Positions 1 to 64,000 of a DNA stretch of 64,000 nt are shown piece by piece; the stretch's first letter is position 1, and each line of letters begins with the position of its first letter. The translations under genes were made by a program, and so were the position numbers. Source of the stretch: Chamaelirium japonicum (lineage: Eukaryota > Streptophyta > Magnoliopsida > Liliales > Melanthiaceae); NCBI GenBank assembly GCA_947650365.1, contig OX393549.1:36265335-36329334 (forward strand), given 5' to 3'. The notes beneath the pieces were generated by a model that searched no databases, was not told the DNA's origin, and saw only the letters and a program-made list of their open reading frames with translations.

Positions 1-92
1 AAACACTATAGGCACCAATAGTCGGTCTAGCCCAAGAAAATCAATCTGCTGAGGCTCGGCTAGGGAGATCACTTCGAAGGAATCCACAGCAG

Positions 93-2412
93 TGTTAGAA
101 TTGGTGAGGTCTACAGCTAGTAAAAACATATAGTTTAGCTATGTATGGTTGATAGTATAAGATTGCATCTTGGTACGTACCTTAGTACGTGTTTTGATTA
201 CTAAATAGAGAGTCATGGCTACATGGTAATCCACTTGAGTGTGAGACTTAAGGGCCTAGTCCCATGTAACCTAAATAAGTTCGCAGCTCTAATTAGGGTT
301 GGTCGCCTTATCAGGATAAGCTGTTAGGATGACAGAGTGTGGGTGACTCCACCACAGTCATTACCAGGCACAATGTCTGTGGCCGAACAAAATCAATACG
401 GTGCATAGATTGGTGAGCAGACACCGGTGCACTAAGCCGTGTTTCTGCTTAGGGTAAAACGGTCCTAAATCCTGAGGAACCATGTCTAGTGGACTAACTA
501 GTTATGTGGTGCTTTGGCGCATCAATGTGTGAGGATCCGGATGTAGTGATCCAAAACCACAGTGTACTGGGTTACCCAGCTGGCGTTGCATCAGCGTGTT
601 ACTCCTGCAGACTATCCACACCTCTAATAGGAGGTGCGTTCCTTGGTCTGACCTACGTCATATTAAACCCTGGCCAGGTGGTCATCAGTTGGACTGGTGA
701 CGGATCTAGTTGCTCGTCAGAGTAATCGGAGGTACGATGTATGTGGTCAACTTGAAAGGAATCGAGTCATATGAGAACTCGAGTCTGATGATATTCTCCA
801 CCACTCGAGTTGCATCATGGCACTAGATGGAGAGACAGCGGGTTTACCATACTAAGCGGAGAGCAGGGGTATAATGGAGAACGTAGTAAGTCCAGGGGAA
901 TTGGAGTGCAGCCTGCATCGCACTCTTGGTGGTTACGCAGGTTAACTCAGACTCAGAGGATCGATGGTATACTAGGGTAGTGTGTCGATCGAGTCTGAGT
1001 TGGAAGCCATGAACCCTGGTCCCTGAAGGTTCCACCTTATCCACATTGTGTATAGTCCTTGTACCATCTCCTCGAAACACATAACACAGTTAGAGGAAGC
1101 GAGAAGTCCAAGCCAACGCTCCGTGAGTGCTTCGCACTAGTGCACGATAGATGCGTAGCTACGTGTGTGCACTAAGAGAAAACCCTAGGTTAGTGTAGAG
1201 ACGCATGTAGCAATTCCTTGCCATAAGTGGACTTTGCCATATGGGTGCAATGCACCGTGATATGTTGCGAGTTGATTAGTTGACTTCACTAGGGGCACCC
1301 TACGGGAACCTCAGAGAATAGTGAAATCACTGGTGCACGTCACTTATGTGTGCCTTACAAAATCTCGTATACGAGGAATGGTCAACTAGTGACATAAGGG
1401 CGTTTTGATCATACCATGCGCTACTATGCACTAGGTGGGTCGGCCCTAAGTATTGGAAGATTGGTCAAGGCCGGCTCCATTGGTTTCAGGAGGTTGTTGC
1501 CTCCAATAATGAGGCCGGTCATGAGGCACAGAAAATGGGTTGATTTTGACCGTTTTCAAAACCAAGGAAAAGATAGAGATAAATGAGAGATATATAGGGA
1601 GAGATTTGAATTAGTTGAACCTTATCCATACTAGCCTCATTAATAAGGATAGGGCAGCCCTATATAAGAGTAATGGAGGAGAGGGGGGTCGGTGATGACA
1701 AGTCTTAGGGCCGGCCATGCCATAGGGAAACCCTAGCCGCCCCCTCTCCTCTCTTCTCTTCTTCTCTCTCGTATCTCTCTCCCTCGCTTGCGCCATTGGA
1801 TGGTGACTCGTCTTCCTCACGTAGAATTTCATAGAAGGAGAAGGCTCGTCGGATGAAAGCACTCAGAGATCCATTGACGAGGTGCCGTGCATCGTGCGAG
1901 ATCGGGTGAACTAGAAGGCATCTCCCGTAAGCTTTTGATGTCCAGAATCTGCACAGCAAATCAGTGATGTTTCTGCTATTTTGGAAGTTACAGAAGTTCA
2001 AACAAGGTAAAACTTATTGCAAAAGTTACGTTTCGAAGTTCTCTACCTGCAATCCAAATTTCAACCCAATCCGAGTTCGGACCAGAAAGTTATGGCCATT
2101 GCACCAAAGTTATATCAAGCAGATCCGAGCTCGTCTCCATCGATAAAAAAGAAACTTGTCGTGGTGAAAGAATCCGCACGCTGGTATGATCTCTAACATG
2201 TAGATCTAGCATAGATAGAACATGCATGCATGCTAGATTGTTCTTTCCCGTTAGTTTGATGTTAGGGGTTCGCGTAGTTGCCATGCTAGATTCATACACT
2301 CACGTGTAGATCGTTTCGATGAAAATTTTGATATATAACACACACCGCTCACGGTCTTCGGACCTACACTTTGCTTCAGCTACGGGCCTTTACCATGGAT
2401 TTACATCCCTCA
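93..2412 (+). repeat. 5' LTR of the copia element
   Basis: It starts with TGTTAG at 93 and ends with CA at 2411-2412, three bases before the primer site. At about 2320 bp it is long for a copia LTR. Only its first ~317 bp are preserved in the 3' LTR. It contains a TATA-like box at 1661 followed by a CT-rich leader (1735-1800). The short ORFs inside it resemble nothing known to me and are treated as noise. Confidence 0.8.
1661..1668 (+). promoter_or_regulatory. TATA box in copia LTR
   Basis: TATATAAG lies about 750 bp before the LTR end and is followed within 80-140 bp by a pyrimidine-rich stretch typical of plant 5' leaders. It is the best candidate for the LTR promoter. Placement is by motif only. 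Confidence 0.45.
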
Positions 2413-2414
2413 AT

Positions 2415-2426
2415 TGGTATCAGAGC
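2415..2426 (+). other. Primer binding site (initiator Met tRNA)
   Basis: TGGTATCAGAGC directly follows the 5' LTR. This is the standard plant LTR-retrotransposon site complementary to the 3' end of initiator tRNA-Met, and it fixes the LTR end at 2412. Confidence 0.85.
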
Positions 2427-4534
2427 ATGCTAGTGGTGTACGTTTCATATTTTTCATGAAACCGTCATGTGCGTGCATGAATGGTATGTACTGCCATCAG
2501 GGTTCTACGAGTAGATCATGCATAGTATATATTATGTGTTCTATAAATTTTTCTTGCAGGGTGCCACTTCTAAAATTTAATCTGGATATGTTATTGTTAG
2601 CTACTGGGGGTTGGACCCCGTATTAGCGAATATTGTCTGGATGTGTTTTCTTCTGTGTGTGGATAAGTTTTAGAGCCATAGTCGGGCAAGTGGTGGAGGT
2701 TTACCACCCTTGATTCCTAGGCCTTTTACTAGGCTTGTTTTTTCTTTTCTTTCTAGGAAATTGTGTACGAGCGAGGACTTGCTCGAAGTGTACTAGAACT
2801 TTTTCAGTTACAGATTGAAAAGGAGGACTTGCTACGGAGTTTCACCACCAGGAGGACGAGCAGAACCTTGGAGGATGATGGCGATTCGATGAAGCGTACA
2901 CGATGACGACAAAGGGCAGAAAGCGTCAGGAGATTGTATACAGAGACTTGCACCTGATCGAGAAATCTTGCGAAGGAGACAGAGAGCCTGCGCTGTGCTA
3001 GTCAGGTTCAGGGGTCGAACCCTGAACTTGATTTAGTTGTGTGGTTATTTCTTTCACTAGTTCTTCATGTTTCAGTAAAGAACCCCGATGCGATAATTTA
3101 ATTATCTGTGTTAGAGGGATGTCCTTTTCCCCTCGGGTCCTAGCAACCTTATTAGGATAGGATCCCACTAATAACACCTATTATTTAATTGATCGTTGAT
3201 GATAGTGTGAATTTCTGATATTTGGTTATGCCACCATTAGGTCAATTCCCGATTAGTCGAGTGTGCCTATTTGGCCAGCATCGAAACCTAAAATGAGTTG
3301 GAATTCTACTATGACATCAATGTTCAAATTTATAAGTGAGACGCCATAGTAGTCAGAGGCCTTTTCTGTCAGTCTGACCTTAGGCTAGGCTTTAGGGCAT
3401 TAGCGTGATAGCCAGGTTTGCAGAGCATCAATGTTCTTGGGATATGTAATATGACCCTTGAGTGGAGAAATCCACTTAAGGCAAGGACTATGATATTCTA
3501 AGATCGATTAATGCTAAGCGAAAGGCTTTAAACGCTAGTGAGAGTATGGTATGACCAGGGTCTAGTATATAGGTTGTTGTGACCTTAGTATACACTCATA
3601 CTTGTATAAAATAACCCTCAAATTGAATAAGGGATACAAGAGAGGACTTTTAGAGATCCCCTGATCTCCACAGCCAATCACTTCGTGCTCGGGAAGGAGG
3701 GCATAACTCAACAACCCCCTCGGGTGAGAGCTGTGTTTTTTTATGCCAAGCAACTTAGTGATCTCCTTCAGGATATGGCGATTACGGCGCCAAGGGTTTA
3801 GGCTTTACTCACCCTCGTGGGGGCCGTTTGAACTTCTGTTCCGTAATTGCATAGGCTTGTAGTTAAGCATCTGAAGTACACATGAGGTATTCATTGCGAA
3901 GACAATGGTGATCATGTGGTACTGGCCAAAAGATAACCATGGTTCATCAAAATCCTTAGTTGATAGATTTGGATAGGGTCATGGGAAAGATCCATGTAAG
4001 TAGAAGACCTGCACACTGCCCCCTTGGACATGTGTAGCCGATTCCGAGCTAGATCTTATATACATGGTTAAATTAATCCATAGAGGTGTCTTCGCTGTGA
4101 GGGTAACGCTGATATTTGGATATAATTAGCTTGTTTTAAAAATCCATAAAATAAGTTTTCCTGCATTTATTTTCATTCAACCATATAGTTCCCCTATCCG
4201 CTATCCTATAAGAAAACCAATTATCGGGTCTCTAACTACGTAGAGCGGAAGCGATATATTTAGCTTATGCTTAGGGTAGTAAACATACATAGGCTTGCAA
4301 TCTAAATATTCATGTACTAGACCTAACGGGTCCAGATATCACTAGGGCATATGACAACTAGCGAGAGTTTGAGTAGATGTGCAAGTTCTGTGTCTTAGCA
4401 GACTTGCGGACAACTCTTTAGAAGCGAGTCAAAGATATGCCGGGTCTTCTCTAATAAAGTTTTACTTGCATAAGATATCTGAAAGGCAAAGTCGGTAGAC
4501 TCTGCCTTCCACCAAGATACTTATCGGTACCAAG
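2427..4534 (+). other. Copia internal leader, no gene seen
   Basis: About 2.1 kb between primer site and the first recognisable Gag fragment. No frame with convincing similarity to a known domain was found. It may be an extended leader or decayed filler. Confidence 0.4.
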
Positions 4535-4759
4535 ATGTTTGAGGGTATGCTTGTTCGAGAACACATACTTGAGTTCCAGATCGAACTAGATTCCAAAGAC
4601 ATGGTGCCAGATAGCGAGGTGATGGAAGATGTCTGTCTTGCATCCTTGTCTAGAACCTTCGAAGGCGCTATCAGAGACTTTAGCTTTAACAAGTTAGAGA
4701 TGCTAAACGCAGAACTTCTAAGGAGATTTCCAAGAGACAAAGGATGGGATCAAGATTAA
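4535..4759 (+). pseudogene. Gag fragment (copia UBN2-like)
   Basis: The 74-residue frame contains the series VREHILEFQIELDSKD followed by hydrophobic LSRTFEGAIRDF. This resembles the copia Gag region in which a 'V.EHVLKM...L..LG' helix precedes 'LP.SY..F'. It sits where Gag should be, after the primer site and before RT. It ends in a stop and is not followed by a zinc knuckle that I can read. Assignment rests on pattern memory, not on a search. Confidence 0.5.
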
Positions 4760-6539
4760 AGGTAACACCTTTAGTGCTTAACCTAGGTCTTCTTTAGAAG
4801 AACCTAAGAGAGTAACTTATAAGAGAGTGAGAACTATTCTAGTGCAGAAACTGATGTAGACTCCTAAGTCTGGTAACACCCAGGACGAAAGTATTTCTGC
4901 TGTAACAAGAATAGGGGGTATTTGAAGATTGATTATGGCCTGAGGGTGTTAGGAGTTAAGTCATTATTTAGTAGTAGCTCTTTTGCCTCTTGCAATATAG
5001 ACTTTGTATCTACAGAGATTCAAGGAAAGCAAAAGGCTACTTTATGGTGAAGTGATCCTAACATAGGTACTGATCCTATAAGTCACTGCAGATGCTGTCA
5101 GATATATTATCTTAGTCTTTTCAAAATAAGGATTTTGATCTTTAGAGATTTCGTTTATTTCCTCCTCGATAAATGAAGTTTTTAGTTTTAGACAGCACCG
5201 TAGGTGTGTATCTTAAACTGAATAGATAGCTTCATTACTAGAGAAATAGATCAGAATAATCTCTTTATATTTAATCCTAATTCGGAAATAGATTTCATGA
5301 CAGCTACAACGTCTAATTTAAATTTATCTAAATCCTTCGGAGAATCTATCCCATTTGTGACCCCTCTAATTTAGATATTTTACCTCAGATAAATTTAGAG
5401 GTAACAAAAGGCCGAGTTTCTGTTCACAGATTCATCAGAGATCCTTCTAACCTATGAGTGTAATTTGGAAGGCAGAATAACTAAAAGGGTCACTAAGGTA
5501 TTGGTATTAGTTAATTTTGACATCTATGGTTCCAAGAGTGTCTAGACGATAAGAGACTCTTCCATTTAATCGAAGGAGTAAGTCACTATCGGACGAGTTC
5601 CATAGGGTCCTGAGGGAGCATGGGATTGTCTCCCAGTTAAATGCTCCAAGGATAACACTTTAGAATAAAGTCTCCGAGAGAAGGAATCGGACTCTGTTTG
5701 ACATGGTCCGTAGTATGATGAATATTGTCAAGTTTACTACCCACCTTCTGGTGGGGTTGTACCTTAAAATAGTAGTTTATATCTGAAACTATCTCTCATC
5801 TAGATCAGTGCCTCAGACCTATAGAGAGCTATGGTCTAAGCGAAAGCTCACACTATAGTGTCTCGAGAAATAGTGTTGTCCTATACTTGTGTGAAAGGAC
5901 AAAAGGGATGAGATGGAGATGAAGTTTCAAGTATATCTGTTTGTAGGTTATCCTTAGGAGGCATAAGGTAGACTGTTCTATGATCTTGAGGATTAAAAGA
6001 CAATTATTTCTATGAATACCATCTACCTAGACTAGGATTATATTATAGACCATAAGTTTACCGGTAAGATAGTTCTGCGTGAACTATTGGGTACCGGTAG
6101 AGAGTGCGCATCTAAAAAACGTAGTGGGAGTAGATGATACAGAAACTAATATACCAGGTACTATCGAAATGATTCACTTTTGTACCACCACCACTACCTC
6201 GTCGTTGTGGGACGATCAGAGTTCCTGATAGATACTATGGAGAAACTTCGATAGTTAATCCAGAGTTTCAAGAGGATAATCCCTAGAGCTACGAAGAAGT
6301 AGAGGGAGCTTCCGACAGCTCTAACTGATAAAAGACCATGGAGGCAAGCTTGCATCAATGTCCCTTGGAATAGTCTTGACACTTATAGCACTATCACCCT
6401 TCGGGGTGTAGGAGGTGTATAAGAAGAGCACCCGGTTAAGACTTAAGTAGCTAGATTAGTTACCAAATGAGAAGGGATTGACTATGTCAAAACCATCTCA
6501 CTGGTAATTATGCCTAAGTCTATTTCGGATCCTTTTAAT
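4760..6539 (+). pseudogene. Degenerate protease/integrase region of copia element
   Basis: By position this interval should hold protease and integrase. All three plus frames are broken every few tens of codons and I could not identify the catalytic motifs. It is listed so the reader knows the interval is internal retrotransposon sequence rather than an empty intergenic region. Confidence 0.35.
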
Positions 6540-7608
6540 CCATCGCAGCCCATTATAGTTGGGAGATCTGGTTGATGGATGTCAAGATAGTTATTTTCTA
6601 ATGAGAATTTGGAAAGGATATATGGATGATGTAACCCCAGGCTGTGTCAGTAGGTTAGGAAGAGATGGAATACAAGTTGCAAAGATCCATTTATGGACTG
6701 ATGCAAGCATCTAGGTTGGAATATTTATTTTGATCAAGGGAATCCGCTCACACGGATTTGATCAGAATGAGGATAAACTAAGTGGGTACAATAAAGGTAA
6801 AAAAGCTACAAGGGTGTACGTAGTACTTTACGTTAACGATATCCTACTGATTAAAAATGATATAAGAATATTGTTTACGGTAAAGGTTTGTAGTCATCAT
6901 AATTCGATGTGAAAGACCCTAGTGAGGCAAGTTATGCTCTGGGAATCAAGGTAACTCGAGATAACCAGAGCAAGGTTCTCTGGCTGTCATAGGCTACGCA
7001 TGAAGATAAGATTCTAGCCAGATTTGTTTTACGAGGCTAGATATCTATTGCGCAGCAAGATTCATGGGTCGGTTTCAGTCGAACCCGGGTCCAGATCACA
7101 GGACTAAAGTGAAGGATATACTCAGAAGTCCTTATCGACTGAGGATTGTGAGTTAGCTTGCACTTCACAAGTCCATATATCGATTGGATGCACATAGTCT
7201 GACTTTGGTGTCAGATGTGCATTCCAGAGAATCGATTTCATGAATTGTTTTTATCTTGGGATTAGAAGCGGTAGTTGGTAGAGTGTGAAGCTATTGCATC
7301 ATAGACTCTACCACAGAGACTGAGCACGTTGTTGCATGTGAGGTAGTCTAATAAGTGGTATGGCTCAGGAAGTTTTTGGAGAACCAGGGATGCATACCAG
7401 ATGCTCAGTTATCTCTTGTGACAACAGAAGAGTGGTAAACATGGTCCAAAGAGCCAAGGCACCACCGTTAGGAAAAATCCATCAAGTACAAACTCCACTT
7501 GATCTGACAGTTATAAGAGAAAATACAAGTAGCGATACTGAGGTGGAATCTACAGATAATATTGCCAATTCCTTTAGGGAATTCCTGCAAAGGCTTTTGG
7601 GCAGCATG
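6540..7608 (+). pseudogene. Copia reverse transcriptase and RNase H remnant
   Basis: The peptide VYVVLYVNDILLIKND (around 6810-6860) is the copia RT catalytic block. The usual YVDD aspartate pair is changed to VND. Just upstream, around 6685-6780, the sequence reads as the canonical 'SIYGL.QAS..WN..FD..I.S.GF.QN.DE' segment with stops. The last part (7360-7608) contains SCDNRRVV and a C-terminal 'K.IHQVQTPLDLTVIRE' stretch, matching the RNase H 'CDN..A' and terminal motifs. Multiple frameshifts and stops make it non-functional. Confidence 0.8.
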
Positions 7609-7650
7609 TAGAAGCTACAGAGCTCAACATTGTTATTTTTCGTTAGACCT

Positions 7651-7660
7651 AGCGGGAGAT
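7651..7660 (+). other. Polypurine tract
   Basis: AGCGGGAGAT lies immediately before TGTTAG, matching the copia pattern 'GTGGGAGAT-TGTT'. It marks the start of the 3' LTR at 7661. Confidence 0.75.
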
Positions 7661-7976
7661 TGTTAGAATTTGTGAGGTCTACAGCTCGTAAAAACCTATA
7701 GTTTAGCTATGTATGGTTGATAGTATAAGATTGCATCTTGGTACATACCTTAATACATGTTCTGATTACAGAATAGAGAGTCATGGCTACATGGTAATCC
7801 ACTTGAGTGAGAGACTCAAGGGAATGATCCCATGTAACCTAAATAAGTTCACAGCTCTAATTAGGATTGGTCGCTTTATCCGGATAAGTTGTTGGGATGA
7901 TAGAGCGTAGGTGTCTCCACCACGATCATTATCAGGCACAGTGTCTGTGGCCGAACGGAACCAACACGGTGTATAG
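7661..7976 (+). repeat. 3' LTR of the copia element, truncated
   Basis: It aligns with 93-409 with scattered substitutions. Similarity stops abruptly after the GTATAG at 7971-7976, leaving only about 316 of 2320 bp. Confidence 0.8.
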
Positions 7977-8901
7977 GGCTTGGAAAGGGCTTCGATTTGG
8001 TACCAAGAACGTCCAAATCGGATGAAAAATGAGAAAGATATGGGGTTTTGAAGTTGTAGGGTCTTAACGGGTCTGTTATTGTTAACGGGTTGGATCCGAA
8101 TTCAACTCGAGTTCAGCACTTAAGTGCGCAATAACAACTATAAAGGTTGTGAATTTGAGGACTGTAGGATGGGGATCAAAGGGTTGTGGTGGAGGAGTGA
8201 ATTGGGAAAAAGGAAAGGACTAAAGGGTAAAAAAAAAAATAGGGCTTTTGTTTTGTTTGTTTTGTTGGCAGATAGGGAGGGAAGAAAGGAGGCGGCGGCT
8301 GCAACTGGTAGCAAAAGGGGTGGCAGCAGTTGTAGCAAGCAGCATAGCAGGTAGTTTTTTTTTTCCTTCTTTCTTTCCTTCTTCTTTTTCTTCCCTTTTC
8401 TTCTATTCTATCTTTTCCTTTTTCTTCCTTTCCTTCTTCTTTTTCTTCTTATTTCCTTTTCTTTTCTTTTTTTCCTATTTTGTCTTCACAGATCTGCAAC
8501 AGATCTGTGGGGTTTTTTGTTTTTTTGGCTGCGGGGTGTGCGGGAGCACATAACAGAGGTGGTAGTTTAGCGAGTGGAGCGAGAGGAAGGGGGCAGCCTG
8601 CAGTGGACGGGCAGGCGGCAAAGGAGAAGGGTTCGTAAGTGGCTTGCGGTGGTTGCGGGGGCGAGCAACGGGGTGGATAGTGGTTGAAGGAGGTATCATT
8701 TCTCTTCTTTTTTTTTTCCTCTCAATAGATCTGATCTCTCTTTTTTTTTTTCAACATATCTGATCTCCTTTTTTTTTGTTGGGATTATAGGGCGACGTAC
8801 CAGAAGAAGATGACGAATCGACGAGGATGGTGACGATGACGATGGACGATGGTGATCGAAGTGAAGATCGTTCGTGGTACGGAAACGCCACGAAGCCCAG
8901 A
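7977..8901. other. Unassigned stretch with pyrimidine tract
   Basis: No recognisable gene. It holds a T/C-rich tract at about 8353-8478 and homopolymer T runs near 8707-8780. Read on the minus strand, 8700-8901 directly follows the primer site of the adjacent LTR and looks like the start of that element's internal leader. The remainder could be the rest of it or unrelated filler. Confidence 0.35.
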
Positions 8902-8913
8902 GCTCTGATACCA
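8902..8913 (-). other. Primer binding site next to LTR A
   Basis: The reverse complement reads TGGTATCAGAGC, immediately after the minus-strand end (TGCATCA) of LTR A. It sets the orientation of that LTR. Confidence 0.75.
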
Positions 8914-8916
8914 ACT

Positions 8917-9317
8917 TGATGCAGGCGCACGTCGTCGAAGAGCGATAGATAGATGTGGTGTAATCTTTTTGTATTTTCTTTGTAAAAGGATAACTAGTGA
9001 TACGGAATCACCGAGAGGGGAGTGACGGAGGGGATAAGAACCGTGACAAAGAAGAAAAAATTAGAAGCTTAGATGAGAGGGGGCCTGAAATCCATGATAT
9101 GTTTTTCAATGGTTACAATAGGGCCTTTAAATAGGTTAAATGAAAAAATAAAGATGACAATAAATTTAAAAGCCAATAATTATCCTAACAACTTGCCTAA
9201 AATAACGATCTCAAATCTAAAAAGATTCTAAAAGATATCATAAGATACATCCTGCCTTATTCATCTATGGTAGGCTAGGATGGGCCAACGGGCTTGGGCC
9301 CAAGTCGGATCACATCA
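8917..9317 (-). repeat. LTR A of a TRIM-like element
   Basis: About 400 bp bounded by TGATG and CATCA. It matches 9760-10241 over nearly its full length, with internal insertions in the second copy. On the minus strand it runs TGATGTGATC... to ...GCATCA and is followed by a primer site, so it is a 5'-type LTR. No polypurine-tract partner was seen on its left. Confidence 0.75.
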
Positions 9318-9329
9318 TTTTGTGATTCG

Positions 9330-9756
9330 ACTCTGATACCATTTTGTAACATCCACCCCAACACACAAGATTTTATCCACTTTGTCCGTGCCCGCATGAG
9401 AACTTCCTATGGAGGTCACCTATCCTAGTACTATTCTCGCCCGAGCACGCTTAACTACGGAGTTCTTACGAAATCCGTAGCGGTGCATGGTTATAAAATG
9501 CGTCTTCTATGTTTGGGAGGGAAAATTATATAAGTAGCTCAGGATCTCGTTCTCTCCAGACGATGTGGGGCTAACTCGTGGCCTTGTACACCATATCTCA
9601 CCTCACTTCATCCATCTTGGCATCCCAGCCTTAGGAGTCTTAGCTCTTGGTTATTGGCCTATTAGATCTTGGTCATCACAATCCACCCCCTTAGGGCTAC
9701 ACGTCCTTGTGTAGGGTTAGACCCTTCCATTGCGAGGAGAATCGGCTCTGATACCA
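9330..9756 (-). mobile_element. Cassandra LTR with internal segment, flanked by two primer sites
   Basis: The LTR at 9345-9680 runs on the minus strand from TGTGATGACC to GATGTTACA. It contains a 5S rRNA-derived block: plus-strand 9408-9500 reads as the complement of the 5S internal promoter (AGTTAAGCGTGCTCGGGCG, then TAGTACTAGGATAGGTGACC). A primer-site motif lies on each side (9745-9756 and 9330-9341). This is the hallmark of Cassandra TRIM elements. The expected second Cassandra LTR is replaced on both sides by a different LTR (A and B). Confidence 0.8.
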
Positions 9757-9759
9757 ACT

Positions 9760-10241
9760 TGATGCGGGCGTCGTCGTTGAAGAGCAATAGATAGAGGCGG
9801 TGTAATCTTTTTGTATTTTCTTTGTAAAATGATAACTAGTGATACAGAATTACCGAGAAGGGAGTGGTGGAGGGGGTAAGAACCGTGGCAGAAAATAAAA
9901 GATTAGAAGCTTAGATAAGAGGGGCCCTGAAATCTATCAGGATACAAGGTAGGGGACTCAAATCCATGAGCCAACGAAGGCATCTACCATCAATTTTCAT
10001 TCATCATAATCTATTTTTCAATTATTACAATGGGGCCTTTAAATAGGCTAGAAGAAAGGATAAAGATGGTAACAAATTTAAAAGCCAATAATTATCCTAA
10101 CAATTTGTCTAAAATAAAGATCTCAAATCTAAAAAGATTTTCAAAGATATCATAAGATACATCATGCCTTATTCATTCATGGCAGGCTAGGATGGGCCTT
10201 TGGGTGGGCCAACGGGCTTGGGCCCAAGTCGGATCACATCA
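9760..10241 (-). repeat. LTR B of a TRIM-like element
   Basis: 482 bp, TGATG...CATCA, the longer relative of LTR A. It is followed on the minus strand by TTGGTATCAGAGCC and then by Cassandra internal sequence. Its right edge at 10241 abuts the MULE transposase in mid-coding sequence, which is where the MULE was cut. Confidence 0.75.
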
Positions 10242-10242
10242 G

Positions 10243-11529
10243 ATAGCTATTCAGAAGCTAAGAGGATCATATAAGGATTCATATGCTATTCCTCTTGCAT
10301 ATTGTCAAGAGCTTGAGAAACAAAATGCAGGAATAATTACAAAATTTTACTTGAAAATGGACGGTTTAAATACTTCTTTATGGCCATCGATCAATTTATA
10401 AGAACTATTCGAAGAGGGTTGTTAAGACCAGTAATAGCTATTGATGGGTCACATCTAAAAAAAAGTACAACGGGACACTATTTATTGCAACAACCTTGGA
10501 TGGTGCAAATTACATTTTTCTTATTGCGCTTGGGGTTGGAGAATCAAAGAACAACAATAGCTAGAATTGGTTTTTGACACAATTAAGAGCTGCTTTGGGA
10601 CCTCTTGAGGATCTAATAATTATATCAGATCAACACAAGGATTTAATATCTCAGGTGCCTTTAGTCTTTCCAGATGCATATCATGGTTATTGTGTGTTTC
10701 ATATATCACATAATATGTATGCAAAATTCAAACAAATAAGACTTTATCCATACTTCTACACTGCTACAAAGACAATAAGGGCAAACACATATACAAGAGC
10801 AATGACAACCATGAGAGACCTGAACAAAAATGCATACAAATAGTTTAGTGAAATTCAGAAAGAAAGATTGACGACAACTTATTTTTCACGGAGAAGGTAC
10901 AATATCATTACAATCAATTCTTCTGAAAGTTATAATAGCGTGTTAAAAGAAGTTCGAGAGTATCCTATCACCATGCTAATTGAGGAGTTTTGATTGAAGG
11001 TCCAAAGCCTTTAGTTCAAATGTAGAAATGTTGTATCAATGATGGTAACAAAACTGACCACATGGGCAGAGAATGAGTTGGCAAAGATATAGAGAAAACT
11101 CATAACACATCTTGTTATCCAATTAATATAAACGAATATATGTTCAGATCTTTAGAGCAGCAGGATTATGTTGTGTTAAGTAAGGGACAATGCAATTGTC
11201 GTAAATTTGACGTAATGACAATGCCATGTGCTCATGCTTTAGTTGGAATTGCACAGTATAAGATGGATCCCTATTTCTATTGTGCATATTATTATAGCAT
11301 AGATTTTTATCGATTGGCATATGGAGAGTCTATCTACCCAGTTACCAACAAAAGTCAGTGGGTGATACAGATTGAAAAAGAATATGACAAGATATTATCA
11401 CTAGCTATGAAGAATCCAGTAGGGAAGCAAAAAAAGAAGCGAATACTATCTCAAGGAGAAGAATGCAAGACCGTTAAGTGTGAAGATGCAAATGTACCGG
11501 TCATAATAGAAAGTCATGTAACTTTCTAA
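10243..11529 (+). pseudogene. MULE transposase, 5'-truncated and frameshifted
   Basis: Four collinear fragments in changing frames. The first (10243-10401) holds IQKLRGSYKDSYAIPLAYC, the region before the catalytic domain. The second contains PVIAIDGSHLK, with the first catalytic Asp. The third contains LIIISDQHKDL, with the second Asp, followed by FPDAYHGYCVFHIS. The fourth (11140-11529) has CNCRKFDVMTMPCAHAL, a CxC...CxH SWIM zinc finger. These are the ordered landmarks of MuDR-type DDE transposases. The N-terminus is missing and there are at least two frameshifts and several stops, including TAG at 10844. Inactive. Confidence 0.9.
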
Positions 11530-11659
11530 TTCCATGAGGTAAAAGCTAACACTTTTTATAAGGATCCCCTCAGCTAGTCTAATGTACTCAGTTTCTATAA
11601 TTTAGTCATATGTTAATGTTTTGTATTATATTTTAGCACAATTATTAGTTATTACATGT

Positions 11660-11850
11660 TAAAGGGCACCGGTGCTTATAATAAAGGGCTCCGACACCTA
11701 TAATAACAAACACCAATGCCTATAATAAAGGGCGCCAGCGCATATAACACAAGGCGTCGATTCCCATAACATAGGGTGCTGGCGCCCATAACACTTAGCG
11801 TCGACGCCTATAAAACAAAGCGTCGATGCCTATATCAAAGAGAGCCTACT
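11660..11850 (+). repeat. MULE-specific GC-rich short tandem repeat, block 1
   Basis: Irregular 18-24 bp units such as GGCACCGGTGC, GGCGCCAGCGC and GGCGTCGATTCC separated by 'ataataaag'-like spacers. The same motif appears at 12711-12915, 35041-35110, 36294-36440 and 37540-37660. Confidence 0.65.
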
Positions 11851-11971
11851 CCCATAATTATAATTAATACAACCCTCAATCAGGGATACTCATAAATAAA
11901 TATAAATAATACAACTCTTAATCAATTCAAGATACCAAATAAAGCTATTATAATTATAATTAATATAACTT

Positions 11972-12388
11972 TTAATTAGAGATATTCAGAAAAGAAATTT
12001 TGTTAGAAACTGATATCAAATCAAGCAGTTTCTTTCTCATTTGGTCTATCATCTGCTCATATTGTTCTAGCTTGATCTTCGGTCCAGTTAATTCGTTCTA
12101 CAATTGATTTATAGCATCCCCACAGGTGCATTGATGCTCAACACGAGAAAATTGATCGCACCACATAAAGAATTTACACCTAGTTTCCTGCAATTAAGTT
12201 TACAAAAAAATATAAATTTAAAACTAATAAATTTGTGAGGACATTGTTAAAATTAAGATCATATCAACTTCTAACAGAGGACATGAATAGAAATTTTTTC
12301 CAGAGTTGTCGGAGGTGTTAGAAGTAAGTATATTGCAAATAGAACCATTGTATGGACATCTTAAAACAGGATATGAACAAGACTCCAT
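11972..12388 (-). pseudogene. GRF-type zinc-finger protein gene in the MULE (two exons, one stop)
   Basis: Found by joining two minus-strand exons. Exon 1 is 12388-12269 (40 codons from ATG) and exon 2 is 12187-11972 (72 codons to TAA). The 81-bp intron has GT...AG ends and is phase 0. Exon 1 contains CSYPVLRCP...TSNTSDNSGKNFYSCPLLE. Exon 2 begins ETRCKFFMWCDQFSR and continues into a charged, coiled-coil-like tail (KLEQYEQMIDQMRKKLLDL). The C..C...FYSCP...CKFFMW.D pattern is the GRF zinc finger (family consensus C.C..T..N.GR.FY.CP...C.FF.W.D). Exon 2 codon 30 is TAG, so the copy is broken once unless read through. The nucleic-acid-binding role is family knowledge only. Confidence 0.7.
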
Positions 12389-12710
12389 GTTTCACCTGTC
12401 TAGAACAAAGAGATAAATTTAGTTTAAAAAAAATGCAAAATAATAAATTATGTTGATGAATAGCTATATCTTGTGACCTTTGATGTAAGAAACGGTGATG
12501 AAGGAGGAAAAATAAAGAGCCTATTCGATGAAGGCAATTTAATAGCATTTAATGCTATTCAATTTACTATAACTAAGAAGATGTTATTCGATGAAGCCAA
12601 TTTAATAGCATATAATGTATGAACTGAAGAGGCTCTTCTCCATCACTTTACATTTAATTCTAATGGGACATTTAACTATCATATTAATGGAGCTAATTTA
12701 ATGTATTTAA

Positions 12711-12915
12711 TACATAAGTCGACGACGCTAAATAAACATGACACCAACTTGAGCTTCATAAACATAGTGCCAACGCTTAATACAAAAGATGCCGGCACCC
12801 AATAGAAAATGCATCAGTGCCAAGTAAACAAGGCACTGATGCTTAATACACAAGATGCCGGCACCCAATGCACATGGCGTCAGTGCCCAATACACAAGGC
12901 GCTGTCGCTTACAAT
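12711..12915 (+). repeat. MULE-specific GC-rich short tandem repeat, block 2
   Basis: Repeated GATGCCGGCACCCAAT and GGCGTCAGTGCCCAAT units lie between the GRF gene and the end of the Ulp1-like gene. It is the same family as block 1. Confidence 0.65.
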
Positions 12916-13043
12916 GTTTACAAAGTTCAGGAATAGTCTATAATAAAAAGTTTAGAAATATTTTATAATTTAAATTATTTTGTGTCAGTAAATAAATCAC
13001 CAAAATAACAATGTTTACAATGTTTAAAATCAACTTGTTCCTC

Positions 13044-13166
13044 TCAAAAAAGTGTGTTCATCAACAACTCATATGCAGTTTTTCTTCTGATCGCTGTCAT
13101 GTCATGTGGTGTGAAATCGACTTTAATGTTGGCCGTGAAATACTTGACAAAGGCCATCATGTAAAC
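13044..13166 (-). pseudogene. C-terminal exon part of Ulp1-like (C48) protease gene, left of the nested insertion
   Basis: On the minus strand, 13166-13044 gives 40 codons and a TGA: VYMMAFVKYFTANIKVD then FTPHDMTAIRRKTAYELL. This is the segment that follows the catalytic cysteine in Ulp1/SENP-type peptidases. The preceding codons (NG-YDCG) are found 20.6 kb away at 33821-33833 and 33918. The bases TAAAC at 13162-13166 are the target duplication and encode the V-Y codons. The gene is therefore interrupted two codons from its catalytic cysteine. Confidence 0.8.
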
Positions 13167-13744
13167 TGTGGGGGGGTTTTCTGGGATTGGACGGTTCGGT
13201 TGATAAACATAATCTAACAAACCAAGAAACGAAGTTGACCGGGTTTACGTAGAAAAATCTCTTCTCAATGTCGAAGGGGAAAAAATCACGGGGTGGAGCA
13301 AGAATGCACTAACAAGGTAAACGGGTTACAATCTCTCACCCTGACCCACTTACATCAGGAGAGGACTGGTCTCCCAAATGCTGACCTCTCAAATATCTTT
13401 CTCAAAACACCAAAAACTCTAGAAAGAATTGGGCAGTACCTCCCCTTCCAGAATTCGGATCCTTTCCTCTAAAGGAGTAGGTTCCAATTTATACTACTGC
13501 TACGTGACAATTATTACCCTCCATACGGGGCGACATTGATGGCGTGCTCCTACGATCTATGTAACAGCCTGCGTCGGGGTGACGTGTCGTGTAGCAGGCG
13601 CTCGGTAGTCATGACAGGGGGTGTTACTTGCCATACTAGTCTGTCGGGAATCTCGGGGCGTGGGCTGTCTTCCCGTAACTGTCGCCAAACCGAGATTCTC
13701 AGAGATAATTATTGCACAATCTGGATAGGTCTCTGTGTGAACTC

Positions 13745-15792
13745 TGTAGACACACGAATTTCGTCGGACCCGAACCCGACTTACGTGTGCCGACGCGGAT
13801 GCAAACCCGACACGCGGACCTGACTCGCTCGCACCGACGCGGATGCAAACCCGACACGCGGACCCGACTCGCGCGCAACGATGCGGACCCGGACCCGACT
13901 CGCACCTAGCAAAGAGAAGCGGACCCCATGCGTCAAGGGGGGGCGGCCCCTACTAGGGTCCGAACCCCATGGGGCCGGCCCCTACTAGGACCCGAGCCAC
14001 ATGGGGCCGGCCCTAGTAGGACCCGAGCCCCATGGGGGGCCGGCCGGCCCTGCAAGGAAAGGGAAGAAAAGGAAAGAAAAGAAAAGAAAGAAAAGAAAAA
14101 GGAAAGAAAAGAAAGGAAAGAAAAGAAAAGGAAAGAAAAGAAAAGAAAGAAAAAAAAGGAAATACCGCCATGCGTGGGGGGAGGTTGCGTATGACGTCTG
14201 CACACACGCGGATCTGTGCCGATCCCTCGATCCGACGCACAAGACGAAGCGCCCGATCGCCATCGATTTCGTGTGCGAAATCCAGCCATAATTGCCTCGC
14301 CAGAAAAGGAAAACAAATAAACGTTATTCCCCTCATCAATGGATGAATAAATCTAGGGTAATTATGAGAGAGATACAAAAGGGATTTAAAATTAAAAAGT
14401 TCCCATATCTCTCTCCCCACCCCTTTGCCTATAAATAGAGGGGGTGGGGGAAGGAAAAAATGGTCGAAAAATTGAAGACGAAACGCCAGAGCTCTGCAGA
14501 AGAAAAGACGCTTCTTCATCGACCCAAGGCTTCACGAGGCACAGTCAAGCCTGTCCCGAGGGATCGGCTTACTGAAAGTCCTCATCAACGTGAAGACCCT
14601 TGCACACGAAGATCAACCCTTCGACTCCGTGCACGAAGAAGAAAGCTCGGAGAAGAAGAACCCTTCGACTCCGAAGACGCCAGAAGCAAAGGCCGGAGAA
14701 GAAGAGGAGCGGCACTACCCCGTCGTCTCCAATAAGCTTCGACTCCGATCAAGCCCAAAAGCCCGGAGAAGAAGAGGAGCGGCACTACCCAGTCGTCTCC
14801 AACAAATCCTCGATCCCGATCAAGCCCCAAAGCCCGGAGGAGAAGCGAAGCGTCATCACCCCGTCGTCTTCGACAAACGCCTGCCCCATTCACGAAGAAG
14901 AAAGCCTGGAGCAGATCGTCTGAAGCGTCGCTACCCCGTCGTCTTCATCAACAAAAGCCGACGCCAAAACCGTCGCACGGAGATCGGTGCTAGCCCCACT
15001 ATCTTCGAAAGCATTCTTCGACTCCGATCACGCCAAAGAAGCCCGAAGAAGAAGAGAAGTCTAGTCGACACGCAAATCGTCGAAGCACCGAAGAAGTAGC
15101 CCACGTCGTTCGAAGAAGAAGATCGAGTTGACGCTAAAGCTAAAGCCAACGCAAGAAGCCAAAACAAAGCCCCAGTAAAGCCCGCGCCAAAGCAACGCAA
15201 GTGCCAAAGCCAAGCGACTACGCCGGCCACGAGCAAAAGCACCGCACGTTCTAGCCGATACGACGCGAAGTCCGGAAGAACGAAAGCATCGCAAGTCTTT
15301 CCCAGCTACGTCCAAGTGCAAGCGCCGAAGCAAAGCAAAATCCAGAGCCACGCCGGAGCCAAGCCAATGCCAGAAGGCCAAAGCCAAAGCCAACGCCAAA
15401 AGCTCGATCGACGTCGCGAACCGACGATCAAGGACACCGAGGTCAAGCAAGGAACGAGGAAGACGTGAAGACCGAGGAACGAAGCCGAAAACCCCCTAGT
15501 CGAGAAAGCGCGAAGCACGGAAGGGACAAAGCAATGGTGGATATTCCTTAGCCTCTCCAAAACCCTCTCCCTGTAAAAACCCCTGTCCTGGGCAACTCCT
15601 TCAGAGCTCTCGCACGAACACCACGTGGAGACGCGGATCAACGGGATCCCCCAGAAGATCTTTCCCACAATCCCCTGATCAAAACTCGCCGCAACCCGGA
15701 CTCGCTACACCCAAGCAACCCGGGTCCCGGCCACACTTGTAATCTTGTGTGATTCACAATAAAGACGACCCGCACTTTTTTCCGCGTCCACA
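13745..15792 (+). repeat. 5' LTR of the Tat element
   Basis: 2048 bp. In order it contains a ~42-bp tandem repeat (13780-13905, units like GACGCGGATGCAAACCCGAC) and GGGCCGGCCCCTACTAGG repeats (13945-14045). An AAAGGAAAAG purine tract follows (14050-14165), then a TATA box (14430) and a GAAGA-rich repetitive stretch (14590-15120) with recurring CCGTCGTCTCCAACAA-type words. It ends CCGCGTCCACA. Confidence 0.95.
14430..14437 (+). promoter_or_regulatory. TATA box of the Tat LTR
   Basis: TATAAATA followed by a G-rich stretch. The same box is at 24504-24511 in the 3' LTR. It is the best promoter candidate of this LTR and predicts transcription start near 14460. Confidence 0.6.
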
Positions 15793-15794
15793 GA

Positions 15795-15811
15795 TTTCTG
15801 GCACGCCCGGT
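15795..15811 (+). other. Primer binding site of the Tat element
   Basis: TTCTGGCACGCCCGGTA begins two bases after the LTR end. A 'TTTCTGGC(A/G)CGCC' string directly after the LTR is common in plant Ty3/gypsy elements. I did not assign the tRNA. Confidence 0.7.
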
Positions 15812-15864
15812 AGGACCTCTTCTCCTTCCATCCGTATGGTTGAAGAAGCTGCTTGAAGTTCGCG

Positions 15865-17457
15865 ATGGCCGGAACAAACAACGATGCGTTTACTCCAAGC
15901 CTCTCACCAATCGCCGAGTCTCCTCTACTCCGACACGGTGATCCAGCCAACCCGGAGGGTGATGCTCCTCCAATGGTGCGCGTCTACACTCGGCGTACTC
16001 GGACTCTTGCGGACATCTTCGTGCCAGAAGCTACTACCGGAGATGCTCGCCAAAGCGCCGACGAGGCCCTGGTGCATGAAGAAACGAGCCTCGATCCTGG
16101 AATCCATGTCCAGAAGTTTGGGGAGGACCAGCCCCAACCCCGAACCCTTTCGGGTTCTCCAGCAGACGTTGCCCCTCCTCTGCAGGGGGCAAACATCAAT
16201 CATCAGCCAGAAGCAAGTCGGCGTAACTACGTCTCCGATGATGACGGCGAGGATGCGAACATGCAACACCGAGACGTTCTCCGTCACCATCCTCCGTCCG
16301 CTCTTCAGCTCCAAGTCATGCAGATGAACGAGCACATGGCGCAGATTACTCGGCTAATGGAGGAGAAGGATCGTCACATCAACACTCTGCTCCAAAAGCT
16401 AAGCGCGAAGGACGCTGCAGCAGTCAGCCAACCCGTCGCCTCTCCAGTTCTGTCTTCAACTCCCGCTCCTGCAGAGGTTGTTCCGACGATTCAAGCGGTT
16501 ACTCCAGCGCTCTCCTCGGCTCCCGTCCCATTGGAAGTCATCTCCCCAGTGCCAGCCTCGGTGGCCACACAACCTCCGGCAACGGCAACGATGAATGCTC
16601 AGCAAGTCCAAGCGTTGATAGCCGACATGATGCGCTCCCACGGCAGTGGCCTTCCTCCGATCACGGCGGCATACTCGAAGCCCTACACTACGAGGATCCA
16701 GCAGCTACGCTTCCCAGTCGGATTCCAGCCGCCAAAGTTTCAGCACTTCGACGGAAAGGGAAATCCGAGACAGCACATTGCCCACTTCATCGAGACCTGC
16801 AATAATGCCGGCACATACGGCGATGAGATGGTGAAGCAATTCGTTCGCACCCTCAAAGGTAACGCGTTCGACTGGTACGTTGATCTTCCTGCAGGGACCA
16901 TCGACAGCTGGGATCAGATGGAGAGGGAGTTCCTCAATCGCTTCTACAGCACCAGACGAACCGTCAGCATGACCGAACTCACCGCCGTCAAACAAAGGAA
17001 AGATGAGCCAGTGATCGCCTACATCGACAGGTGGAGGAACCTCGTGCTGAATTCACGAGACCGCTTGTCTGAAGACTCGGCCATCGAGATGTGCACCCAA
17101 GGCATGCACTGGGGTCTGCTCTACATCCTCAAAGGTATCAAGCCTCGGTCTTTCGAAGAACTCGCAACTCGGGCTCATGACATGGAACTCAGCCTAGCAA
17201 ACCGTGGGGACTCGAAGAACAAGGACTTCTTGAAGATAGAGAAGAAGGACAAGCCACCGGCACCGAAACCAAAGCAAGTCAATGTGGCTGACGTAGCTTC
17301 AACCTCCAAGCCGCTCAAGATCGGTGGCAAGTCAGATCAAAGAAAGGGAGCCGCCATACCGCCGCCTCCGCCGCCAAGACAAAGGATGACTCTCGAGGAG
17401 CTCGAAGCAAAGGAGTATCCCTTCCCGGACTCGGAAGTCTCCTCTGTGTTCGACTAA
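15865..17457 (+). CDS. Gag of the Tat element
   Basis: ATG at 15865 (MAGTNNDAF...) opens a 530-codon frame. An N-terminal low-complexity part is followed by a short coiled coil (about residues 148-180, ITRLMEEKDRHINTLLQKL) and a Pro/Ala-rich linker. The retrotransposon Gag capsid domain (about 282-450) has the landmarks FDGKGNP, FVRTLKGNAFDWYVDLP, W.Q.EREFLNRFYS and RGDSKNKDF. It ends at TAA 17455-17457. The same frame continues for 84 more codons (FD-stop-LLQEKMIELPPSKRPEQ, a zinc-knuckle-like CKYHRVVSHPIERC), so the TAA looks like a CAA to TAA change rather than the original end. Confidence 0.9.
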   Translation: MAGTNNDAFTPSLSPIAESPLLRHGDPANPEGDAPPMVRVYTRRTRTLADIFVPEATTGDARQSADEALVHEETSLDPGIHVQKFGEDQPQPRTLSGSPADVAPPLQGANINHQPEASRRNYVSDDDGEDANMQHRDVLRHHPPSALQLQVMQMNEHMAQITRLMEEKDRHINTLLQKLSAKDAAAVSQPVASPVLSSTPAPAEVVPTIQAVTPALSSAPVPLEVISPVPASVATQPPATATMNAQQVQALIADMMRSHGSGLPPITAAYSKPYTTRIQQLRFPVGFQPPKFQHFDGKGNPRQHIAHFIETCNNAGTYGDEMVKQFVRTLKGNAFDWYVDLPAGTIDSWDQMEREFLNRFYSTRRTVSMTELTAVKQRKDEPVIAYIDRWRNLVLNSRDRLSEDSAIEMCTQGMHWGLLYILKGIKPRSFEELATRAHDMELSLANRGDSKNKDFLKIEKKDKPPAPKPKQVNVADVASTSKPLKIGGKSDQRKGAAIPPPPPPRQRMTLEELEAKEYPFPDSEVSSVFD

Positions 17458-18576
17458 CTGCTGCAAGAGAAGATGATAGAGCTCCCTCCTTCGAAGAGGC
17501 CCGAGCAGATACATCGCGTCGACGACCCTCTCTTCTGCAAATACCACCGAGTGGTAAGTCATCCCATTGAAAGGTGCTTTGTCTTCAAGGAAAGAATCAT
17601 GGCGCTCGCAAAGCAAGGGAAGATAGAGATCGACTCCGGAGAAGTTGCTACGGCCAACATGACGTCCATCACCTTCGGCTCCTTCTCGCCAGTGCTCGTT
17701 GCTGCTCGGTGAAGCATGCCCAAATTGCGCATCAACCGTCAAGCGCCAATCACTAAGTCAACTTCCCAGCCAAAAGTCTCGAAGCGACGTCAACGTACCC
17801 CTGTATTCTCCGAGGAAGAAACGCTGCTGCCCTGGGGGCAACCATTGCTCATGCCAGCACCTCTTCCAAGCAATACTGCATCCCAACGAGCGCTCCAAAG
17901 GAGATACGAGCAAGAACATCCGGAAGTCGGTCTGCTGGGCCAGCCTTCGGGGAAGTTCGACTATTACGTCCTCTACTCAAGGCCTCCGTCCGTTCCAATC
18001 GACAAAATCAAGCCCACCGGCTGGGGATCGGAAGACGAGCCAGTGGAACCTCGAGAAGAGCAAGTCCCTTCCAGTCAAGCTATGTCCTAACGCGCTCTTC
18101 GGAAAAGATACGAGCAAGGAGATCCAGAAGTCGGTCTGCTGGGCCAGCCTTCGGGGAAGTTCGACTATTACGTCCTCTACTCAAGGCCTCCGTCCGTTCC
18201 AATCGACAAAATCAAGCCCACCGGCTGGGGATCGGAAGACGAGCCAATGGAACCTCGAGAAGAGCAAGTCCCTTCCAGTCAAGCTATGTCCCAACGCGCT
18301 CTTCGGAAAAGATACGAGCAAGGAGATCCGGAAGTCGGTCTGCTGGGCCAGCCTTCGGGGAAGTTCGACTATTACGTCCTTTACTCAAGGCCTCCGTCCG
18401 TTCCAATCGACGAAATCAAGCCCACCGGCTGGGGATCGGAAGATGAGCCAGTAGAGCCTCAGGAAGAACAAGTGCCTTCGAGGGAACCAGTTGCTGCTGT
18501 CGACCATCATCCTAGCGAAGGGGAATCCACCGACGAAGAAGCATGGGTCATGCTACCGCGGCGGCGAAAGCCATAG
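17458..18576 (+). pseudogene. Gag C-terminal / linker region with three in-frame stops
   Basis: Same reading frame as Gag. It contains FCKYHRVVSHPIERCFVFK, a C..H...H...C nucleocapsid-like motif as in Tat Gag proteins. It is followed by a charged linker and the 68-residue triplication. Stops are TGA 17710-17712, TAA 18088-18090 and TAG 18574-18576. The TAA is directly shown to be derived, because the next repeat copy has CAA at the same position. Confidence 0.8.
17886..18497 (+). repeat. Three tandem copies of a 204-bp coding unit
   Basis: The GAAGTCGG landmark recurs with its last base at 17930, 18134 and 18338, an exact 204-bp period, so each copy adds 68 residues without shifting frame. 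Each unit reads ...KRYEQ..PEVGLLGQPSG then KFDYYVLYSRPPSVPID and WGSEDEP. Copies differ by a few substitutions. The repeat lies between Gag and protease. Confidence 0.95.
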
Positions 18577-21500
18577 CAAGAAAAGAAGCTCAAACAAGAC
18601 CGTGTGATGAGGGGATTCACCAAGCGGAAGACCTACAAGAAGAAAAGCAAGACTCCGGGAAGGAAGGCGTTCAAAGTGCCGCCGGCAAGCCAAGACGATA
18701 TCCTTCAGCAGAGTCTTCCAGAGCCGACAACTTTGCAAGAGTTCTTCCCAGATCACTTCCTCCCAGCGGACCAACACATCAAGGTGTCTTGTTGCATGGT
18801 CGAAGTCCATGAGGCGTCAGAAGGAAAGAACGAAAGCGAAACTTCTGGAGAAGGCGACTCCACAGATGAGGGAGACGATTCCGACAAAGGGGGCACTGCC
18901 TCTCACGACGAAGCAATCTTGCACATACCGCTCGTAGAGGCTTTGCATCTTCCGAAGAAGGCTCGCCTGGCAATGGCTGCGGCCTTGGCCGATCCGGATA
19001 GCTACATGAGGAAGAGGAAGGACGATCAAAGGTGCAAAGCTGTGGCCTCGTGTGATGCAACGATAACCTTTTCAGATGAGGACCTGCAACTCGGAACGCG
19101 GCTGCATAACCGACCTCTTTACGTCTCGGGATACATCAAGGAGAAGCCAGTGAACCGAATCTTGATGGACTGTGGCTCCGCTGTCAACATCATGCCTATC
19201 CAGACGATGTGGCAACTCGGCATCACCGACGACCAGCTCTCACCAAGTCAATTGGTCATTCAAGGCTTCAACCAGGGTGGACAGTCCACCGTCGGAATCA
19301 TTCTTTTGAAGCTTTCCATCGGCCCGCTGGATACAACGGTCCTCTTCCACATCATCGACTGCCAGACATCATATCGTCTCCTATTAGGAAGACCATGGCT
19401 GCACGAGAACGGCATCGTGGTATCCACCTGGCACCAGTGCCTCAAGTACTACGAAGAAGGCGTGGAGAGGTGCATAGTTGCGGACGACAAGCCATTCAAC
19501 GAGGCCGAGGCACACCTGGCCGACGCTAAGTTCTACCAAGCAAAGGGCCTGGTCGCGGAGGTTCTGCCAGCTAAAGCCCCTCGAGCCCAAAAGATTGAAG
19601 AAGTAAAGAAGGACAAGACTCCTCTTCCCGTGAATCCGGTGCCACCCTCTGACGAGGCAAGACTCAAGGTCCAAGGAACGCCGAAACCTAGGCAAAGGAT
19701 GCGCATCAGCTTCGAGCCAAGAGCAATGCAACATACCCCTTTGCCAGTCCAAACGGCACCTATCCTGCGTCTCGCGCCGCAGTGGCTCCGTAAATCCGAG
19801 CGATCGCCTTCTACTCCGACAAGGAAGCTGGCCCCGTCGTTATCTCAGGCCAACGTCATCACTCTGCAAGAAATGACGGTGCCATTACCTAGCCTGACAG
19901 AAGCTCCGAACCCAAGCAGACCCGTCGAATCAGCAGACCTCGAGCAACTCGGATTCAAGCCGAAAGGGAGTTGGGGGCAAAACGCTGCCAAGTTGCTGTT
20001 TAGAGCTGGCTACAACAAGGAAAGCGCCATGGGCACACTCCCACCAGCAGCAACTCCGCATGGGATGACGAGAACTCAAGCTCGGATGTTTCAAAATGGA
20101 GAGCAAATTCCCCCGAACCGCCAAGGCATCGGCTCCAGTCAAGCTCCGTTGGTCATCAGAACCGCAGCGAAGAAAACCTTCACCTCGAACTACATCGAGG
20201 CGAGGATGGTAGATGAAGCAGCCGAAGAATCGACAATCTCCGATGCACGCTCTACCTACCTCAGCCATCCAGACAGCAAGAGAAGACGACGACGGGTTCG
20301 AGGCCAAGCCTTGTTCCGGAAGCAAACCAGAGGTGGTAAAGACTGGTCGAATCGAAAACGCACATCCGTGTTCGAGAGGCTCGGGCCAGTCAAACAATCA
20401 AAGAAGAAGTCGGCATTCGATCGTCTGGGGATGACAATCGAGGACTTTGTCTCAACACCCACCCACCCACCCATGGCTGCCGTCAATCATATCTCCATTA
20501 CGGATCCCGACAACGGTGACACTTCTACTTCGGACGACGAGTTGCCCAACGCCCCGCCAGTCCTCGAAGAAGGGGGGCAGTCCACCGTTGATGACTTGAA
20601 GGAAATCAACTTGGGCACGAAGACGGAGCCTCGGCCTACATTTGTCAGTACACTCTTGACCCCTGAGGAGGAAGCAGCATACATCAAACTGCTTAAAGAA
20701 TATAGAGACGTCTTCGCATGGTCCTACAAGGAGATGCCGGGCCTCGATCCAAAAATCGCAGTGCACCAGCTCAGCGTCAAACACGGATCCAGCGCCATCA
20801 AGCAAGGACAAAGGCGCTACCGGCCAGAACTGGTACCCCAAATAGAAGGCGAAGTTAACAAGTTGATCGAAGCCGGCTTCATTCGAGAGGTCAAGTACCC
20901 GACATGGATCTCTAGCGTCGTCCCCGTCAAAAAGAAGAACGGCCAAATCCGAGTGTGCGTGGACTTCAGAGACTTGAACAACGCATGTCCAAAGGACGAC
21001 TTCCCCTTGCCAATCACGGAGCTAATGGTCGATGCGACGACAGGTCACGAGGTGCTCACTTTCATGGACGGATTATCGGGCTACAACCAGATTCGGATGG
21101 CACCCAAGGACGAGGAGCTCACGGCTTTCCGCACACCGAAAGGAATCTACTGCTATAAGGTAATATCGTTCGGCTTGAAGAACGCGGGAGCCACCTACCA
21201 GCGAGCTATGCAGAAAATCTTCGACGACATCCTTCATCAAAACGTGGAGTGTTATGTCGACGACCTCGTGGTGAAATCCAAGAAGAGGTCGGCACATCTA
21301 CAAGATCTTGAGCTAATCTTCAAACGACTTCGAAGGTACCAACTCCGTATGAATCCGCTCAAGTGCGCGTTCGGAGTCTCCTCGGGCAAATTCCTCGGCT
21401 TCGTCGTCCGACATCGTGGCATTGAGATAGATCAATCCAAAATTGATGCTATCGTCAATATGCCCACACCAAAGACAGTGCGAGACCTCAGAGGCCTCCA

Positions 21501-21708
21501 GGGGCACTTGGCGTATATCCAAAGATTCATCGCCAACCTGGCTGGAAAGTGCCACCCTTTTAGCCGCCTCATGAAGAAAGGAGCGCCGTTCATATGGGAT
21601 GAAGCATGCCAAGAAGCACTCCAAAACATCAAAGCATATCTACTGAAACCGCCAGTCCTATCAGCACCGGTTCAAGGGAGGCCACTCATCCTCTACATCG
21701 CCGCCTAG
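18577..21708 (+). pseudogene. Protease, G-patch-like segment, reverse transcriptase and start of RNase H (Tat pol)
   Basis: Continuous frame of more than 1,040 codons. Protease lies around 19110-19480: ILMDCGSAVNIMP, with Asp followed by Cys-Gly, then LLLGRPWLHE. A G-patch-like stretch (LGFKPKGSWGQNAAKLL) is near 19950. RT lies at about 20700-21400 with KKKNGQIRVCVDFRDLN, FMDGLSGYNQI and CYVDDLVV (YVDD at 21253-21264). The connection and RNase H begin at about 21590. TAG at 21706-21708 interrupts the normal 'LYIAA-x-EQSLGALLAQ' motif of RNase H, and the frame continues immediately after. Confidence 0.95.
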
Positions 21709-23016
21709 GAGCAATCCTTGGGGGCACTCCTGGCCCAGAACAATGAACTTGGCGTGGAGATAGCTTGCTACTACTTAAGTCGCACTCTCGTCGGCGCAGA
21801 GCTGAATTACTCCCCAATCGAGAAGGTCTGCTTAGCGCTCATCTTCGCCACGAAAAAGCTGCGACACTACATGCTCACTCACACCATCAGACTCGTCTCG
21901 AAGGCTGACCCACTCAAGTACATCATGTCGAGACCAGTGCTTTCCGGACGTCTGGCCAAGTGGGCCCTGCTGCTACTTGAATTTGACATCACCTTCGTGC
22001 CACAGAAAGCGGTTAAATGGCAGGCCCTCGCGGACTTCCTCGCAGAATACCCTCTCCCGGCAGAATGGGAGTTATCAGAAGATCTCCCAGATGAAGAAGT
22101 GTTCTCCGTCGACGTCGCCCCATCCTGGAAAATGTTCTTCGATGGCGCAGCTAGGCAAGACATAGCGAGAGCCGGAGTCATCTTCGTCACCCCGGACAAC
22201 GAAATACTCCCCTTCTCATTCCTGCTCTCGGAATCATGTTCCAACAACGTGGCAGAATATCAAGCCCTACTCATCGGTCTCGAGCTGGCCGACGAAATGA
22301 AGCTTCAAGGACTAGAGATCTTTGGTGACTCTCAACTCGTGATCCAGCAAGTCCTGGGGGCATACGAAGTCAACAAAGAAGACCTGGTGCCGTTGCACGT
22401 GCGAGCTGTGGAGCTCCTCGAAAAACTCAATGCTGCTTTCATTCAACACGTTTCCCGAAACCTCAACCAGCAGGCTGACGCACTCGCAAATCTGGCGGCT
22501 ACACTCCCGTTCCCAGATGAACGTTCGCTCGTCGTCCCCGTCTGCAGGAGATTCGTGATCACCGAAGAAGAGGGTCCGCCCGAAGTGCCAGTTCAAACCA
22601 ACGTGGTGCATGTCCTCGAGATTAAAGAACAAGACTGGAGGCAACCGTTTGTGGAGTATCTCGTTCATGGTAAACTCCCCGAAGATCCGAAGCGCAAAAG
22701 TGACATCCGTCGAAGATCTCTGAGGTTCTACCACTTCAATGGCAAGCTGTACCGACGAAGCTATGACGGCACACTCCTGAGGTGCCTCGCGAAAGAGGAA
22801 GCAGAAACCGCGCTCGAAGAAGTACACGCTGGAATCTGTGGATCGCACCAGTCTGGTCCGAAGCTTCACTTCCGCGTCAGGAGGATGGGATACTACTGGC
22901 CTACCATGATCAAAGACAGCTTGGATTACGCGAGAAGATGTCAAGCTTGCCAGATGCACGGGGACTACATCCGTCAACCTCCGGAGCCTTTACACCCAAC
23001 AATCGCGTCTTGGCCC
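21709..23016 (+). pseudogene. RNase H, second RNase H and integrase zinc finger (Tat pol)
   Basis: Same frame as Gag. EQSLGALLAQ to FLAEYPLP completes the RT-linked RNase H. FFDGAARQDIARAGVIFV, VAEYQALLIGLELA, IFGDSQLVIQQV and QQADALANLAA (22135-22500) form a second RNase H with its D, E and D residues. An HHCC integrase zinc-binding domain follows (VHAGICGSHQSG to CQACQMHGDYI, about 22820-22970). Normal sequence stops after LHPTIASWP at 23016, exactly where the catalytic DDE core should begin. Confidence 0.95.
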
Positions 23017-23796
23017 CGCGGCCGCCGCCTCCTTCGGGCCCCGCAGCCACCGCCGCAGCCCCGCTCGCCCTCGGCCCGACCCGGCCGTCACGCACCCCGT
23101 GCGCCGCCGCCGCCTGCGCGCCACTGCACCGCAGCCCCGCGCGCCGGCCCCGCTGCTGTCGCTGCTGCTTCTACAGGCCGGAGCCGAAGAAGAAGAAGAA
23201 AAAGAAAAAGAAAAAAAAAAAGAAAAAGAGAAAAAAAAAAGAAAAGAAAAAGAAAAAAAAGGAAAAAGAAAAGAAAGGAAAAGAAAAAGAAAAGAAGAAG
23301 AAGAAGAAGAAGAAAGAGGAAGAGAGAGGCGGCGAAGGCGACCCGCACCTCAGCCGCGCTCCTACATCCTCCCCGCCTCGGTCATCGCCACAACGCCGTT
23401 TCGAGCCCGCCTTCGCAACGACCGCAAAATCGCGCACCATCGCCGCCGACGGAAGAGGCGACACCGGGAAGACGGAGCAAGTCTCGTGCAACCCCAGGCA
23501 GCTCACTTCCGACGACGGTCTTCGGAAGCTGGCAGAACCGTAGCGCAGAAGCACAAGGCCGACGAAAGAAGCGACACCGGGAAGACGGAGCAAGTCGCGT
23601 GCAAACCCAGGCAGCTCTCTTCCGACAGCGGTCTCCAGAAGCCGGCAGAACCTTCGCAAAGAAACACAATGACGGATGAAGGGGGTAGGGGTCCATAAAT
23701 AGACTCCCAACCCTGCCCACAAAAGGAATCAAGGACAAGCGCTCTACGATTCTTACGCGTCCAAACCCTACACGCTCTCACCGACGCACTCGTCCT
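23017..23796 (+). other. GC-rich and purine-rich insert replacing the integrase core
   Basis: After IASWP the frame stays open to 23679 but encodes Pro/Arg/Ala-rich then Lys/Glu-rich low-complexity protein with no integrase motif. The DNA is a GC-rich block (23017-23185), an A/G tract (23186-23330) and two direct copies of a ~113-bp unit, with GCGACACCGGGAAGACGG at 23458 and 23571. It may be a replacement from another locus or an old 3' untranslated region joined by deletion. No source was recognised. Confidence 0.75.
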
Positions 23797-23808
23797 TGAG
23801 GGGGCATT
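23797..23808 (+). other. Polypurine tract of the Tat element
   Basis: TGAGGGGGCATT lies directly before the 3' LTR start TGTAGA at 23809. It would prime plus-strand synthesis. Confidence 0.75.
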
Positions 23809-25867
23809 TGTAGATACACGAATTTCGTCGGACCCGAACCCGACTTACGTGTGCCGATGCGGATGCAAACCCGACACGCGGACCCGACTCGCGTGCACCG
23901 ACGCGGATGCAAACCCGACACGCGGACCCGACTTGCGCGCACCGATGCGGACCCGGACCCGACTCGCACCTAGCAAAGAGGAGCGGACCCCATGCGTCAA
24001 GGGGGGCCGGCCCCTACTAGGGTCCGAACCCCATGGGGCCGGCCCCTACTAGGACCCGAGCCACATGGGGCCGGCCCTAGTAGGACCCGAACCCCATGGG
24101 GGGTCGGCCGGCCCTGCAAGGAAAGGGAAGAAAAGGAAAGAAAAGAAAAGAAACAAAAGAAAAAGGAAAGAAAAGAAAGGAAAGAAAAGAAAAGGAAAGA
24201 AAAGAAAAGGAAAGAAAAGAAAGAAAAGGAAGGAAATACCGCCATGCACGGGGGGAGGTTGCGTATGACGTCTGCACACACGCGGATCTGCGCCGATCCC
24301 TCGATCCGACGCACAAGACGAAGCGCCCGATCGCCATCGATTTCGTGTGCGAAATCCAGCCATAATTGCCTCGCCAGAAAAGGAAAACAAATAAACGTTA
24401 TTCCCCTCATCAATGGATGAATAAATCCAGGGTAATTATGAGAGAGATACAAAAGGGATTTAAAATTAAAAAGTTCCCATATCTCTCTCCCCACCCCTTT
24501 GCCTATAAATAGAGGGGGTGGGGGAAGGAAAAAATGGTCGGAAAATTGAAGACGAAACGCCGGAGCTCTGCAGAAGAGGAGACGCTTCTTCATCGACCCA
24601 AGGCTTCACGAGGCACAGTCAAGCCTGTCCCGAGGGATCGGCTTACTAAAAGTCCTCATCAACGTGAAGACCCTTGCACACGAAGATCAACCCTTCGACT
24701 CCGTGCACGAAGAAGAAAGCTCGGAGAAGAAGAACCCTTCGACTCCGAAGACGCCAGAAGCAAAGGCCGGAGAAGAAGAGGAGCGGCACTACCCCGTCGT
24801 CTCCAACAAGCTTCGACTCCGATCAAGCCCAAAAGCCCGGAGAAGAAGAGGAGCGGCACTACCCCGTCGTCTCCAACAAATCCTCGATCCCGATCAAGCC
24901 CCAAAGCCCGGAGGAGAGAAGCGAAGCGTCATCACCCCGTCGTCTTCGACAAACGCCTGCCCTATCCACGAAGAAGAAAGCCTGGAGCAGATCGTCTGAA
25001 GCGTCGCTACCCCGTCGTCTTCATCAACAAAAGCCAACGCCAAAACCATCGCACAGAGATCGGTGCTACCCCCACTATCTTCGAAAGCATTCTTCGACTC
25101 CGATCACGCCAAAGAAGCCCGGAGAAGAAGAGAAGTCCAGTCGACACGCAAATCGTCGAAGCACCGAAGAAGTAGCCCACGTCGTTCGAAGAAGAAGATC
25201 GAGTTGACGCTGAAGCTAAGCCAACGCAAGAAGCCAAAGCAAAGCCCCAGTAAAGCCCGCGCCAAAGCAAGGCAAGTGCCAAAGCCAAGTGACTACGCCG
25301 GCCACGAGCAAAAGCACCGCACGTTCTAGCCGATACGACGCAAAGTCCGGAAGAACGAAAGCATCGCAAGTCTCTCCCAGCTACGTCCAAGTGCAAGCGC
25401 TGAAGCAAAGCAAAAGCCAGAGCCACGCCGGAGCCAAGCCAAAGCCAGAAGGCCAAAGCCAAAGCCAACGCCAAAAGCTCGATCGACGCCGCGAACCAAC
25501 GATCAAGGACACCGAGGTCAAGCAAGGAACGAGGAAGACGTGAAGACCGAGGAACGAAGCCGAAAACCCCCTAGCCGAGAAAGCGCGAAGCACGGAAGGG
25601 ACAAAGCAACGGTGGACATTCCTTAGCCTCTCCAAAACCCTCTCCCTGTAAAAACCCCTGTCCTGGGCAACTCCTTCAGAGCTCTCGCACGAACACCACG
25701 TGGAGACGCGGATCAAAGGGATCCCCCAGAAGATCTTTCCCACAATCCCCTGATCAAAACTCGCCGCAACCCGGACTCGCTACACCCGAGCAACCCGGGT
25801 CCCGGCCACACTTGTAATCTCGTGTGATTCGCAATAAAGACGACCCGCGCTTTTTTCCGCGTCCACA
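23809..25867 (+). repeat. 3' LTR of the Tat element
   Basis: 2059 bp, collinear with the 5' LTR over its whole length, including the tandem repeats, purine tract (24116-24235), TATA box (24504-24511) and GAAGA-rich block. It ends GTCCACA, followed by the AACTC duplication. Confidence 0.95.
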
Positions 25868-25979
25868 AACTCGTTGCGTGAATATTGAAACCATGCGGAG
25901 AAAGTGGAGCTTTCCTCTGATTCCTTTGAGCGTTGGCATGCCCAGTTTAGCAGGTCGATTGGCAGGTCGCGTGTGAGAT

Positions 25980-26660
25980 GCGCGACTGGTTGCGAGTGAA
26001 GGGTGCGACCATGAGCAAAGTGAGCGATCGTGAGCGAGCGTAGAGTGCGATCGCAAGATAAGTGTGCGGCTGTGAGTGAAGTGCACGGTCACGAGCGAAG
26101 TGCGCAACTGTGAGCGATGTACGCGGTCGTGAGCGAAGCGTGCGGTCGAGGGCGAAGTGCGCGGTCGTAAGGGAAGCACACGGTCGTGAGCGAATTGCAT
26201 GGCCGTTGAAGTGAGCGGTCACGAGCGAGCATGGCACGCAGTCGCAAGTGAAATGCGCAACCGTGAGCGAATTGCGTGGTCGCGAGCAAACTGCGCGGCC
26301 GAGGGCGAAGCGTTCGGTCGTGAACGAAGCGTGCGGTCACGAGCGAAGTGCATGGCCGTGAGCAAAGTGCGCAGCCTTGAGCGACGTGCGCGGTCACGAG
26401 CATGCATGGCGCGTGTTCGCGAGCAAAGTGCACAGCCATGAGCAAAGTGTGCGACTACGAGCGAAGTGCGTGGTCGTGAGAAAAGTGCGCAATCGGGAGC
26501 GATGTGCGCGGTCAAAGCGAGCATGGCATGCGGTCGCAAGCGAAGTGCGCGGCCGTGAGCGAAGTGCGCCTTCGCGAGTGAAGTGTGCGGTCGTGACCGA
26601 AGTGCGCGGCCGGGGGCGAAGCACGCGGTCGTGAGCGTAGCACGCAGTTGCGAGCAAAGT
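25980..26660 (-). repeat. 21-bp minisatellite in the left LTR of the Gag-only element
   Basis: More than 25 degenerate units of the type GTGAGCGAAGTGCGCGGTCGC. Because 21 is a multiple of 3, several frames on both strands are open across it. Those peptides (repeats like TSLTTAHFARDRALRSRP) are not evidence of genes. Confidence 0.9.
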
Positions 26661-26929
26661 GCGCGGTCTCTGGATCCCCTCCTTCTATGTTTGTCAAGGT
26701 ACACACAATACCCTAAGGAGAAATGAGTAGTCGCACAGTTATGTGGTTGGATTTACTACCGAAGTAGGTTGGAGAACTGAAGAGGGCCGACCAATTGTAG
26801 AGTTGGTGAAGCCCGAGCGGTATCGGGGTGAAGACTGACCGATCGAAGTCGACCGCTTGCTCATTTTTTGACCCCCCCACGTGCACAGTCCTAACTGGCT
26901 AGTCCCTTTAAAATATTATGGTACACACA

Positions 26930-28340
26930 ATACCCCCTTCTGGTAGGTCGATAGCTTCTTCAATATGCATTCCGATTGGCCGGGACTGGATTGTGTCTTG
27001 TATTACGAAAGGACTCCAGTTATCCATCTTCAAAATTTTATTCCGTAGTTTGCTAATTGTCTGAGTTGATCGGTCAACCTTTGCAACTTCCTTTCTTTCC
27101 TTGCAATTGCCCAATCTGTCCATTCTAAGAACTGGACCATTTTTCTCTTGCCCGTGCAATACTTTAACTGACCAGCCATTCACGCCATCGAGTCTTGTGA
27201 GCCGATCACTCATTAGTGCTCGAGCATTTTTAGGAGCCGGTCAAATTCCTTGCTGAGTCTTTCAACTAGTTAGTCTTCAGTGCGTGTTTCACCTTCCAGG
27301 TACTTTTCTCCGATTGGTCATACTCCTTATTGAGTCTGTCGATTGGTTGGTCTTTCCTGCTAGGACTTTACTATTACCGAGGGCTAGAACTCATTTTGGA
27401 GTGTTATATACCCAGTCGCCTTTGAAAACTCATCCCCAGCCCCACAAGTGGGGCACGTGGCTCTCGGAAGAGACTTTTGCTTGACCCAACTTGTGGGGGG
27501 CCAGAGGCCTTTTTGTTTCACTTTTCACGCATTATCACTGACAAGTCATACTCCTTGTTGAGTCTTTCGACCAGTCAATCTTTACTGCGGATTGGACTTG
27601 AGTGTTTCACCTTTCACGCATCTTCACTAACCGATCGTACTCCTTATCGAGTCTTTCGACCAATCAATCTTTACTGTGGATTGGACTTGAGTGTTTTGCC
27701 TTTCACGCATCTTCACTAACTGATCGTACTCCTTGTCGAGTCTTTCGACCAGTCAGTCTTTACTACGAATTGGTCTTTACTCAATAATGAGTGTTTCACC
27801 TTGGGCATTTTCATCGTCCAGTCATACTCTCTTTTAAGTCTTTAGACCAGTTGGTCTTTACCGTCCCTTGGTATTTGCTCCCGCCGAATAATAGAACCCA
27901 CTTTAGGGTGTTATTCACCTGGACTTTTCACATGTCGGTCATACTCCCTCTTGAGTCTGTTGACCAGTTGGCATTTAAGATTTACCCACACTCTTCGAGA
28001 GGTGAAAGTACTGACCGATCATAATCAACATTGAGTCTTTTGACCGGTCGGGCTTTCACCCAACCGACTCTTTAACTTCAGTCGGCCAGGCCTTCTTGGG
28101 GGAGGTTTTGGCTTGACCCAACTCATGGGAGGTCAAGGGCTCCCGGAGGAGGCTTTTAGCTTGAGGGTGGACGATTTTGCTTGAGGTCGGTCTTCCCGAT
28201 CCTTTGCCACCCCCACTCATATCACTAGGGGTCTTGTTCGTAGGAGATCTTGGATAATAAAATTTTGCATGGAGCCTTTATTGATAAAATGGGAATTTGA
28301 AACCTTCCATTAAAGGCATGAAACCATTACATTCTTAGGC
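26930..28340 (-). repeat. 3' internal region of the Gag-only element with ~88-bp tandem repeats
   Basis: On the minus strand this lies between Gag and the 3' LTR. From about 27515 to 27780 three units of ~88 bp are clear (CACGCATCTTCACTAACC..GATCGTACTCC, GAGTCTTTCGACC). More diverged copies extend from about 27250 to 28070. No protease, RT or integrase frame is present. A purine tract AAGGGGGTAT abuts the LTR at 26930. Confidence 0.75.
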
Positions 28341-28349
28341 ACGAGAGAT

Positions 28350-29330
28350 TACAAGTAGTGATGATCAGTTAGTAGAGGGGGTGCCTTCCTGCACCTCATC
28401 AACAGGCTCGTGGGTCGTGCGTCGAGGATGGTTGATGAACTAGTCAAGATAGCCTGCTTCAATGAGGTCCTCAATGTGATTATGCAATTCCTGGCACTGT
28501 AGTGTTGTATGCCCATGCTCCATATGGTTGCCACAGTAACGAGACAGGTCTCACAGGCTCCTCTCTACTGGACTTATCGGTCGTGCCCTATGAAAGTACT
28601 GCTCTACCTTGATGATCTTGAAGATTTCATCAATTGGCATATTTAGTACCGTGAAGTCCCGATTACATTGAGTGTTGGGTGCTCTAACACGATCACCCCG
28701 CTTTTGGTGCTTTACATCGTGCTGCATCAACTCGCCCAACTGTTTCTCTATATTCTTTGCAGCTATTAGTTGATTGAAGGTGGGTTGCTGGTCTTCAGTG
28801 TCTTTAGTCTTTCGCTTTCGTTCGGCATCTTCGATCTTGATGTACTTCTCCACCCTTCGAAATAGTTCGTCGATCATTTCGGGTGGTCGCTTGATGAGTG
28901 AGGCGCTAATTGATTGGTTAGGCTGTACCGAATTCTTGAAGGCTGCTACAACCATGAGGTCTTGTCCATCAGCATCTACCAAACTCAGGTATTCAGTCCT
29001 GAACCAATGATAGAGTTGCTTCAGTGACTCTTTGTAGGTCATGCTCATCTCGAAGAGAGATTCCAGGGTCTTCAGCTCCCGTCGGTTGTAAAGATAATGG
29101 TCAATGAACCACGTACTTAGCTCTCCGAAGGAGGAGATCGATGATGGTCTGAGCTTGTGGAACTACTCGAGCGGTGTCCCAGACAAGATGTTGGCGATGG
29201 TTCAACAAAGTATATGATCTTCTTTATGAGAGACCAGAGCATCTCGAAAGGCGAGGACGTGCTCCACGAGATCTTTAGTCCCCTCAAACTTCGGTAGGCG
29301 GGGTGGATTCCAGCCTCGCGGGAATGCTTC
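28350..29330 (-). pseudogene. Gag of the Gag-only LTR element
   Basis: The minus-strand frame holds PPRLPKFEGTKDLVEHV, AFRDALVSHKEDHILC and FGELSTWFIDHYLYNRRE, a typical gypsy Gag capsid domain. An open stretch follows (29048-28551) with YKESLKQLYHWFRTEYLSLV and PPEMIDELFRRVEKYIKIED. Further down is a zinc-knuckle-like YCGNHMEHGHTTLQCQELHNHIEDLIEAGYL, listed here as separate motifs (YCGNHMEHGHTTLQC; EDLIEAGYL). Stops include TGA and TAG in the capsid part (one at the W of 'LEWF'). Nothing downstream encodes pol. Confidence 0.85.
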
Positions 29331-30459
29331 ATTGAGGATTTTTTCGATGAGTGGCGATCGAGTGGCTCCTCGATAGAAACTTCTTCTAATCGGTCTGGAG
29401 CTCGCTCTTCCATGCGGCCTCGAGGCCCTTCTTCCTTACCTCCTAGGCGTTCCAAGGCAGGTCGCCGAACACACTCTTGTATGCTTCCTCTGTCGGCGGT
29501 GTGAGTCGGCTGCCGACTGGCCGGTGTTACGCGAGAGTATTGACTCTCACTCGGTAGACGATAGTGTCCATCTTCTCGCGTTAGACGGTGAGGTTCAGCA
29601 AAACTTATCCTTGAGTGGTGCTTGGACGCGGGTGGCTGTCAGGAGTGCTCCCCGAGTCGGGATCAGACATCCAAGCGTGCAGATGCCGCCTGGGCTCCTT
29701 TGTTTCACTCGGCCTGATCCGAGCTACTTGATCCTCATCCACTGGGATTCACGGTTTGGATCTCCGCTGACCAATTTGCTCTGATGCCACTTTGAGGATT
29801 CGATGGTTGCTATACCAGCATTGGTCAGGCAATTTGCGCAAGAAGGCTCTGTTCAATTTGTGCCAGCATGATCGAGTTTATTGGGACTCCAGCTGGGACA
29901 GCTCGAACGAGGTCGCACAACTCTCTGTAGTTACACTGCATCGTCTGGAGCTGCAGAGTGAGGGTTTACTAGACAACATCATGGTAGCTAAGAAAGCCTC
30001 TGATAGGCCTCCTCCTTGAGCAGCCACAATTACCGTTGAGGCTTGACTTGACTCCCCAACCCCCAATGTAGGGTTTGCTGGCATGGTGGTGCGCTCCGAG
30101 TTGGGGATGTGTTGAGCAGGGAGTCCGACATTGCCAACTTCACCAGGCACAGCCGTATGGATAGGAGTTGTAAGGTCGAACGAGTGTGGTATGGTCCACC
30201 TGCTATTACTCATCAACCGTGTGATTGTGGTGATGAATACTGATCGAGATTACTGGTCGGTCGACACCGATGGGTCGATTGATTGGTAGACTCCGGGAGA
30301 TTGCAGGTCGGTCGTCACCTACGGGTCATCTATTATTAAACTCCGGGAGGTTACAGGTTGATCGCCCATAATGGGATGGAACGACTAACCGATCGACACC
30401 CACAGGTCGATGGTCAGGGATTATGGTAGGAAGTCTCAAAGACTGATCCCATAGACGGC
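29331..30459 (-). other. Leader of the Gag-only element
   Basis: About 1.1 kb between primer site and Gag capsid. It includes GTGGCATCAGAGC on the minus strand at about 29780, a primer-site-like string, and a short repeat GGTCGACACC...GGGAG (30255-30420). No convincing independent gene. Confidence 0.5.
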
Positions 30460-30477
30460 TCCAAGATTGTGGTGGGT
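30460..30477 (-). other. Primer binding site of the Gag-only element
   Basis: Minus strand reads ATCTTGGAGCCGTCTATG just after the LTR end. It resembles the 'TTGGCGCCGTCTGTGGG' string common after LTRs of plant gypsy elements. Confidence 0.6.
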
Positions 30478-30925
30478 TTTTCTGGGATTGAGTGGTTCGG
30501 TTGGTAAGCATAATCTAAAAAACCAAGAAACGAAGTGGACCGGGTTTACATGGAAAAACCCTTTCTCAACGTCGAAGGGGAAAAAACCACGGGGTGGGGC
30601 GAGAATGCACTAATAAGGTAAACATGTTACAATATCTCACCCTAAACCACTTACACCCGGAAATGACCGACCTCCCAAATGTCGACCTCTCAAGTTTCTC
30701 TATCAAAGCACCGAAAACTTCAGAAAGAGTTGGGCAACAATTCCCTTCCAGAATTCGGATCCTTTTCTCTGGGGGGTATGTCCCAATTTATAGTGCTGCT
30801 AGGTGACATCTGTTGCCCTCCGTGTGGTGCGGTATTGATGGCGTGCTCCCACGATCTGTGTAACTGTATTCGTCGGGGCGACATATCATCTGGCAAGCGC
30901 TCAGTAGTCACGACAAGGGGTGTTA

Positions 30926-31250
30926 TGTAACATCTGCCCCAAACACACAAGATACTATCCGCTTTGCTTGTGCCCACACGAGAACTTCACAGGGTGGTCA
31001 CCCATCCTAGTACTACTCTCGCCCGAGCACGCTTAACTACGGGGTTCTTACGAATTTCGTAGTGACGCACAGTTTTAAAACGCGTCTTCTATATTTGAGA
31101 GGGAAAATTATATAAGTAGTTCAGGATGTCCTTCTCTCCAAACGATGTGGGGCTAACTCGTGGCCTTGTACACCTCACCTCATCTCATTCATCTTGGCAT
31201 CTCAGTCTCAAGAGTTTTGGCTCTTAGCCTATTGGATCTTGGTCGTCAAA
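30926..31250 (-). repeat. Cassandra LTR 1
   Basis: 325 bp, TGTAACATC...GTCGTCAAA on the plus strand. Its terminal dinucleotide on the outer 5' side has changed from the CACA seen in LTRs 2 and 3. The 5S block is intact. Confidence 0.85.
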
Positions 31251-31331
31251 TTCCACCCCCCCTTAGGGCTACACGTCCTCGTCTAGGGTTAGACCCCCCT
31301 ATTGCGAGGAGAACCTGCTCTGATACCATTT

Positions 31332-31655
31332 TGTAACATCCGCCCCAAACACACAAGATACTGTTTGTTTTGCCTGTGCCCGCACGAGAACTTCCCAAGG
31401 TGGTCACCCATCCTAGTACTACTCTCGCCCGAGCATGCTTAACTACAGAGTTCTTACGAATTTCGTAGCGGCGCACGGTTTTAAAACGCGTCTTCTATGT
31501 TTGAGAGGGGAAATTATATAAATAGTTTAGGATCTTCTTCTTTCCAGGCGATATGGGGCTAACTCGTGGCCTTGTACACCTCACCTCACCTCATCCATCT
31601 TGGCATTCCAATCTCAGGAGTCTTGGCTCTTGGCTATTGGATCTTGGTCGTCACA
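31332..31655 (-). repeat. Cassandra LTR 2
   Basis: 324 bp, TGTAACATC...GTCGTCACA. Primer site GCTCTGATACCA (minus-strand sense) at 31317-31328 belongs to the internal segment on its left. Confidence 0.85.
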
Positions 31656-31735
31656 ATCCACACCCCTTAAGGCTATATGTCCTCGTATAGGGTTAGACCC
31701 CCCCATCCCGAGGAGAACCAACTCTGATACCATTT

Positions 31736-32060
31736 TGTAACATCCGCCCAAACACACAAGATTTTGTCCGCTTTGCCCTTCCCCGCACGAGAACTTCCCA
31801 GGGAGGTCACCCATCCTAGTACTGCTCTCGTCCGAGCATGCTTAACTACGGAGTTCTTACGAAATCTGTAGCAGCACATGGTTTTAAAATACGTCTTCTA
31901 TGTTTGGGAGGGGATATATAAGTAGCTCATGATCTCCTTCTCTCCAGGCGATGTGGAGCTAACTCATGGCCTTGTACACCTCACCTCACCTCACATCATC
32001 CATCTTGGCATTCCAGCCTCAGGAGTCTTGGCTCTTGGCTATTGGCTCTTGGTCGTCACA
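31736..32060 (-). repeat. Cassandra LTR 3
   Basis: 325 bp. The internal segment 32061-32140 on its right ends at a primer-site motif and then meets an LTR in the opposite orientation. Confidence 0.85.
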
Positions 32061-32142
32061 ATCCATCCCCCTTTGGGCTACACGTCCTCGTATAGGGTTA
32101 GACCCCCCCATCCCGAGGAGAACCAACTCTGATACCATTTTC

Positions 32143-32464
32143 TGACGACCAAGATCCAATAGCCAAAAGCCAAGACTCCTGAGGTTGGGATACCAAGATG
32201 GATGAGGTGAGGTAAGGTGTACAAGGCCACAAGTTAGCCCCACATCGCTTGGAGAGAATGAGATCCTGAGCTACTTATATAATTTCCCCTCCTAAACATA
32301 GAAGACACATTTTAAAACCATGCACCATTACGGATTTCGTAAGAACTCCGTAGTTAAGCGTGCTCGGGGGAGAGCAGTACTAGGATGGGTGACCACCCTG
32401 GGAAGTTCTCGTACGAGCACGGGCAAAGCGAACAAAATCTTGTGTGTTTGGGACCGATGTTACA
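32143..32464 (+). repeat. Cassandra LTR 4 (inverted relative to LTRs 1-3)
   Basis: Starts TGACGACCAAGATCC, lacking the first two bases of the normal TGTGACGACC, and ends GATGTTACA. A primer-site variant TGGTATCAGTAC follows at 32468. A run of about 15 G interrupts the internal segment near 32497. Confidence 0.85.
32344..32404 (+). promoter_or_regulatory. 5S rRNA-like Pol III internal promoter in a Cassandra LTR
   Basis: Contains AACTCCGTAGTTAAGCGTGC and AGTACTAGGATGGGTGACC, matching the box A to box C interval of plant 5S rRNA genes. Equivalent blocks occur in all six Cassandra LTRs here. Flanking 5S sequence diverges, so these are not 5S genes. Pol III activity is possible but unproven. Confidence 0.8.
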
Positions 32465-32551
32465 AAATGGTATCAGTACCGGTTCTCCTCACAATGGGGG
32501 GGGGGGGGGTCTAACCCTATATGAAGACGTGTAGCCCTAAGGGGGGTGGAT

Positions 32552-32839
32552 TGTGACGACCAAGATCCAATAGATGGATGAGGTGAGGTGAGGTGTTCTA
32601 GGCCATGAGTTAGCCCCACATCGCCTGGAGAGAAGAAGATCCTGCCCTACTTATATAATTTTCCCTCCCAAACATAGAAGAATTATTTTAAAACTGTGCG
32701 CCGCTACGAATTTCGTAAGAACTCCGTAGTTAAGTGTGCTCGGGCGAGAGCAGTACTAGGATGGGTGACCACCCTAGGAAGTTCCGTGCGGGCACGGGCA
32801 AAGTGGACAAAATCTTATGTGTTAGGGGAGGATGTTACA
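32552..32839 (+). repeat. Cassandra LTR 5, internally deleted
   Basis: 288 bp, TGTGACGACC...GATGTTACA. It lacks about 40 bp after CCAATAG that LTR 4 has. A GGGGGGTGGA purine tract precedes it. Confidence 0.85.
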
Positions 32840-33079
32840 TGTTACTTGCCATACTGGTCGGTCGGGAATCTCGGGGCGTGGGCTGTCTTTCCGTAACCGT
32901 CGCCCAACCGAGATTCTCAAAGATAATTACTGCACGGCCTGTACACGAGTTCTCCGTGTGAACTTGTCGCATGAATATCTGAACCATGCGGACAAAGCGA
33001 AGCTTCCCTCTGATTTCTTTGACCGTTGGCATGCCCAGTTTAGCAGGTCGACTGGCCGGTCGCGTGTGAGACACACCAC

Positions 33080-33555
33080 TGGTCGAGAGTGAAGTGTGCG
33101 GCTGTGAGCGAAGTACGTGGTCGCGAGCGAGCATGGCGTGCGGTCGCAAGCGAAGTATGTGGCTGTGAGTAAAGTGCGCGATCACGAGCGAAGTCCGCGA
33201 CCATGAGCGAAGTGCGTGGTTTCGAGCGAAGTACGTGGTCATGGGTAAAGTGCGCGGTCGTGAGCGAAACGCACAGCCATGAGCAAAGTGCGCGGTCGTG
33301 ATCGAGCGTGGCGCGTGGTCTCAAGTGAAGTGCGCGGTCGCGAGCGAAGTGCGCGGCCGAGGGCAAAGTGCGCGGTCATGAGCAAAGCACGCAATCTCGA
33401 GCGAAGTGTGCAGTCTCTAACGAAGTGCGTGGCCATGAGTGAAGTGTGCGGTCACGAGCAAGCGTGGCGCACGGTCACAAACGAACTGCGCAATCGTGAG
33501 CGAAGTGTGCGGTCACAAGCAAGCGTGGCGTGCGGTCGTGAGCGAAGTGCGCGGT
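33080..33555 (-). repeat. 21-bp minisatellite in the right LTR of the Gag-only element
   Basis: About 20 degenerate GTGAGCGAAGTGCGCGGTC units, homologous to 25980-26660 but with a different copy number. Confidence 0.9.
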
Positions 33556-33815
33556 CTCTGGATCCCCTCCTTCTTTGTTTGTCAAGGTACACACAATACC
33601 CCAAGGAGAAATGAGTAGTCGCAGAGTTATGTGGTTGGATTTACTACCGAAGTAGGTTGGAGAACTGAAGATGGCCGACCAATTATAGAGTTGGTAAAGC
33701 CCGACCGGTATCGGGGTGAAGACCGACCGGTCGAAGTCGGTCGCCTGCTCATTCTTTAGCCTCCACGTGCATAGTTCTGATTGGATGGTCCCATGAAAAT
33801 ATTATGCTATATACA

Positions 33816-35050
33816 TAAACACCACAATCATACCTCAAATACAGTATGACTTTAAACTTAATGATAATAACAAATAAATCAACAAAAAATGATGTATAAT
33901 ATTTCTTCAAAACTTACCCATTTGCTTGCATTTTGTAGTCTTCTTTACCGTTTTGATCATTTCATGCTCCTTCAAAAGCAGATTTATAAGTCATGGTATA
34001 TGAAATAATTGGGAGGATGTAGAAGAAGATATTGGTTGTATTTTTGTACTTTTTGGAGGGGTTTTTGCATATGGAATCAACAACCATCATCATTTTTTTT
34101 CTTCTGTATGTCTAATACCCCCAAGTACTAATGTTGTTGGCTGTGATTTATTGAGATGAAAAAATATTTACAGTCCCATATGTGAAGAATATTTATGTCT
34201 ACATCTGTAACTTTATTATTTAAATTAACTAAATTATGAATGGTGTTGGTCCAACCCACATGGATTGCAAATCTTTATGCCTATTCCTCTAATGATTCAG
34301 ACTTATTTTCTTGAATGTCGATTCAGTTCTAAAATTCATGAGAAACAAATATTATTAAATCCTATATGAATACATAAATAAAAATTATCATCTACTGGTG
34401 CATTTAAAAATATACTATGAAAGAAAATGAGATTGGAATACAGTACCATAAAATATATATCTATTATCATTATTGAGTGTATGGTAAATGAACTAGACAC
34501 CCTATGTATATTATATCGGTCCAAAATGTGGGACATATATGGATTCACATGCTGTAAAATATGAGAAAAAGTCTGATAAAGTTACATAAATAAATAAATA
34601 ATTTTAAGGTACGCAAAAAAATTAAGGCAGAATTACTTACATCATTTTCGACCCAAGTTTTTTCAGCATACAAATCATGTAAAAGTGCAGGGGTAATGGA
34701 AACCGATTCAATTTGGGGTTTATCGATCCCTACATTATAAACAAGAAGATATGATTGAAAACCGATAAATATTAATTAACAATATATAAAAATAAAAAAA
34801 TTAAGAACTTACAAGTTTTTGTTTGTTTACATCAATAAAATACAATAGTGTTTTTCTTTCTCGAGTAGAGAGTTACTTCATCCATTTTGCAGGGAGGATC
34901 TGTTTCTTTTCAATGAAGTCATCTTTAAGTTTTTTCTTTCTTTGGTTTTTTCAAGGTGATTTTAAATACTTATTTGGTTTTTTTTCTCTTACCAGCATCC
35001 TATACATAGTTATAAATATGTTATATAAATAACAAAAAATGCGCAGGCAC
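33816..35050 (-). pseudogene. Ulp1-like (C48) protease gene, exons right of the nested insertion
   Basis: Minus-strand exons, in coding order. A basic segment KPNKYLKSP (34980-34954) comes first. The next exon ends at 34641 (IESVSITPALLHDLYAEK, then END) with a GTAAGT donor. The following exon starts at 34551 after CAG (HVNPYMSHILDRYNIHR). A short exon then ends at 33918 (DYKMQANGG-) before an 84-bp intron (33834-33917). The last exon starts at 33833 with YDCG, the catalytic-cysteine block, and runs into the target duplication. The domain order fits Ulp1-type proteases. I could not place the catalytic His. Some exons contain stops, so the copy is decayed. Confidence 0.65.
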
Positions 35051-35110
35051 CATACAATGAAGACGTTGGCGCTATACTATGGAGGCACCGGCGCCATACT
35101 ATGGAGGGAA
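35041..35110 (+). repeat. MULE-specific GC-rich repeat, block 3
   Basis: GGCACCATACAATG.., TTGGCGCTATACTATGG and GGCACCGGCGCCATAC. Same family as the blocks at 11660 and 12711. Confidence 0.6.
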
Positions 35111-35124
35111 ACATACCTGGTTTT

Positions 35125-35860
35125 TTCCCTCTTCTTCTGATGAAATTGTGTCAATCTGCTTCTCCTCCTTCTCATCCTCCTTCTTCCTCTCCTTCTCCTC
35201 CTCCATTTTCCACTCATCTTTCTCGTTCTTCTTACTCTCGGCGTCCTCCCTCCTCTTTCTCTCCTCCATCTTCTTCGTCTCCTCATCCCCCCTCATCTTC
35301 CTCTTCTCCTCCTCCTTTCTCCTCTCCTCCTCCTTCCTCATCTTCCTCTTATCCTCCTCCCTCCTCTTTCTCTCCTCATCCTCCCTCCACTTCCTCTACT
35401 CCTCCTCCCCCTCCCCCTTCTTTTTTTCCTCCCTCTTCTTCTTCTCCTTCTCCTCCTCCTCCTCCTCCTCCCCCTCCCTCTCCTTCTCCTTCCCCCTTCT
35501 CCTCCTCCTTCATCTTCCTCTCCTCCCCCCTTCTCCTCCTCCTCCATCTTCCTCTCCTCCTCCTCCCCGTCCCTCTTCTTTCTCTCCTCTCCTCCTCCTC
35601 CTCCCTCTTCCTCTCCTCCTCCTCCTCCCTTTCTTTCTTTCCTCCTCCTCCTCCTCCCTCTTCCTCTTCGTCTTTATCCTCTCATCCCCCTCACTCTGTT
35701 TTTTCTCCTCCACCTCCTCCTCCTCCTCCCCCCTCTTCGTACTTTCCTCCTCCTCCTCCCTTTTGGCCTCTTCCTGCTCCCCCACTCCTCCTTATTCTGT
35801 TTCTGCTGTTGTTGTTGCTGCTGTTGTTGCTGCTACTATTGTTGTTGTTGTTGTTGTGTT
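35125..35860 (-). repeat. Glu/Arg-coding low-complexity tract in the DUF1985/Ulp1-like gene
   Basis: Plus strand is a CTCCTC/CTTCCT pyrimidine tract. The minus strand reads as GAG/GAA/AGG codons (EEERKEEEKRK...). It ends in a GTT/GTTGCT tract that gives Asn or Ser runs. It lies between DUF1985 exon 3 and the protease exons, where acidic low-complexity linkers would be expected. The Ser/Pro-rich plus-strand frames are shadows. Confidence 0.7.
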
Positions 35861-35906
35861 TCATCATAATAGATATTACAAAATTGGGGATCTTCGGCAA
35901 GAACAT

Positions 35907-37400
35907 CTAAAAGTTTTGCAAATAGAGATTTATTATGGTCTCAACTATCATTTCAAGTTGTGCCACTCTTGCTTCTAAACAATGGAACACATCATCCTCC
36001 ATTTCATTACTATTATTTTTCGTTCTCAAAAAAGTTTGAGGAGACTCTATTTTTGCTTCTGCTTCTTTATCAATCCAATCATCCAATGGAGAGACATTAT
36101 TAGACTTTCTCTCAGCCTCTTCCTCCTCAACCACCACTACATGGTTCTTCTTCTTCAACAACTTCTTTTTCTTTACTTGAAAATCCCCTTCAAATCCCAT
36201 AATTTCTTTCAAAGACAATTTAATCTCATCCAAAATCAGAACCTACAAGATAATAAAAAATAACAGGGTTAACAAAATATAAAGAATATAAAAAGGCACC
36301 GGTGCCATACACACAAAGCGCCGACGCCCAATGTACACAAGGCACCGACGCCTAATACACCAAGTGCCGCCGCCCATTACACCAGGTGCCGGCGCTTAAT
36401 AAATAAGGCGTCGGCGCCCAATACACAATGGGTCGTTGCTTTGTTCATTAACAAGAATTCAATACACAAGGCTCTCCAATACTCAATAACACTTCAAAGA
36501 CATTCAAAGACAATTTTAATAACATTTCAAAGACATCATAATAACACAAATGAGATTAAATACATACATCCTTATTGCTGAAGAATTTGACAACTTCGTC
36601 ATAAGTAACACTCTCACAATTGTACCAATTATATATCCTTGGAAGTAGTCCTTTGATCTCTTTAGTTGCACAAAGATTTTCCAATTCTGGAATCCTCTCA
36701 AAATACCAAGCCTAGAAGAGTATATGGAATTATTTAACTATATAAATATAAAAAAAAATATTATTGTTTAGGAATTTTGCACACCTGCAAAGCTTTGGCA
36801 TAACCGAACAAATTGTACTTTGATGGCTGTCTTTGTCCCAAGTTTGTTAGATTCACCGCATGCTTCAATGCTTCATATGCAATGTCTCCCCATAGGTGAT
36901 TGTTGAAAGCCTCAATGTAGTTAGTAAGTCTGACATAGGACATAATGATGCCGGTAGAGGTGTTGGTCCCAAGAATATAGTTGTCCAATATAAGTACGAG
37001 AGCATCAGAATCTGAATTGCATCCGGTTATTATAGACTTAATATCCTTATGTGTCACCTTATTTATCCACCCAGAAAAATAGACATTCATCAGTTGGCCA
37101 CCACTAAAATCATCGATTTCAGTTGGGTTTTTCTTGCGGTTGTGTCGTAGTCCAAGGATTGCATAGAATTCATTCTTATAAAAAAACATTGTTTTACACC
37201 CAATTTTGAAGTTAAGATCTGCAATATGTTTTTGAAACATAAAATGATTTACTTGTGGAATGAACATCACTGCAGAATTTTTTAAATCCAACAGAAGGCC
37301 AAAGTAAAATTCCCTAAGCATCTCCATCCTTTTAGGGAATCTTCAAAAAATATCCAAAATCTTCATGATGAAATGATTTATAGAATGTTTCACAGGCCGA
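35907..37400 (-). pseudogene. DUF1985-domain gene of the MULE (N-terminal part of the Ulp1-like protein)
   Basis: Exon 1 (about 37400-36786) contains HSINHFIMKILDIF, then after a frame break MEMLREFYFGLLLDLKNS, FYAILGLRHNRKKNP, DALVLILDNYILG and YIEAFNNHLWGDIAYEAL through KYNLFGYAKALQ. Exon 2 is 36711-36568 (AWYFERIPELENLCATK ... FSNKD) after a 74-bp GT-AG intron in phase. Exon 3 starts at 36242 (VLILDEIKLSLKEIMGF) and ends in a stop at 35907. The 'LGLR..', 'LVLILD..L' and 'YA.ALQ-AWYFE.IP.L' landmarks are those of DUF1985, a domain found with Ulp1 proteases in plant MULEs. Confidence 0.8.
36294..36440 (+). repeat. MULE-specific GC-rich repeat, block 4 (in intron)
   Basis: Six or seven units such as AAAGCGCCGACGCCCAATGT and GGTGCCGGCGCTTAAT, lying inside the intron between DUF1985 exons 2 and 3. 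Confidence 0.7.
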
Positions 37401-37539
37401 GCCTTCCAATCACCTCCCTCAAATTTCCCCGTTGCTTTTACCTTGCGTTTTAATTCTGGAGGACTCTTGGATAATGAAAAAAATTCTGAGTGATCTTTCA
37501 AAATGGGTTTTTTTTTTTTGGATCTAACACTGAAAGGGT

Positions 37540-37660
37540 GCCTTGTGAAAGAGGCATCTTGTGAAAGAGGCGCCTTGTGAAAGGGTGTTGGCGCCTAGTG
37601 AAGAGGTGTTGGTGCCTTCTAAGAGGGGCGCCGGTGAAAAGGTGCCAACACCTTGTGAGA
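37540..37660 (+). repeat. MULE-specific GC-rich repeat, block 5
   Basis: Units pairing GGCGCC with TTGTGAAAGAG spacers, 5' of the DUF1985 gene. A further small direct repeat GATCTCCAGCGACGAG follows near 37858-37930. Confidence 0.6.
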
Positions 37661-38111
37661 GAGGAGTACCTATACGATTTTTTAGGGTTTCTTGGCACCG
37701 TAGAAACCCTAAAAATTCTATAGTTATGGGGACTAGGGTTTCTAGGGTTTCAAATGAATAACGACATAATGTGAGGAGGAGTATATATACAATTTTCTAC
37801 GACTTCAGCTTTAAGGCAACCCCCGACCTTCTTTGTCTTTGGTGTCTGGAAGCATGATCTCCGACGACGAGTAGAAGTTAACAGATCTCCAGCGACGAGT
37901 AGAAGTTAACTGATCTCCAGCGACGAGCAAAAAGGGCAAGAAGAAGAACCGTTTACACTTTTATCGGTTTACCTACCAACAATTACTTTTTAAAGGTATA
38001 TTGGTCACAAAAAAGCAATAGTTGTTCGGATATGAAATTTCGCATGTGTGGAGGGCTAAAAAAGTAATGCAAAAAGCAACCGGGTCTATTCCCAGCAATA
38101 CGACAGAGTTG

Positions 38112-38131
38112 GGGGCCATTATGGGAAAAAC
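38112..38131 (-). other. Probable right end of the MULE
   Basis: GGGGCCATTATGGGAAAAAC, read on the minus strand as GTTTTTCCCATAATGGCCCC, resembles MULE termini. MULE coding and repeat content stop before it and a separate MITE starts 16 bp later. The partner end is lost, so this is not proven. Confidence 0.4.
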
Positions 38132-38147
38132 CTCTTACTCACATAAA

Positions 38148-38426
38148 AGGAGTTTTGCATACACCTACGTGATAAAAATTGGTATTATATAAAACGCACC
38201 ATCTTTTAACTTTTATTGATAACCCCCTGATATTTTCTGACATTTAATAAAACCACCCTCAAGGCTATATTATGATGGTAGATTATGGTTTTATATAACA
38301 TCATAATGTAGCCATGTGGTGTTTTTTTATTAAATATCATAATATGTTAGGGAGTTATTAATAAAATTTAAAAACAGGGGTCTATTGTAATATCAATGTT
38401 TGTATGGGGGTGTATGCAAAATCCCT
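38148..38426. mobile_element. 279-bp MITE with 7-bp duplication
   Basis: Begins AGGAGTTTTGCATACACC and ends GGGTGTATGCAAAATCCCT, an inverted pair with one or two mismatches. Internal sequence is also palindromic (GGCTATATTATGATG with CATCATAATGTAGCC). ACATAAA lies at 38141-38147 and 38427-38433. It has no coding capacity. The superfamily is not certain. Confidence 0.8.
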
Positions 38427-38861
38427 ACATAAAACGTCAAGAGATGTAGACACATCGAAAAACCCGGATGAAGACCTGGATGCACTTGAAGGATAACCCG
38501 CAGACAAAGCACCACTATCTATTTATTCCTTCTTTTCACTCCTTTCTTCATCATTCTCTTCTCTTTCTCTCTTCATTCCTTCCTCTCTTCTCTCTCCTTG
38601 AGGCAAACCCTAGATCGGGTTTCTCTTCTGTTTTTGTCCTTTAATTTGCCCTCTCAATCCTCTATCTTAAAAGAACCATTTCACCATGGTTACTGGCCGC
38701 CGTGCTCCCAAGAGCATCCAAGAGCCCAGGGTGGAGCACCATACCAACGCCCCTTGGATCCTTCTTCCTCTCCTGTCACCCTCTCTTATTCGTAAACTAT
38801 CTCGAATAACTTTCATAGCTTCTTGATCCCTTTGAGACCCTAGAGCGACCCATGCTCCCCC
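38427..38861 (+). other. Possible 5' leader and short ORF of an interrupted gene
   Basis: A CT-rich leader-like stretch (38520-38600, then AAACCCTAGATCGGG) is followed by an ATG in good context (ACCATGG, 38686). This opens a 46-codon frame (MVTGRRAPKSIQEPRVEHH...) ending at 38826. A copia LTR begins 35 bp later. It could be a gene's first exon or noise. I do not recognise the protein. Confidence 0.25.
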
Positions 38862-39359
38862 TGTTGGACGATTTTCATCCACGATACGGAATAGGATCTA
38901 GGCGATCTATGTCGCAATAATTCGATAGGAAGAGAATAGTATCTGATGATCGGAGATAATGGCGATGATCTAGGCAAGGAAGTGATCCGCGACAGCACGA
39001 TCTTCACGGGAAGAGAGGAATCCACGAGAGAAACTTATACCCTTGTTCTCCAAAAGCCAAAGGATATGGCTCACGACATGTAAGGCACAATGGTGAGACG
39101 CCCCTCTATATATAGACTGTCAACCGATCTTCTAACCCATCAAGGAAATCTAGTCGATTGGAGATAAACACTCCTAACGGATAGGATTCCACCCAACCTA
39201 TTAAGCATGGTTATCTTGAACACGTCCCGACTTGATCACAAGGATCGAGACCCAGTGGATTTATCCCACTAACATCTTAGTACCTCTTTTAACAGTTTGA
39301 CCCAATCGGGGTTTTGGCAAACAGTTTTGATCCCTAAGGCCACATGGTGAAACCTAACA
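38862..39359 (-). repeat. 3' LTR of the minus-strand copia remnant
   Basis: 498 bp bounded by TGTTGG and CCTAACA. The adjoining polypurine tract confirms its inner edge. No second copy lies in the window. Confidence 0.75.
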
Positions 39360-39372
39360 GTCTCCCACTTGG

Positions 39373-42300
39373 CCCAAAAAACAACATTGAATAATTTTAA
39401 AATTAATTTTAAATAAAATATTTTTCTCCCAGTCGGTACCTTTTGAAAACTCGAGTGGTCACTTTGAATTTTTAGAAAACCTGCATGTTAAAAGATGCCA
39501 AGACTTGTGTCCTTAAACTGTCACTTAAACTCAAGAGAATCACTAATGGCTAATCATGAAAACTATTATGATTTCGATATCGCAAGGCCGTTCCATGGTT
39601 CAACTGTTAGTACCTCTAAGGAGCCAAGTGTATGCCTTTATGGTGGTTTTATTGGAGTGTTTTTTTTGGATAGTACACCACTATAGGTGATCAATAATTG
39701 ATGTACTTCCAATAGTATCTCACTTCACATATATGAGCAGATGTGTGTTATCCCGATATCTTACTGCTAATCACCATGCGAAGTCCATCACCAAATTATC
39801 CAGGATGAAGGCTTATGAACATGGTGCCTACCCATATTTAGCCCAAGCATTAAGAGTTATGTGTAGACTCTCAGGCAATCAACTTGATATTTACTAGCTA
39901 CCGCCATGTACCCTCCGTCACCCTTATCTTTTATGCATGTGCAATAGATACATACATGTATGATATTGTAAGGAAATAAATACATTGTATTATTAAGTTA
40001 AATAATTATAAAAGATACTTGCAGAACTCCCACTAAACAATAGAATCAAAGGATTCCATAATACCCATACTGGTAACATTCCCCTTAAATACACTAGTCT
40101 CCAATGCCTTAATCAATGGATCTGCGGTCATCATGGAGGTAAAAATATGAGAAATTTTTTAATAACTTTATCCTCGATATTTTCTATCAAGAACGGCTAC
40201 TTCAGCTTGATATGCTTGTTCGATCTTGTCAGTCACCTGAGCATTTTTCACAAACTACACTGCAGTCTCATTCTCACACAAAATGTTTATTGGTCACTGA
40301 ATTGAATCAACGATTCTCAGCTCAGAAACAAAGCTCTTAAACCATGAAGCATGTCTGGCAGCCTCGCGGGATGCAATGTATTCAACTTTCATTATCGAAG
40401 TTGCTATCAGATATTGTTTATTACTTCTCCATGACACGACACCTCCTGCCATCAAGAATATATATTCTGATGTAGACTTCAGACTATCACGGCAACTAAC
40501 AAAATCTGAATCTGAATATCCTAGAACTTCAAGTTCTTCGGATCTTCTATAAACTAGGATAAAATCTTTCGTCCACTGTAAGTACCTAAGTACTTTCTTT
40601 ATGCATTGCTCATATAGCCTGCCCGGATTTTACTAATATCTTTCCAACATTCCAACTACAAAACTGATGTAGGGTCTGATGTAGGTTATAGTATACATGA
40701 GACTACCAAGAGCTGAAGCATACTCTTTGACATTTACCTTCCGCTTCTCGAAATCATTCTTGGGACACTGCTCCTTACTGAAAACATCTCCTTTAATCAC
40801 ATGAGTCTCGCTAGTGTTGCAACTAGACATGTTATACATTTTCAGAACTTTATCAATCTATGTCTTTTGGGATAAATCTAGGCATCCTGTAACTATGTTC
40901 CTCCGAATCTTAATGCCTAACACATATTCTACCGGCCTTAAATCTTTTATGTCAAAGTTCATGGACATAAAATGTTTGGTGTCTTGCAGCATATGAAAAC
41001 TATTACTAACAAGAAGTATGTCATCCACGTACAATACCAAGATCACAAATTTGTTACCACTGAACTTGAAGTAAATTCATTGATCCTTGGGATTTTCCTG
41101 GAAACCATGCCCAATAATAACATAATCAAATTCATGTACCACTGTCGAGAAGCTTGCTTTAGGTCGTAGATAGATTTCTTCAATCTGCAAACGAGATTTT
41201 ATTTCTTAATTTGAAAGCTCAAACCCTTCAAGTTCCTTCATGTAAATCTCCTCCTCAAGATTACCATTGAGGAAAGTAGTCTGCACATCCATCTAATAGA
41301 GTTCCAAATCAAAGTGCATGTGCTACCAGTTCCATGATCACTCTTAGAGAGTCTTTCTTCGAGACAGGCGAGAATGTCTCTTGAAAGTCTATACCCTCTT
41401 TCTTCTTAAAGCCTTTAGCAACTAGCCGTGCCTTGAACCTCTCTACTTTATATTCAGAATCTTTCTTGGTTTTAAAGACCTATTTGCATTCTATGGCTCT
41501 GAATCCTTTTGCCGAAGGAGATAGTTCCCATACAGAGTTTTCATGGACTATAATTCTTCTTTCATGGCTTTAAATCATTGGTATGAGTTCTCTAAATTTA
41601 TGGCTTTCTGATAAATAATCGGATCATCTAGGACTGGATCTGTGTCCTCGTCAATCTCTTTCTATAGATAGCATTCATAATCACTAGAAATGACATATCT
41701 CCTTTCTCTAGTAGATCTCCTAAGAGGTTCAGGTGGAGCTACCACAAACTTGTTCAGGTTCTGCAACAGGTTCCTCTATGATTGTAACATCATCTGTGCA
41801 GGGTATTGGAAACCTTGAGATAAAGGTTGACGCAATAACTTGTTGATCATCATCAATGACCTTTTCAAAGACTACATCTCTTTGGCTCCCACTGACTTCA
41901 TCCTCCTCCAAAAATCTAGCATTATTAGTTTTAACAGTCTGCGTAGATTTGGAAGGGCATAAGAACCTAAATCCTTTGGATCTTTCTGGATAGCCAATAA
42001 ATTGACAGCTAACTGTCTTGGGATCCAGTTTGCATATGGCAGGGTTGTAAAGTTTTGCCTCCGCTCGATAACCCCAAACTCATAAGTGATAATTAAGACT
42101 TGGTTTTCTACCAGTCCATATCTCAAAAGGGGTTTTAGGCACTACTTTACTAGGGACACAATTCAGAATATATATTACCATTTTTATTGCCTCTCCCCAG
42201 AAACTTTTAGGCATGTATGAATGAGAAAACATGCAACAAACGATATTTTGATAAGTACGATTTCGCCTTCAACTACCCCATTCTGCAGTGGTATACCCGA

Positions 42301-42422
42301 AGTCGTGTATTGCGGTACAATGCCTTGCTTCCGCAAATATTCTATGAAATTTCCATGATTTACTCCGTCATGATCGATTCCTTTATAAGACTCTCCTCCT
42401 CGATCAGAATGGACAGACCTAA
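39373..42422 (-). pseudogene. Copia integrase, reverse transcriptase and RNase H remnant
   Basis: In minus order: integrase core (SVHSDRGGESYKGID, GIVPQYTTSGIP, around 42420-42230), the integrase C-terminal region (42126-41872), RT with LVLYVDDILLVSNS (41046-40990) and YVLGIKIRR, then EYASALGSLMYTITYIRPYI (40735-40660) and RNase H fragments to about 40080. Many stops and frame changes. Confidence 0.85.
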
Positions 42423-42582
42423 CACTACACCAAAATCAGGATTTAGTAACACAGCCAACTGTTATAAATATGTTTAGTAACACCAGAAAATCGTTAGGAA
42501 TATGGCATTACAGATATTTGTAACACTTTTTGGAACAATCGTTACTAATTGACCGTTACAAATTGTCTGTTTTGGTGTAGTG
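42423..42582. mobile_element. 160-bp CACTA-type MITE
   Basis: Starts CACTACACCAAAATCAG and ends CTGTTTTGGTGTAGTG, an almost perfect inverted pair with the CACTA terminus. A 3-bp duplication TAA flanks it (42420-42422, 42583-42585), the size expected for CACTA elements. It lies inside or at the broken edge of the copia integrase. Confidence 0.9.
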
Positions 42583-42761
42583 TAATCTTAAACATAGAGC
42601 AAAATAGAGATGAAACGGCATCCCCACCCCACCAGAAGTGAAAATTCGGACCTCACCCCTACTTGTGTTTTGGATTGTCCTCTTTGATGTTTCAAATATG
42701 ATGAATGAAATGGCCTTCACTCCTCGCTTCAATCCTATGGTGAAAGACATTAGGTCTAGAG

Positions 42762-43279
42762 TGGGGGTGTTCATGAGTCCGTTATTTGAGAAATTTGGAT
42801 CCGAAACCGCTGTTGATCGGTTCTCTAAAAAATGAAATTAATCGAATCGAACCAAAAGATTTAGTTGGTTCGGTTTGGTTCTATGAGTCAGTCAAATTGT
42901 TAAGACGACCTTAAACATAGAGCTAAATAACTAATATAAAAGCTACTACCTATTAAAACAAACAACTAAATAACCTAATGACAATCATGTCATACAAAGA
43001 TACAACCTCAACAATCGTTGAATCCTAATGTAATCCGACAAAGCAAATCTAAAGGCGACTGTTCAACGCACGCACACGTATATCCCAACGGTTCGGTGCT
43101 GGTTGATTCAGGTCACAAAACTTAGGATCCAAAACCAACCCAAACTGATCGGTTTAATTTTTTGATTTTTGAAACCGAACCTATTCAAACCAAATGTTTA
43201 AAAAATCCGGTCCAAACTGAACCAATTAGGCAGGTTTGGTTCGATTTACCGGGTCAATTTGAACCAATGAACATCCCTA
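42762..43279. mobile_element. 518-bp hAT-like MITE
   Basis: Ends TGGGGGTGTTCATGAG and AATGAACATCCCTA are inverted. A perfect 8-bp duplication GTCTAGAG flanks it (42754-42761, 43280-43287), which is the hAT size. The interior is rich in GGTTCGGTTTGG words and codes for nothing. Confidence 0.85.
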
Positions 43280-43287
43280 GTCTAGAG

Positions 43288-43711
43288 AGTTTATAGTTGG
43301 CCCTCAACAACCCCAGACTCGTAAGGCCATCTGGGCTCGATCCCAACTGGTCAAGCCACGTGCTCATCGCATTGACTGCGACCTATTCGACCTAAGCCGC
43401 CCCTCCTTCATCCTCTCGGCCCCATGCACCCTTTAAAGCAGCCGTTGGCCCCTCCACGTGATTGTCGTCATAAACCATCGTTTTTGTGAGCGGAGATCAG
43501 TATTGATCTCTCCACTGTTAATCCTCGTCGTCAACGCCTTCTCTCATTGTGAGCCTGAGACATGGATGACTATTGACTGCAGCCTTTATCTTTGCCACCC
43601 TGGCTTCCTTATCAATCTACAGAGTGGGTGGGCCCGGGCCAAGTTCCACGTTGGAAGGGGAAGTAGCAAGCATGTGGGATGTTTACCTGGCACTGTGGCA
43701 CACACACATAC

Positions 43712-43747
<36 letters not shown>

Positions 43748-44288
43748 CCAGGCTGTAGGTCGGACCATGTAGCAATGTAGGTGGATGCCCTGTAAAGGTG
43801 GGAGTTAACCTACTTTTTGAGCTGCAAGTCATACCCCCTCACGTGATGACGAGAATGACACGTGGATCCATCCAACGGTGAGGCGGCATGGGAGGGGATG
43901 GTCCTGTACTGAAGAAAAGAGAGAGAGAGAGAGATGTTTACGGTTTGGTTCGATCAGTTTTAAAGGTTTATTTGTCATCAAATCGATTGTGTCGGTTTTT
44001 AATTTAACGGAAAAGAAACCGAACCGGCTTAGATAAATCTACTATTGAGACAACCGATCCGAAGTAGGTTCGGTTTTTTCGGCTTTGTTTTAAAAATGAG
44101 ATTATGAACTAATTACCTTGAGTGCGATTATTTTTCCATCCATGAACTTCTAAATTGTGTTTATTCAATGTTATTTTAAATTATGTCCATAACAAATAGC
44201 ATTAGCTATGATATTAGTGTTATATAGCATGATTCTGAATCAAATTATGTTTTTGTTCATAATATGTTGATCATCAGATTAGTCAATA

Positions 44289-44329
<41 letters not shown>

Positions 44330-44789
44330 GGTAGGAGAGTGGGGGGACTTTTCTCACTAGAGAGAGAGAGAGTAGGGTAGGAGAGTGGAGAGAGAGAGAG
44401 AGAGAGAGAGAGTAGGGTAGGAGAGTGGGGGGACTTTTCTCGCTTGCTTTGTTTCCTTTCCAGCTTGCAGTATACTTGTAGTTGTAGAAGTGTGACGGCA
44501 TTAAAGGGTGGAACGAAGGGAAGCACATGTGCTCACATGCAAGCCCACATGATGGCCGCCTGCGTGATCTCCCGCGCCCGCCGGGACGGTCACGGTATGT
44601 AATGATGACCGAGAGGCTCTCTATTGCGCGCCAAAACCTTCAATTCGAAAGTGACACTTGACTGAGTTTCGCATTTGGTGGGGGCCCAATGCTTTTAATC
44701 CTCCGCCCGCCACACTACTACTCTAGAAAGAGAAGAATATCTTCTTTTTGATAACAAGGGTTTTTTAAACAAATAAATACTTAAAAAAT
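43288..44789. other. Intergenic DNA with GA microsatellites
   Basis: No gene seen. GA runs at about 43711-43743, 43917-43934, 44289-44327 and 44362-44412. The last two belong to a short duplicated block (GTAGGGTAGGAGAGTGG occurs three times, 44326-44430). Confidence 0.6.
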
Positions 44790-45908
44790 AAAAGATTAAT
44801 TAGTCCTAAATCCTTTCACTTGTTTTTATTTAAGATATTAGTTAGAGTTCCTTCTGAATGATGTGTTTGTATAGCAAGTCCCTAACCAAAAATATTGACT
44901 TTTTTTATCTTTTAAATTACAAAACTACTCCTCTAGCAAGGATATCTATTCATTTTCAGTTAGAGTATCCATTCGTCTTTGGCGTGAGTGTCCATTCATC
45001 GATTAACACCTATATATGTAGCAGTTGATAAATTGATTTTATTGTAGCTACTACAGCGAAAATACTGTAGCAAGAGTATACAATCGTTTTCGGAAAGAGT
45101 ATCCATTCGTCATCAACAATAGTATCTATTCATCGGGTGACTGTGCATGTTGCGATTGCTACAGTGAAATCAATATAGCACGAGTATCCATTAATTTGTC
45201 TCCAAAAAAAGAGGATCCATTCCATTAATTGACACTCTTGCTACAATAAAATCGTTGTAGCAGCTATAGTAAAATCACCATAGCAACAGTTAATTTACTA
45301 ATTTGATACTCTTACCAAATCGAATTAATACGCTTAGTATAGTTATTTCACTGTAGTAGTGACAATGAAATCGATTATTGCAGCAGCTATAGTAAAATCA
45401 TTGTAACAAACCGCTATATTCATAGTTTCAACCAGCGAGTGGATATTTTTGCTGGAGATTAATGTGTACTCTTTAGCACGTGAGGGGGTAAATAAGGACG
45501 ATGGACTTGCTATAGCACGCAATGTTCGGGAGGGACCTGGTGCAATATTGAAACATTGCCTATCCTTTAGCTAATATAATATCTGCTAAAAAAAACTTAA
45601 GGTTAATTAAGTCTCCCAAAAATAAATATTAAATTCATATTGGATGATTAGAAATATTTAATAAATTAGCGCTTTGACTACGAGTATCCAAAATGCGCGA
45701 TTTAATAGAAGCTTTGAACTTAATGGAGATGTCCTCAACTCAAATACGGAATTGGATCGTCTCTATTCATGGGTTCGTCTATTCCATCTATTCCTTTGAT
45801 CTCATGCATGGGATCAGAATTTAACGGTGCAGATCAATTTTCAACTGAGTTCCATACAAATAAAATTGTACTAGTTGAAAATTAACGCTTTTAATCTATA
45901 CCATTGAA

Positions 45909-46117
45909 TTTTTTTTTTTTTTTTTGAGATCGACGGATGTCCCGAAACCTTTCAGGCAATGACCCACTTCAGACTCGGACTAATCCCTTCGGGAGTGAAG
46001 CCCGACCCACTCGGCAATTCCCACTTCACTCCTGGGTAAATCGAGGGGAGGAAGAGTTGAACCCACAACCTCATCACCAAAGCATCAGTTGCTTTGCCAA
46101 CTCTTCTATCCCCTGGT
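45909..46117 (-). mobile_element. tRNA-derived SINE
   Basis: Minus strand begins with a tRNA-like head: A box AGTTGGCAAAGCAACTG and B box GGGTTCAACTC (about 46112-46050). A body follows (TTTACCCAGGAGTGAAGTGG ...) and it ends in a 17-base A tail (45909-45925). A second, 5'-truncated copy is at 47504. Confidence 0.7.
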
Positions 46118-46429
46118 GGGTAGTTTTTTTATTTTTTTGTGTGTGTGTGGGGGAGGGGTGTTAAGCATCTTTTTAAGTCTTGTTTGTGTACATAGTGTAC
46201 TGCACCTTTGTTACTTACTGGGTTACTGTGTACGTGATGGGGTACATGATGGAGGTTTCTGCAATTAATAAAAGGTAAAGGTGGTATTTGCAATCAGCCA
46301 ATTAGTCGCGGAGGTGCATCGGCCATCGCATCCAGTGCTGGCCGATTCCCCCAGGTCGGAATTTCGTCCGGATCTGTGTCCTGTTATGATTTCCCACCGT
46401 TTTTATCGACAGGCAATGCTTTTTTGCCA

Positions 46430-46870
46430 CCTTTCATTTGCCAACTTGACGTGGCACCCGATCGAAGGTGTGGGTTTGTCCCTAGTTTTATATGAGTGTG
46501 ATTCACGATTGGACTGGTACCAACGGACGGCTGCGATAGTGCCAAGTGAAGTTGGCAAAGCGGGCGCCGGGCGGCTGTATTCTACCTTGTCAACATACAA
46601 GGCGGCATAAATTGCAAATTCGGATCTAGTGCCGTCCTGTGTGCATCGGCCAGCGGTCGATGCGATGGCCGTTGGTGTGGGGAACCGTGCGGGAACCTGA
46701 CGTGGCACCTGATCACAGCCACCTACCGCGTCCGGTGAATCACACTCAGTCAACCGTCAGGTATCAAACGGCTGTGAGAAACCAGTTCAGACTCAACTCC
46801 AGTGATCGGAGGGCGCTGGTTGTGTGGCAACCGTCAATCCTACTGAAACCATCCTGATGTCATTTTTGAC
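46430..46870. repeat. Hairpin-MITE-like repeat family
   Basis: Two inverted segments share GACGTGGCACC(C/T)GATC and GGTGAATCACACTCA with its complement TGAGTGTGATTCAC (46440-46515 and 46700-46760). Related words recur at 51905 and 55265. No end or duplication was defined. Confidence 0.45.
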
Positions 46871-47503
46871 GTGGGGTTGCTTGGGCCATCGCTGGATGTG
46901 ATGGCCGTTGTTGTGGCCCTTGTGGGAGTCGTGCAGGCGCTTGCTGGCTTGCTTGTTTCGATTTTCTTTTTTTTTTTTGGAAAATTGCAATTTACCCCCC
47001 AAAAGTTTAGCCCAAAGTCACCCAACCCTCCTATAGTTAGCAAACTACATCTTGCCCCCTTCAATTCAATTTCCATGAGATAGAGCTTACCAAATTAGAA
47101 AATTTAGTAGTTGGTGAAAAGGATATTGTGCTAACATTTGAGATTATAGGTATCGATTTGTAACAAAAAAACTTTAGGGGGGTTAATTGATTCTGGGCTA
47201 AACTTCAGGTGTAAAATATAAATTTTTTAAACCCCCATCGAATGTGCAACCTCTCACCCAAAGTGACTGAGGCAATGTGTATCCTGACATCATCCTGATG
47301 ACATTTTTTTATAAGATACTTTTATTTTGGAATACTTAGCGTTAAGTCTTTTTAGCAGACACTTTATTACCTAAAGGAAAGATAATATTTCAATGCTGCA
47401 TCAAGTCTTTCATGAACATTACATGCTACAACAAGTCACTCTTCCTTACTAACCCCCTCACATGCTATAGAAAGAGTATCACATGCTATAGAAAGAGTAT
47501 CAA

Positions 47504-47634
47504 CAAGTCCCCTCGATTTACCCAGGAGTGAAGCGGGAATTGCCGAGTGGGTCGAGCTTCACTCCCGGAGGGAGGGTCATTACCCGAAAGGTTTCGGGAC
47601 ACCCGCCGATCTCATAAAAAAAAAAAAAAAAAAA
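47504..47634 (+). mobile_element. 5'-truncated SINE copy with 11-bp duplication
   Basis: Body CCTCGATTTACCCAGGAGTG ... GGTTTCGGGAC..GATCTCAT matches the 45909 SINE and ends in a ~20-base A tail. AAGAGTATCAA lies at 47493-47503 and again at 47635-47645, a clear retroposition footprint inside the right arm of the foldback. Confidence 0.85.
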
Positions 47635-48225
47635 AAGAGTATCAATTTGCTGGTTGACATTGCGCATGTAACGCTTGCTACAATGAAATCCCTATAGCAA
47701 GAGTATCAATTCGATTTGGTAAAAGTATCAATTTAGCGAATTTACTATTGCTACAATGATTTCATTGTAGCAAGAGTAACAATTAGCCGAATGAATACTC
47801 TTTATGGATACGAATGGATACCTTTGCTACAGTGAAATCATTGTAGCAATTGCAACATGCACAGTGTCACCCGGCAAATTGATACACTTATTGATGACAA
47901 ATGGATACTCTTTCCGGAGACCAATGTATACTAGTACTCTTACTACAATGTTTTCGATGTAGCAGCTATAGTGAAATCACTATAGCAACCGCTACATGTA
48001 TAGTGCTAATCGGTGAATGGATACTCATACCAAGACGAATGGATACTCTTACTAAATGGATAATCTTGCTGGAGGGACAATTTTATAATTTAATAGATAA
48101 AAAAGTCAATAATTTCGGTTAGGGGTTTGTTGTACGAACATGTCATTTGAGAGGGACTTTAGCCAATGTCCTAATAGGTTGTAACTTTTAGCTTAAATAA
48201 AGACATGTGAAGGGAATTAGGACTA

Positions 48226-49043
48226 ATTGACCCTCTTTTTTTTTGTGAAGTTTTTTGGGGGATTTAGTGGACAGTCCTAGAAATAGATCAGGTTTAGCTA
48301 AAAGAGAGCCAGCCAAACCTAAACCATGTGGACGAACATTCTCCTCACAGCACTTTAAATTTTAAAATCATGCCACCACTCCTCTCTAAACCTAAACTGA
48401 ACACAAACCCAAAACATAGACCTAGAATCCTAAACCTAACCCTAAACCTTAAGACTTATAGGACTTGGGATGAACCCTAAGCCAAAAAATCCTAAATCGA
48501 GCCCCTCTACACCTCGGGGCATCTCCACTGCTCGTCGCCACTGGAGTAGTGACGAGCAATTGCAACTCAAGACTAACTCCGCCGCTGCTACTTGTGTCCG
48601 CTGCTGTCACAGCCTGATCCGCTGCTCGTGCCCGCACAAGAGAAATGGGAGAAAGAAAGGCTAATCGGTGATGACATTTTTAATCTTTTAGCAATCATTT
48701 TCGCCGATCCGATCGATTAATCAGAGGCCTAAGGCGAAACGAACCTCTTGCCCGTCCTTTCACCCCATTGGTAAGAGACCTTATACATTAGACCAATTTT
48801 TTTTTGATAAGATTTGATTAATATTCCTTTTATAAAAAGTGGATCTATTTATTTTCTGACGATGTCCAAACTACCATCAAACAAATGGTTATTATATCCC
48901 TTTCTCACATCCCAGTCTTCACAGTTTTTTTATTTCTACTCTTTGTACATTCAACCCTTTAACTTTTATTTTTATTTTTTTAATTTGTGATAGGCATTTA
49001 ATGTCCTTTTTCCTAACTGGATTAACATGTGAGTAAAAAGAAT
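48226..49043. other. Intergenic DNA 3' of the kinase gene, with telomere-like words
   Basis: 48360-48490 is rich in CCTAAACC/CCTAACCC words, and the block 48360-48620 resembles 62350-62650. No gene seen. The kinase mRNA 3' end must lie here, but no clear polyadenylation signal stands out. Confidence 0.5.
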
Positions 49044-50165
49044 TTACAAATCCGGCTTTCTATTCCATCCCTCTTCACCAACGGCCGAGATGGACGACGC
49101 CGGCACATTCTCCCTGATGATCCGCACCACTTCCGCCATCGACGGCCGGAGGCTCGGCTGCTCCCCGACGCAGCTCGCAGCCAACGACAACATCGCCGCC
49201 GCCTGGTCGTGCTCCCCGCCCAACCTCGGGTCCACCGCCACCTCCCCGACCCTCCCCTCCCGCATCAGAGGCGCCAGCGCGGCCGTCAGCGGCCGCTCCG
49301 CCTCCGAGCAGAAGGCCTGGGCCCCGGTGATGAGCTCCAGCAGCAGCACACCGAAGCTGTACACGTCGCTCTTCTTCGACACCATCCCCGTCCGGAGGTA
49401 GTGGGGGTCCACGTACCCCGGGGAACCCATCATGGTGGGGCCCCCCGGCCGCGGCCGGCCGGACCGCCGCCGAGAAGCCCTTTCGGGCGGACCCGAAGTC
49501 GCAGAGCTTCGGCTCCATCCGGCCGTCCAGCAGCACGTTGGAGGCCTTGATGTCCCCGTGCACGACCTGGGGGTCGCACCCCTCGTGCAGGTACTCCACC
49601 GCGCCGGCGAGCCGGCACGCGATCGACATCCGCCGGGCCCACGGCAGCACCGGACCGCCGCCGTGGAGACGGTCGTGCAGGCTGCCGCTGGGGACGTACT
49701 CGAACGCCAGTGCGCCCTCCTCCCGGTCGTCGCAGTAGCCGAGGAGGCGGACGATGTGGGGGTGGCGGAGGCGGCGGAGGACGTCGAGCTCCTGGCGGAA
49801 GGCGCGTTGGAGGCGCTCGCTGGAGCGGTGGACCTTGAGTGCGGCGAGGGTCGGGGAGGGCCCGGGGAGGCGGGCGAGGTAGACGGTGCTGAAGCCGCCC
49901 TCCCCGACCACGGCCGCGGGGTCGAAGTTGCCGGTGAGGGACTCGATCTCCGACCACGAGAACCGGCGGACCGCGCCTTTGGCGGTGCTGGGCTCCGGCT
50001 CAGGGTGGGCCGGCTCGTCAGCGACCTTGGCGTTCTGGGGTACCCCCGCTCCAGATCATCGGGGCCTCTCCGGGTCCGGCAGAGCCTGAGGTAGGCGACG
50101 GAAAGGAGGGTGGCGGAGAGGAAGACGGCCGCCGTGGCGAGCCCCAGAACTAAGGGAAGACCCAT
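49044..50165 (-). CDS. Receptor-like protein kinase (At1g33260-like), two frame breaks
   Basis: ATG at 50165 gives an N-terminal membrane helix (residues ~4-26, [21 protein letters not shown] split by eye) and a short basic linker, with no extracellular domain. The kinase domain follows: [26 protein letters not shown] (glycine loop), LAALKVH (Lys), [13 protein letters not shown] (HGD in place of HRD, a non-RD type), LCDFGSAR, then [35 protein letters not shown] and [13 protein letters not shown]. The reading frame needs a missing base near 50035-50050 and drops an extra base near 49436-49465, both in G/C homopolymers. The two cancel, so sequencing error or a recent pseudogene are both possible. 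The very high GC contrasts with the surroundings. It is single-exon and ends in TAA at 49044. Confidence 0.85.
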
Positions 50166-50431
50166 CGCTGGCGGCGGCGGAGGGAGGGGGAGTGCGTCTC
50201 GAATCCCCGCTCCCTTCTTCTTCTTCTCTACTTCAACGCAAGGGTTGACCCTGCGGCGCTTTGAAATCTGGGCGTCGATCGTGGGATCACAAAGGGGGGG
50301 GGGGAGGGGGATCTGGTTTTAGATTCCGGACATCCGACGTGCTGACATGCTCTCACGCCAGCGAGAGGGTGATGATGTGCCGTGTTCTCCAAACGGAAGT
50401 GGGGAGAGCAACGGAGGGGGTGTACTTGTAC

Positions 50432-50441
50432 ATTTATATAG
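50432..50441 (-). promoter_or_regulatory. TATA box of the kinase gene
   Basis: Minus strand reads CTATATAAAT about 270 bp upstream of the ATG, within a plain region free of transposon signatures. It predicts a ~240-base leader. Chosen by motif and distance only. Confidence 0.45.
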
Positions 50442-50714
50442 AATGGGTAGGGAGGGATTCATCCCTCTTTAATAATAGAGAGAGAAATATCACTAATTAT
50501 TTGTGGGGTATACTAATACTATACACCTCTCCCTTCCTACTAATCATTCGCATTTTCATTATCATTTTCTCATAAGGTCGTAGGATCGAATCCTGAATTT
50601 ATCTCACGCTGTGCGATATAAAAATAACGTTGTTCTCCTGCAGGCAAAAACAAGTTCCGATTTTTCGTCTGGAAAAAGTTTTGCGCTTCTGTGACGAGCA
50701 ATGAACAAGGAAAG

Positions 50715-50912
50715 TATTATTGCTACCCGATTGCTTCGCTACACTTACGATCCAATTGTGGTCTGCCACATCATCCATTAGAAGCAGCGAAGCGTAGGGC
50801 AAATTCGATAGGAAGTTTAGTTTCGATTATGCCCTTTCTAATGGATGATGTGGCAGACCACGATTGAGCTGTAAGCAGGTGCGGCAAATCAACCGGGCAG
50901 CAAAAATGATCC
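50715..50912. mobile_element. Hairpin MITE upstream of the kinase gene
   Basis: Long inverted repeat: GTGGTCTGCCACATCATCC (about 50758-50776) and GGATGATGTGGCAGACCAC (50842-50860), extended by weaker pairing to the tips (ATTGCTACCCGATTG with CAACCGGGCAGCAA). The loop is about 50 bp. Confidence 0.75.
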
Positions 50913-51017
50913 CGAAAACAAGGCTTGTTTCTTATAGCACACAAGGAAATGATCTTGATTTGTAACTAGCATTTAACACGTGCACGAGAAGAAAAAGAAA
51001 GAGGGTAAGAGGGTAAG

Positions 51018-51242
51018 GTTTCACAATGAGAAATGCTCTTCAGTCCAAAGATTTCTTTCGAATTCGTCGGCCCGATTGACGTGGCAGTGCACAACTGGTG
51101 ACTGAAAAGAGCACAACTGGTGGCTGAAACTTACCAACGATTTTAAAATCTTTTCAACCACCTGTTGTGTGCTGCCACGTCTATCGGGCTGGCGAATTCC
51201 GAAAAATCTTCAGGCTGAATAGCATTGCTCTTTCACAATTGG
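51018..51242. mobile_element. Hairpin MITE with GCAATGCTATTC-type tip
   Basis: Outer tips TTTCACAATGAG.AATGCT and AGCATTGCTCTTTCACAAT pair. Inner arms GGCCCGATTGACGTGGCAG and CTGCCACGTCTATCGGGCT pair. A short duplicated CACAACTGGTG occurs inside. It shares its tip with the element at 51867. Confidence 0.7.
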
Positions 51243-51489
51243 TTGGTGCGTGATGATGTGAGAGGATTCTAATTGCGTGAGCTAGGAATCGTAACTGATA
51301 GCGGTCTCATATAGGATTGATGAATACACATTTCGGTATAGTTAGTTAGTTACGTCCAATGTATGCTGAGGGAAAGAGAAACGAATTAAATACAGCACAA
51401 AGTGGGAGTGCATTTATCACGGATAAGGTGCACACTCCAACGCACATTCACTATTTGGCAAAGGAATAAGCAGTGTCAATTTGGTAAGG

Positions 51490-51815
51490 CCATGTAGGTT
51501 TTTTACTTTTGAATTTTAGATGGACCGGACCGGCGGTTTGAGAGGACCGGGCGCTAAAGTACGGGTTTAAAAAGATCCGAAGATCAAAACTAAGAAGGCA
51601 GCATAATTGTTATTTTTTATTAAATTCTATAATCTCGTGAAGTTATGAGCATGACATCAACAACAAGGATTTACACGTGCAAACCAGGCAACGACGACTT
51701 TGAAGAAAAGTTCTGTCCACGATGTCCATATTGGGAATCAAACAAGGAACCTCTCAAACAAGGGAAAGTAAGCCCAACTTATTTACTCAACTGATTCGGA
51801 TCAGATGGGTCGAGT
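51490..51815 (-). repeat. SINE-like repeat, copy 1
   Basis: Shares GGCAGCATA(A/G)TTG, TATTAAATTCTAT, GTCCATAT.GGG(A)CTCAAAC-type words and CAAGGGA with 60395-60613. On the minus strand there is a B-box-like GTTTGATTCCC and a weak A box. Ends not defined. Confidence 0.4.
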
Positions 51816-51866
51816 AGGAAGTACTTAGATTGGATAAAACTCTTTTCTAGGAAGTATAACAGTCGG

Positions 51867-52052
51867 ATATGCTATTCCTACATACGTTCGATGTTGGGAA
51901 CATCTTGACGTGGCATTCGATCACAAATAGTTAACACCTGATTAGGGAATTGAATTCACCCTGACTGGCAGGTATCAGATGACTATGATAAGGTACCATG
52001 CCAAGATGTTGCCAACATCGAGCCGGCATCTCAATGTCGGAATAGCATTGCT
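51867..52052. mobile_element. Hairpin MITE
   Basis: Arms ATGTTGGGAACATCTTGACG and CCAAGATGTTGCCAACAT pair. Tips ATGCTATTCC and GGAATAGCAT pair. It contains the GACGTGGCA..GATCACA word of the 46430 family. Confidence 0.75.
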
Positions 52053-52656
52053 TAATTTTTATTTACCAAAATAATTGCGGGTGATCGTAATTTAAAAATC
52101 TCCACTTAATCAACTTGAAAAGATCAAGAAATTAGAAGAGAAGGATTACTCTCTTAAAGAGACTTGCCTAAGTGAAACTTCTTCTCAGTATGTTATTATC
52201 TTGGCTTCTCTCAAATTTACTTCACTTCACTTTACTTTACTGCTTTGAATACAATCACATTCTAATTTATCACTGGATGCAACTCTATATTGTTATGCTA
52301 CTGTCACTCTGACAGTCATAACCCTAATTTATGGGATGCAATTACAAGACATGATGGGTTGCCATGGTAGGTGATTATTGTGTACCAAAGTTAAGACGTC
52401 TAAAACCTTCATGTGTGCCAATATAATGGGCTACTCACCTTGTAATCAAGTATGAATTAAAAATCTCTTCCTTTTCCTCCCATGGAGTAGACTTACGAGC
52501 CTAACAAACGTAGATCCATTGTGTTCGTAAGCATCGTGAGTTTGTGCATATATTATGCTGCTCAAAATATTGGTGAATTTGTATTCCAACTCAGTGTTCC
52601 GCATCTAGATTAGATCATAACCGTTAGATATGCTCGACCCCCGCCATATTTTCTAT
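52053..52656. other. Intergenic DNA, nothing recognised
   Basis: AT-rich single-copy-looking sequence without a convincing gene, element end or structured repeat. Confidence 0.4.
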
Positions 52657-52661
52657 AACTT

Positions 52662-52977
52662 TGTTACGATCCCGTGCCCCCTCAAAAACGATGATGAGAG
52701 TAAGAGGGCAACATAATATAAAGACATGGAACTCCCACCCCTATATCGATCTGGGGCTATTCTCAACACCCGCCCGCACGTAGAGCATTTCTCGATCAGA
52801 GGGTGGGAGAAAAAGGGTGCGACGGGAACACATGAAGGGGAGACGGGAGAGTACCTAGCTCTGATACCATGTTACGATTTCCGTGCTTCCTCAAAACGGA
52901 TGATGAGAGGAAGGGGGCAACATAATATAATGATATGGTACTCCCATCCCTTTATCGATGTGGGACTATTCTCAACA
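52662..52977 (-). mobile_element. Complete 316-bp TRIM/SMART element
   Basis: Two direct LTRs of 107-108 bp (52662-52768, 52870-52977), each TGTTACGAT...TCTCAACA on the plus strand. The ~100-bp internal part has the primer site TGGTATCAGAGC on the minus strand (52858-52869) next to one LTR and a G-rich tract next to the other. A 5-bp duplication AACTT lies at 52657-52661 and 52978-52982. It has no coding capacity, so it must be mobilised in trans. Confidence 0.9.
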
Positions 52978-52982
52978 AACTT

Positions 52983-54322
52983 TAATGACTTTTTGTCTTC
53001 CCACTTACTCTTTTAGAAGACCACAAGCTCAACTGTTTTTTTTCTAGGTAGACCCCTCCTTCATACATTTTGTCTCTCATTCAACATTTGTTAAATCTCC
53101 ATGGTTGTGTTGGGGAATTCAATCCCACCACCGAGGCTCCGCGCAACGGAAAAGGATGTCGAAGGCACGAAGAACTTCACCGGAAGATGGCAAACACTAC
53201 CAACGAGAAGAACGAAAACGATCAATGTACACCAAAGCACCAAACACAAGAATACAAGATGATATCCGGCAATCGACAATCAATGGATTCACTTAGAAAA
53301 GGAATACAAGGAACACATGTATGTTTCCCCTCCAACCAATCCCTCTCTCAACCCACAAAGAGATAACCCTCAAAACAATAAGAAGAGATACCACAGTCCA
53401 CTTACCCCAAGAACAAGAAAAACCTTCGCTCTAACCTGATAGTGGCTACCCTCTATTCGATCTCACAAAGTGCTTTTTGATCCTTCCTTCTACTTCTTGT
53501 TCATCCCTAGGGGTTCCCTTTTATAACCCCAAGTTCTTGCAAGACTTAGGAGAAAATATAGAAACAAACCCCTAAAAGTTCTCTCGAAAACCCACGAAAA
53601 AACGCAACCGAAAACGCTTTTCACGCGTGCCTATCTGGTGCCTGGCGCTTTGGGCGGCAATTTCCTGTGCGCCGTGTCGAGCCGCCTCTGGTTGGCGCCC
53701 AGGGAGCCAGTCCCCGCTTTCTTCGCTTCGTTTTCGCTCCTTCTTTGTTCTGTAACCTTTTCGTCTTCCGCCATCCTTCGCGCACGAATCGAATCTTGGA
53801 CATGAAGAGGACTTGTTATAAGTCAACATCCTCAACAGGTTGTTACTTCAATATATTTTTCCTTGACTCACATGAAGATGGTCTTCTATTAGTCAACTTG
53901 TACGATGACTAAATTCTCAAAAAAAAAACTTGTAAGGTGACTAACATCTCATTGTATGCTGCTTTGGTGAATTCCCGTTGGCTCATACTAAACTCTTCTA
54001 TCGGTTAATATGCGGTTGATATGATAGGTGTCATCTACTAAGGGAAGGGTGTATAATCCTCTATAAAAAAGGATCAACATCAAGGGTTTAAAGGTGACAG
54101 AGAAAATAAGGAAAGCGATTAGGATATCGACCACTCCCTTGACAACCCCTAAAATCCTTGGGGTCTATGTATAAACTTTATAAAGTTATTATTTGCATAT
54201 AAACACCTCAAGTATATTAGCCTTGCATATCAATACCTGTGTTAACAACCGTAAAAGAACTTTCAACCTAAATGAAAACTTACTAATTTACCCTTGATTT
54301 TAAACACCTAATTTGATCAGTC
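52983..54322. other. Intergenic DNA, no gene supported
   Basis: Contains ORFs of up to 98 codons (for example 53070-53366) with no recognisable domain and ordinary composition. A GC-richer stretch (53640-53780) is not recognised. Confidence 0.4.
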
Positions 54323-54842
54323 TAGGTGTGCAACTCTGGTCAGGCTGGTTCGGGTTTGAGCCAACTCGAAACCAAACCAAACTGAACTAGTTCGGTTCTA
54401 CTATATCAAAACCCTAAATTGGGCGTAGACCCAAACCGACCATACCAAGGCCGGGTCAGAATAATTAGTTGGTCTATAAAAAGGAATGGCTATCCGCCAT
54501 TTACTAACAAGCCGGAGTGCTAAATTAAAATTTAACAACATGTTGAGCTCTATTGGTAGTTGGTTAGACGTTAGCAAACAAAAAATAATTACTCATGTGC
54601 TAGTTGATGTAGCCCCTAAGTCAAAGCCGGTGGCACATATATGTGGACTAATATAGTTGAGATCTGTTCTTGGGTTGGGTCGGATCCACCCGAGCCCTAA
54701 TTCGGAACCAACCCCTATTTACTCGGATCAGTAGAACGTAGAATCGAACCAACCCATTAGGTCAAAATACCCAAACCAATCCGACCCATTTAGATTGCGT
54801 TTGGTCTGTTCTTGGTTTTACCCGACCCAAGTTGCACCCCTA
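54323..54842. mobile_element. 520-bp hAT-like MITE, relative of 42762-43279
   Basis: Ends TAGGTGTGCAACTCTGG and CCAAGTTGCACCCCTA are inverted and the interior is rich in GGTTCGGGT/ACCCGACCC words. Length is almost identical to the 42762 element. The flanks (GATCAGTC / GATCCCCA) match only in part, so the duplication has decayed. Confidence 0.65.
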
Positions 54843-55718
<876 letters not shown>

Positions 55719-55848
55719 TGATGTATATATGCCCGTTCGAGTGGCATCGCAACCGTCCTATACAAAACCAACTAGTATGAACCCCGGGTAAGACTCGGGA
55801 GTCCCCCCTCCCCCTTCTCGATCAAAAAATATATATAATAAACAAAAA

Positions 55849-55852
<4 letters not shown>

Positions 55853-55919
<67 letters not shown>

Positions 55920-55922
55920 GGG
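55853..55922 (+). repeat. GA microsatellite ending in a G run
   Basis: (GA)n from 55853 to about 55908, then ~14 G. Just upstream is the AAAAAATATATATAATAAAC stretch. Confidence 0.9.
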
Positions 55923-56214
55923 ACGGTTCAGAGAGGGAGTGCGAGCGGTTTTGGAGAGACGAGCGTTCTCTATGAGGCTGCCATGTGGCACCTAGAGTGG
56001 TGTAAGAAAGAAAGGGCTTTCTCAACAGCAGGAGATGCCACGTGGACGAGAAAGAAGCTGGTTGTTTGAGGCCACTACTTTAGTATATAGTTATATATTC
56101 GTGCAAGAATTCAATGACCACTTCGAATGTCCCAATCAAGTCCCCCTTGTCTAAGTCAAACTAAGTGTGAGAAAATAAGAAAAATGTGTTTATTATTATA
56201 AAGATGAAACATCA

Positions 56215-57310
56215 AAGAAAGTAAACTCTCGATCATCTCCCACATCGACCTCCAACAAGCTAGGTTTCATGTAACAAGAAAAAATAACAAGTAGTGGGGG
56301 TTTAAGTTACTTCTGGTGAAGGATTAGAGAAATTAAAGCAAATCCCGACTACCTCCGACGAAGCAATAGATAAAGCAAACAATCGGAGACCTCTAGCAAG
56401 CAAATCCATAGCAAGAAAAAATACAAGTAATGAGGTTTTAGGCGACATTTGGCAAAGAAATGGAGAAAGCAAACTCTCGATGAAATCTTGACGACATCCG
56501 CCAAATCAATGAAAGAAAACAATTGGTGACCTATAACGACCTCCAACAAAAGATTCCATGGTAATCAGGAACGCAAGTAGTGGGGTTTCCAACAACCTCG
56601 GCAAAGAAATAAAGAAAAAAAGATCCCGATGACCTAACACATCCATTAAAAGAACTAAATGCAAACGGTTCCATTAGGTTGCGTTCAGGATCTTGGACGC
56701 AACCAAATGCAACCATTTGCATCCAAGACCAGGAAGCAACCTGGATTATTGGATTGCATATCCTAGACGCAAATGGTTGTGTTTGGTTGCGTCATGCAAC
56801 CAAACAAGATCTAGGAAGTAGCATGGATTTTCAGATCCTGAAAGCAAATGGTGGCGCTTGGTTGTGCCGGTTTTGGATGCAACCAAGTGCAACCATTTGC
56901 GTCACGTTCAATTTGCATCCAGGATCCCAGATGCAACAATTGCGTCTATGTTGCGTTCAGGAACCTTCATTACTTGGGTTTCCTTCTTGCCATGGAATCC
57001 TTGCTGGAGGCTTTTGGAAGGTCGAGGGATATAATTTCCCCAATGTTTCGCCAGAGGTCGTCGAGAGTCTGTCGAGAGTTTACTTTATCCATTCCTTTAT
57101 TAAAGATCGATTGCATGTAATATATCCCACCATATGTGTTCTTTCTTATCGTAGAACCCTTGTTGGAACTCGATAGTTGGGAGATTGCCGATTGTTTGTG
57201 TTTCTCCATTGCTTCGCAGGAAGTTGTTGGAAAGTCTCCGGGAGTTTTCTTTCTATATTCCTTTGCTGGAGGTCATTGTAAACCCTACTACTTGTGTTTT
57301 TCTGCATTGA
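56215..57310. mobile_element. Inverted array of ~110-bp subrepeats with hairpin centre
   Basis: Left side (56215-56660) and right side (56960-57310) carry the same unit in opposite orientation. Its words are GCAAACTCTCGA, GACCTCCA(A/G)CAA, CCATGG(C/T)AA.. and ACAAGTAGTGGGG. Each side has 3-4 units. The middle (56665-56960) is built from inverted GCAACCAAATGCAACCATTTG and CAAATGGTTGTGTTTGG words. It resembles a Foldback-type transposon. ORFs here are by-products. Confidence 0.7.
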
Positions 57311-57497
57311 AACCCTTACAAGATGTCATTCAGAGACCATCAGAAGTTCAAATAAACGGCCAGAAAAGAAACAATACAGAACACGGGATAAAAGATGATA
57401 ACACTTGATGTAAATTCGTTATAAATGAAAATTATATTTCTATTCAAAAATTAAGTAACATTTACGGTCGCTGCACTTAGTACGAGCAATACGACAA

Positions 57498-58250
57498 AGT
57501 TTTTTTTTTGAGATAACCCTTTTATCGGAGGAGGGGTTTGGCTTGGACCCCTACTTGTTCATTGATTAATAAGATAGTTTACAAGAAAAAGAAAAAGGTA
57601 AAACACCACTCAAGGGACACTATAGAAAGTTATCCAAGGCTTTCTGGAATTGGCCTGAGATTGTTGTCGTCCAAAGTTTGATGGTCTCTACCGTGCGTCG
57701 TACTATGTCCAAGACAAGGCTGAACTTCTTCTTGAATACTCTATTAAGCCAAATATTTCAGCAAATAGCAATGGAGAGGATGTCCCAAATCTTTCTCGAG
57801 TCTTTTGGGATTCTCCTGATCCTTCACGAGGACCATAACGACTTCAAGCCGGATGGGTAATAGGCGATGGTCATCTTCCTCTTGAAATAGCCGGCCCAAA
57901 TGTCCCTAGAAATGTTACCCTGAAGCAAGAGGTGGTTTGCGTCTTCATCGGCCTCATTGCAAAGAGGGCAAGCGACTTCTTGAATCGTTAGATGATTTCT
58001 CCGCTTAGATTCTTCTTTGTGAGAATCCTATCTTTAATGGCCAGGCATATGAAATACTCGTTTTGTTGGAGTCTTGGTGCGCCAGAGGTATTTAGAAGCA
58101 GGACAATCCCTAGAATCACCAATGATAAGTTTGTAAAAAAAATTCACCGTAAACTTATCCAACGTGGTCTGCTGTGTTCGATAGAGAGAAGTGGGATAAG
58201 ATCTGAAGAAAAAAATTATTCTGTCATTTTCGGAAGAAAGAAAAACTCAG
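57498..58250 (-). mobile_element. 5'-truncated L1-type LINE, 3' end
   Basis: Minus strand shows fragments of the zinc-binding RT-associated domain (zf-RVT): DKFTVNFFYKLIIGDSRDCP, SKYLWRTKTP, VACPLCNEADEDANHLLLQG and ISRDIWAGYFKRK, then a C-terminal helix region and an A tail (57498-57507). Order and motifs match plant L1 ORF2 C-termini. It contains frame breaks, so it is inactive. Confidence 0.8.
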
Positions 58251-58373
58251 CTATGATGACCATGGTTAAAGCCTGCAGGTCCTTGCTCAGTGTGAAACCA
58301 AGCTGGACTTGAGACCCATCAGATTGGACTGTGCAGTGATCCTCCAGAGATGGGTGGGGACCTCGAACAGTCC

Positions 58374-58572
58374 CCCCCCCCCCCGACAGAAAACCAAGAT
58401 TCGTCCACCCACCATTTCCACAAGTTAAACCTGGTCTCTAAACCAAACCTAGTCTCTAAACCCGACCTGGATTGGCAGTCAAAGCCTGGTCAGATGCTAA
58501 CCCATTTTGTCGGCCGAAGAACACCGTAGAAAGTGTGAGGAAATTGCCCCCCCCCCCCCCCCCCCCCCCCCC
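58374..58572 (+). repeat. Poly-C runs
   Basis: About 11-12 C at 58374 and about 27 C at 58546. A further ~21-C run is at 58818. They are unusual as pure homopolymers and potential assembly trouble spots. Confidence 0.85.
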
Positions 58573-59065
58573 TTCCTTTTCTTAACATCAACCACACTGA
58601 TTGAATAGAAATCATGAGGAGGATTTGTTTAAGTTTGAAGATGTTGGAAAGTCTCGAAAGGAGAAGCTGACATCTTAACCGAATGAAGTGCACGTACTAT
58701 CTAATCCTAAACAAACCCAATTCGTCCAAGAATAATTCGATTCGATAACCACTTCTCGTGTACGTCCCAATCAAATCCCCGTTGCTGTCGGAGCCCGACG
58801 ATTCGATCCGATTCGCACCCCCCCCCCCCCCCCCCCCAACTCGAGCACCGATTTACTTGGAAATCAAATGGATGCGAAGGATGCGAGGAAGCTTCACCCA
58901 TTGTACCTGGGCATGCATTGAGCACCCAACTAGCTCAGTCGGTGCTGCGTCTCCCTCTCCGGCCCGTAGTCACGGTTTCAAAGCGAACGAATCACTTCAC
59001 CCTGATGAATAGTGCAAAATGACATACATGTCCTCGAAATCGACCAATGAGAGACAGAGGGTGAT
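58573..59065. other. Intergenic DNA
   Basis: No gene. 58930-58980 has a tRNA-like CTAGCTCAGTCGG word and GGTTTCAAA, probably a decayed SINE head. Confidence 0.35.
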
Positions 59066-59164
59066 GTTCCAACCACTTTAAGGGAGTAATGCTACTAGTA
59101 CAATCTCCATCAACGATCGAAAAAATGAACAAAGTAGCATTACTCTCTTTAAGGAGGTTGGAAC
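59066..59164. mobile_element. 99-bp hairpin MITE
   Basis: GTTCCAACCACTTTAAGGG and CTCTTTAAGGAGGTTGGAAC are inverted, followed inward by AGTAATGCTACT and GTAGCATTACT. Loop about 30 bp. Confidence 0.75.
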
Positions 59165-59696
59165 AAAATCGTTCTCGGTTTTGAATCCCAGTAGGGGTAA
59201 TTCTGCTCGTGGTTGCGAATGCTCGTGGTGGGCCCTTTCCTCCACTCGTGTGGCAACATCCAGGACTAGGTGGGTCCCTTTCTTTCGCTCTGTGTGACGA
59301 ATCTTTCCCGCTCAGGTGTGGCGACTTCTTGCGAGGCCCGGCTACTGTAGTCCAGTGCAATGTACCCAAAAAAAAAAAAAAAAAGAAAATGAAAAAGAAA
59401 GAGGAAGGAAAAACACGCGATCTAGTGTTTGAAGGATAGATTCCCTTCCAGCAGCTGCATTAGACAAAGCAAACAGTGGGTGAAACATTCGAGCATTAAA
59501 CTTGGGCTGTAGAGTCTGATGTCTTGTTCCCTTGACATTGGTTTGCTGGTGCCAATACTAAACTGGGATTTCGGAAGACAGAGTGCCCGTAGTTGAGAGA
59601 CCATTGTGCTGCCCAACAAGAACGAGAAGGTATAGAAACATAAGTCCTTTGGAGGGGTAACCATAAAAAAAAAGAAGTCCTTTTGGAGGGGTACCC

Positions 59697-59730
<34 letters not shown>

Positions 59731-60276
59731 CCTCTCACCACTGCTTAGGGCAGTTGGCAGTGGTACGACTCCTCGTGGGCACTAACCCGGGTTCAAAACC
59801 CATTCCCCGCTTTTTGTGGCTGTTGAGATGGTCACACGGGTTAGTACCACATCGGTAATGGAGGCAGGTGATGTGCAGTTTATATATCGGTCTTGGATCA
59901 CCCCCTTACAAGCCGGTTTTGGGAGGAGGTGGATATCCAAGATTGGGTTCTTCACATGGTATCAGAGCTAGGATCTGCTCCGGAGCTCCGTCCGATTTTG
60001 CCCATGCCACGTGTCCTGCGTGAGGGGGGATGTTGAGATGTTCACACGGGCTAGGCCCACATCGATAATGGGAGCGAGTAATGTGCAGGTTATATACAAG
60101 TCTTGGACCTTTCCATACAAGCCGGTTTTGTGAGGAGGTGGGTATCCAAGGTTGGATTCGTCACAGTGGTGTTCCCGCTCCATGTTGTGGCAAATTCCTA
60201 TGGGCCATGTGGGCCCTTCCCTGCTCTGTGTGGCTCATGCCCGCTGGGGTTGTACACACCAAAAAAAAAAAAAAAG
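59731..60276 (+). mobile_element. tRNA-derived SINE interrupted by a TRIM
   Basis: Head with A-box-like AGTTGGCAGTGG (59751) and B box GGGTTCAAAACCC. The body stops at TTTTTGTGGC (59820) and resumes after 60165 (GTGGTGTTCCCGCTCC). It ends GTACACACC plus a ~16-base A tail. The body resembles 59200-59385 (GTGGGCCC..., TGTGTG, GTACCC-A tail), a second copy of the family. Confidence 0.65.
59821..60165 (+). mobile_element. Complete 345-bp TRIM/SMART element
   Basis: LTRs 59821-59956 (136 bp) and 60031-60165 (135 bp), TGTTGAGATG...TCACA. The primer site TGGTATCAGAGC at 59957-59968 directly follows LTR 1, and polypurine TGAGGGGGGA (60021-60030) precedes LTR 2. The internal region is only 74 bp. Flanks GTGGC / GTGGT are a 5-bp duplication with one change. 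Confidence 0.9.
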
Positions 60277-60394
60277 GATTCAATGGGTTTCTTATGATTT
60301 TTTGTGGTATTAGTACCGGCTTAATGTTTTTCGAGCTTGATGATAGTGATCAGTTTTCTGACAGGCAAAACAAATTTTTTTTGTTTTGCTAGAC

Positions 60395-60613
60395 TTGTAA
60401 GGCGGTCAGGGGCCAGGGTGCCAGAGTAAGGGCTCAAAGTGATTCGGAGATAAAACGGGTAAGGCAGCATAGTTGCTATTTATGAAATTCTATACAAATT
60501 ACAATGGTCTTGAGAGAAAGCTCGATCTACGGTGTCCATATCGGGACTCAAACATGGAGCCTCTCCAACATGGGAGAGAGGAATCACCACCAATCCACAT
60601 GAGCTAAGTTTTT
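60395..60613 (-). repeat. SINE-like repeat, copy 2
   Basis: Minus strand starts with A-box-like TTAGCTCATGTGGATTGG and has B-box-like GTTTGAGTCCCG. The body matches 51490-51815 (GGCAGCATAGTTG, TGAAATTCTATA, GTCCATATCGGG). Confidence 0.45.
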
Positions 60614-61640
60614 TTTTGTAACCTCTCGTTAGGCTCATAGCACCGTCTCCCCCTTTCCCCCTTTCTCCTAGGTTTAGGGTTTCGTCCCTCTTTCTCTTGG
60701 CCTCCTTGGATGCCGGCGACGGCTCTGGAGAGGCCAGGCCTTAGAAGAGTGGTGCTCTTGGGTGGGGATCTGGCACCCTTCCTCCCCCTTTGTACATAGG
60801 GGATTCTTTGACAGTCGGCGTTTTGTGATCATCACGTCGGAGTCGCGGGCCTCTCGATCTCCTATTGGTTCGACGGTCTCACTCGGCCTTGTGGGAGCAA
60901 CCTGTCGGGCTCAGTCGGAGTGCAAATCTGACCCCAGCGATGATGTTTCTGCCGGTGGTTGTCCATATTGCCTCCTTTGATCGATAGTGCGGCTCCCGGT
61001 GATCCTAGGAGTGTCGTCGGATTCAACGGCAGCTCGGAGCCCGTCTTCGACTCCTTCATTTGTTGGCTGACTGCGAGAGATGACAATGGATCGCCATCTG
61101 GTGCTGGAGGTGGCCAGATTTCTGATTTGTATCTGAACTCCATTAGAAAAAAGGGATTCAAATTAGGCTTCAAAATTTTCACTTTTCTTATATTATTTTA
61201 TGGTTTTAGAAGCTTTGAAGGTTTGTGATTTTCTTCTTTTTGCTGGGCAGTCTTGTGATTTGCGAAATCCAGCACTGCGGCCGAACTCCTACTTGCTCCA
61301 ATCCGGCCACCTCCTAATCGTGCTCCTCCGGCCTGGATCTCAACTCTTCCTTATCTGAGCACAAACATATCTTCAGGTCTAGATCTATGTCAATCCCTGT
61401 CAAATAAGTTCAAATTGAAAAAGTTACCATGAGCTTATCGTGTCTTATCGAGTTGGGTCAGGTCAGATCGGATCATGTTAGGTCTAATCAGGTCGGGTCG
61501 GGTCACCTGAGATGACCCGTGAGATAAATGGGTCTAACAGGTCTACCCGTTTATAAGCGGGTCGGGTACGGGTTTAGGATCTAGACACGATTAGTTAAAC
61601 AGGTCGGGTCCGGATCTAGGGGTTCCAGACACGACACTAA
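60614..61640. other. Intergenic DNA, no gene supported
   Basis: Includes a GGGTCGGGTC-rich stretch (61440-61600). CATTGCCAGCCCTAATG at 61644 looks like a hAT-type right terminus, but its left partner was not located. The ORFs at 60762-61228 carry no recognisable domain. Confidence 0.35.
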
Positions 61641-61947
61641 CACAGCCCATTGCCAGCCCTAATGCAGACCATGTGTCTCTCTTTATTGCTTTGCAAGCAA
61701 CAAGTGTTTGCTGAGTTCGTCTCGATTGGGCCCAGCCCAACTTAAGAGGCCCGATGACAAAGCCCATCCTAGCCCACAGCACAAGCAAATACCGCACATG
61801 TTTTTGTGGGAGACGAGTTAGGTATTCCATACAATCAATGCCAATGATAAAGGGATTGATACACTAAGATCAAAAACCATGACTGAATCTATACTATAAT
61901 ATAAGCCAGCGGTCCCTAATGTGGCAACCTCTCCACTGTTGACAACC

Positions 61948-62015
<68 letters not shown>

Positions 62016-62229
62016 TCCGGGGGTGCGGTTTTCATCGGTGACTCCCGGGCCTTGCTTGGGGGTTTGCACTAGTTATGAACTATGATAAGAAACTCTTCAA
62101 CTTCATAATGGTATCAGAGTCATGATCATATTGCTACAGAGCACTGCAACTAGTCAAACCCTCCGAACATACAAGCCCTGTTATGGAAAGAACATAAAAA
62201 TCGTCTTATCTCTTGGGAATTAATTTTTG
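61641..62229. other. Intergenic DNA with CT microsatellite
   Basis: (CT)n of about 60 bp at 61951-62010. No gene seen. Confidence 0.6.
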
Positions 62230-62660
62230 TCGGAACTAATTTGTTTTTTTTATGGGCGAGTTGGTGAGCGGTCTCCGACAAGATATTAGTTTTAGCTTAA
62301 GTCCCCCAAAATAATATGAAATTGCTCTACACAACAATTCAAATTTTCAAAACGAATGCCATCATTTCTCCGAAACTAACCGAAGAACCTGACCAAACAT
62401 GCCACATCTTCTTGCCTCCACTGCTCGCCGCCGTCGGAGCTATTCGCCACCACTGAACCGAACCTAAACCTGACCCTAAACCTAAGATCTATAGGCATGG
62501 GATGAAGCCTAGACCAAGGAATCCCGAACCTAACCGAACCCATCCGTCTCCAATTCCTTCTCATCTCCGTTGCTCACCCCTGTCGAGGCAGCGGCGACGA
62601 GCAGGTGCAACTCGAGTTGCGCCTGCTGATCTCTGGCCATCTAAGCTTGTTCAGCTGCTC
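62230..62660. repeat. Dispersed repeat with telomere-like words
   Basis: AACCTAAACCTGACCCTAAA, the ATGGGATGAAGCCTAGACCA-type block and the GCGACGAGCAGGTGCAACTC end match 48420-48560 with rearrangement. No coding capacity. Confidence 0.5.
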
Positions 62661-63660
62661 ATATGTTGATCACCAATTAACCCTTTTTTATTGATTATTT
62701 TATTTCTCATGTGAAAAACTTTAAAAATTAAGAAAAAAATTACACTTTGTCCCTTGTAGTTTCATCCAAAATCACTTAACCTTCTTCACTTTTTTTCACT
62801 TGCCCAATTAGCACCTATATGTAAAATAACATCTAGCCCTCCTTTTTTTTTTATCAATTATTGCATTTAACAGAACCTAGCACTTATAGCTGGAATTGAT
62901 GGGGGCAAACTGTAGTTTTTTTAACTTGAAGGGGGTTAAGTGATTTGTAGTGACATATAAATGGACAAATATAATTTTCCCTAATTCATATTTCATTGGG
63001 AGTACCACAGATAAAGGACTTAGTGATTGTTCTTTTTTTTTTTTTAGTGATTGTTCTCTAAACCACAGAGAAAAGGGCTCAATAGAGCCCACTTATATAG
63101 CCAATTGGGCACCCAAAAGGCATGGGCTAACCCATTTCCCAGCCCTCAAGGCCTAGCAGTGCCAATGTACTTTTTGGTCCAACCCCTCTACAAAACAAAA
63201 AATATAGGCCCAGCTCAATCTGTCTTAGATGACCCATGTGTGTTCAAGCAATTGAGACTTTCAAGTATTAGACACGGGGTATGGGAGAGCCCAATGGAGT
63301 GAGTTCTATTAGGGACTATGCTCATATATATATACAAATATACATAGCATATACAACTATAACTAACATCCTCCCTCAAACTCAAGGTGGGTCGAACACC
63401 AAGAGTTCACGAACACAATACTGCCATACTGGAACCTGACCCGAATATACTCATATAACCCTAACTCTGCAACCCTTATTCGTCCGTGGCTGACATACTT
63501 CTCACATGCTAAGTTTACGCTTTGTTTTTTGGGGTAATGTGGTTTAGATCTCTGACAAGAGATCGGTTTCAGCTAAAGGGCTGGTAATGTTTCGGTTTAG
63601 GGAATAGTCCCCATAAACAACTATAGTTTCACTACCTGTTTTACCCGTACGTACGGATGG
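62661..63660. other. Intergenic DNA
   Basis: No gene recognised. 62700-63060 is AT-rich with T and A runs. Confidence 0.4.
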
Positions 63661-63990
63661 ACAAAAAAATATATAGAATCCGGATGGCGACACAAATCAT
63701 TATAGCAATTTCGGATTGCTATAGTATTTCAGGCTGCTCCAATATTCTGGGCTGCTATAGTATTTCAAACAGCTACAATGATTTCTATCCGATATAGTGA
63801 TTTTGGTCTGCTACAATATTTCGGTCTGCTATAGTGATTTCAGTCCTCTATAATATTTCGGGTTGCTACAGTGATTTGGATTAGGTTTAGGGTAAGGTTT
63901 TGCTGTTAGGGGTATAGAATTAGGGTTAGGTTTATGGTTACGGTTCACTATTTAGGCTATAGATTTCGGGTTAAGATTAGGTTTAGAGTT
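63661..63990 (+). repeat. Degenerate ~25-bp tandem repeat and TTTAGGG-like words
   Basis: About eight units like GGTCTGCTATAGTGATTTC from 63690 to 63870, then GTTTAGGGTAAGG and TTAGGGTTAGG words to the window end. Confidence 0.6.
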
Positions 63991-64000
63991 GATTGGTTGG

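Follow-up and report, generated by a model that had tools for sequence, protein, structure and literature searches.

What happens to a protease gene when retrotransposons enter its active site, and what kind of gene was lost? The question is raised by the window, the 64,000-nucleotide stretch of Chamaelirium japonicum DNA analysed here, in which the catalytic-cysteine block of an Ulp1-like C48 protease gene is interrupted by nested retrotransposons. As a nested insertion this is unremarkable; the MULE beneath it may not be.

Results

The split exon and its empty sites

Segment 13167-33815 starts with TGTGG, ends with TATACA (TG...CA) and is bounded by TAAAC on either side (Table 1). Upon removal of the segment and one TAAAC, the last C48 exon becomes YDCGVYMMAFVKYF, the minus strand reads YDCGVYMMAFVKYFTANIKVDFTPHDMTAIRRKTAYELLMNTLF and ends at a stop, and splicing of the upstream exon across an 84-bp intron yields ...KEDYKMQANG followed at the exon boundary by YDCG. 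The initial annotation had placed the duplication within the V-Y codons beside the catalytic Cys-Gly, had read the minus strand as continuous once the segment and one TAAAC were gone, and had proposed the intron. All three are borne out, as the minus-strand form of TAAAC, GTTTA, lies within these codons, the joined translation is unbroken and the intron has GT...AG ends. The accompanying claim of exact gene continuity holds at the junction and fails for the gene as a whole, in which two in-frame stops and a frame change lie upstream of the insertion. The proposed identity of the joined exons was recovered by Pfam profile search, in which the joined piece of 59 aa scored 33.2 bits against Peptidase_C48 (PF02902) and the last exon by itself 27.8 bits (curated cut-off 20.7).

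Empty sites were compared among copies within the same genome, using the 1646-bp joined sequence as query. A single aligned piece spans the junction at 14 of 37 loci, and hence the junction is not a product of chance; L011 and L012 aligned over the full 1646 bp at 85%. Paralogous MULEs that have the joined sequence and lack the insert, the absence of which had been named beforehand as evidence against the reading, are accordingly present. In one of them, paralogue B, the overlap of the two halves is precisely the duplicated 5 bp (B 6049-6053), and in paralogue A it is 6 bases, one of them by chance. Taken together, the nested insertion is confirmed and its earlier interpretation is supported at the level of sequence comparison. 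We also asked whether the insertion had been directed to the active site. A different LTR lies close by in one paralogue (13 bp away, in L016), but 1 of 14 is no evidence of a hotspot; nothing points to targeting, and the position is taken as coincidence.

Table 1 Features of the window, in window coordinates
Feature	Position	Strand	Basis
MULE transposase remains (SWIM-like), convergent with DUF1985-C48 gene	10241..11529	+	17.6 bits, cut-off 19.6
Dyad-motif array 1 (8 positions, 22-bp period), between convergent genes	11665..11830		motif search
Dyad-motif array 2, between convergent genes	12718..12909		motif search
Last C48 exon, 3' part to stop codon	13044..13166	-	joined reading and Pfam
Target-site duplication TAAAC, left copy	13162..13166		junction sequence
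Composite insertion; first element taken as minus-strand (gag-like frame on minus strand; primer-site side by eye)	13167..33815	-	TAAAC flanks, LTR pairing
First element, left LTR, piece 1	13167..13744	-	pairs with 30468-30925 and 32840-32966, 83% identity, K2P 0.194
Nested Gypsy-type element (gag, RT, RNase H, integrase zinc finger); duplication AACTC	13745..25867	+	2.05-kb LTRs
First element, left LTR, piece 2	25873..26929	-	pairs with 32960-33815, 81% identity, K2P 0.225
First element, internal part (~3.5 kb)	26930..30467	-	gag-like frame 28551-29162
First element, right LTR, piece 1	30468..30925	-	LTR pairing
Nested cluster, ~405-bp units in both orientations; duplication TGTTA	30926..32839		repeats and 5S matches
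First element, right LTR, piece 2	32840..33815	-	LTR pairing
Target-site duplication TAAAC, right copy	33816..33820		junction sequence
Last C48 exon, 5' part (Y-D-C-G)	33821..33833	-	joined reading
Intron, 84 bp, GT...AG	33834..33917	-	splice-site reading
Upstream C48 exon region with His, Asp, Gln positions (outer limit approximate)	33918..34215	-	alignment
Dyad-motif array 3, taken as intronic in DUF1985-C48 gene	35040..35095		motif search
Glu/Lys-rich low-complexity region between DUF1985 and C48 (limits approximate)	35110..35880	-	reading frames
Dyad-motif array 4, between DUF1985-C48 exons	36295..36418		motif search
DUF1985-like exon, same gene as C48	36761..37342	-	25.9 bits, below 35.1 cut-off
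Dyad-motif array 5, towards right terminus	37584..37652		motif search
TIR, right end of MULE; next 9 bp TTACTCACA	38060..38134	-	comparison with paralogues

The host MULE and its genes

The initial annotation had further assigned the C48 gene to a MULE and its insertion to one nested retrotransposon of 20.6 kb. The former is corroborated by paralogue B, a complete relative with ~76-bp TIRs and the 9-bp duplication TACCTTTTT at both sides, and by transposase remains of the relic family, convergent with the DUF1985 and C48 gene in that relative as well; their MULE- and SWIM-like matches are both below the Pfam cut-offs (MULE transposase domain of paralogue A, 21.1 bits, cut-off 27.6). Of the latter, the nested insertion at TAAAC stands and the single size does not: the insertion is a stack, in which a first element of only ~6.6 kb holds two later arrivals, a Gypsy element of 12.1 kb and a 5S-bearing cluster of 1.9 kb.

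The window copy displays only its right TIR, with no left TIR found within the window, because the transposase part breaks at 10241 and resumes to the left of the window, where it was located in L049. No usable partner was found for the 9 bp flanking the copy on the right. It differs from copies without the insertion by K2P 0.13-0.17, and many copies of the family are decayed. DUF1985 scores 46.8 bits in paralogue B, above the Pfam cut-off that the window copy fails to reach.

The His, Asp, Gln and Cys residues of C48 proteases have roles known from the family, and all four active-site positions are recognisable in alignment with the protein of an open sister family and with paralogues. The two in-frame stops (one within 34122-34136, the other within 33958-33970), the frame change and the insertion leave no intact C48 reading frame; the C48 gene of the window is a relic, i.e. 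a pseudogene. Since the window reading is broken and no more than 8 of 14 close paralogues retain the catalytic Cys, the predicted protease activity of this C48 family today is doubtful.

The open sister family has DUF1985 (57.9 bits) and C48 (60.7 bits) side by side, together with a MULE/DBD_Tnp_Mut/SWIM transposase whose MULE domain scores 72.1 bits. No dyad motifs of the kind described below were detected in it at up to 2 mismatches; other tandem repeats are present. A PDB search with its DUF1985 frame returned three weak ribosomal-protein matches only (best E 0.32).

Dyad-motif arrays

In its non-coding parts the MULE has a 12-bp dyad, GGCGYCGRCGCC, repeated in arrays with a usual spacing of 22 bp. 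When hits were compared with the exons as set by hand, 25 of 25 lay outside them. A count that allowed up to 2 mismatches placed 9 of its 25 hits in the GC-rich insert, where the motif thus also occurs. With a PWM derived from copy B, 16 and 14 hits were obtained in the two MULE parts of the window, as compared to shuffle means of 0.56 and 0.59 (100 shuffles, maxima 3), and 48 in the GC-rich insert, for which 30 shuffles gave a mean of 34 and a maximum of 43. Each element has five or six clusters of the core, with differing spacers, and the arrays are common to elements that resemble the MULE otherwise only near their ends. Genome-wide, double motifs number 549, against 36 for the reversed pattern.

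Within the 3-4 kb examined around each locus, the TIR of this MULE was present at 9 of 12 array loci and at none of 13 array-less loci. Two of the nine TIR-positive loci are short elements with both ends, and two of the 12 array loci have neither TIR nor MULE body. Among the array-bearing TIR elements are some without a match to C48 or DUF1985. Across a larger set, 4 of 39 array places lie at most 8 kb from one of 37 TIR places (from 40 listed), a count that is uninformative as only 40 of 844 TIR candidates were scored.

An initial figure for core versus spacer agreement was discarded as biased, the units having been chosen for their match to the core, and was replaced by a motif-blind repeat. 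When 15 tandem arrays were folded at 22 bp blind to the motif, the best-agreeing block was GGCGCCGGCGCC, with 0.505 inside and 0.397 outside. This contrast is modest and far weaker than the figure from motif-picked units.

Discussion

We propose that the locus arose as follows. A TIR-bearing MULE landed with two convergent genes, one for the transposase and one combining DUF1985 with an Ulp1-like C48 domain. A Gypsy-like LTR retrotransposon of ~6.6 kb then entered the last exon, with a 5-bp duplication, and split the protease by parting the catalytic Cys-Gly codons from the remainder of that exon; later, the 12.1-kb Gypsy element entered one of its LTRs and the 5S-bearing cluster the other, and point mutations gathered in the C48 gene before or after these insertions. 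The history up to this point is read from the sequence itself. From here on we infer a VANC/KIU identity for the split gene, with the 22-bp-spaced GGCGYCGRCGCC arrays as its DNA targets, and that the protein may have kept its own family, including TIR elements devoid of coding parts, from silencing. We consider this account probable as a whole, with the arrays as putative targets. Several observations weigh against it: the broken C48 reading and sub-threshold DUF1985 of the window copy, the motif hits in the insert, the modest motif-blind contrast, and the two array loci that have neither TIR nor MULE body.

DUF1985 joined to C48 is, as judged from predicted domains, the layout of VANC/KIU (anti-silencing) genes, KIU being the name given to VANC genes with Ulp1 in part of PMC13317346. 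In passages of PMC5735166, VANDAL elements are described as encoding a DUF1985 protein, VANC, whose targets lie in non-coding tandem repeats, each family having its own short motif, and the unrelated element AT9TSD1 as having the same motif as VANC6. The MULE of the window is alike in its DUF1985 gene and non-coding motif repeats, here known from sequence, and its dyad arrays resemble VANC targets and are, by analogy, candidate VANC-like targets, although the motif is longer and a GC-rich dyad. The family also keeps clear TIRs, in contrast to the degenerated ones of VANDALs, which according to passages of PMC10398659 co-occur with VANC-related genes, a causal link being untested. In the KAONASHI/KI-MULEs and other ULP-MULEs of Arabidopsis, melon, rice and grapevine, the C48/ULP gene is likewise reverse to the transposase, and TIR and non-TIR forms as well as both orientations are on record (PMC2528002). 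Unlike them, the window copy is split by retrotransposons, and its family has DUF1985 in the same gene and dyad arrays, neither of which is mentioned in the passages of PMC2528002 on these elements.

The locus might instead represent ordinary nesting, in which retrotransposons hit a dead MULE that had captured a ULP gene, with the GC-rich repeats as neutral minisatellites produced by slippage and carried along by transposition. This is a serious possibility, to which we give somewhat less than even chances: many copies are decayed, MULEs of grapevine, melon and rice are reported to have captured ULP genes (PMC2528002), the sister family has tandem repeats of other kinds too, and the motif-blind contrast is modest. 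Neutral slippage, however, sits poorly with one dyad core that returns in cluster after cluster between differing spacers, outside the hand-set exons, and in elements sharing little but their ends with this MULE. A more drastic alternative, in which the junction is an assembly artefact fusing two unrelated pieces, is extremely improbable and was set aside, as three different and perfect duplications at the nested boundaries (TAAAC, AACTC and TGTTA) agree with the matching LTR pairs. No support for such an artefact was found; the genome is in 3253 contigs, but the window is part of C1, the largest of those with a number.

In some other transposons, subterminal repeats are binding sites of the transposase. 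The arrays could thus be bound by the transposase rather than by the DUF1985-C48 protein, and their presence in TIR elements without a C48 or DUF1985 match, which would need only transposase to move, is in line with this. We nevertheless regard it as unlikely, as the arrays are found between exons and between genes as well as towards the ends, like the VANC targets in the part of PMC5735166 devoted to them, and the open sister family has the same kinds of genes with other tandem repeats and no dyad at up to 2 mismatches.

If the arrays are targets of the MULE's own DUF1985-C48 protein, VANC-type anti-silencing would extend to MULEs that keep their TIRs, perhaps beyond eudicots, and the target would be readable directly from sequence. 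The rbcL protein of this plant scores best against PDB 1wdd, followed by 5wsk and then 5iu0 (rice, wheat and Arabidopsis, respectively), a weak sign that it is not a eudicot. Diversification of VANC-type anti-silencing systems in eudicots has reportedly been described by Sasaki et al. 2022 (EMBO J). More tentatively, and on balance doubtful, the TIR-MULE family may possess a complete anti-silencing system of its own, in which the DUF1985-C48 protein would recognise the 12-bp dyad repeated every 22 bp, close to two turns of the helix, within introns, between genes and near the termini; many same-TIR elements without coding parts would share the target and escape silencing together, and a second TIR-MULE family of this genome would have a related gene and different repeats. 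Two TIR-bearing families with DUF1985-C48 genes in one genome would bear on the question of TIR loss and VANC.

The nesting above the MULE is ordinary: as in other nested LTR retrotransposons, with no notable difference, termini are TG...CA, duplications are 5 bp and younger elements lie inside older ones. The LTRs of the nested Gypsy-type element are 97.5% identical (K2P 0.026). Dating by LTR divergence was rejected, as the first element's LTRs (K2P 0.19-0.23) exceed the divergence from MULE copies without the insertion (0.13-0.17), though the insertion must postdate that split; the LTR clock is consequently unreliable here. Five stretches of the cluster resemble 5S rRNA at 28.7-34.1 bits, against a gathering score of 38, and the window has no Rfam match at the gathering threshold; in these stretches, albeit below that score, the cluster is similar to 5S-carrying elements of the Cassandra type. 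Paired LTRs, TG...CA ends and a 5-bp duplication identify the first element as an LTR retrotransposon. Two frames of its internal part, including the gag-like one, gave no Pfam family above cut-off, and thus no reverse transcriptase or integrase match, and some relatives of this part in the same genome have long open frames.

The protease motif and its empty sites

The split protease itself is ordinary nested transposition into a relic gene, and it is the MULE (Mutator-like element) beneath the nested insert that merits a second look. With the insert and one TAAAC copy removed, the minus strand reads YDCGVYMMAFVKYFTANIKVDFTPHDMTAIRRKTAYELLMNTLF followed by a stop, and the upstream exon, preceding an 84-bp intron, closes with ...KEDYKMQANG. 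The insert starts with TGTGG and ends with TATACA. The initial annotation, which placed a nested retrotransposon inside the catalytic-cysteine motif of a MULE-borne, Ulp1-like (C48) protease, was correct and well read: the TAAAC flanks and the continuous minus-strand reading bear it out, and the joined 59 aa reach 33.2 bits against Pfam Peptidase_C48, where the cut-off is 20.7 and the last exon by itself gives 27.8.

Paralogous MULEs retain the empty site. The joined piece has at least 134 genome matches (150 scored among 348 candidates), and the 1646-bp joined DNA was compared with 37 fetched loci (L001-L038 minus the window's own L009), in 14 of which (L010 to L023) a single aligned piece spans the junction. 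L011 and L012 match the whole stretch at 85%. The remaining 23 loci form a more remote C48 group without any DNA match to the stretch. No insertion appears at the site when 16 of the loci are aligned. In a longer comparison with A and B, two paralogous MULE copies, the window halves meet in B sharing exactly the five duplicated bases and overlap by six bases in A.

The aligned piece of L016 extends just 13 bp past the junction because another LTR sits there. In this other MULE copy (L016:1374-1540) the LTR belongs to the family of the nested Gypsy-type element; it terminates at base 1505, a distance of 13 bp from the window copy's insertion point. Copy A is flanked by two similar frames, aspartyl protease-like by eye (L039:424-1848, L040:6221-7000), and three C48 copies lie inside ~62 kb of C1 (108.57-108.63 Mb), which suggests local duplication.

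Coordinates of the window, the inserted elements and the host MULE
Feature	Position	Location or context	Sequence or size
Window	C1:36265335-36329334		genome 1.52 Gb
Target-site duplication	13162-13166 and 33816-33820	flanks insert 13167-33815	TAAAC
First element, left LTR	13167-13744 + 25873-26929		
First element, internal part	26930-30467		
First element, right LTR	30468-30925 + 32840-33815		
Nested Gypsy-type element	13745-25867	in left LTR of first element	duplication AACTC
5S-bearing cluster	30926-32839	in right LTR of first element	duplication TGTTA
Window MULE, motif arrays	11665-11830, 12718-12909, 35040-35095, 36295-36418, 37584-37652		
Window MULE, right terminus	38060-38134		
Paralogue B	1414 to 11078	L041+L042	~76-bp inverted repeats GAGGTTTTTCC...; TACCTTTTT on both flanks

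Structure and age of the insertion

The annotated 20.6-kb insertion is real and nested, but self-comparison and alignment of the LTRs resolve it as a stack of elements; two members lie within the LTRs of the first element, and the first insertion is therefore ~6.6 kb. The LTRs of the first element share 83% identity in one compared part and 81% in the other, and the element's gag-like frame has many genome relatives (12,354 first-look candidates, 150 scored). The nested Gypsy-type element has LTRs 97.5% identical and matches to gag, reverse transcriptase, RNase H and the integrase zinc finger; in its second frame (21709-23679) the last two are followed by low-complexity sequence, and the integrase core gave no match there. 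The cluster holds five 5S-rRNA-like stretches of 28.7-34.1 bits, below the gathering score of 38.

The two LTRs of the older, first element diverge by K2P 0.194 and 0.225, those of the nested Gypsy-type element by 0.026. The window MULE differs by 0.132 and 0.169 from A (two stretches) and by 0.149 from B (one stretch). Neither A nor B carries the insertion, which must be younger than the splits of the window MULE from both; since it postdates splits of 0.132-0.169, the old-LTR values are inflated. Their changes are mostly transitions (71 of 96 and 124 of 161), and the divergence was plausibly raised by transitions at methylated sites.

The host MULE and its decayed gene

The transposase region (plus strand) and the DUF1985-C48 gene (minus strand) are convergent. 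The former is broken off at 10241 in the window and continues in L049, and the left terminal inverted repeat (TIR) is absent from the window. In the window the DUF1985-like exon reaches 25.9 bits, short of the 35.1 cut-off that B passes with 46.8, while the transposase remains of the family stay under their cut-offs (MULE, 21.1 against 27.6, in A; SWIM, 17.6 against 19.6, in the window). Upstream of the insertion the active-site His, Asp and Gln positions are recognisable, together with two in-frame stops (one beside the His, the other within 33958-33970) separated by a frame change. Close paralogues are also decayed: of 14, 8 retain the Cys codon and 3 retain Cys-Gly, on our reading of the alignment.

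Direct repeats at 93-408 and 7661-7976 (89%) bracket an apparent decayed LTR element, part of the block interrupting the transposase at 10241. At 49044-50318 lies a GC-rich gene, receptor-kinase-like by eye (third-position GC ~0.78-0.80), over two overlapping frames, as from one frameshift or assembly error.

A palindromic motif in tandem arrays

Five GC-rich repeat places in the window MULE share the palindromic core GGCGYCGRCGCC; A and B have arrays at corresponding places, in the parts examined, and one more near the other terminus. With up to two mismatches the core occurs 25 times in the window, where 2.92 occurrences are expected and no more than 8 were seen in any of 100 shuffles. The MULE, at 7.2 kb, accounts for 14 of the 25, the GC-rich insert for 9 and the remainder of the window for 2. 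A weight matrix built from B alone was run against 100 shuffles per stretch, or 30 for the longest two. It gave 16 and 14 hits in the two parts of the MULE in the window, where shuffled sequence averaged 0.56 and 0.59 and never exceeded 3, and 24 hits in A, against an average of 0.99 and a maximum of 4. It also gave hits elsewhere: 5 in window 1-10240 (shuffle mean 3.75, maximum 9), 48 in the insert (34.4, maximum 43) and 20 in 38200-64000 (12.5, maximum 21). At up to three mismatches, all 25 hits in the MULE fall in its 3433 bp of other sequence and none in the 3807 coding bp, with exon limits set by hand.

Spacing is exactly 22 bp in 64 of 76 cases, from clusters listed by hand. Within one element, different clusters agree at 61-68% in the core and 33-39% in the spacer, in units chosen for core match and so biased. 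For a motif-blind test, 15 TRF arrays from the window MULE, A and B (periods ~22 or multiples) were folded at 22 bp and cyclically aligned, one of which (winR 2683-2726) is plainly of another kind. The consensus is GGCGCCGGCGCC + TATTACAAAG, and its best-agreeing 12-column block is GGCGCCGGCGCC (agreement 0.505 inside vs 0.397 outside). Because of this result we regard the 12-bp core as real and the core-spacer contrast as modest.

Genome-wide, two exact cores 8-12 bases apart occur at 5 places (4 distinct loci), the reversed pattern at 0; for cores 10 bases apart with up to three mismatches the counts are 549 vs 36. Twelve array loci were examined over 3-4 kb each: the 4 exact ones and 8 taken in order from the one-mismatch listing, leaving out contig C3 and anything adjacent to a place already chosen. 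Of the 12, 9 carry the window MULE's TIR and one more, L060, aligns with the MULE body, leaving L059 and L063 with neither in the 3-4 kb examined. The TIR is in 0 of 13 array-less loci, which are other repeats and a plastid stretch, unmatched as controls. Across the genome it gave 844 first-look candidates, 40 of them scored. Both termini are present in L055 (886-2318) and L062 (1414-3301), with DNA matching the MULE only near the ends. At the protein level, an E cut-off of 1e-3 brought up neither C48 nor DUF1985 in the examined stretches of the 12 loci. L058 and L061, each with one TIR end alongside, pack 38 motif hits into 4 kb, a higher density than in the coding MULEs.

Relation to VANC systems and a second MULE family

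MULEs with a ULP domain in either orientation, with or without TIRs, are already recorded (PMC2528002). PMC5735166 describes DUF1985 as contained in VANC proteins, a short motif bound by VANC21 in introns, intergenic and terminal non-coding regions, and VANC targets as tandem repeats differing by family; PMC13317346 designates VANC genes with Ulp1 as KIU, with own motifs in KIU families. The window MULE family has the same anatomy (DUF1985 and C48, non-coding tandem motif arrays), whereas the kind of motif differs and its TIRs are clear, unlike those of VANDALs, degenerated according to PMC10398659. Only by inference would the family work like the VANC system, through putative binding and demethylation. 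The rbcL gene marks the genome as a plant's, and the rbcL protein is nearest to PDB 1wdd and 5wsk, from rice and wheat, which slightly favours a non-eudicot.

The best C48 matches of the genome belong to a different MULE family, of which one copy was examined (L050+L051, C4:52053001-52069000). Its inverted repeats are ~0.9 kb (88.6%), and its DUF1985 (57.9 bits), C48 (60.7 bits) and convergent transposase frames, the last with MULE (72.1 bits), DBD_Tnp_Mut and SWIM domains, are open. Its tandem repeats, which include 63-bp and 31-bp units, are its own; two of the arrays lie between the genes, and GGCGYCGRCGCC is absent at up to two mismatches. About 30 listed places have a comparable C48 frame (189-192 aa), with an internal TGA in two of them.
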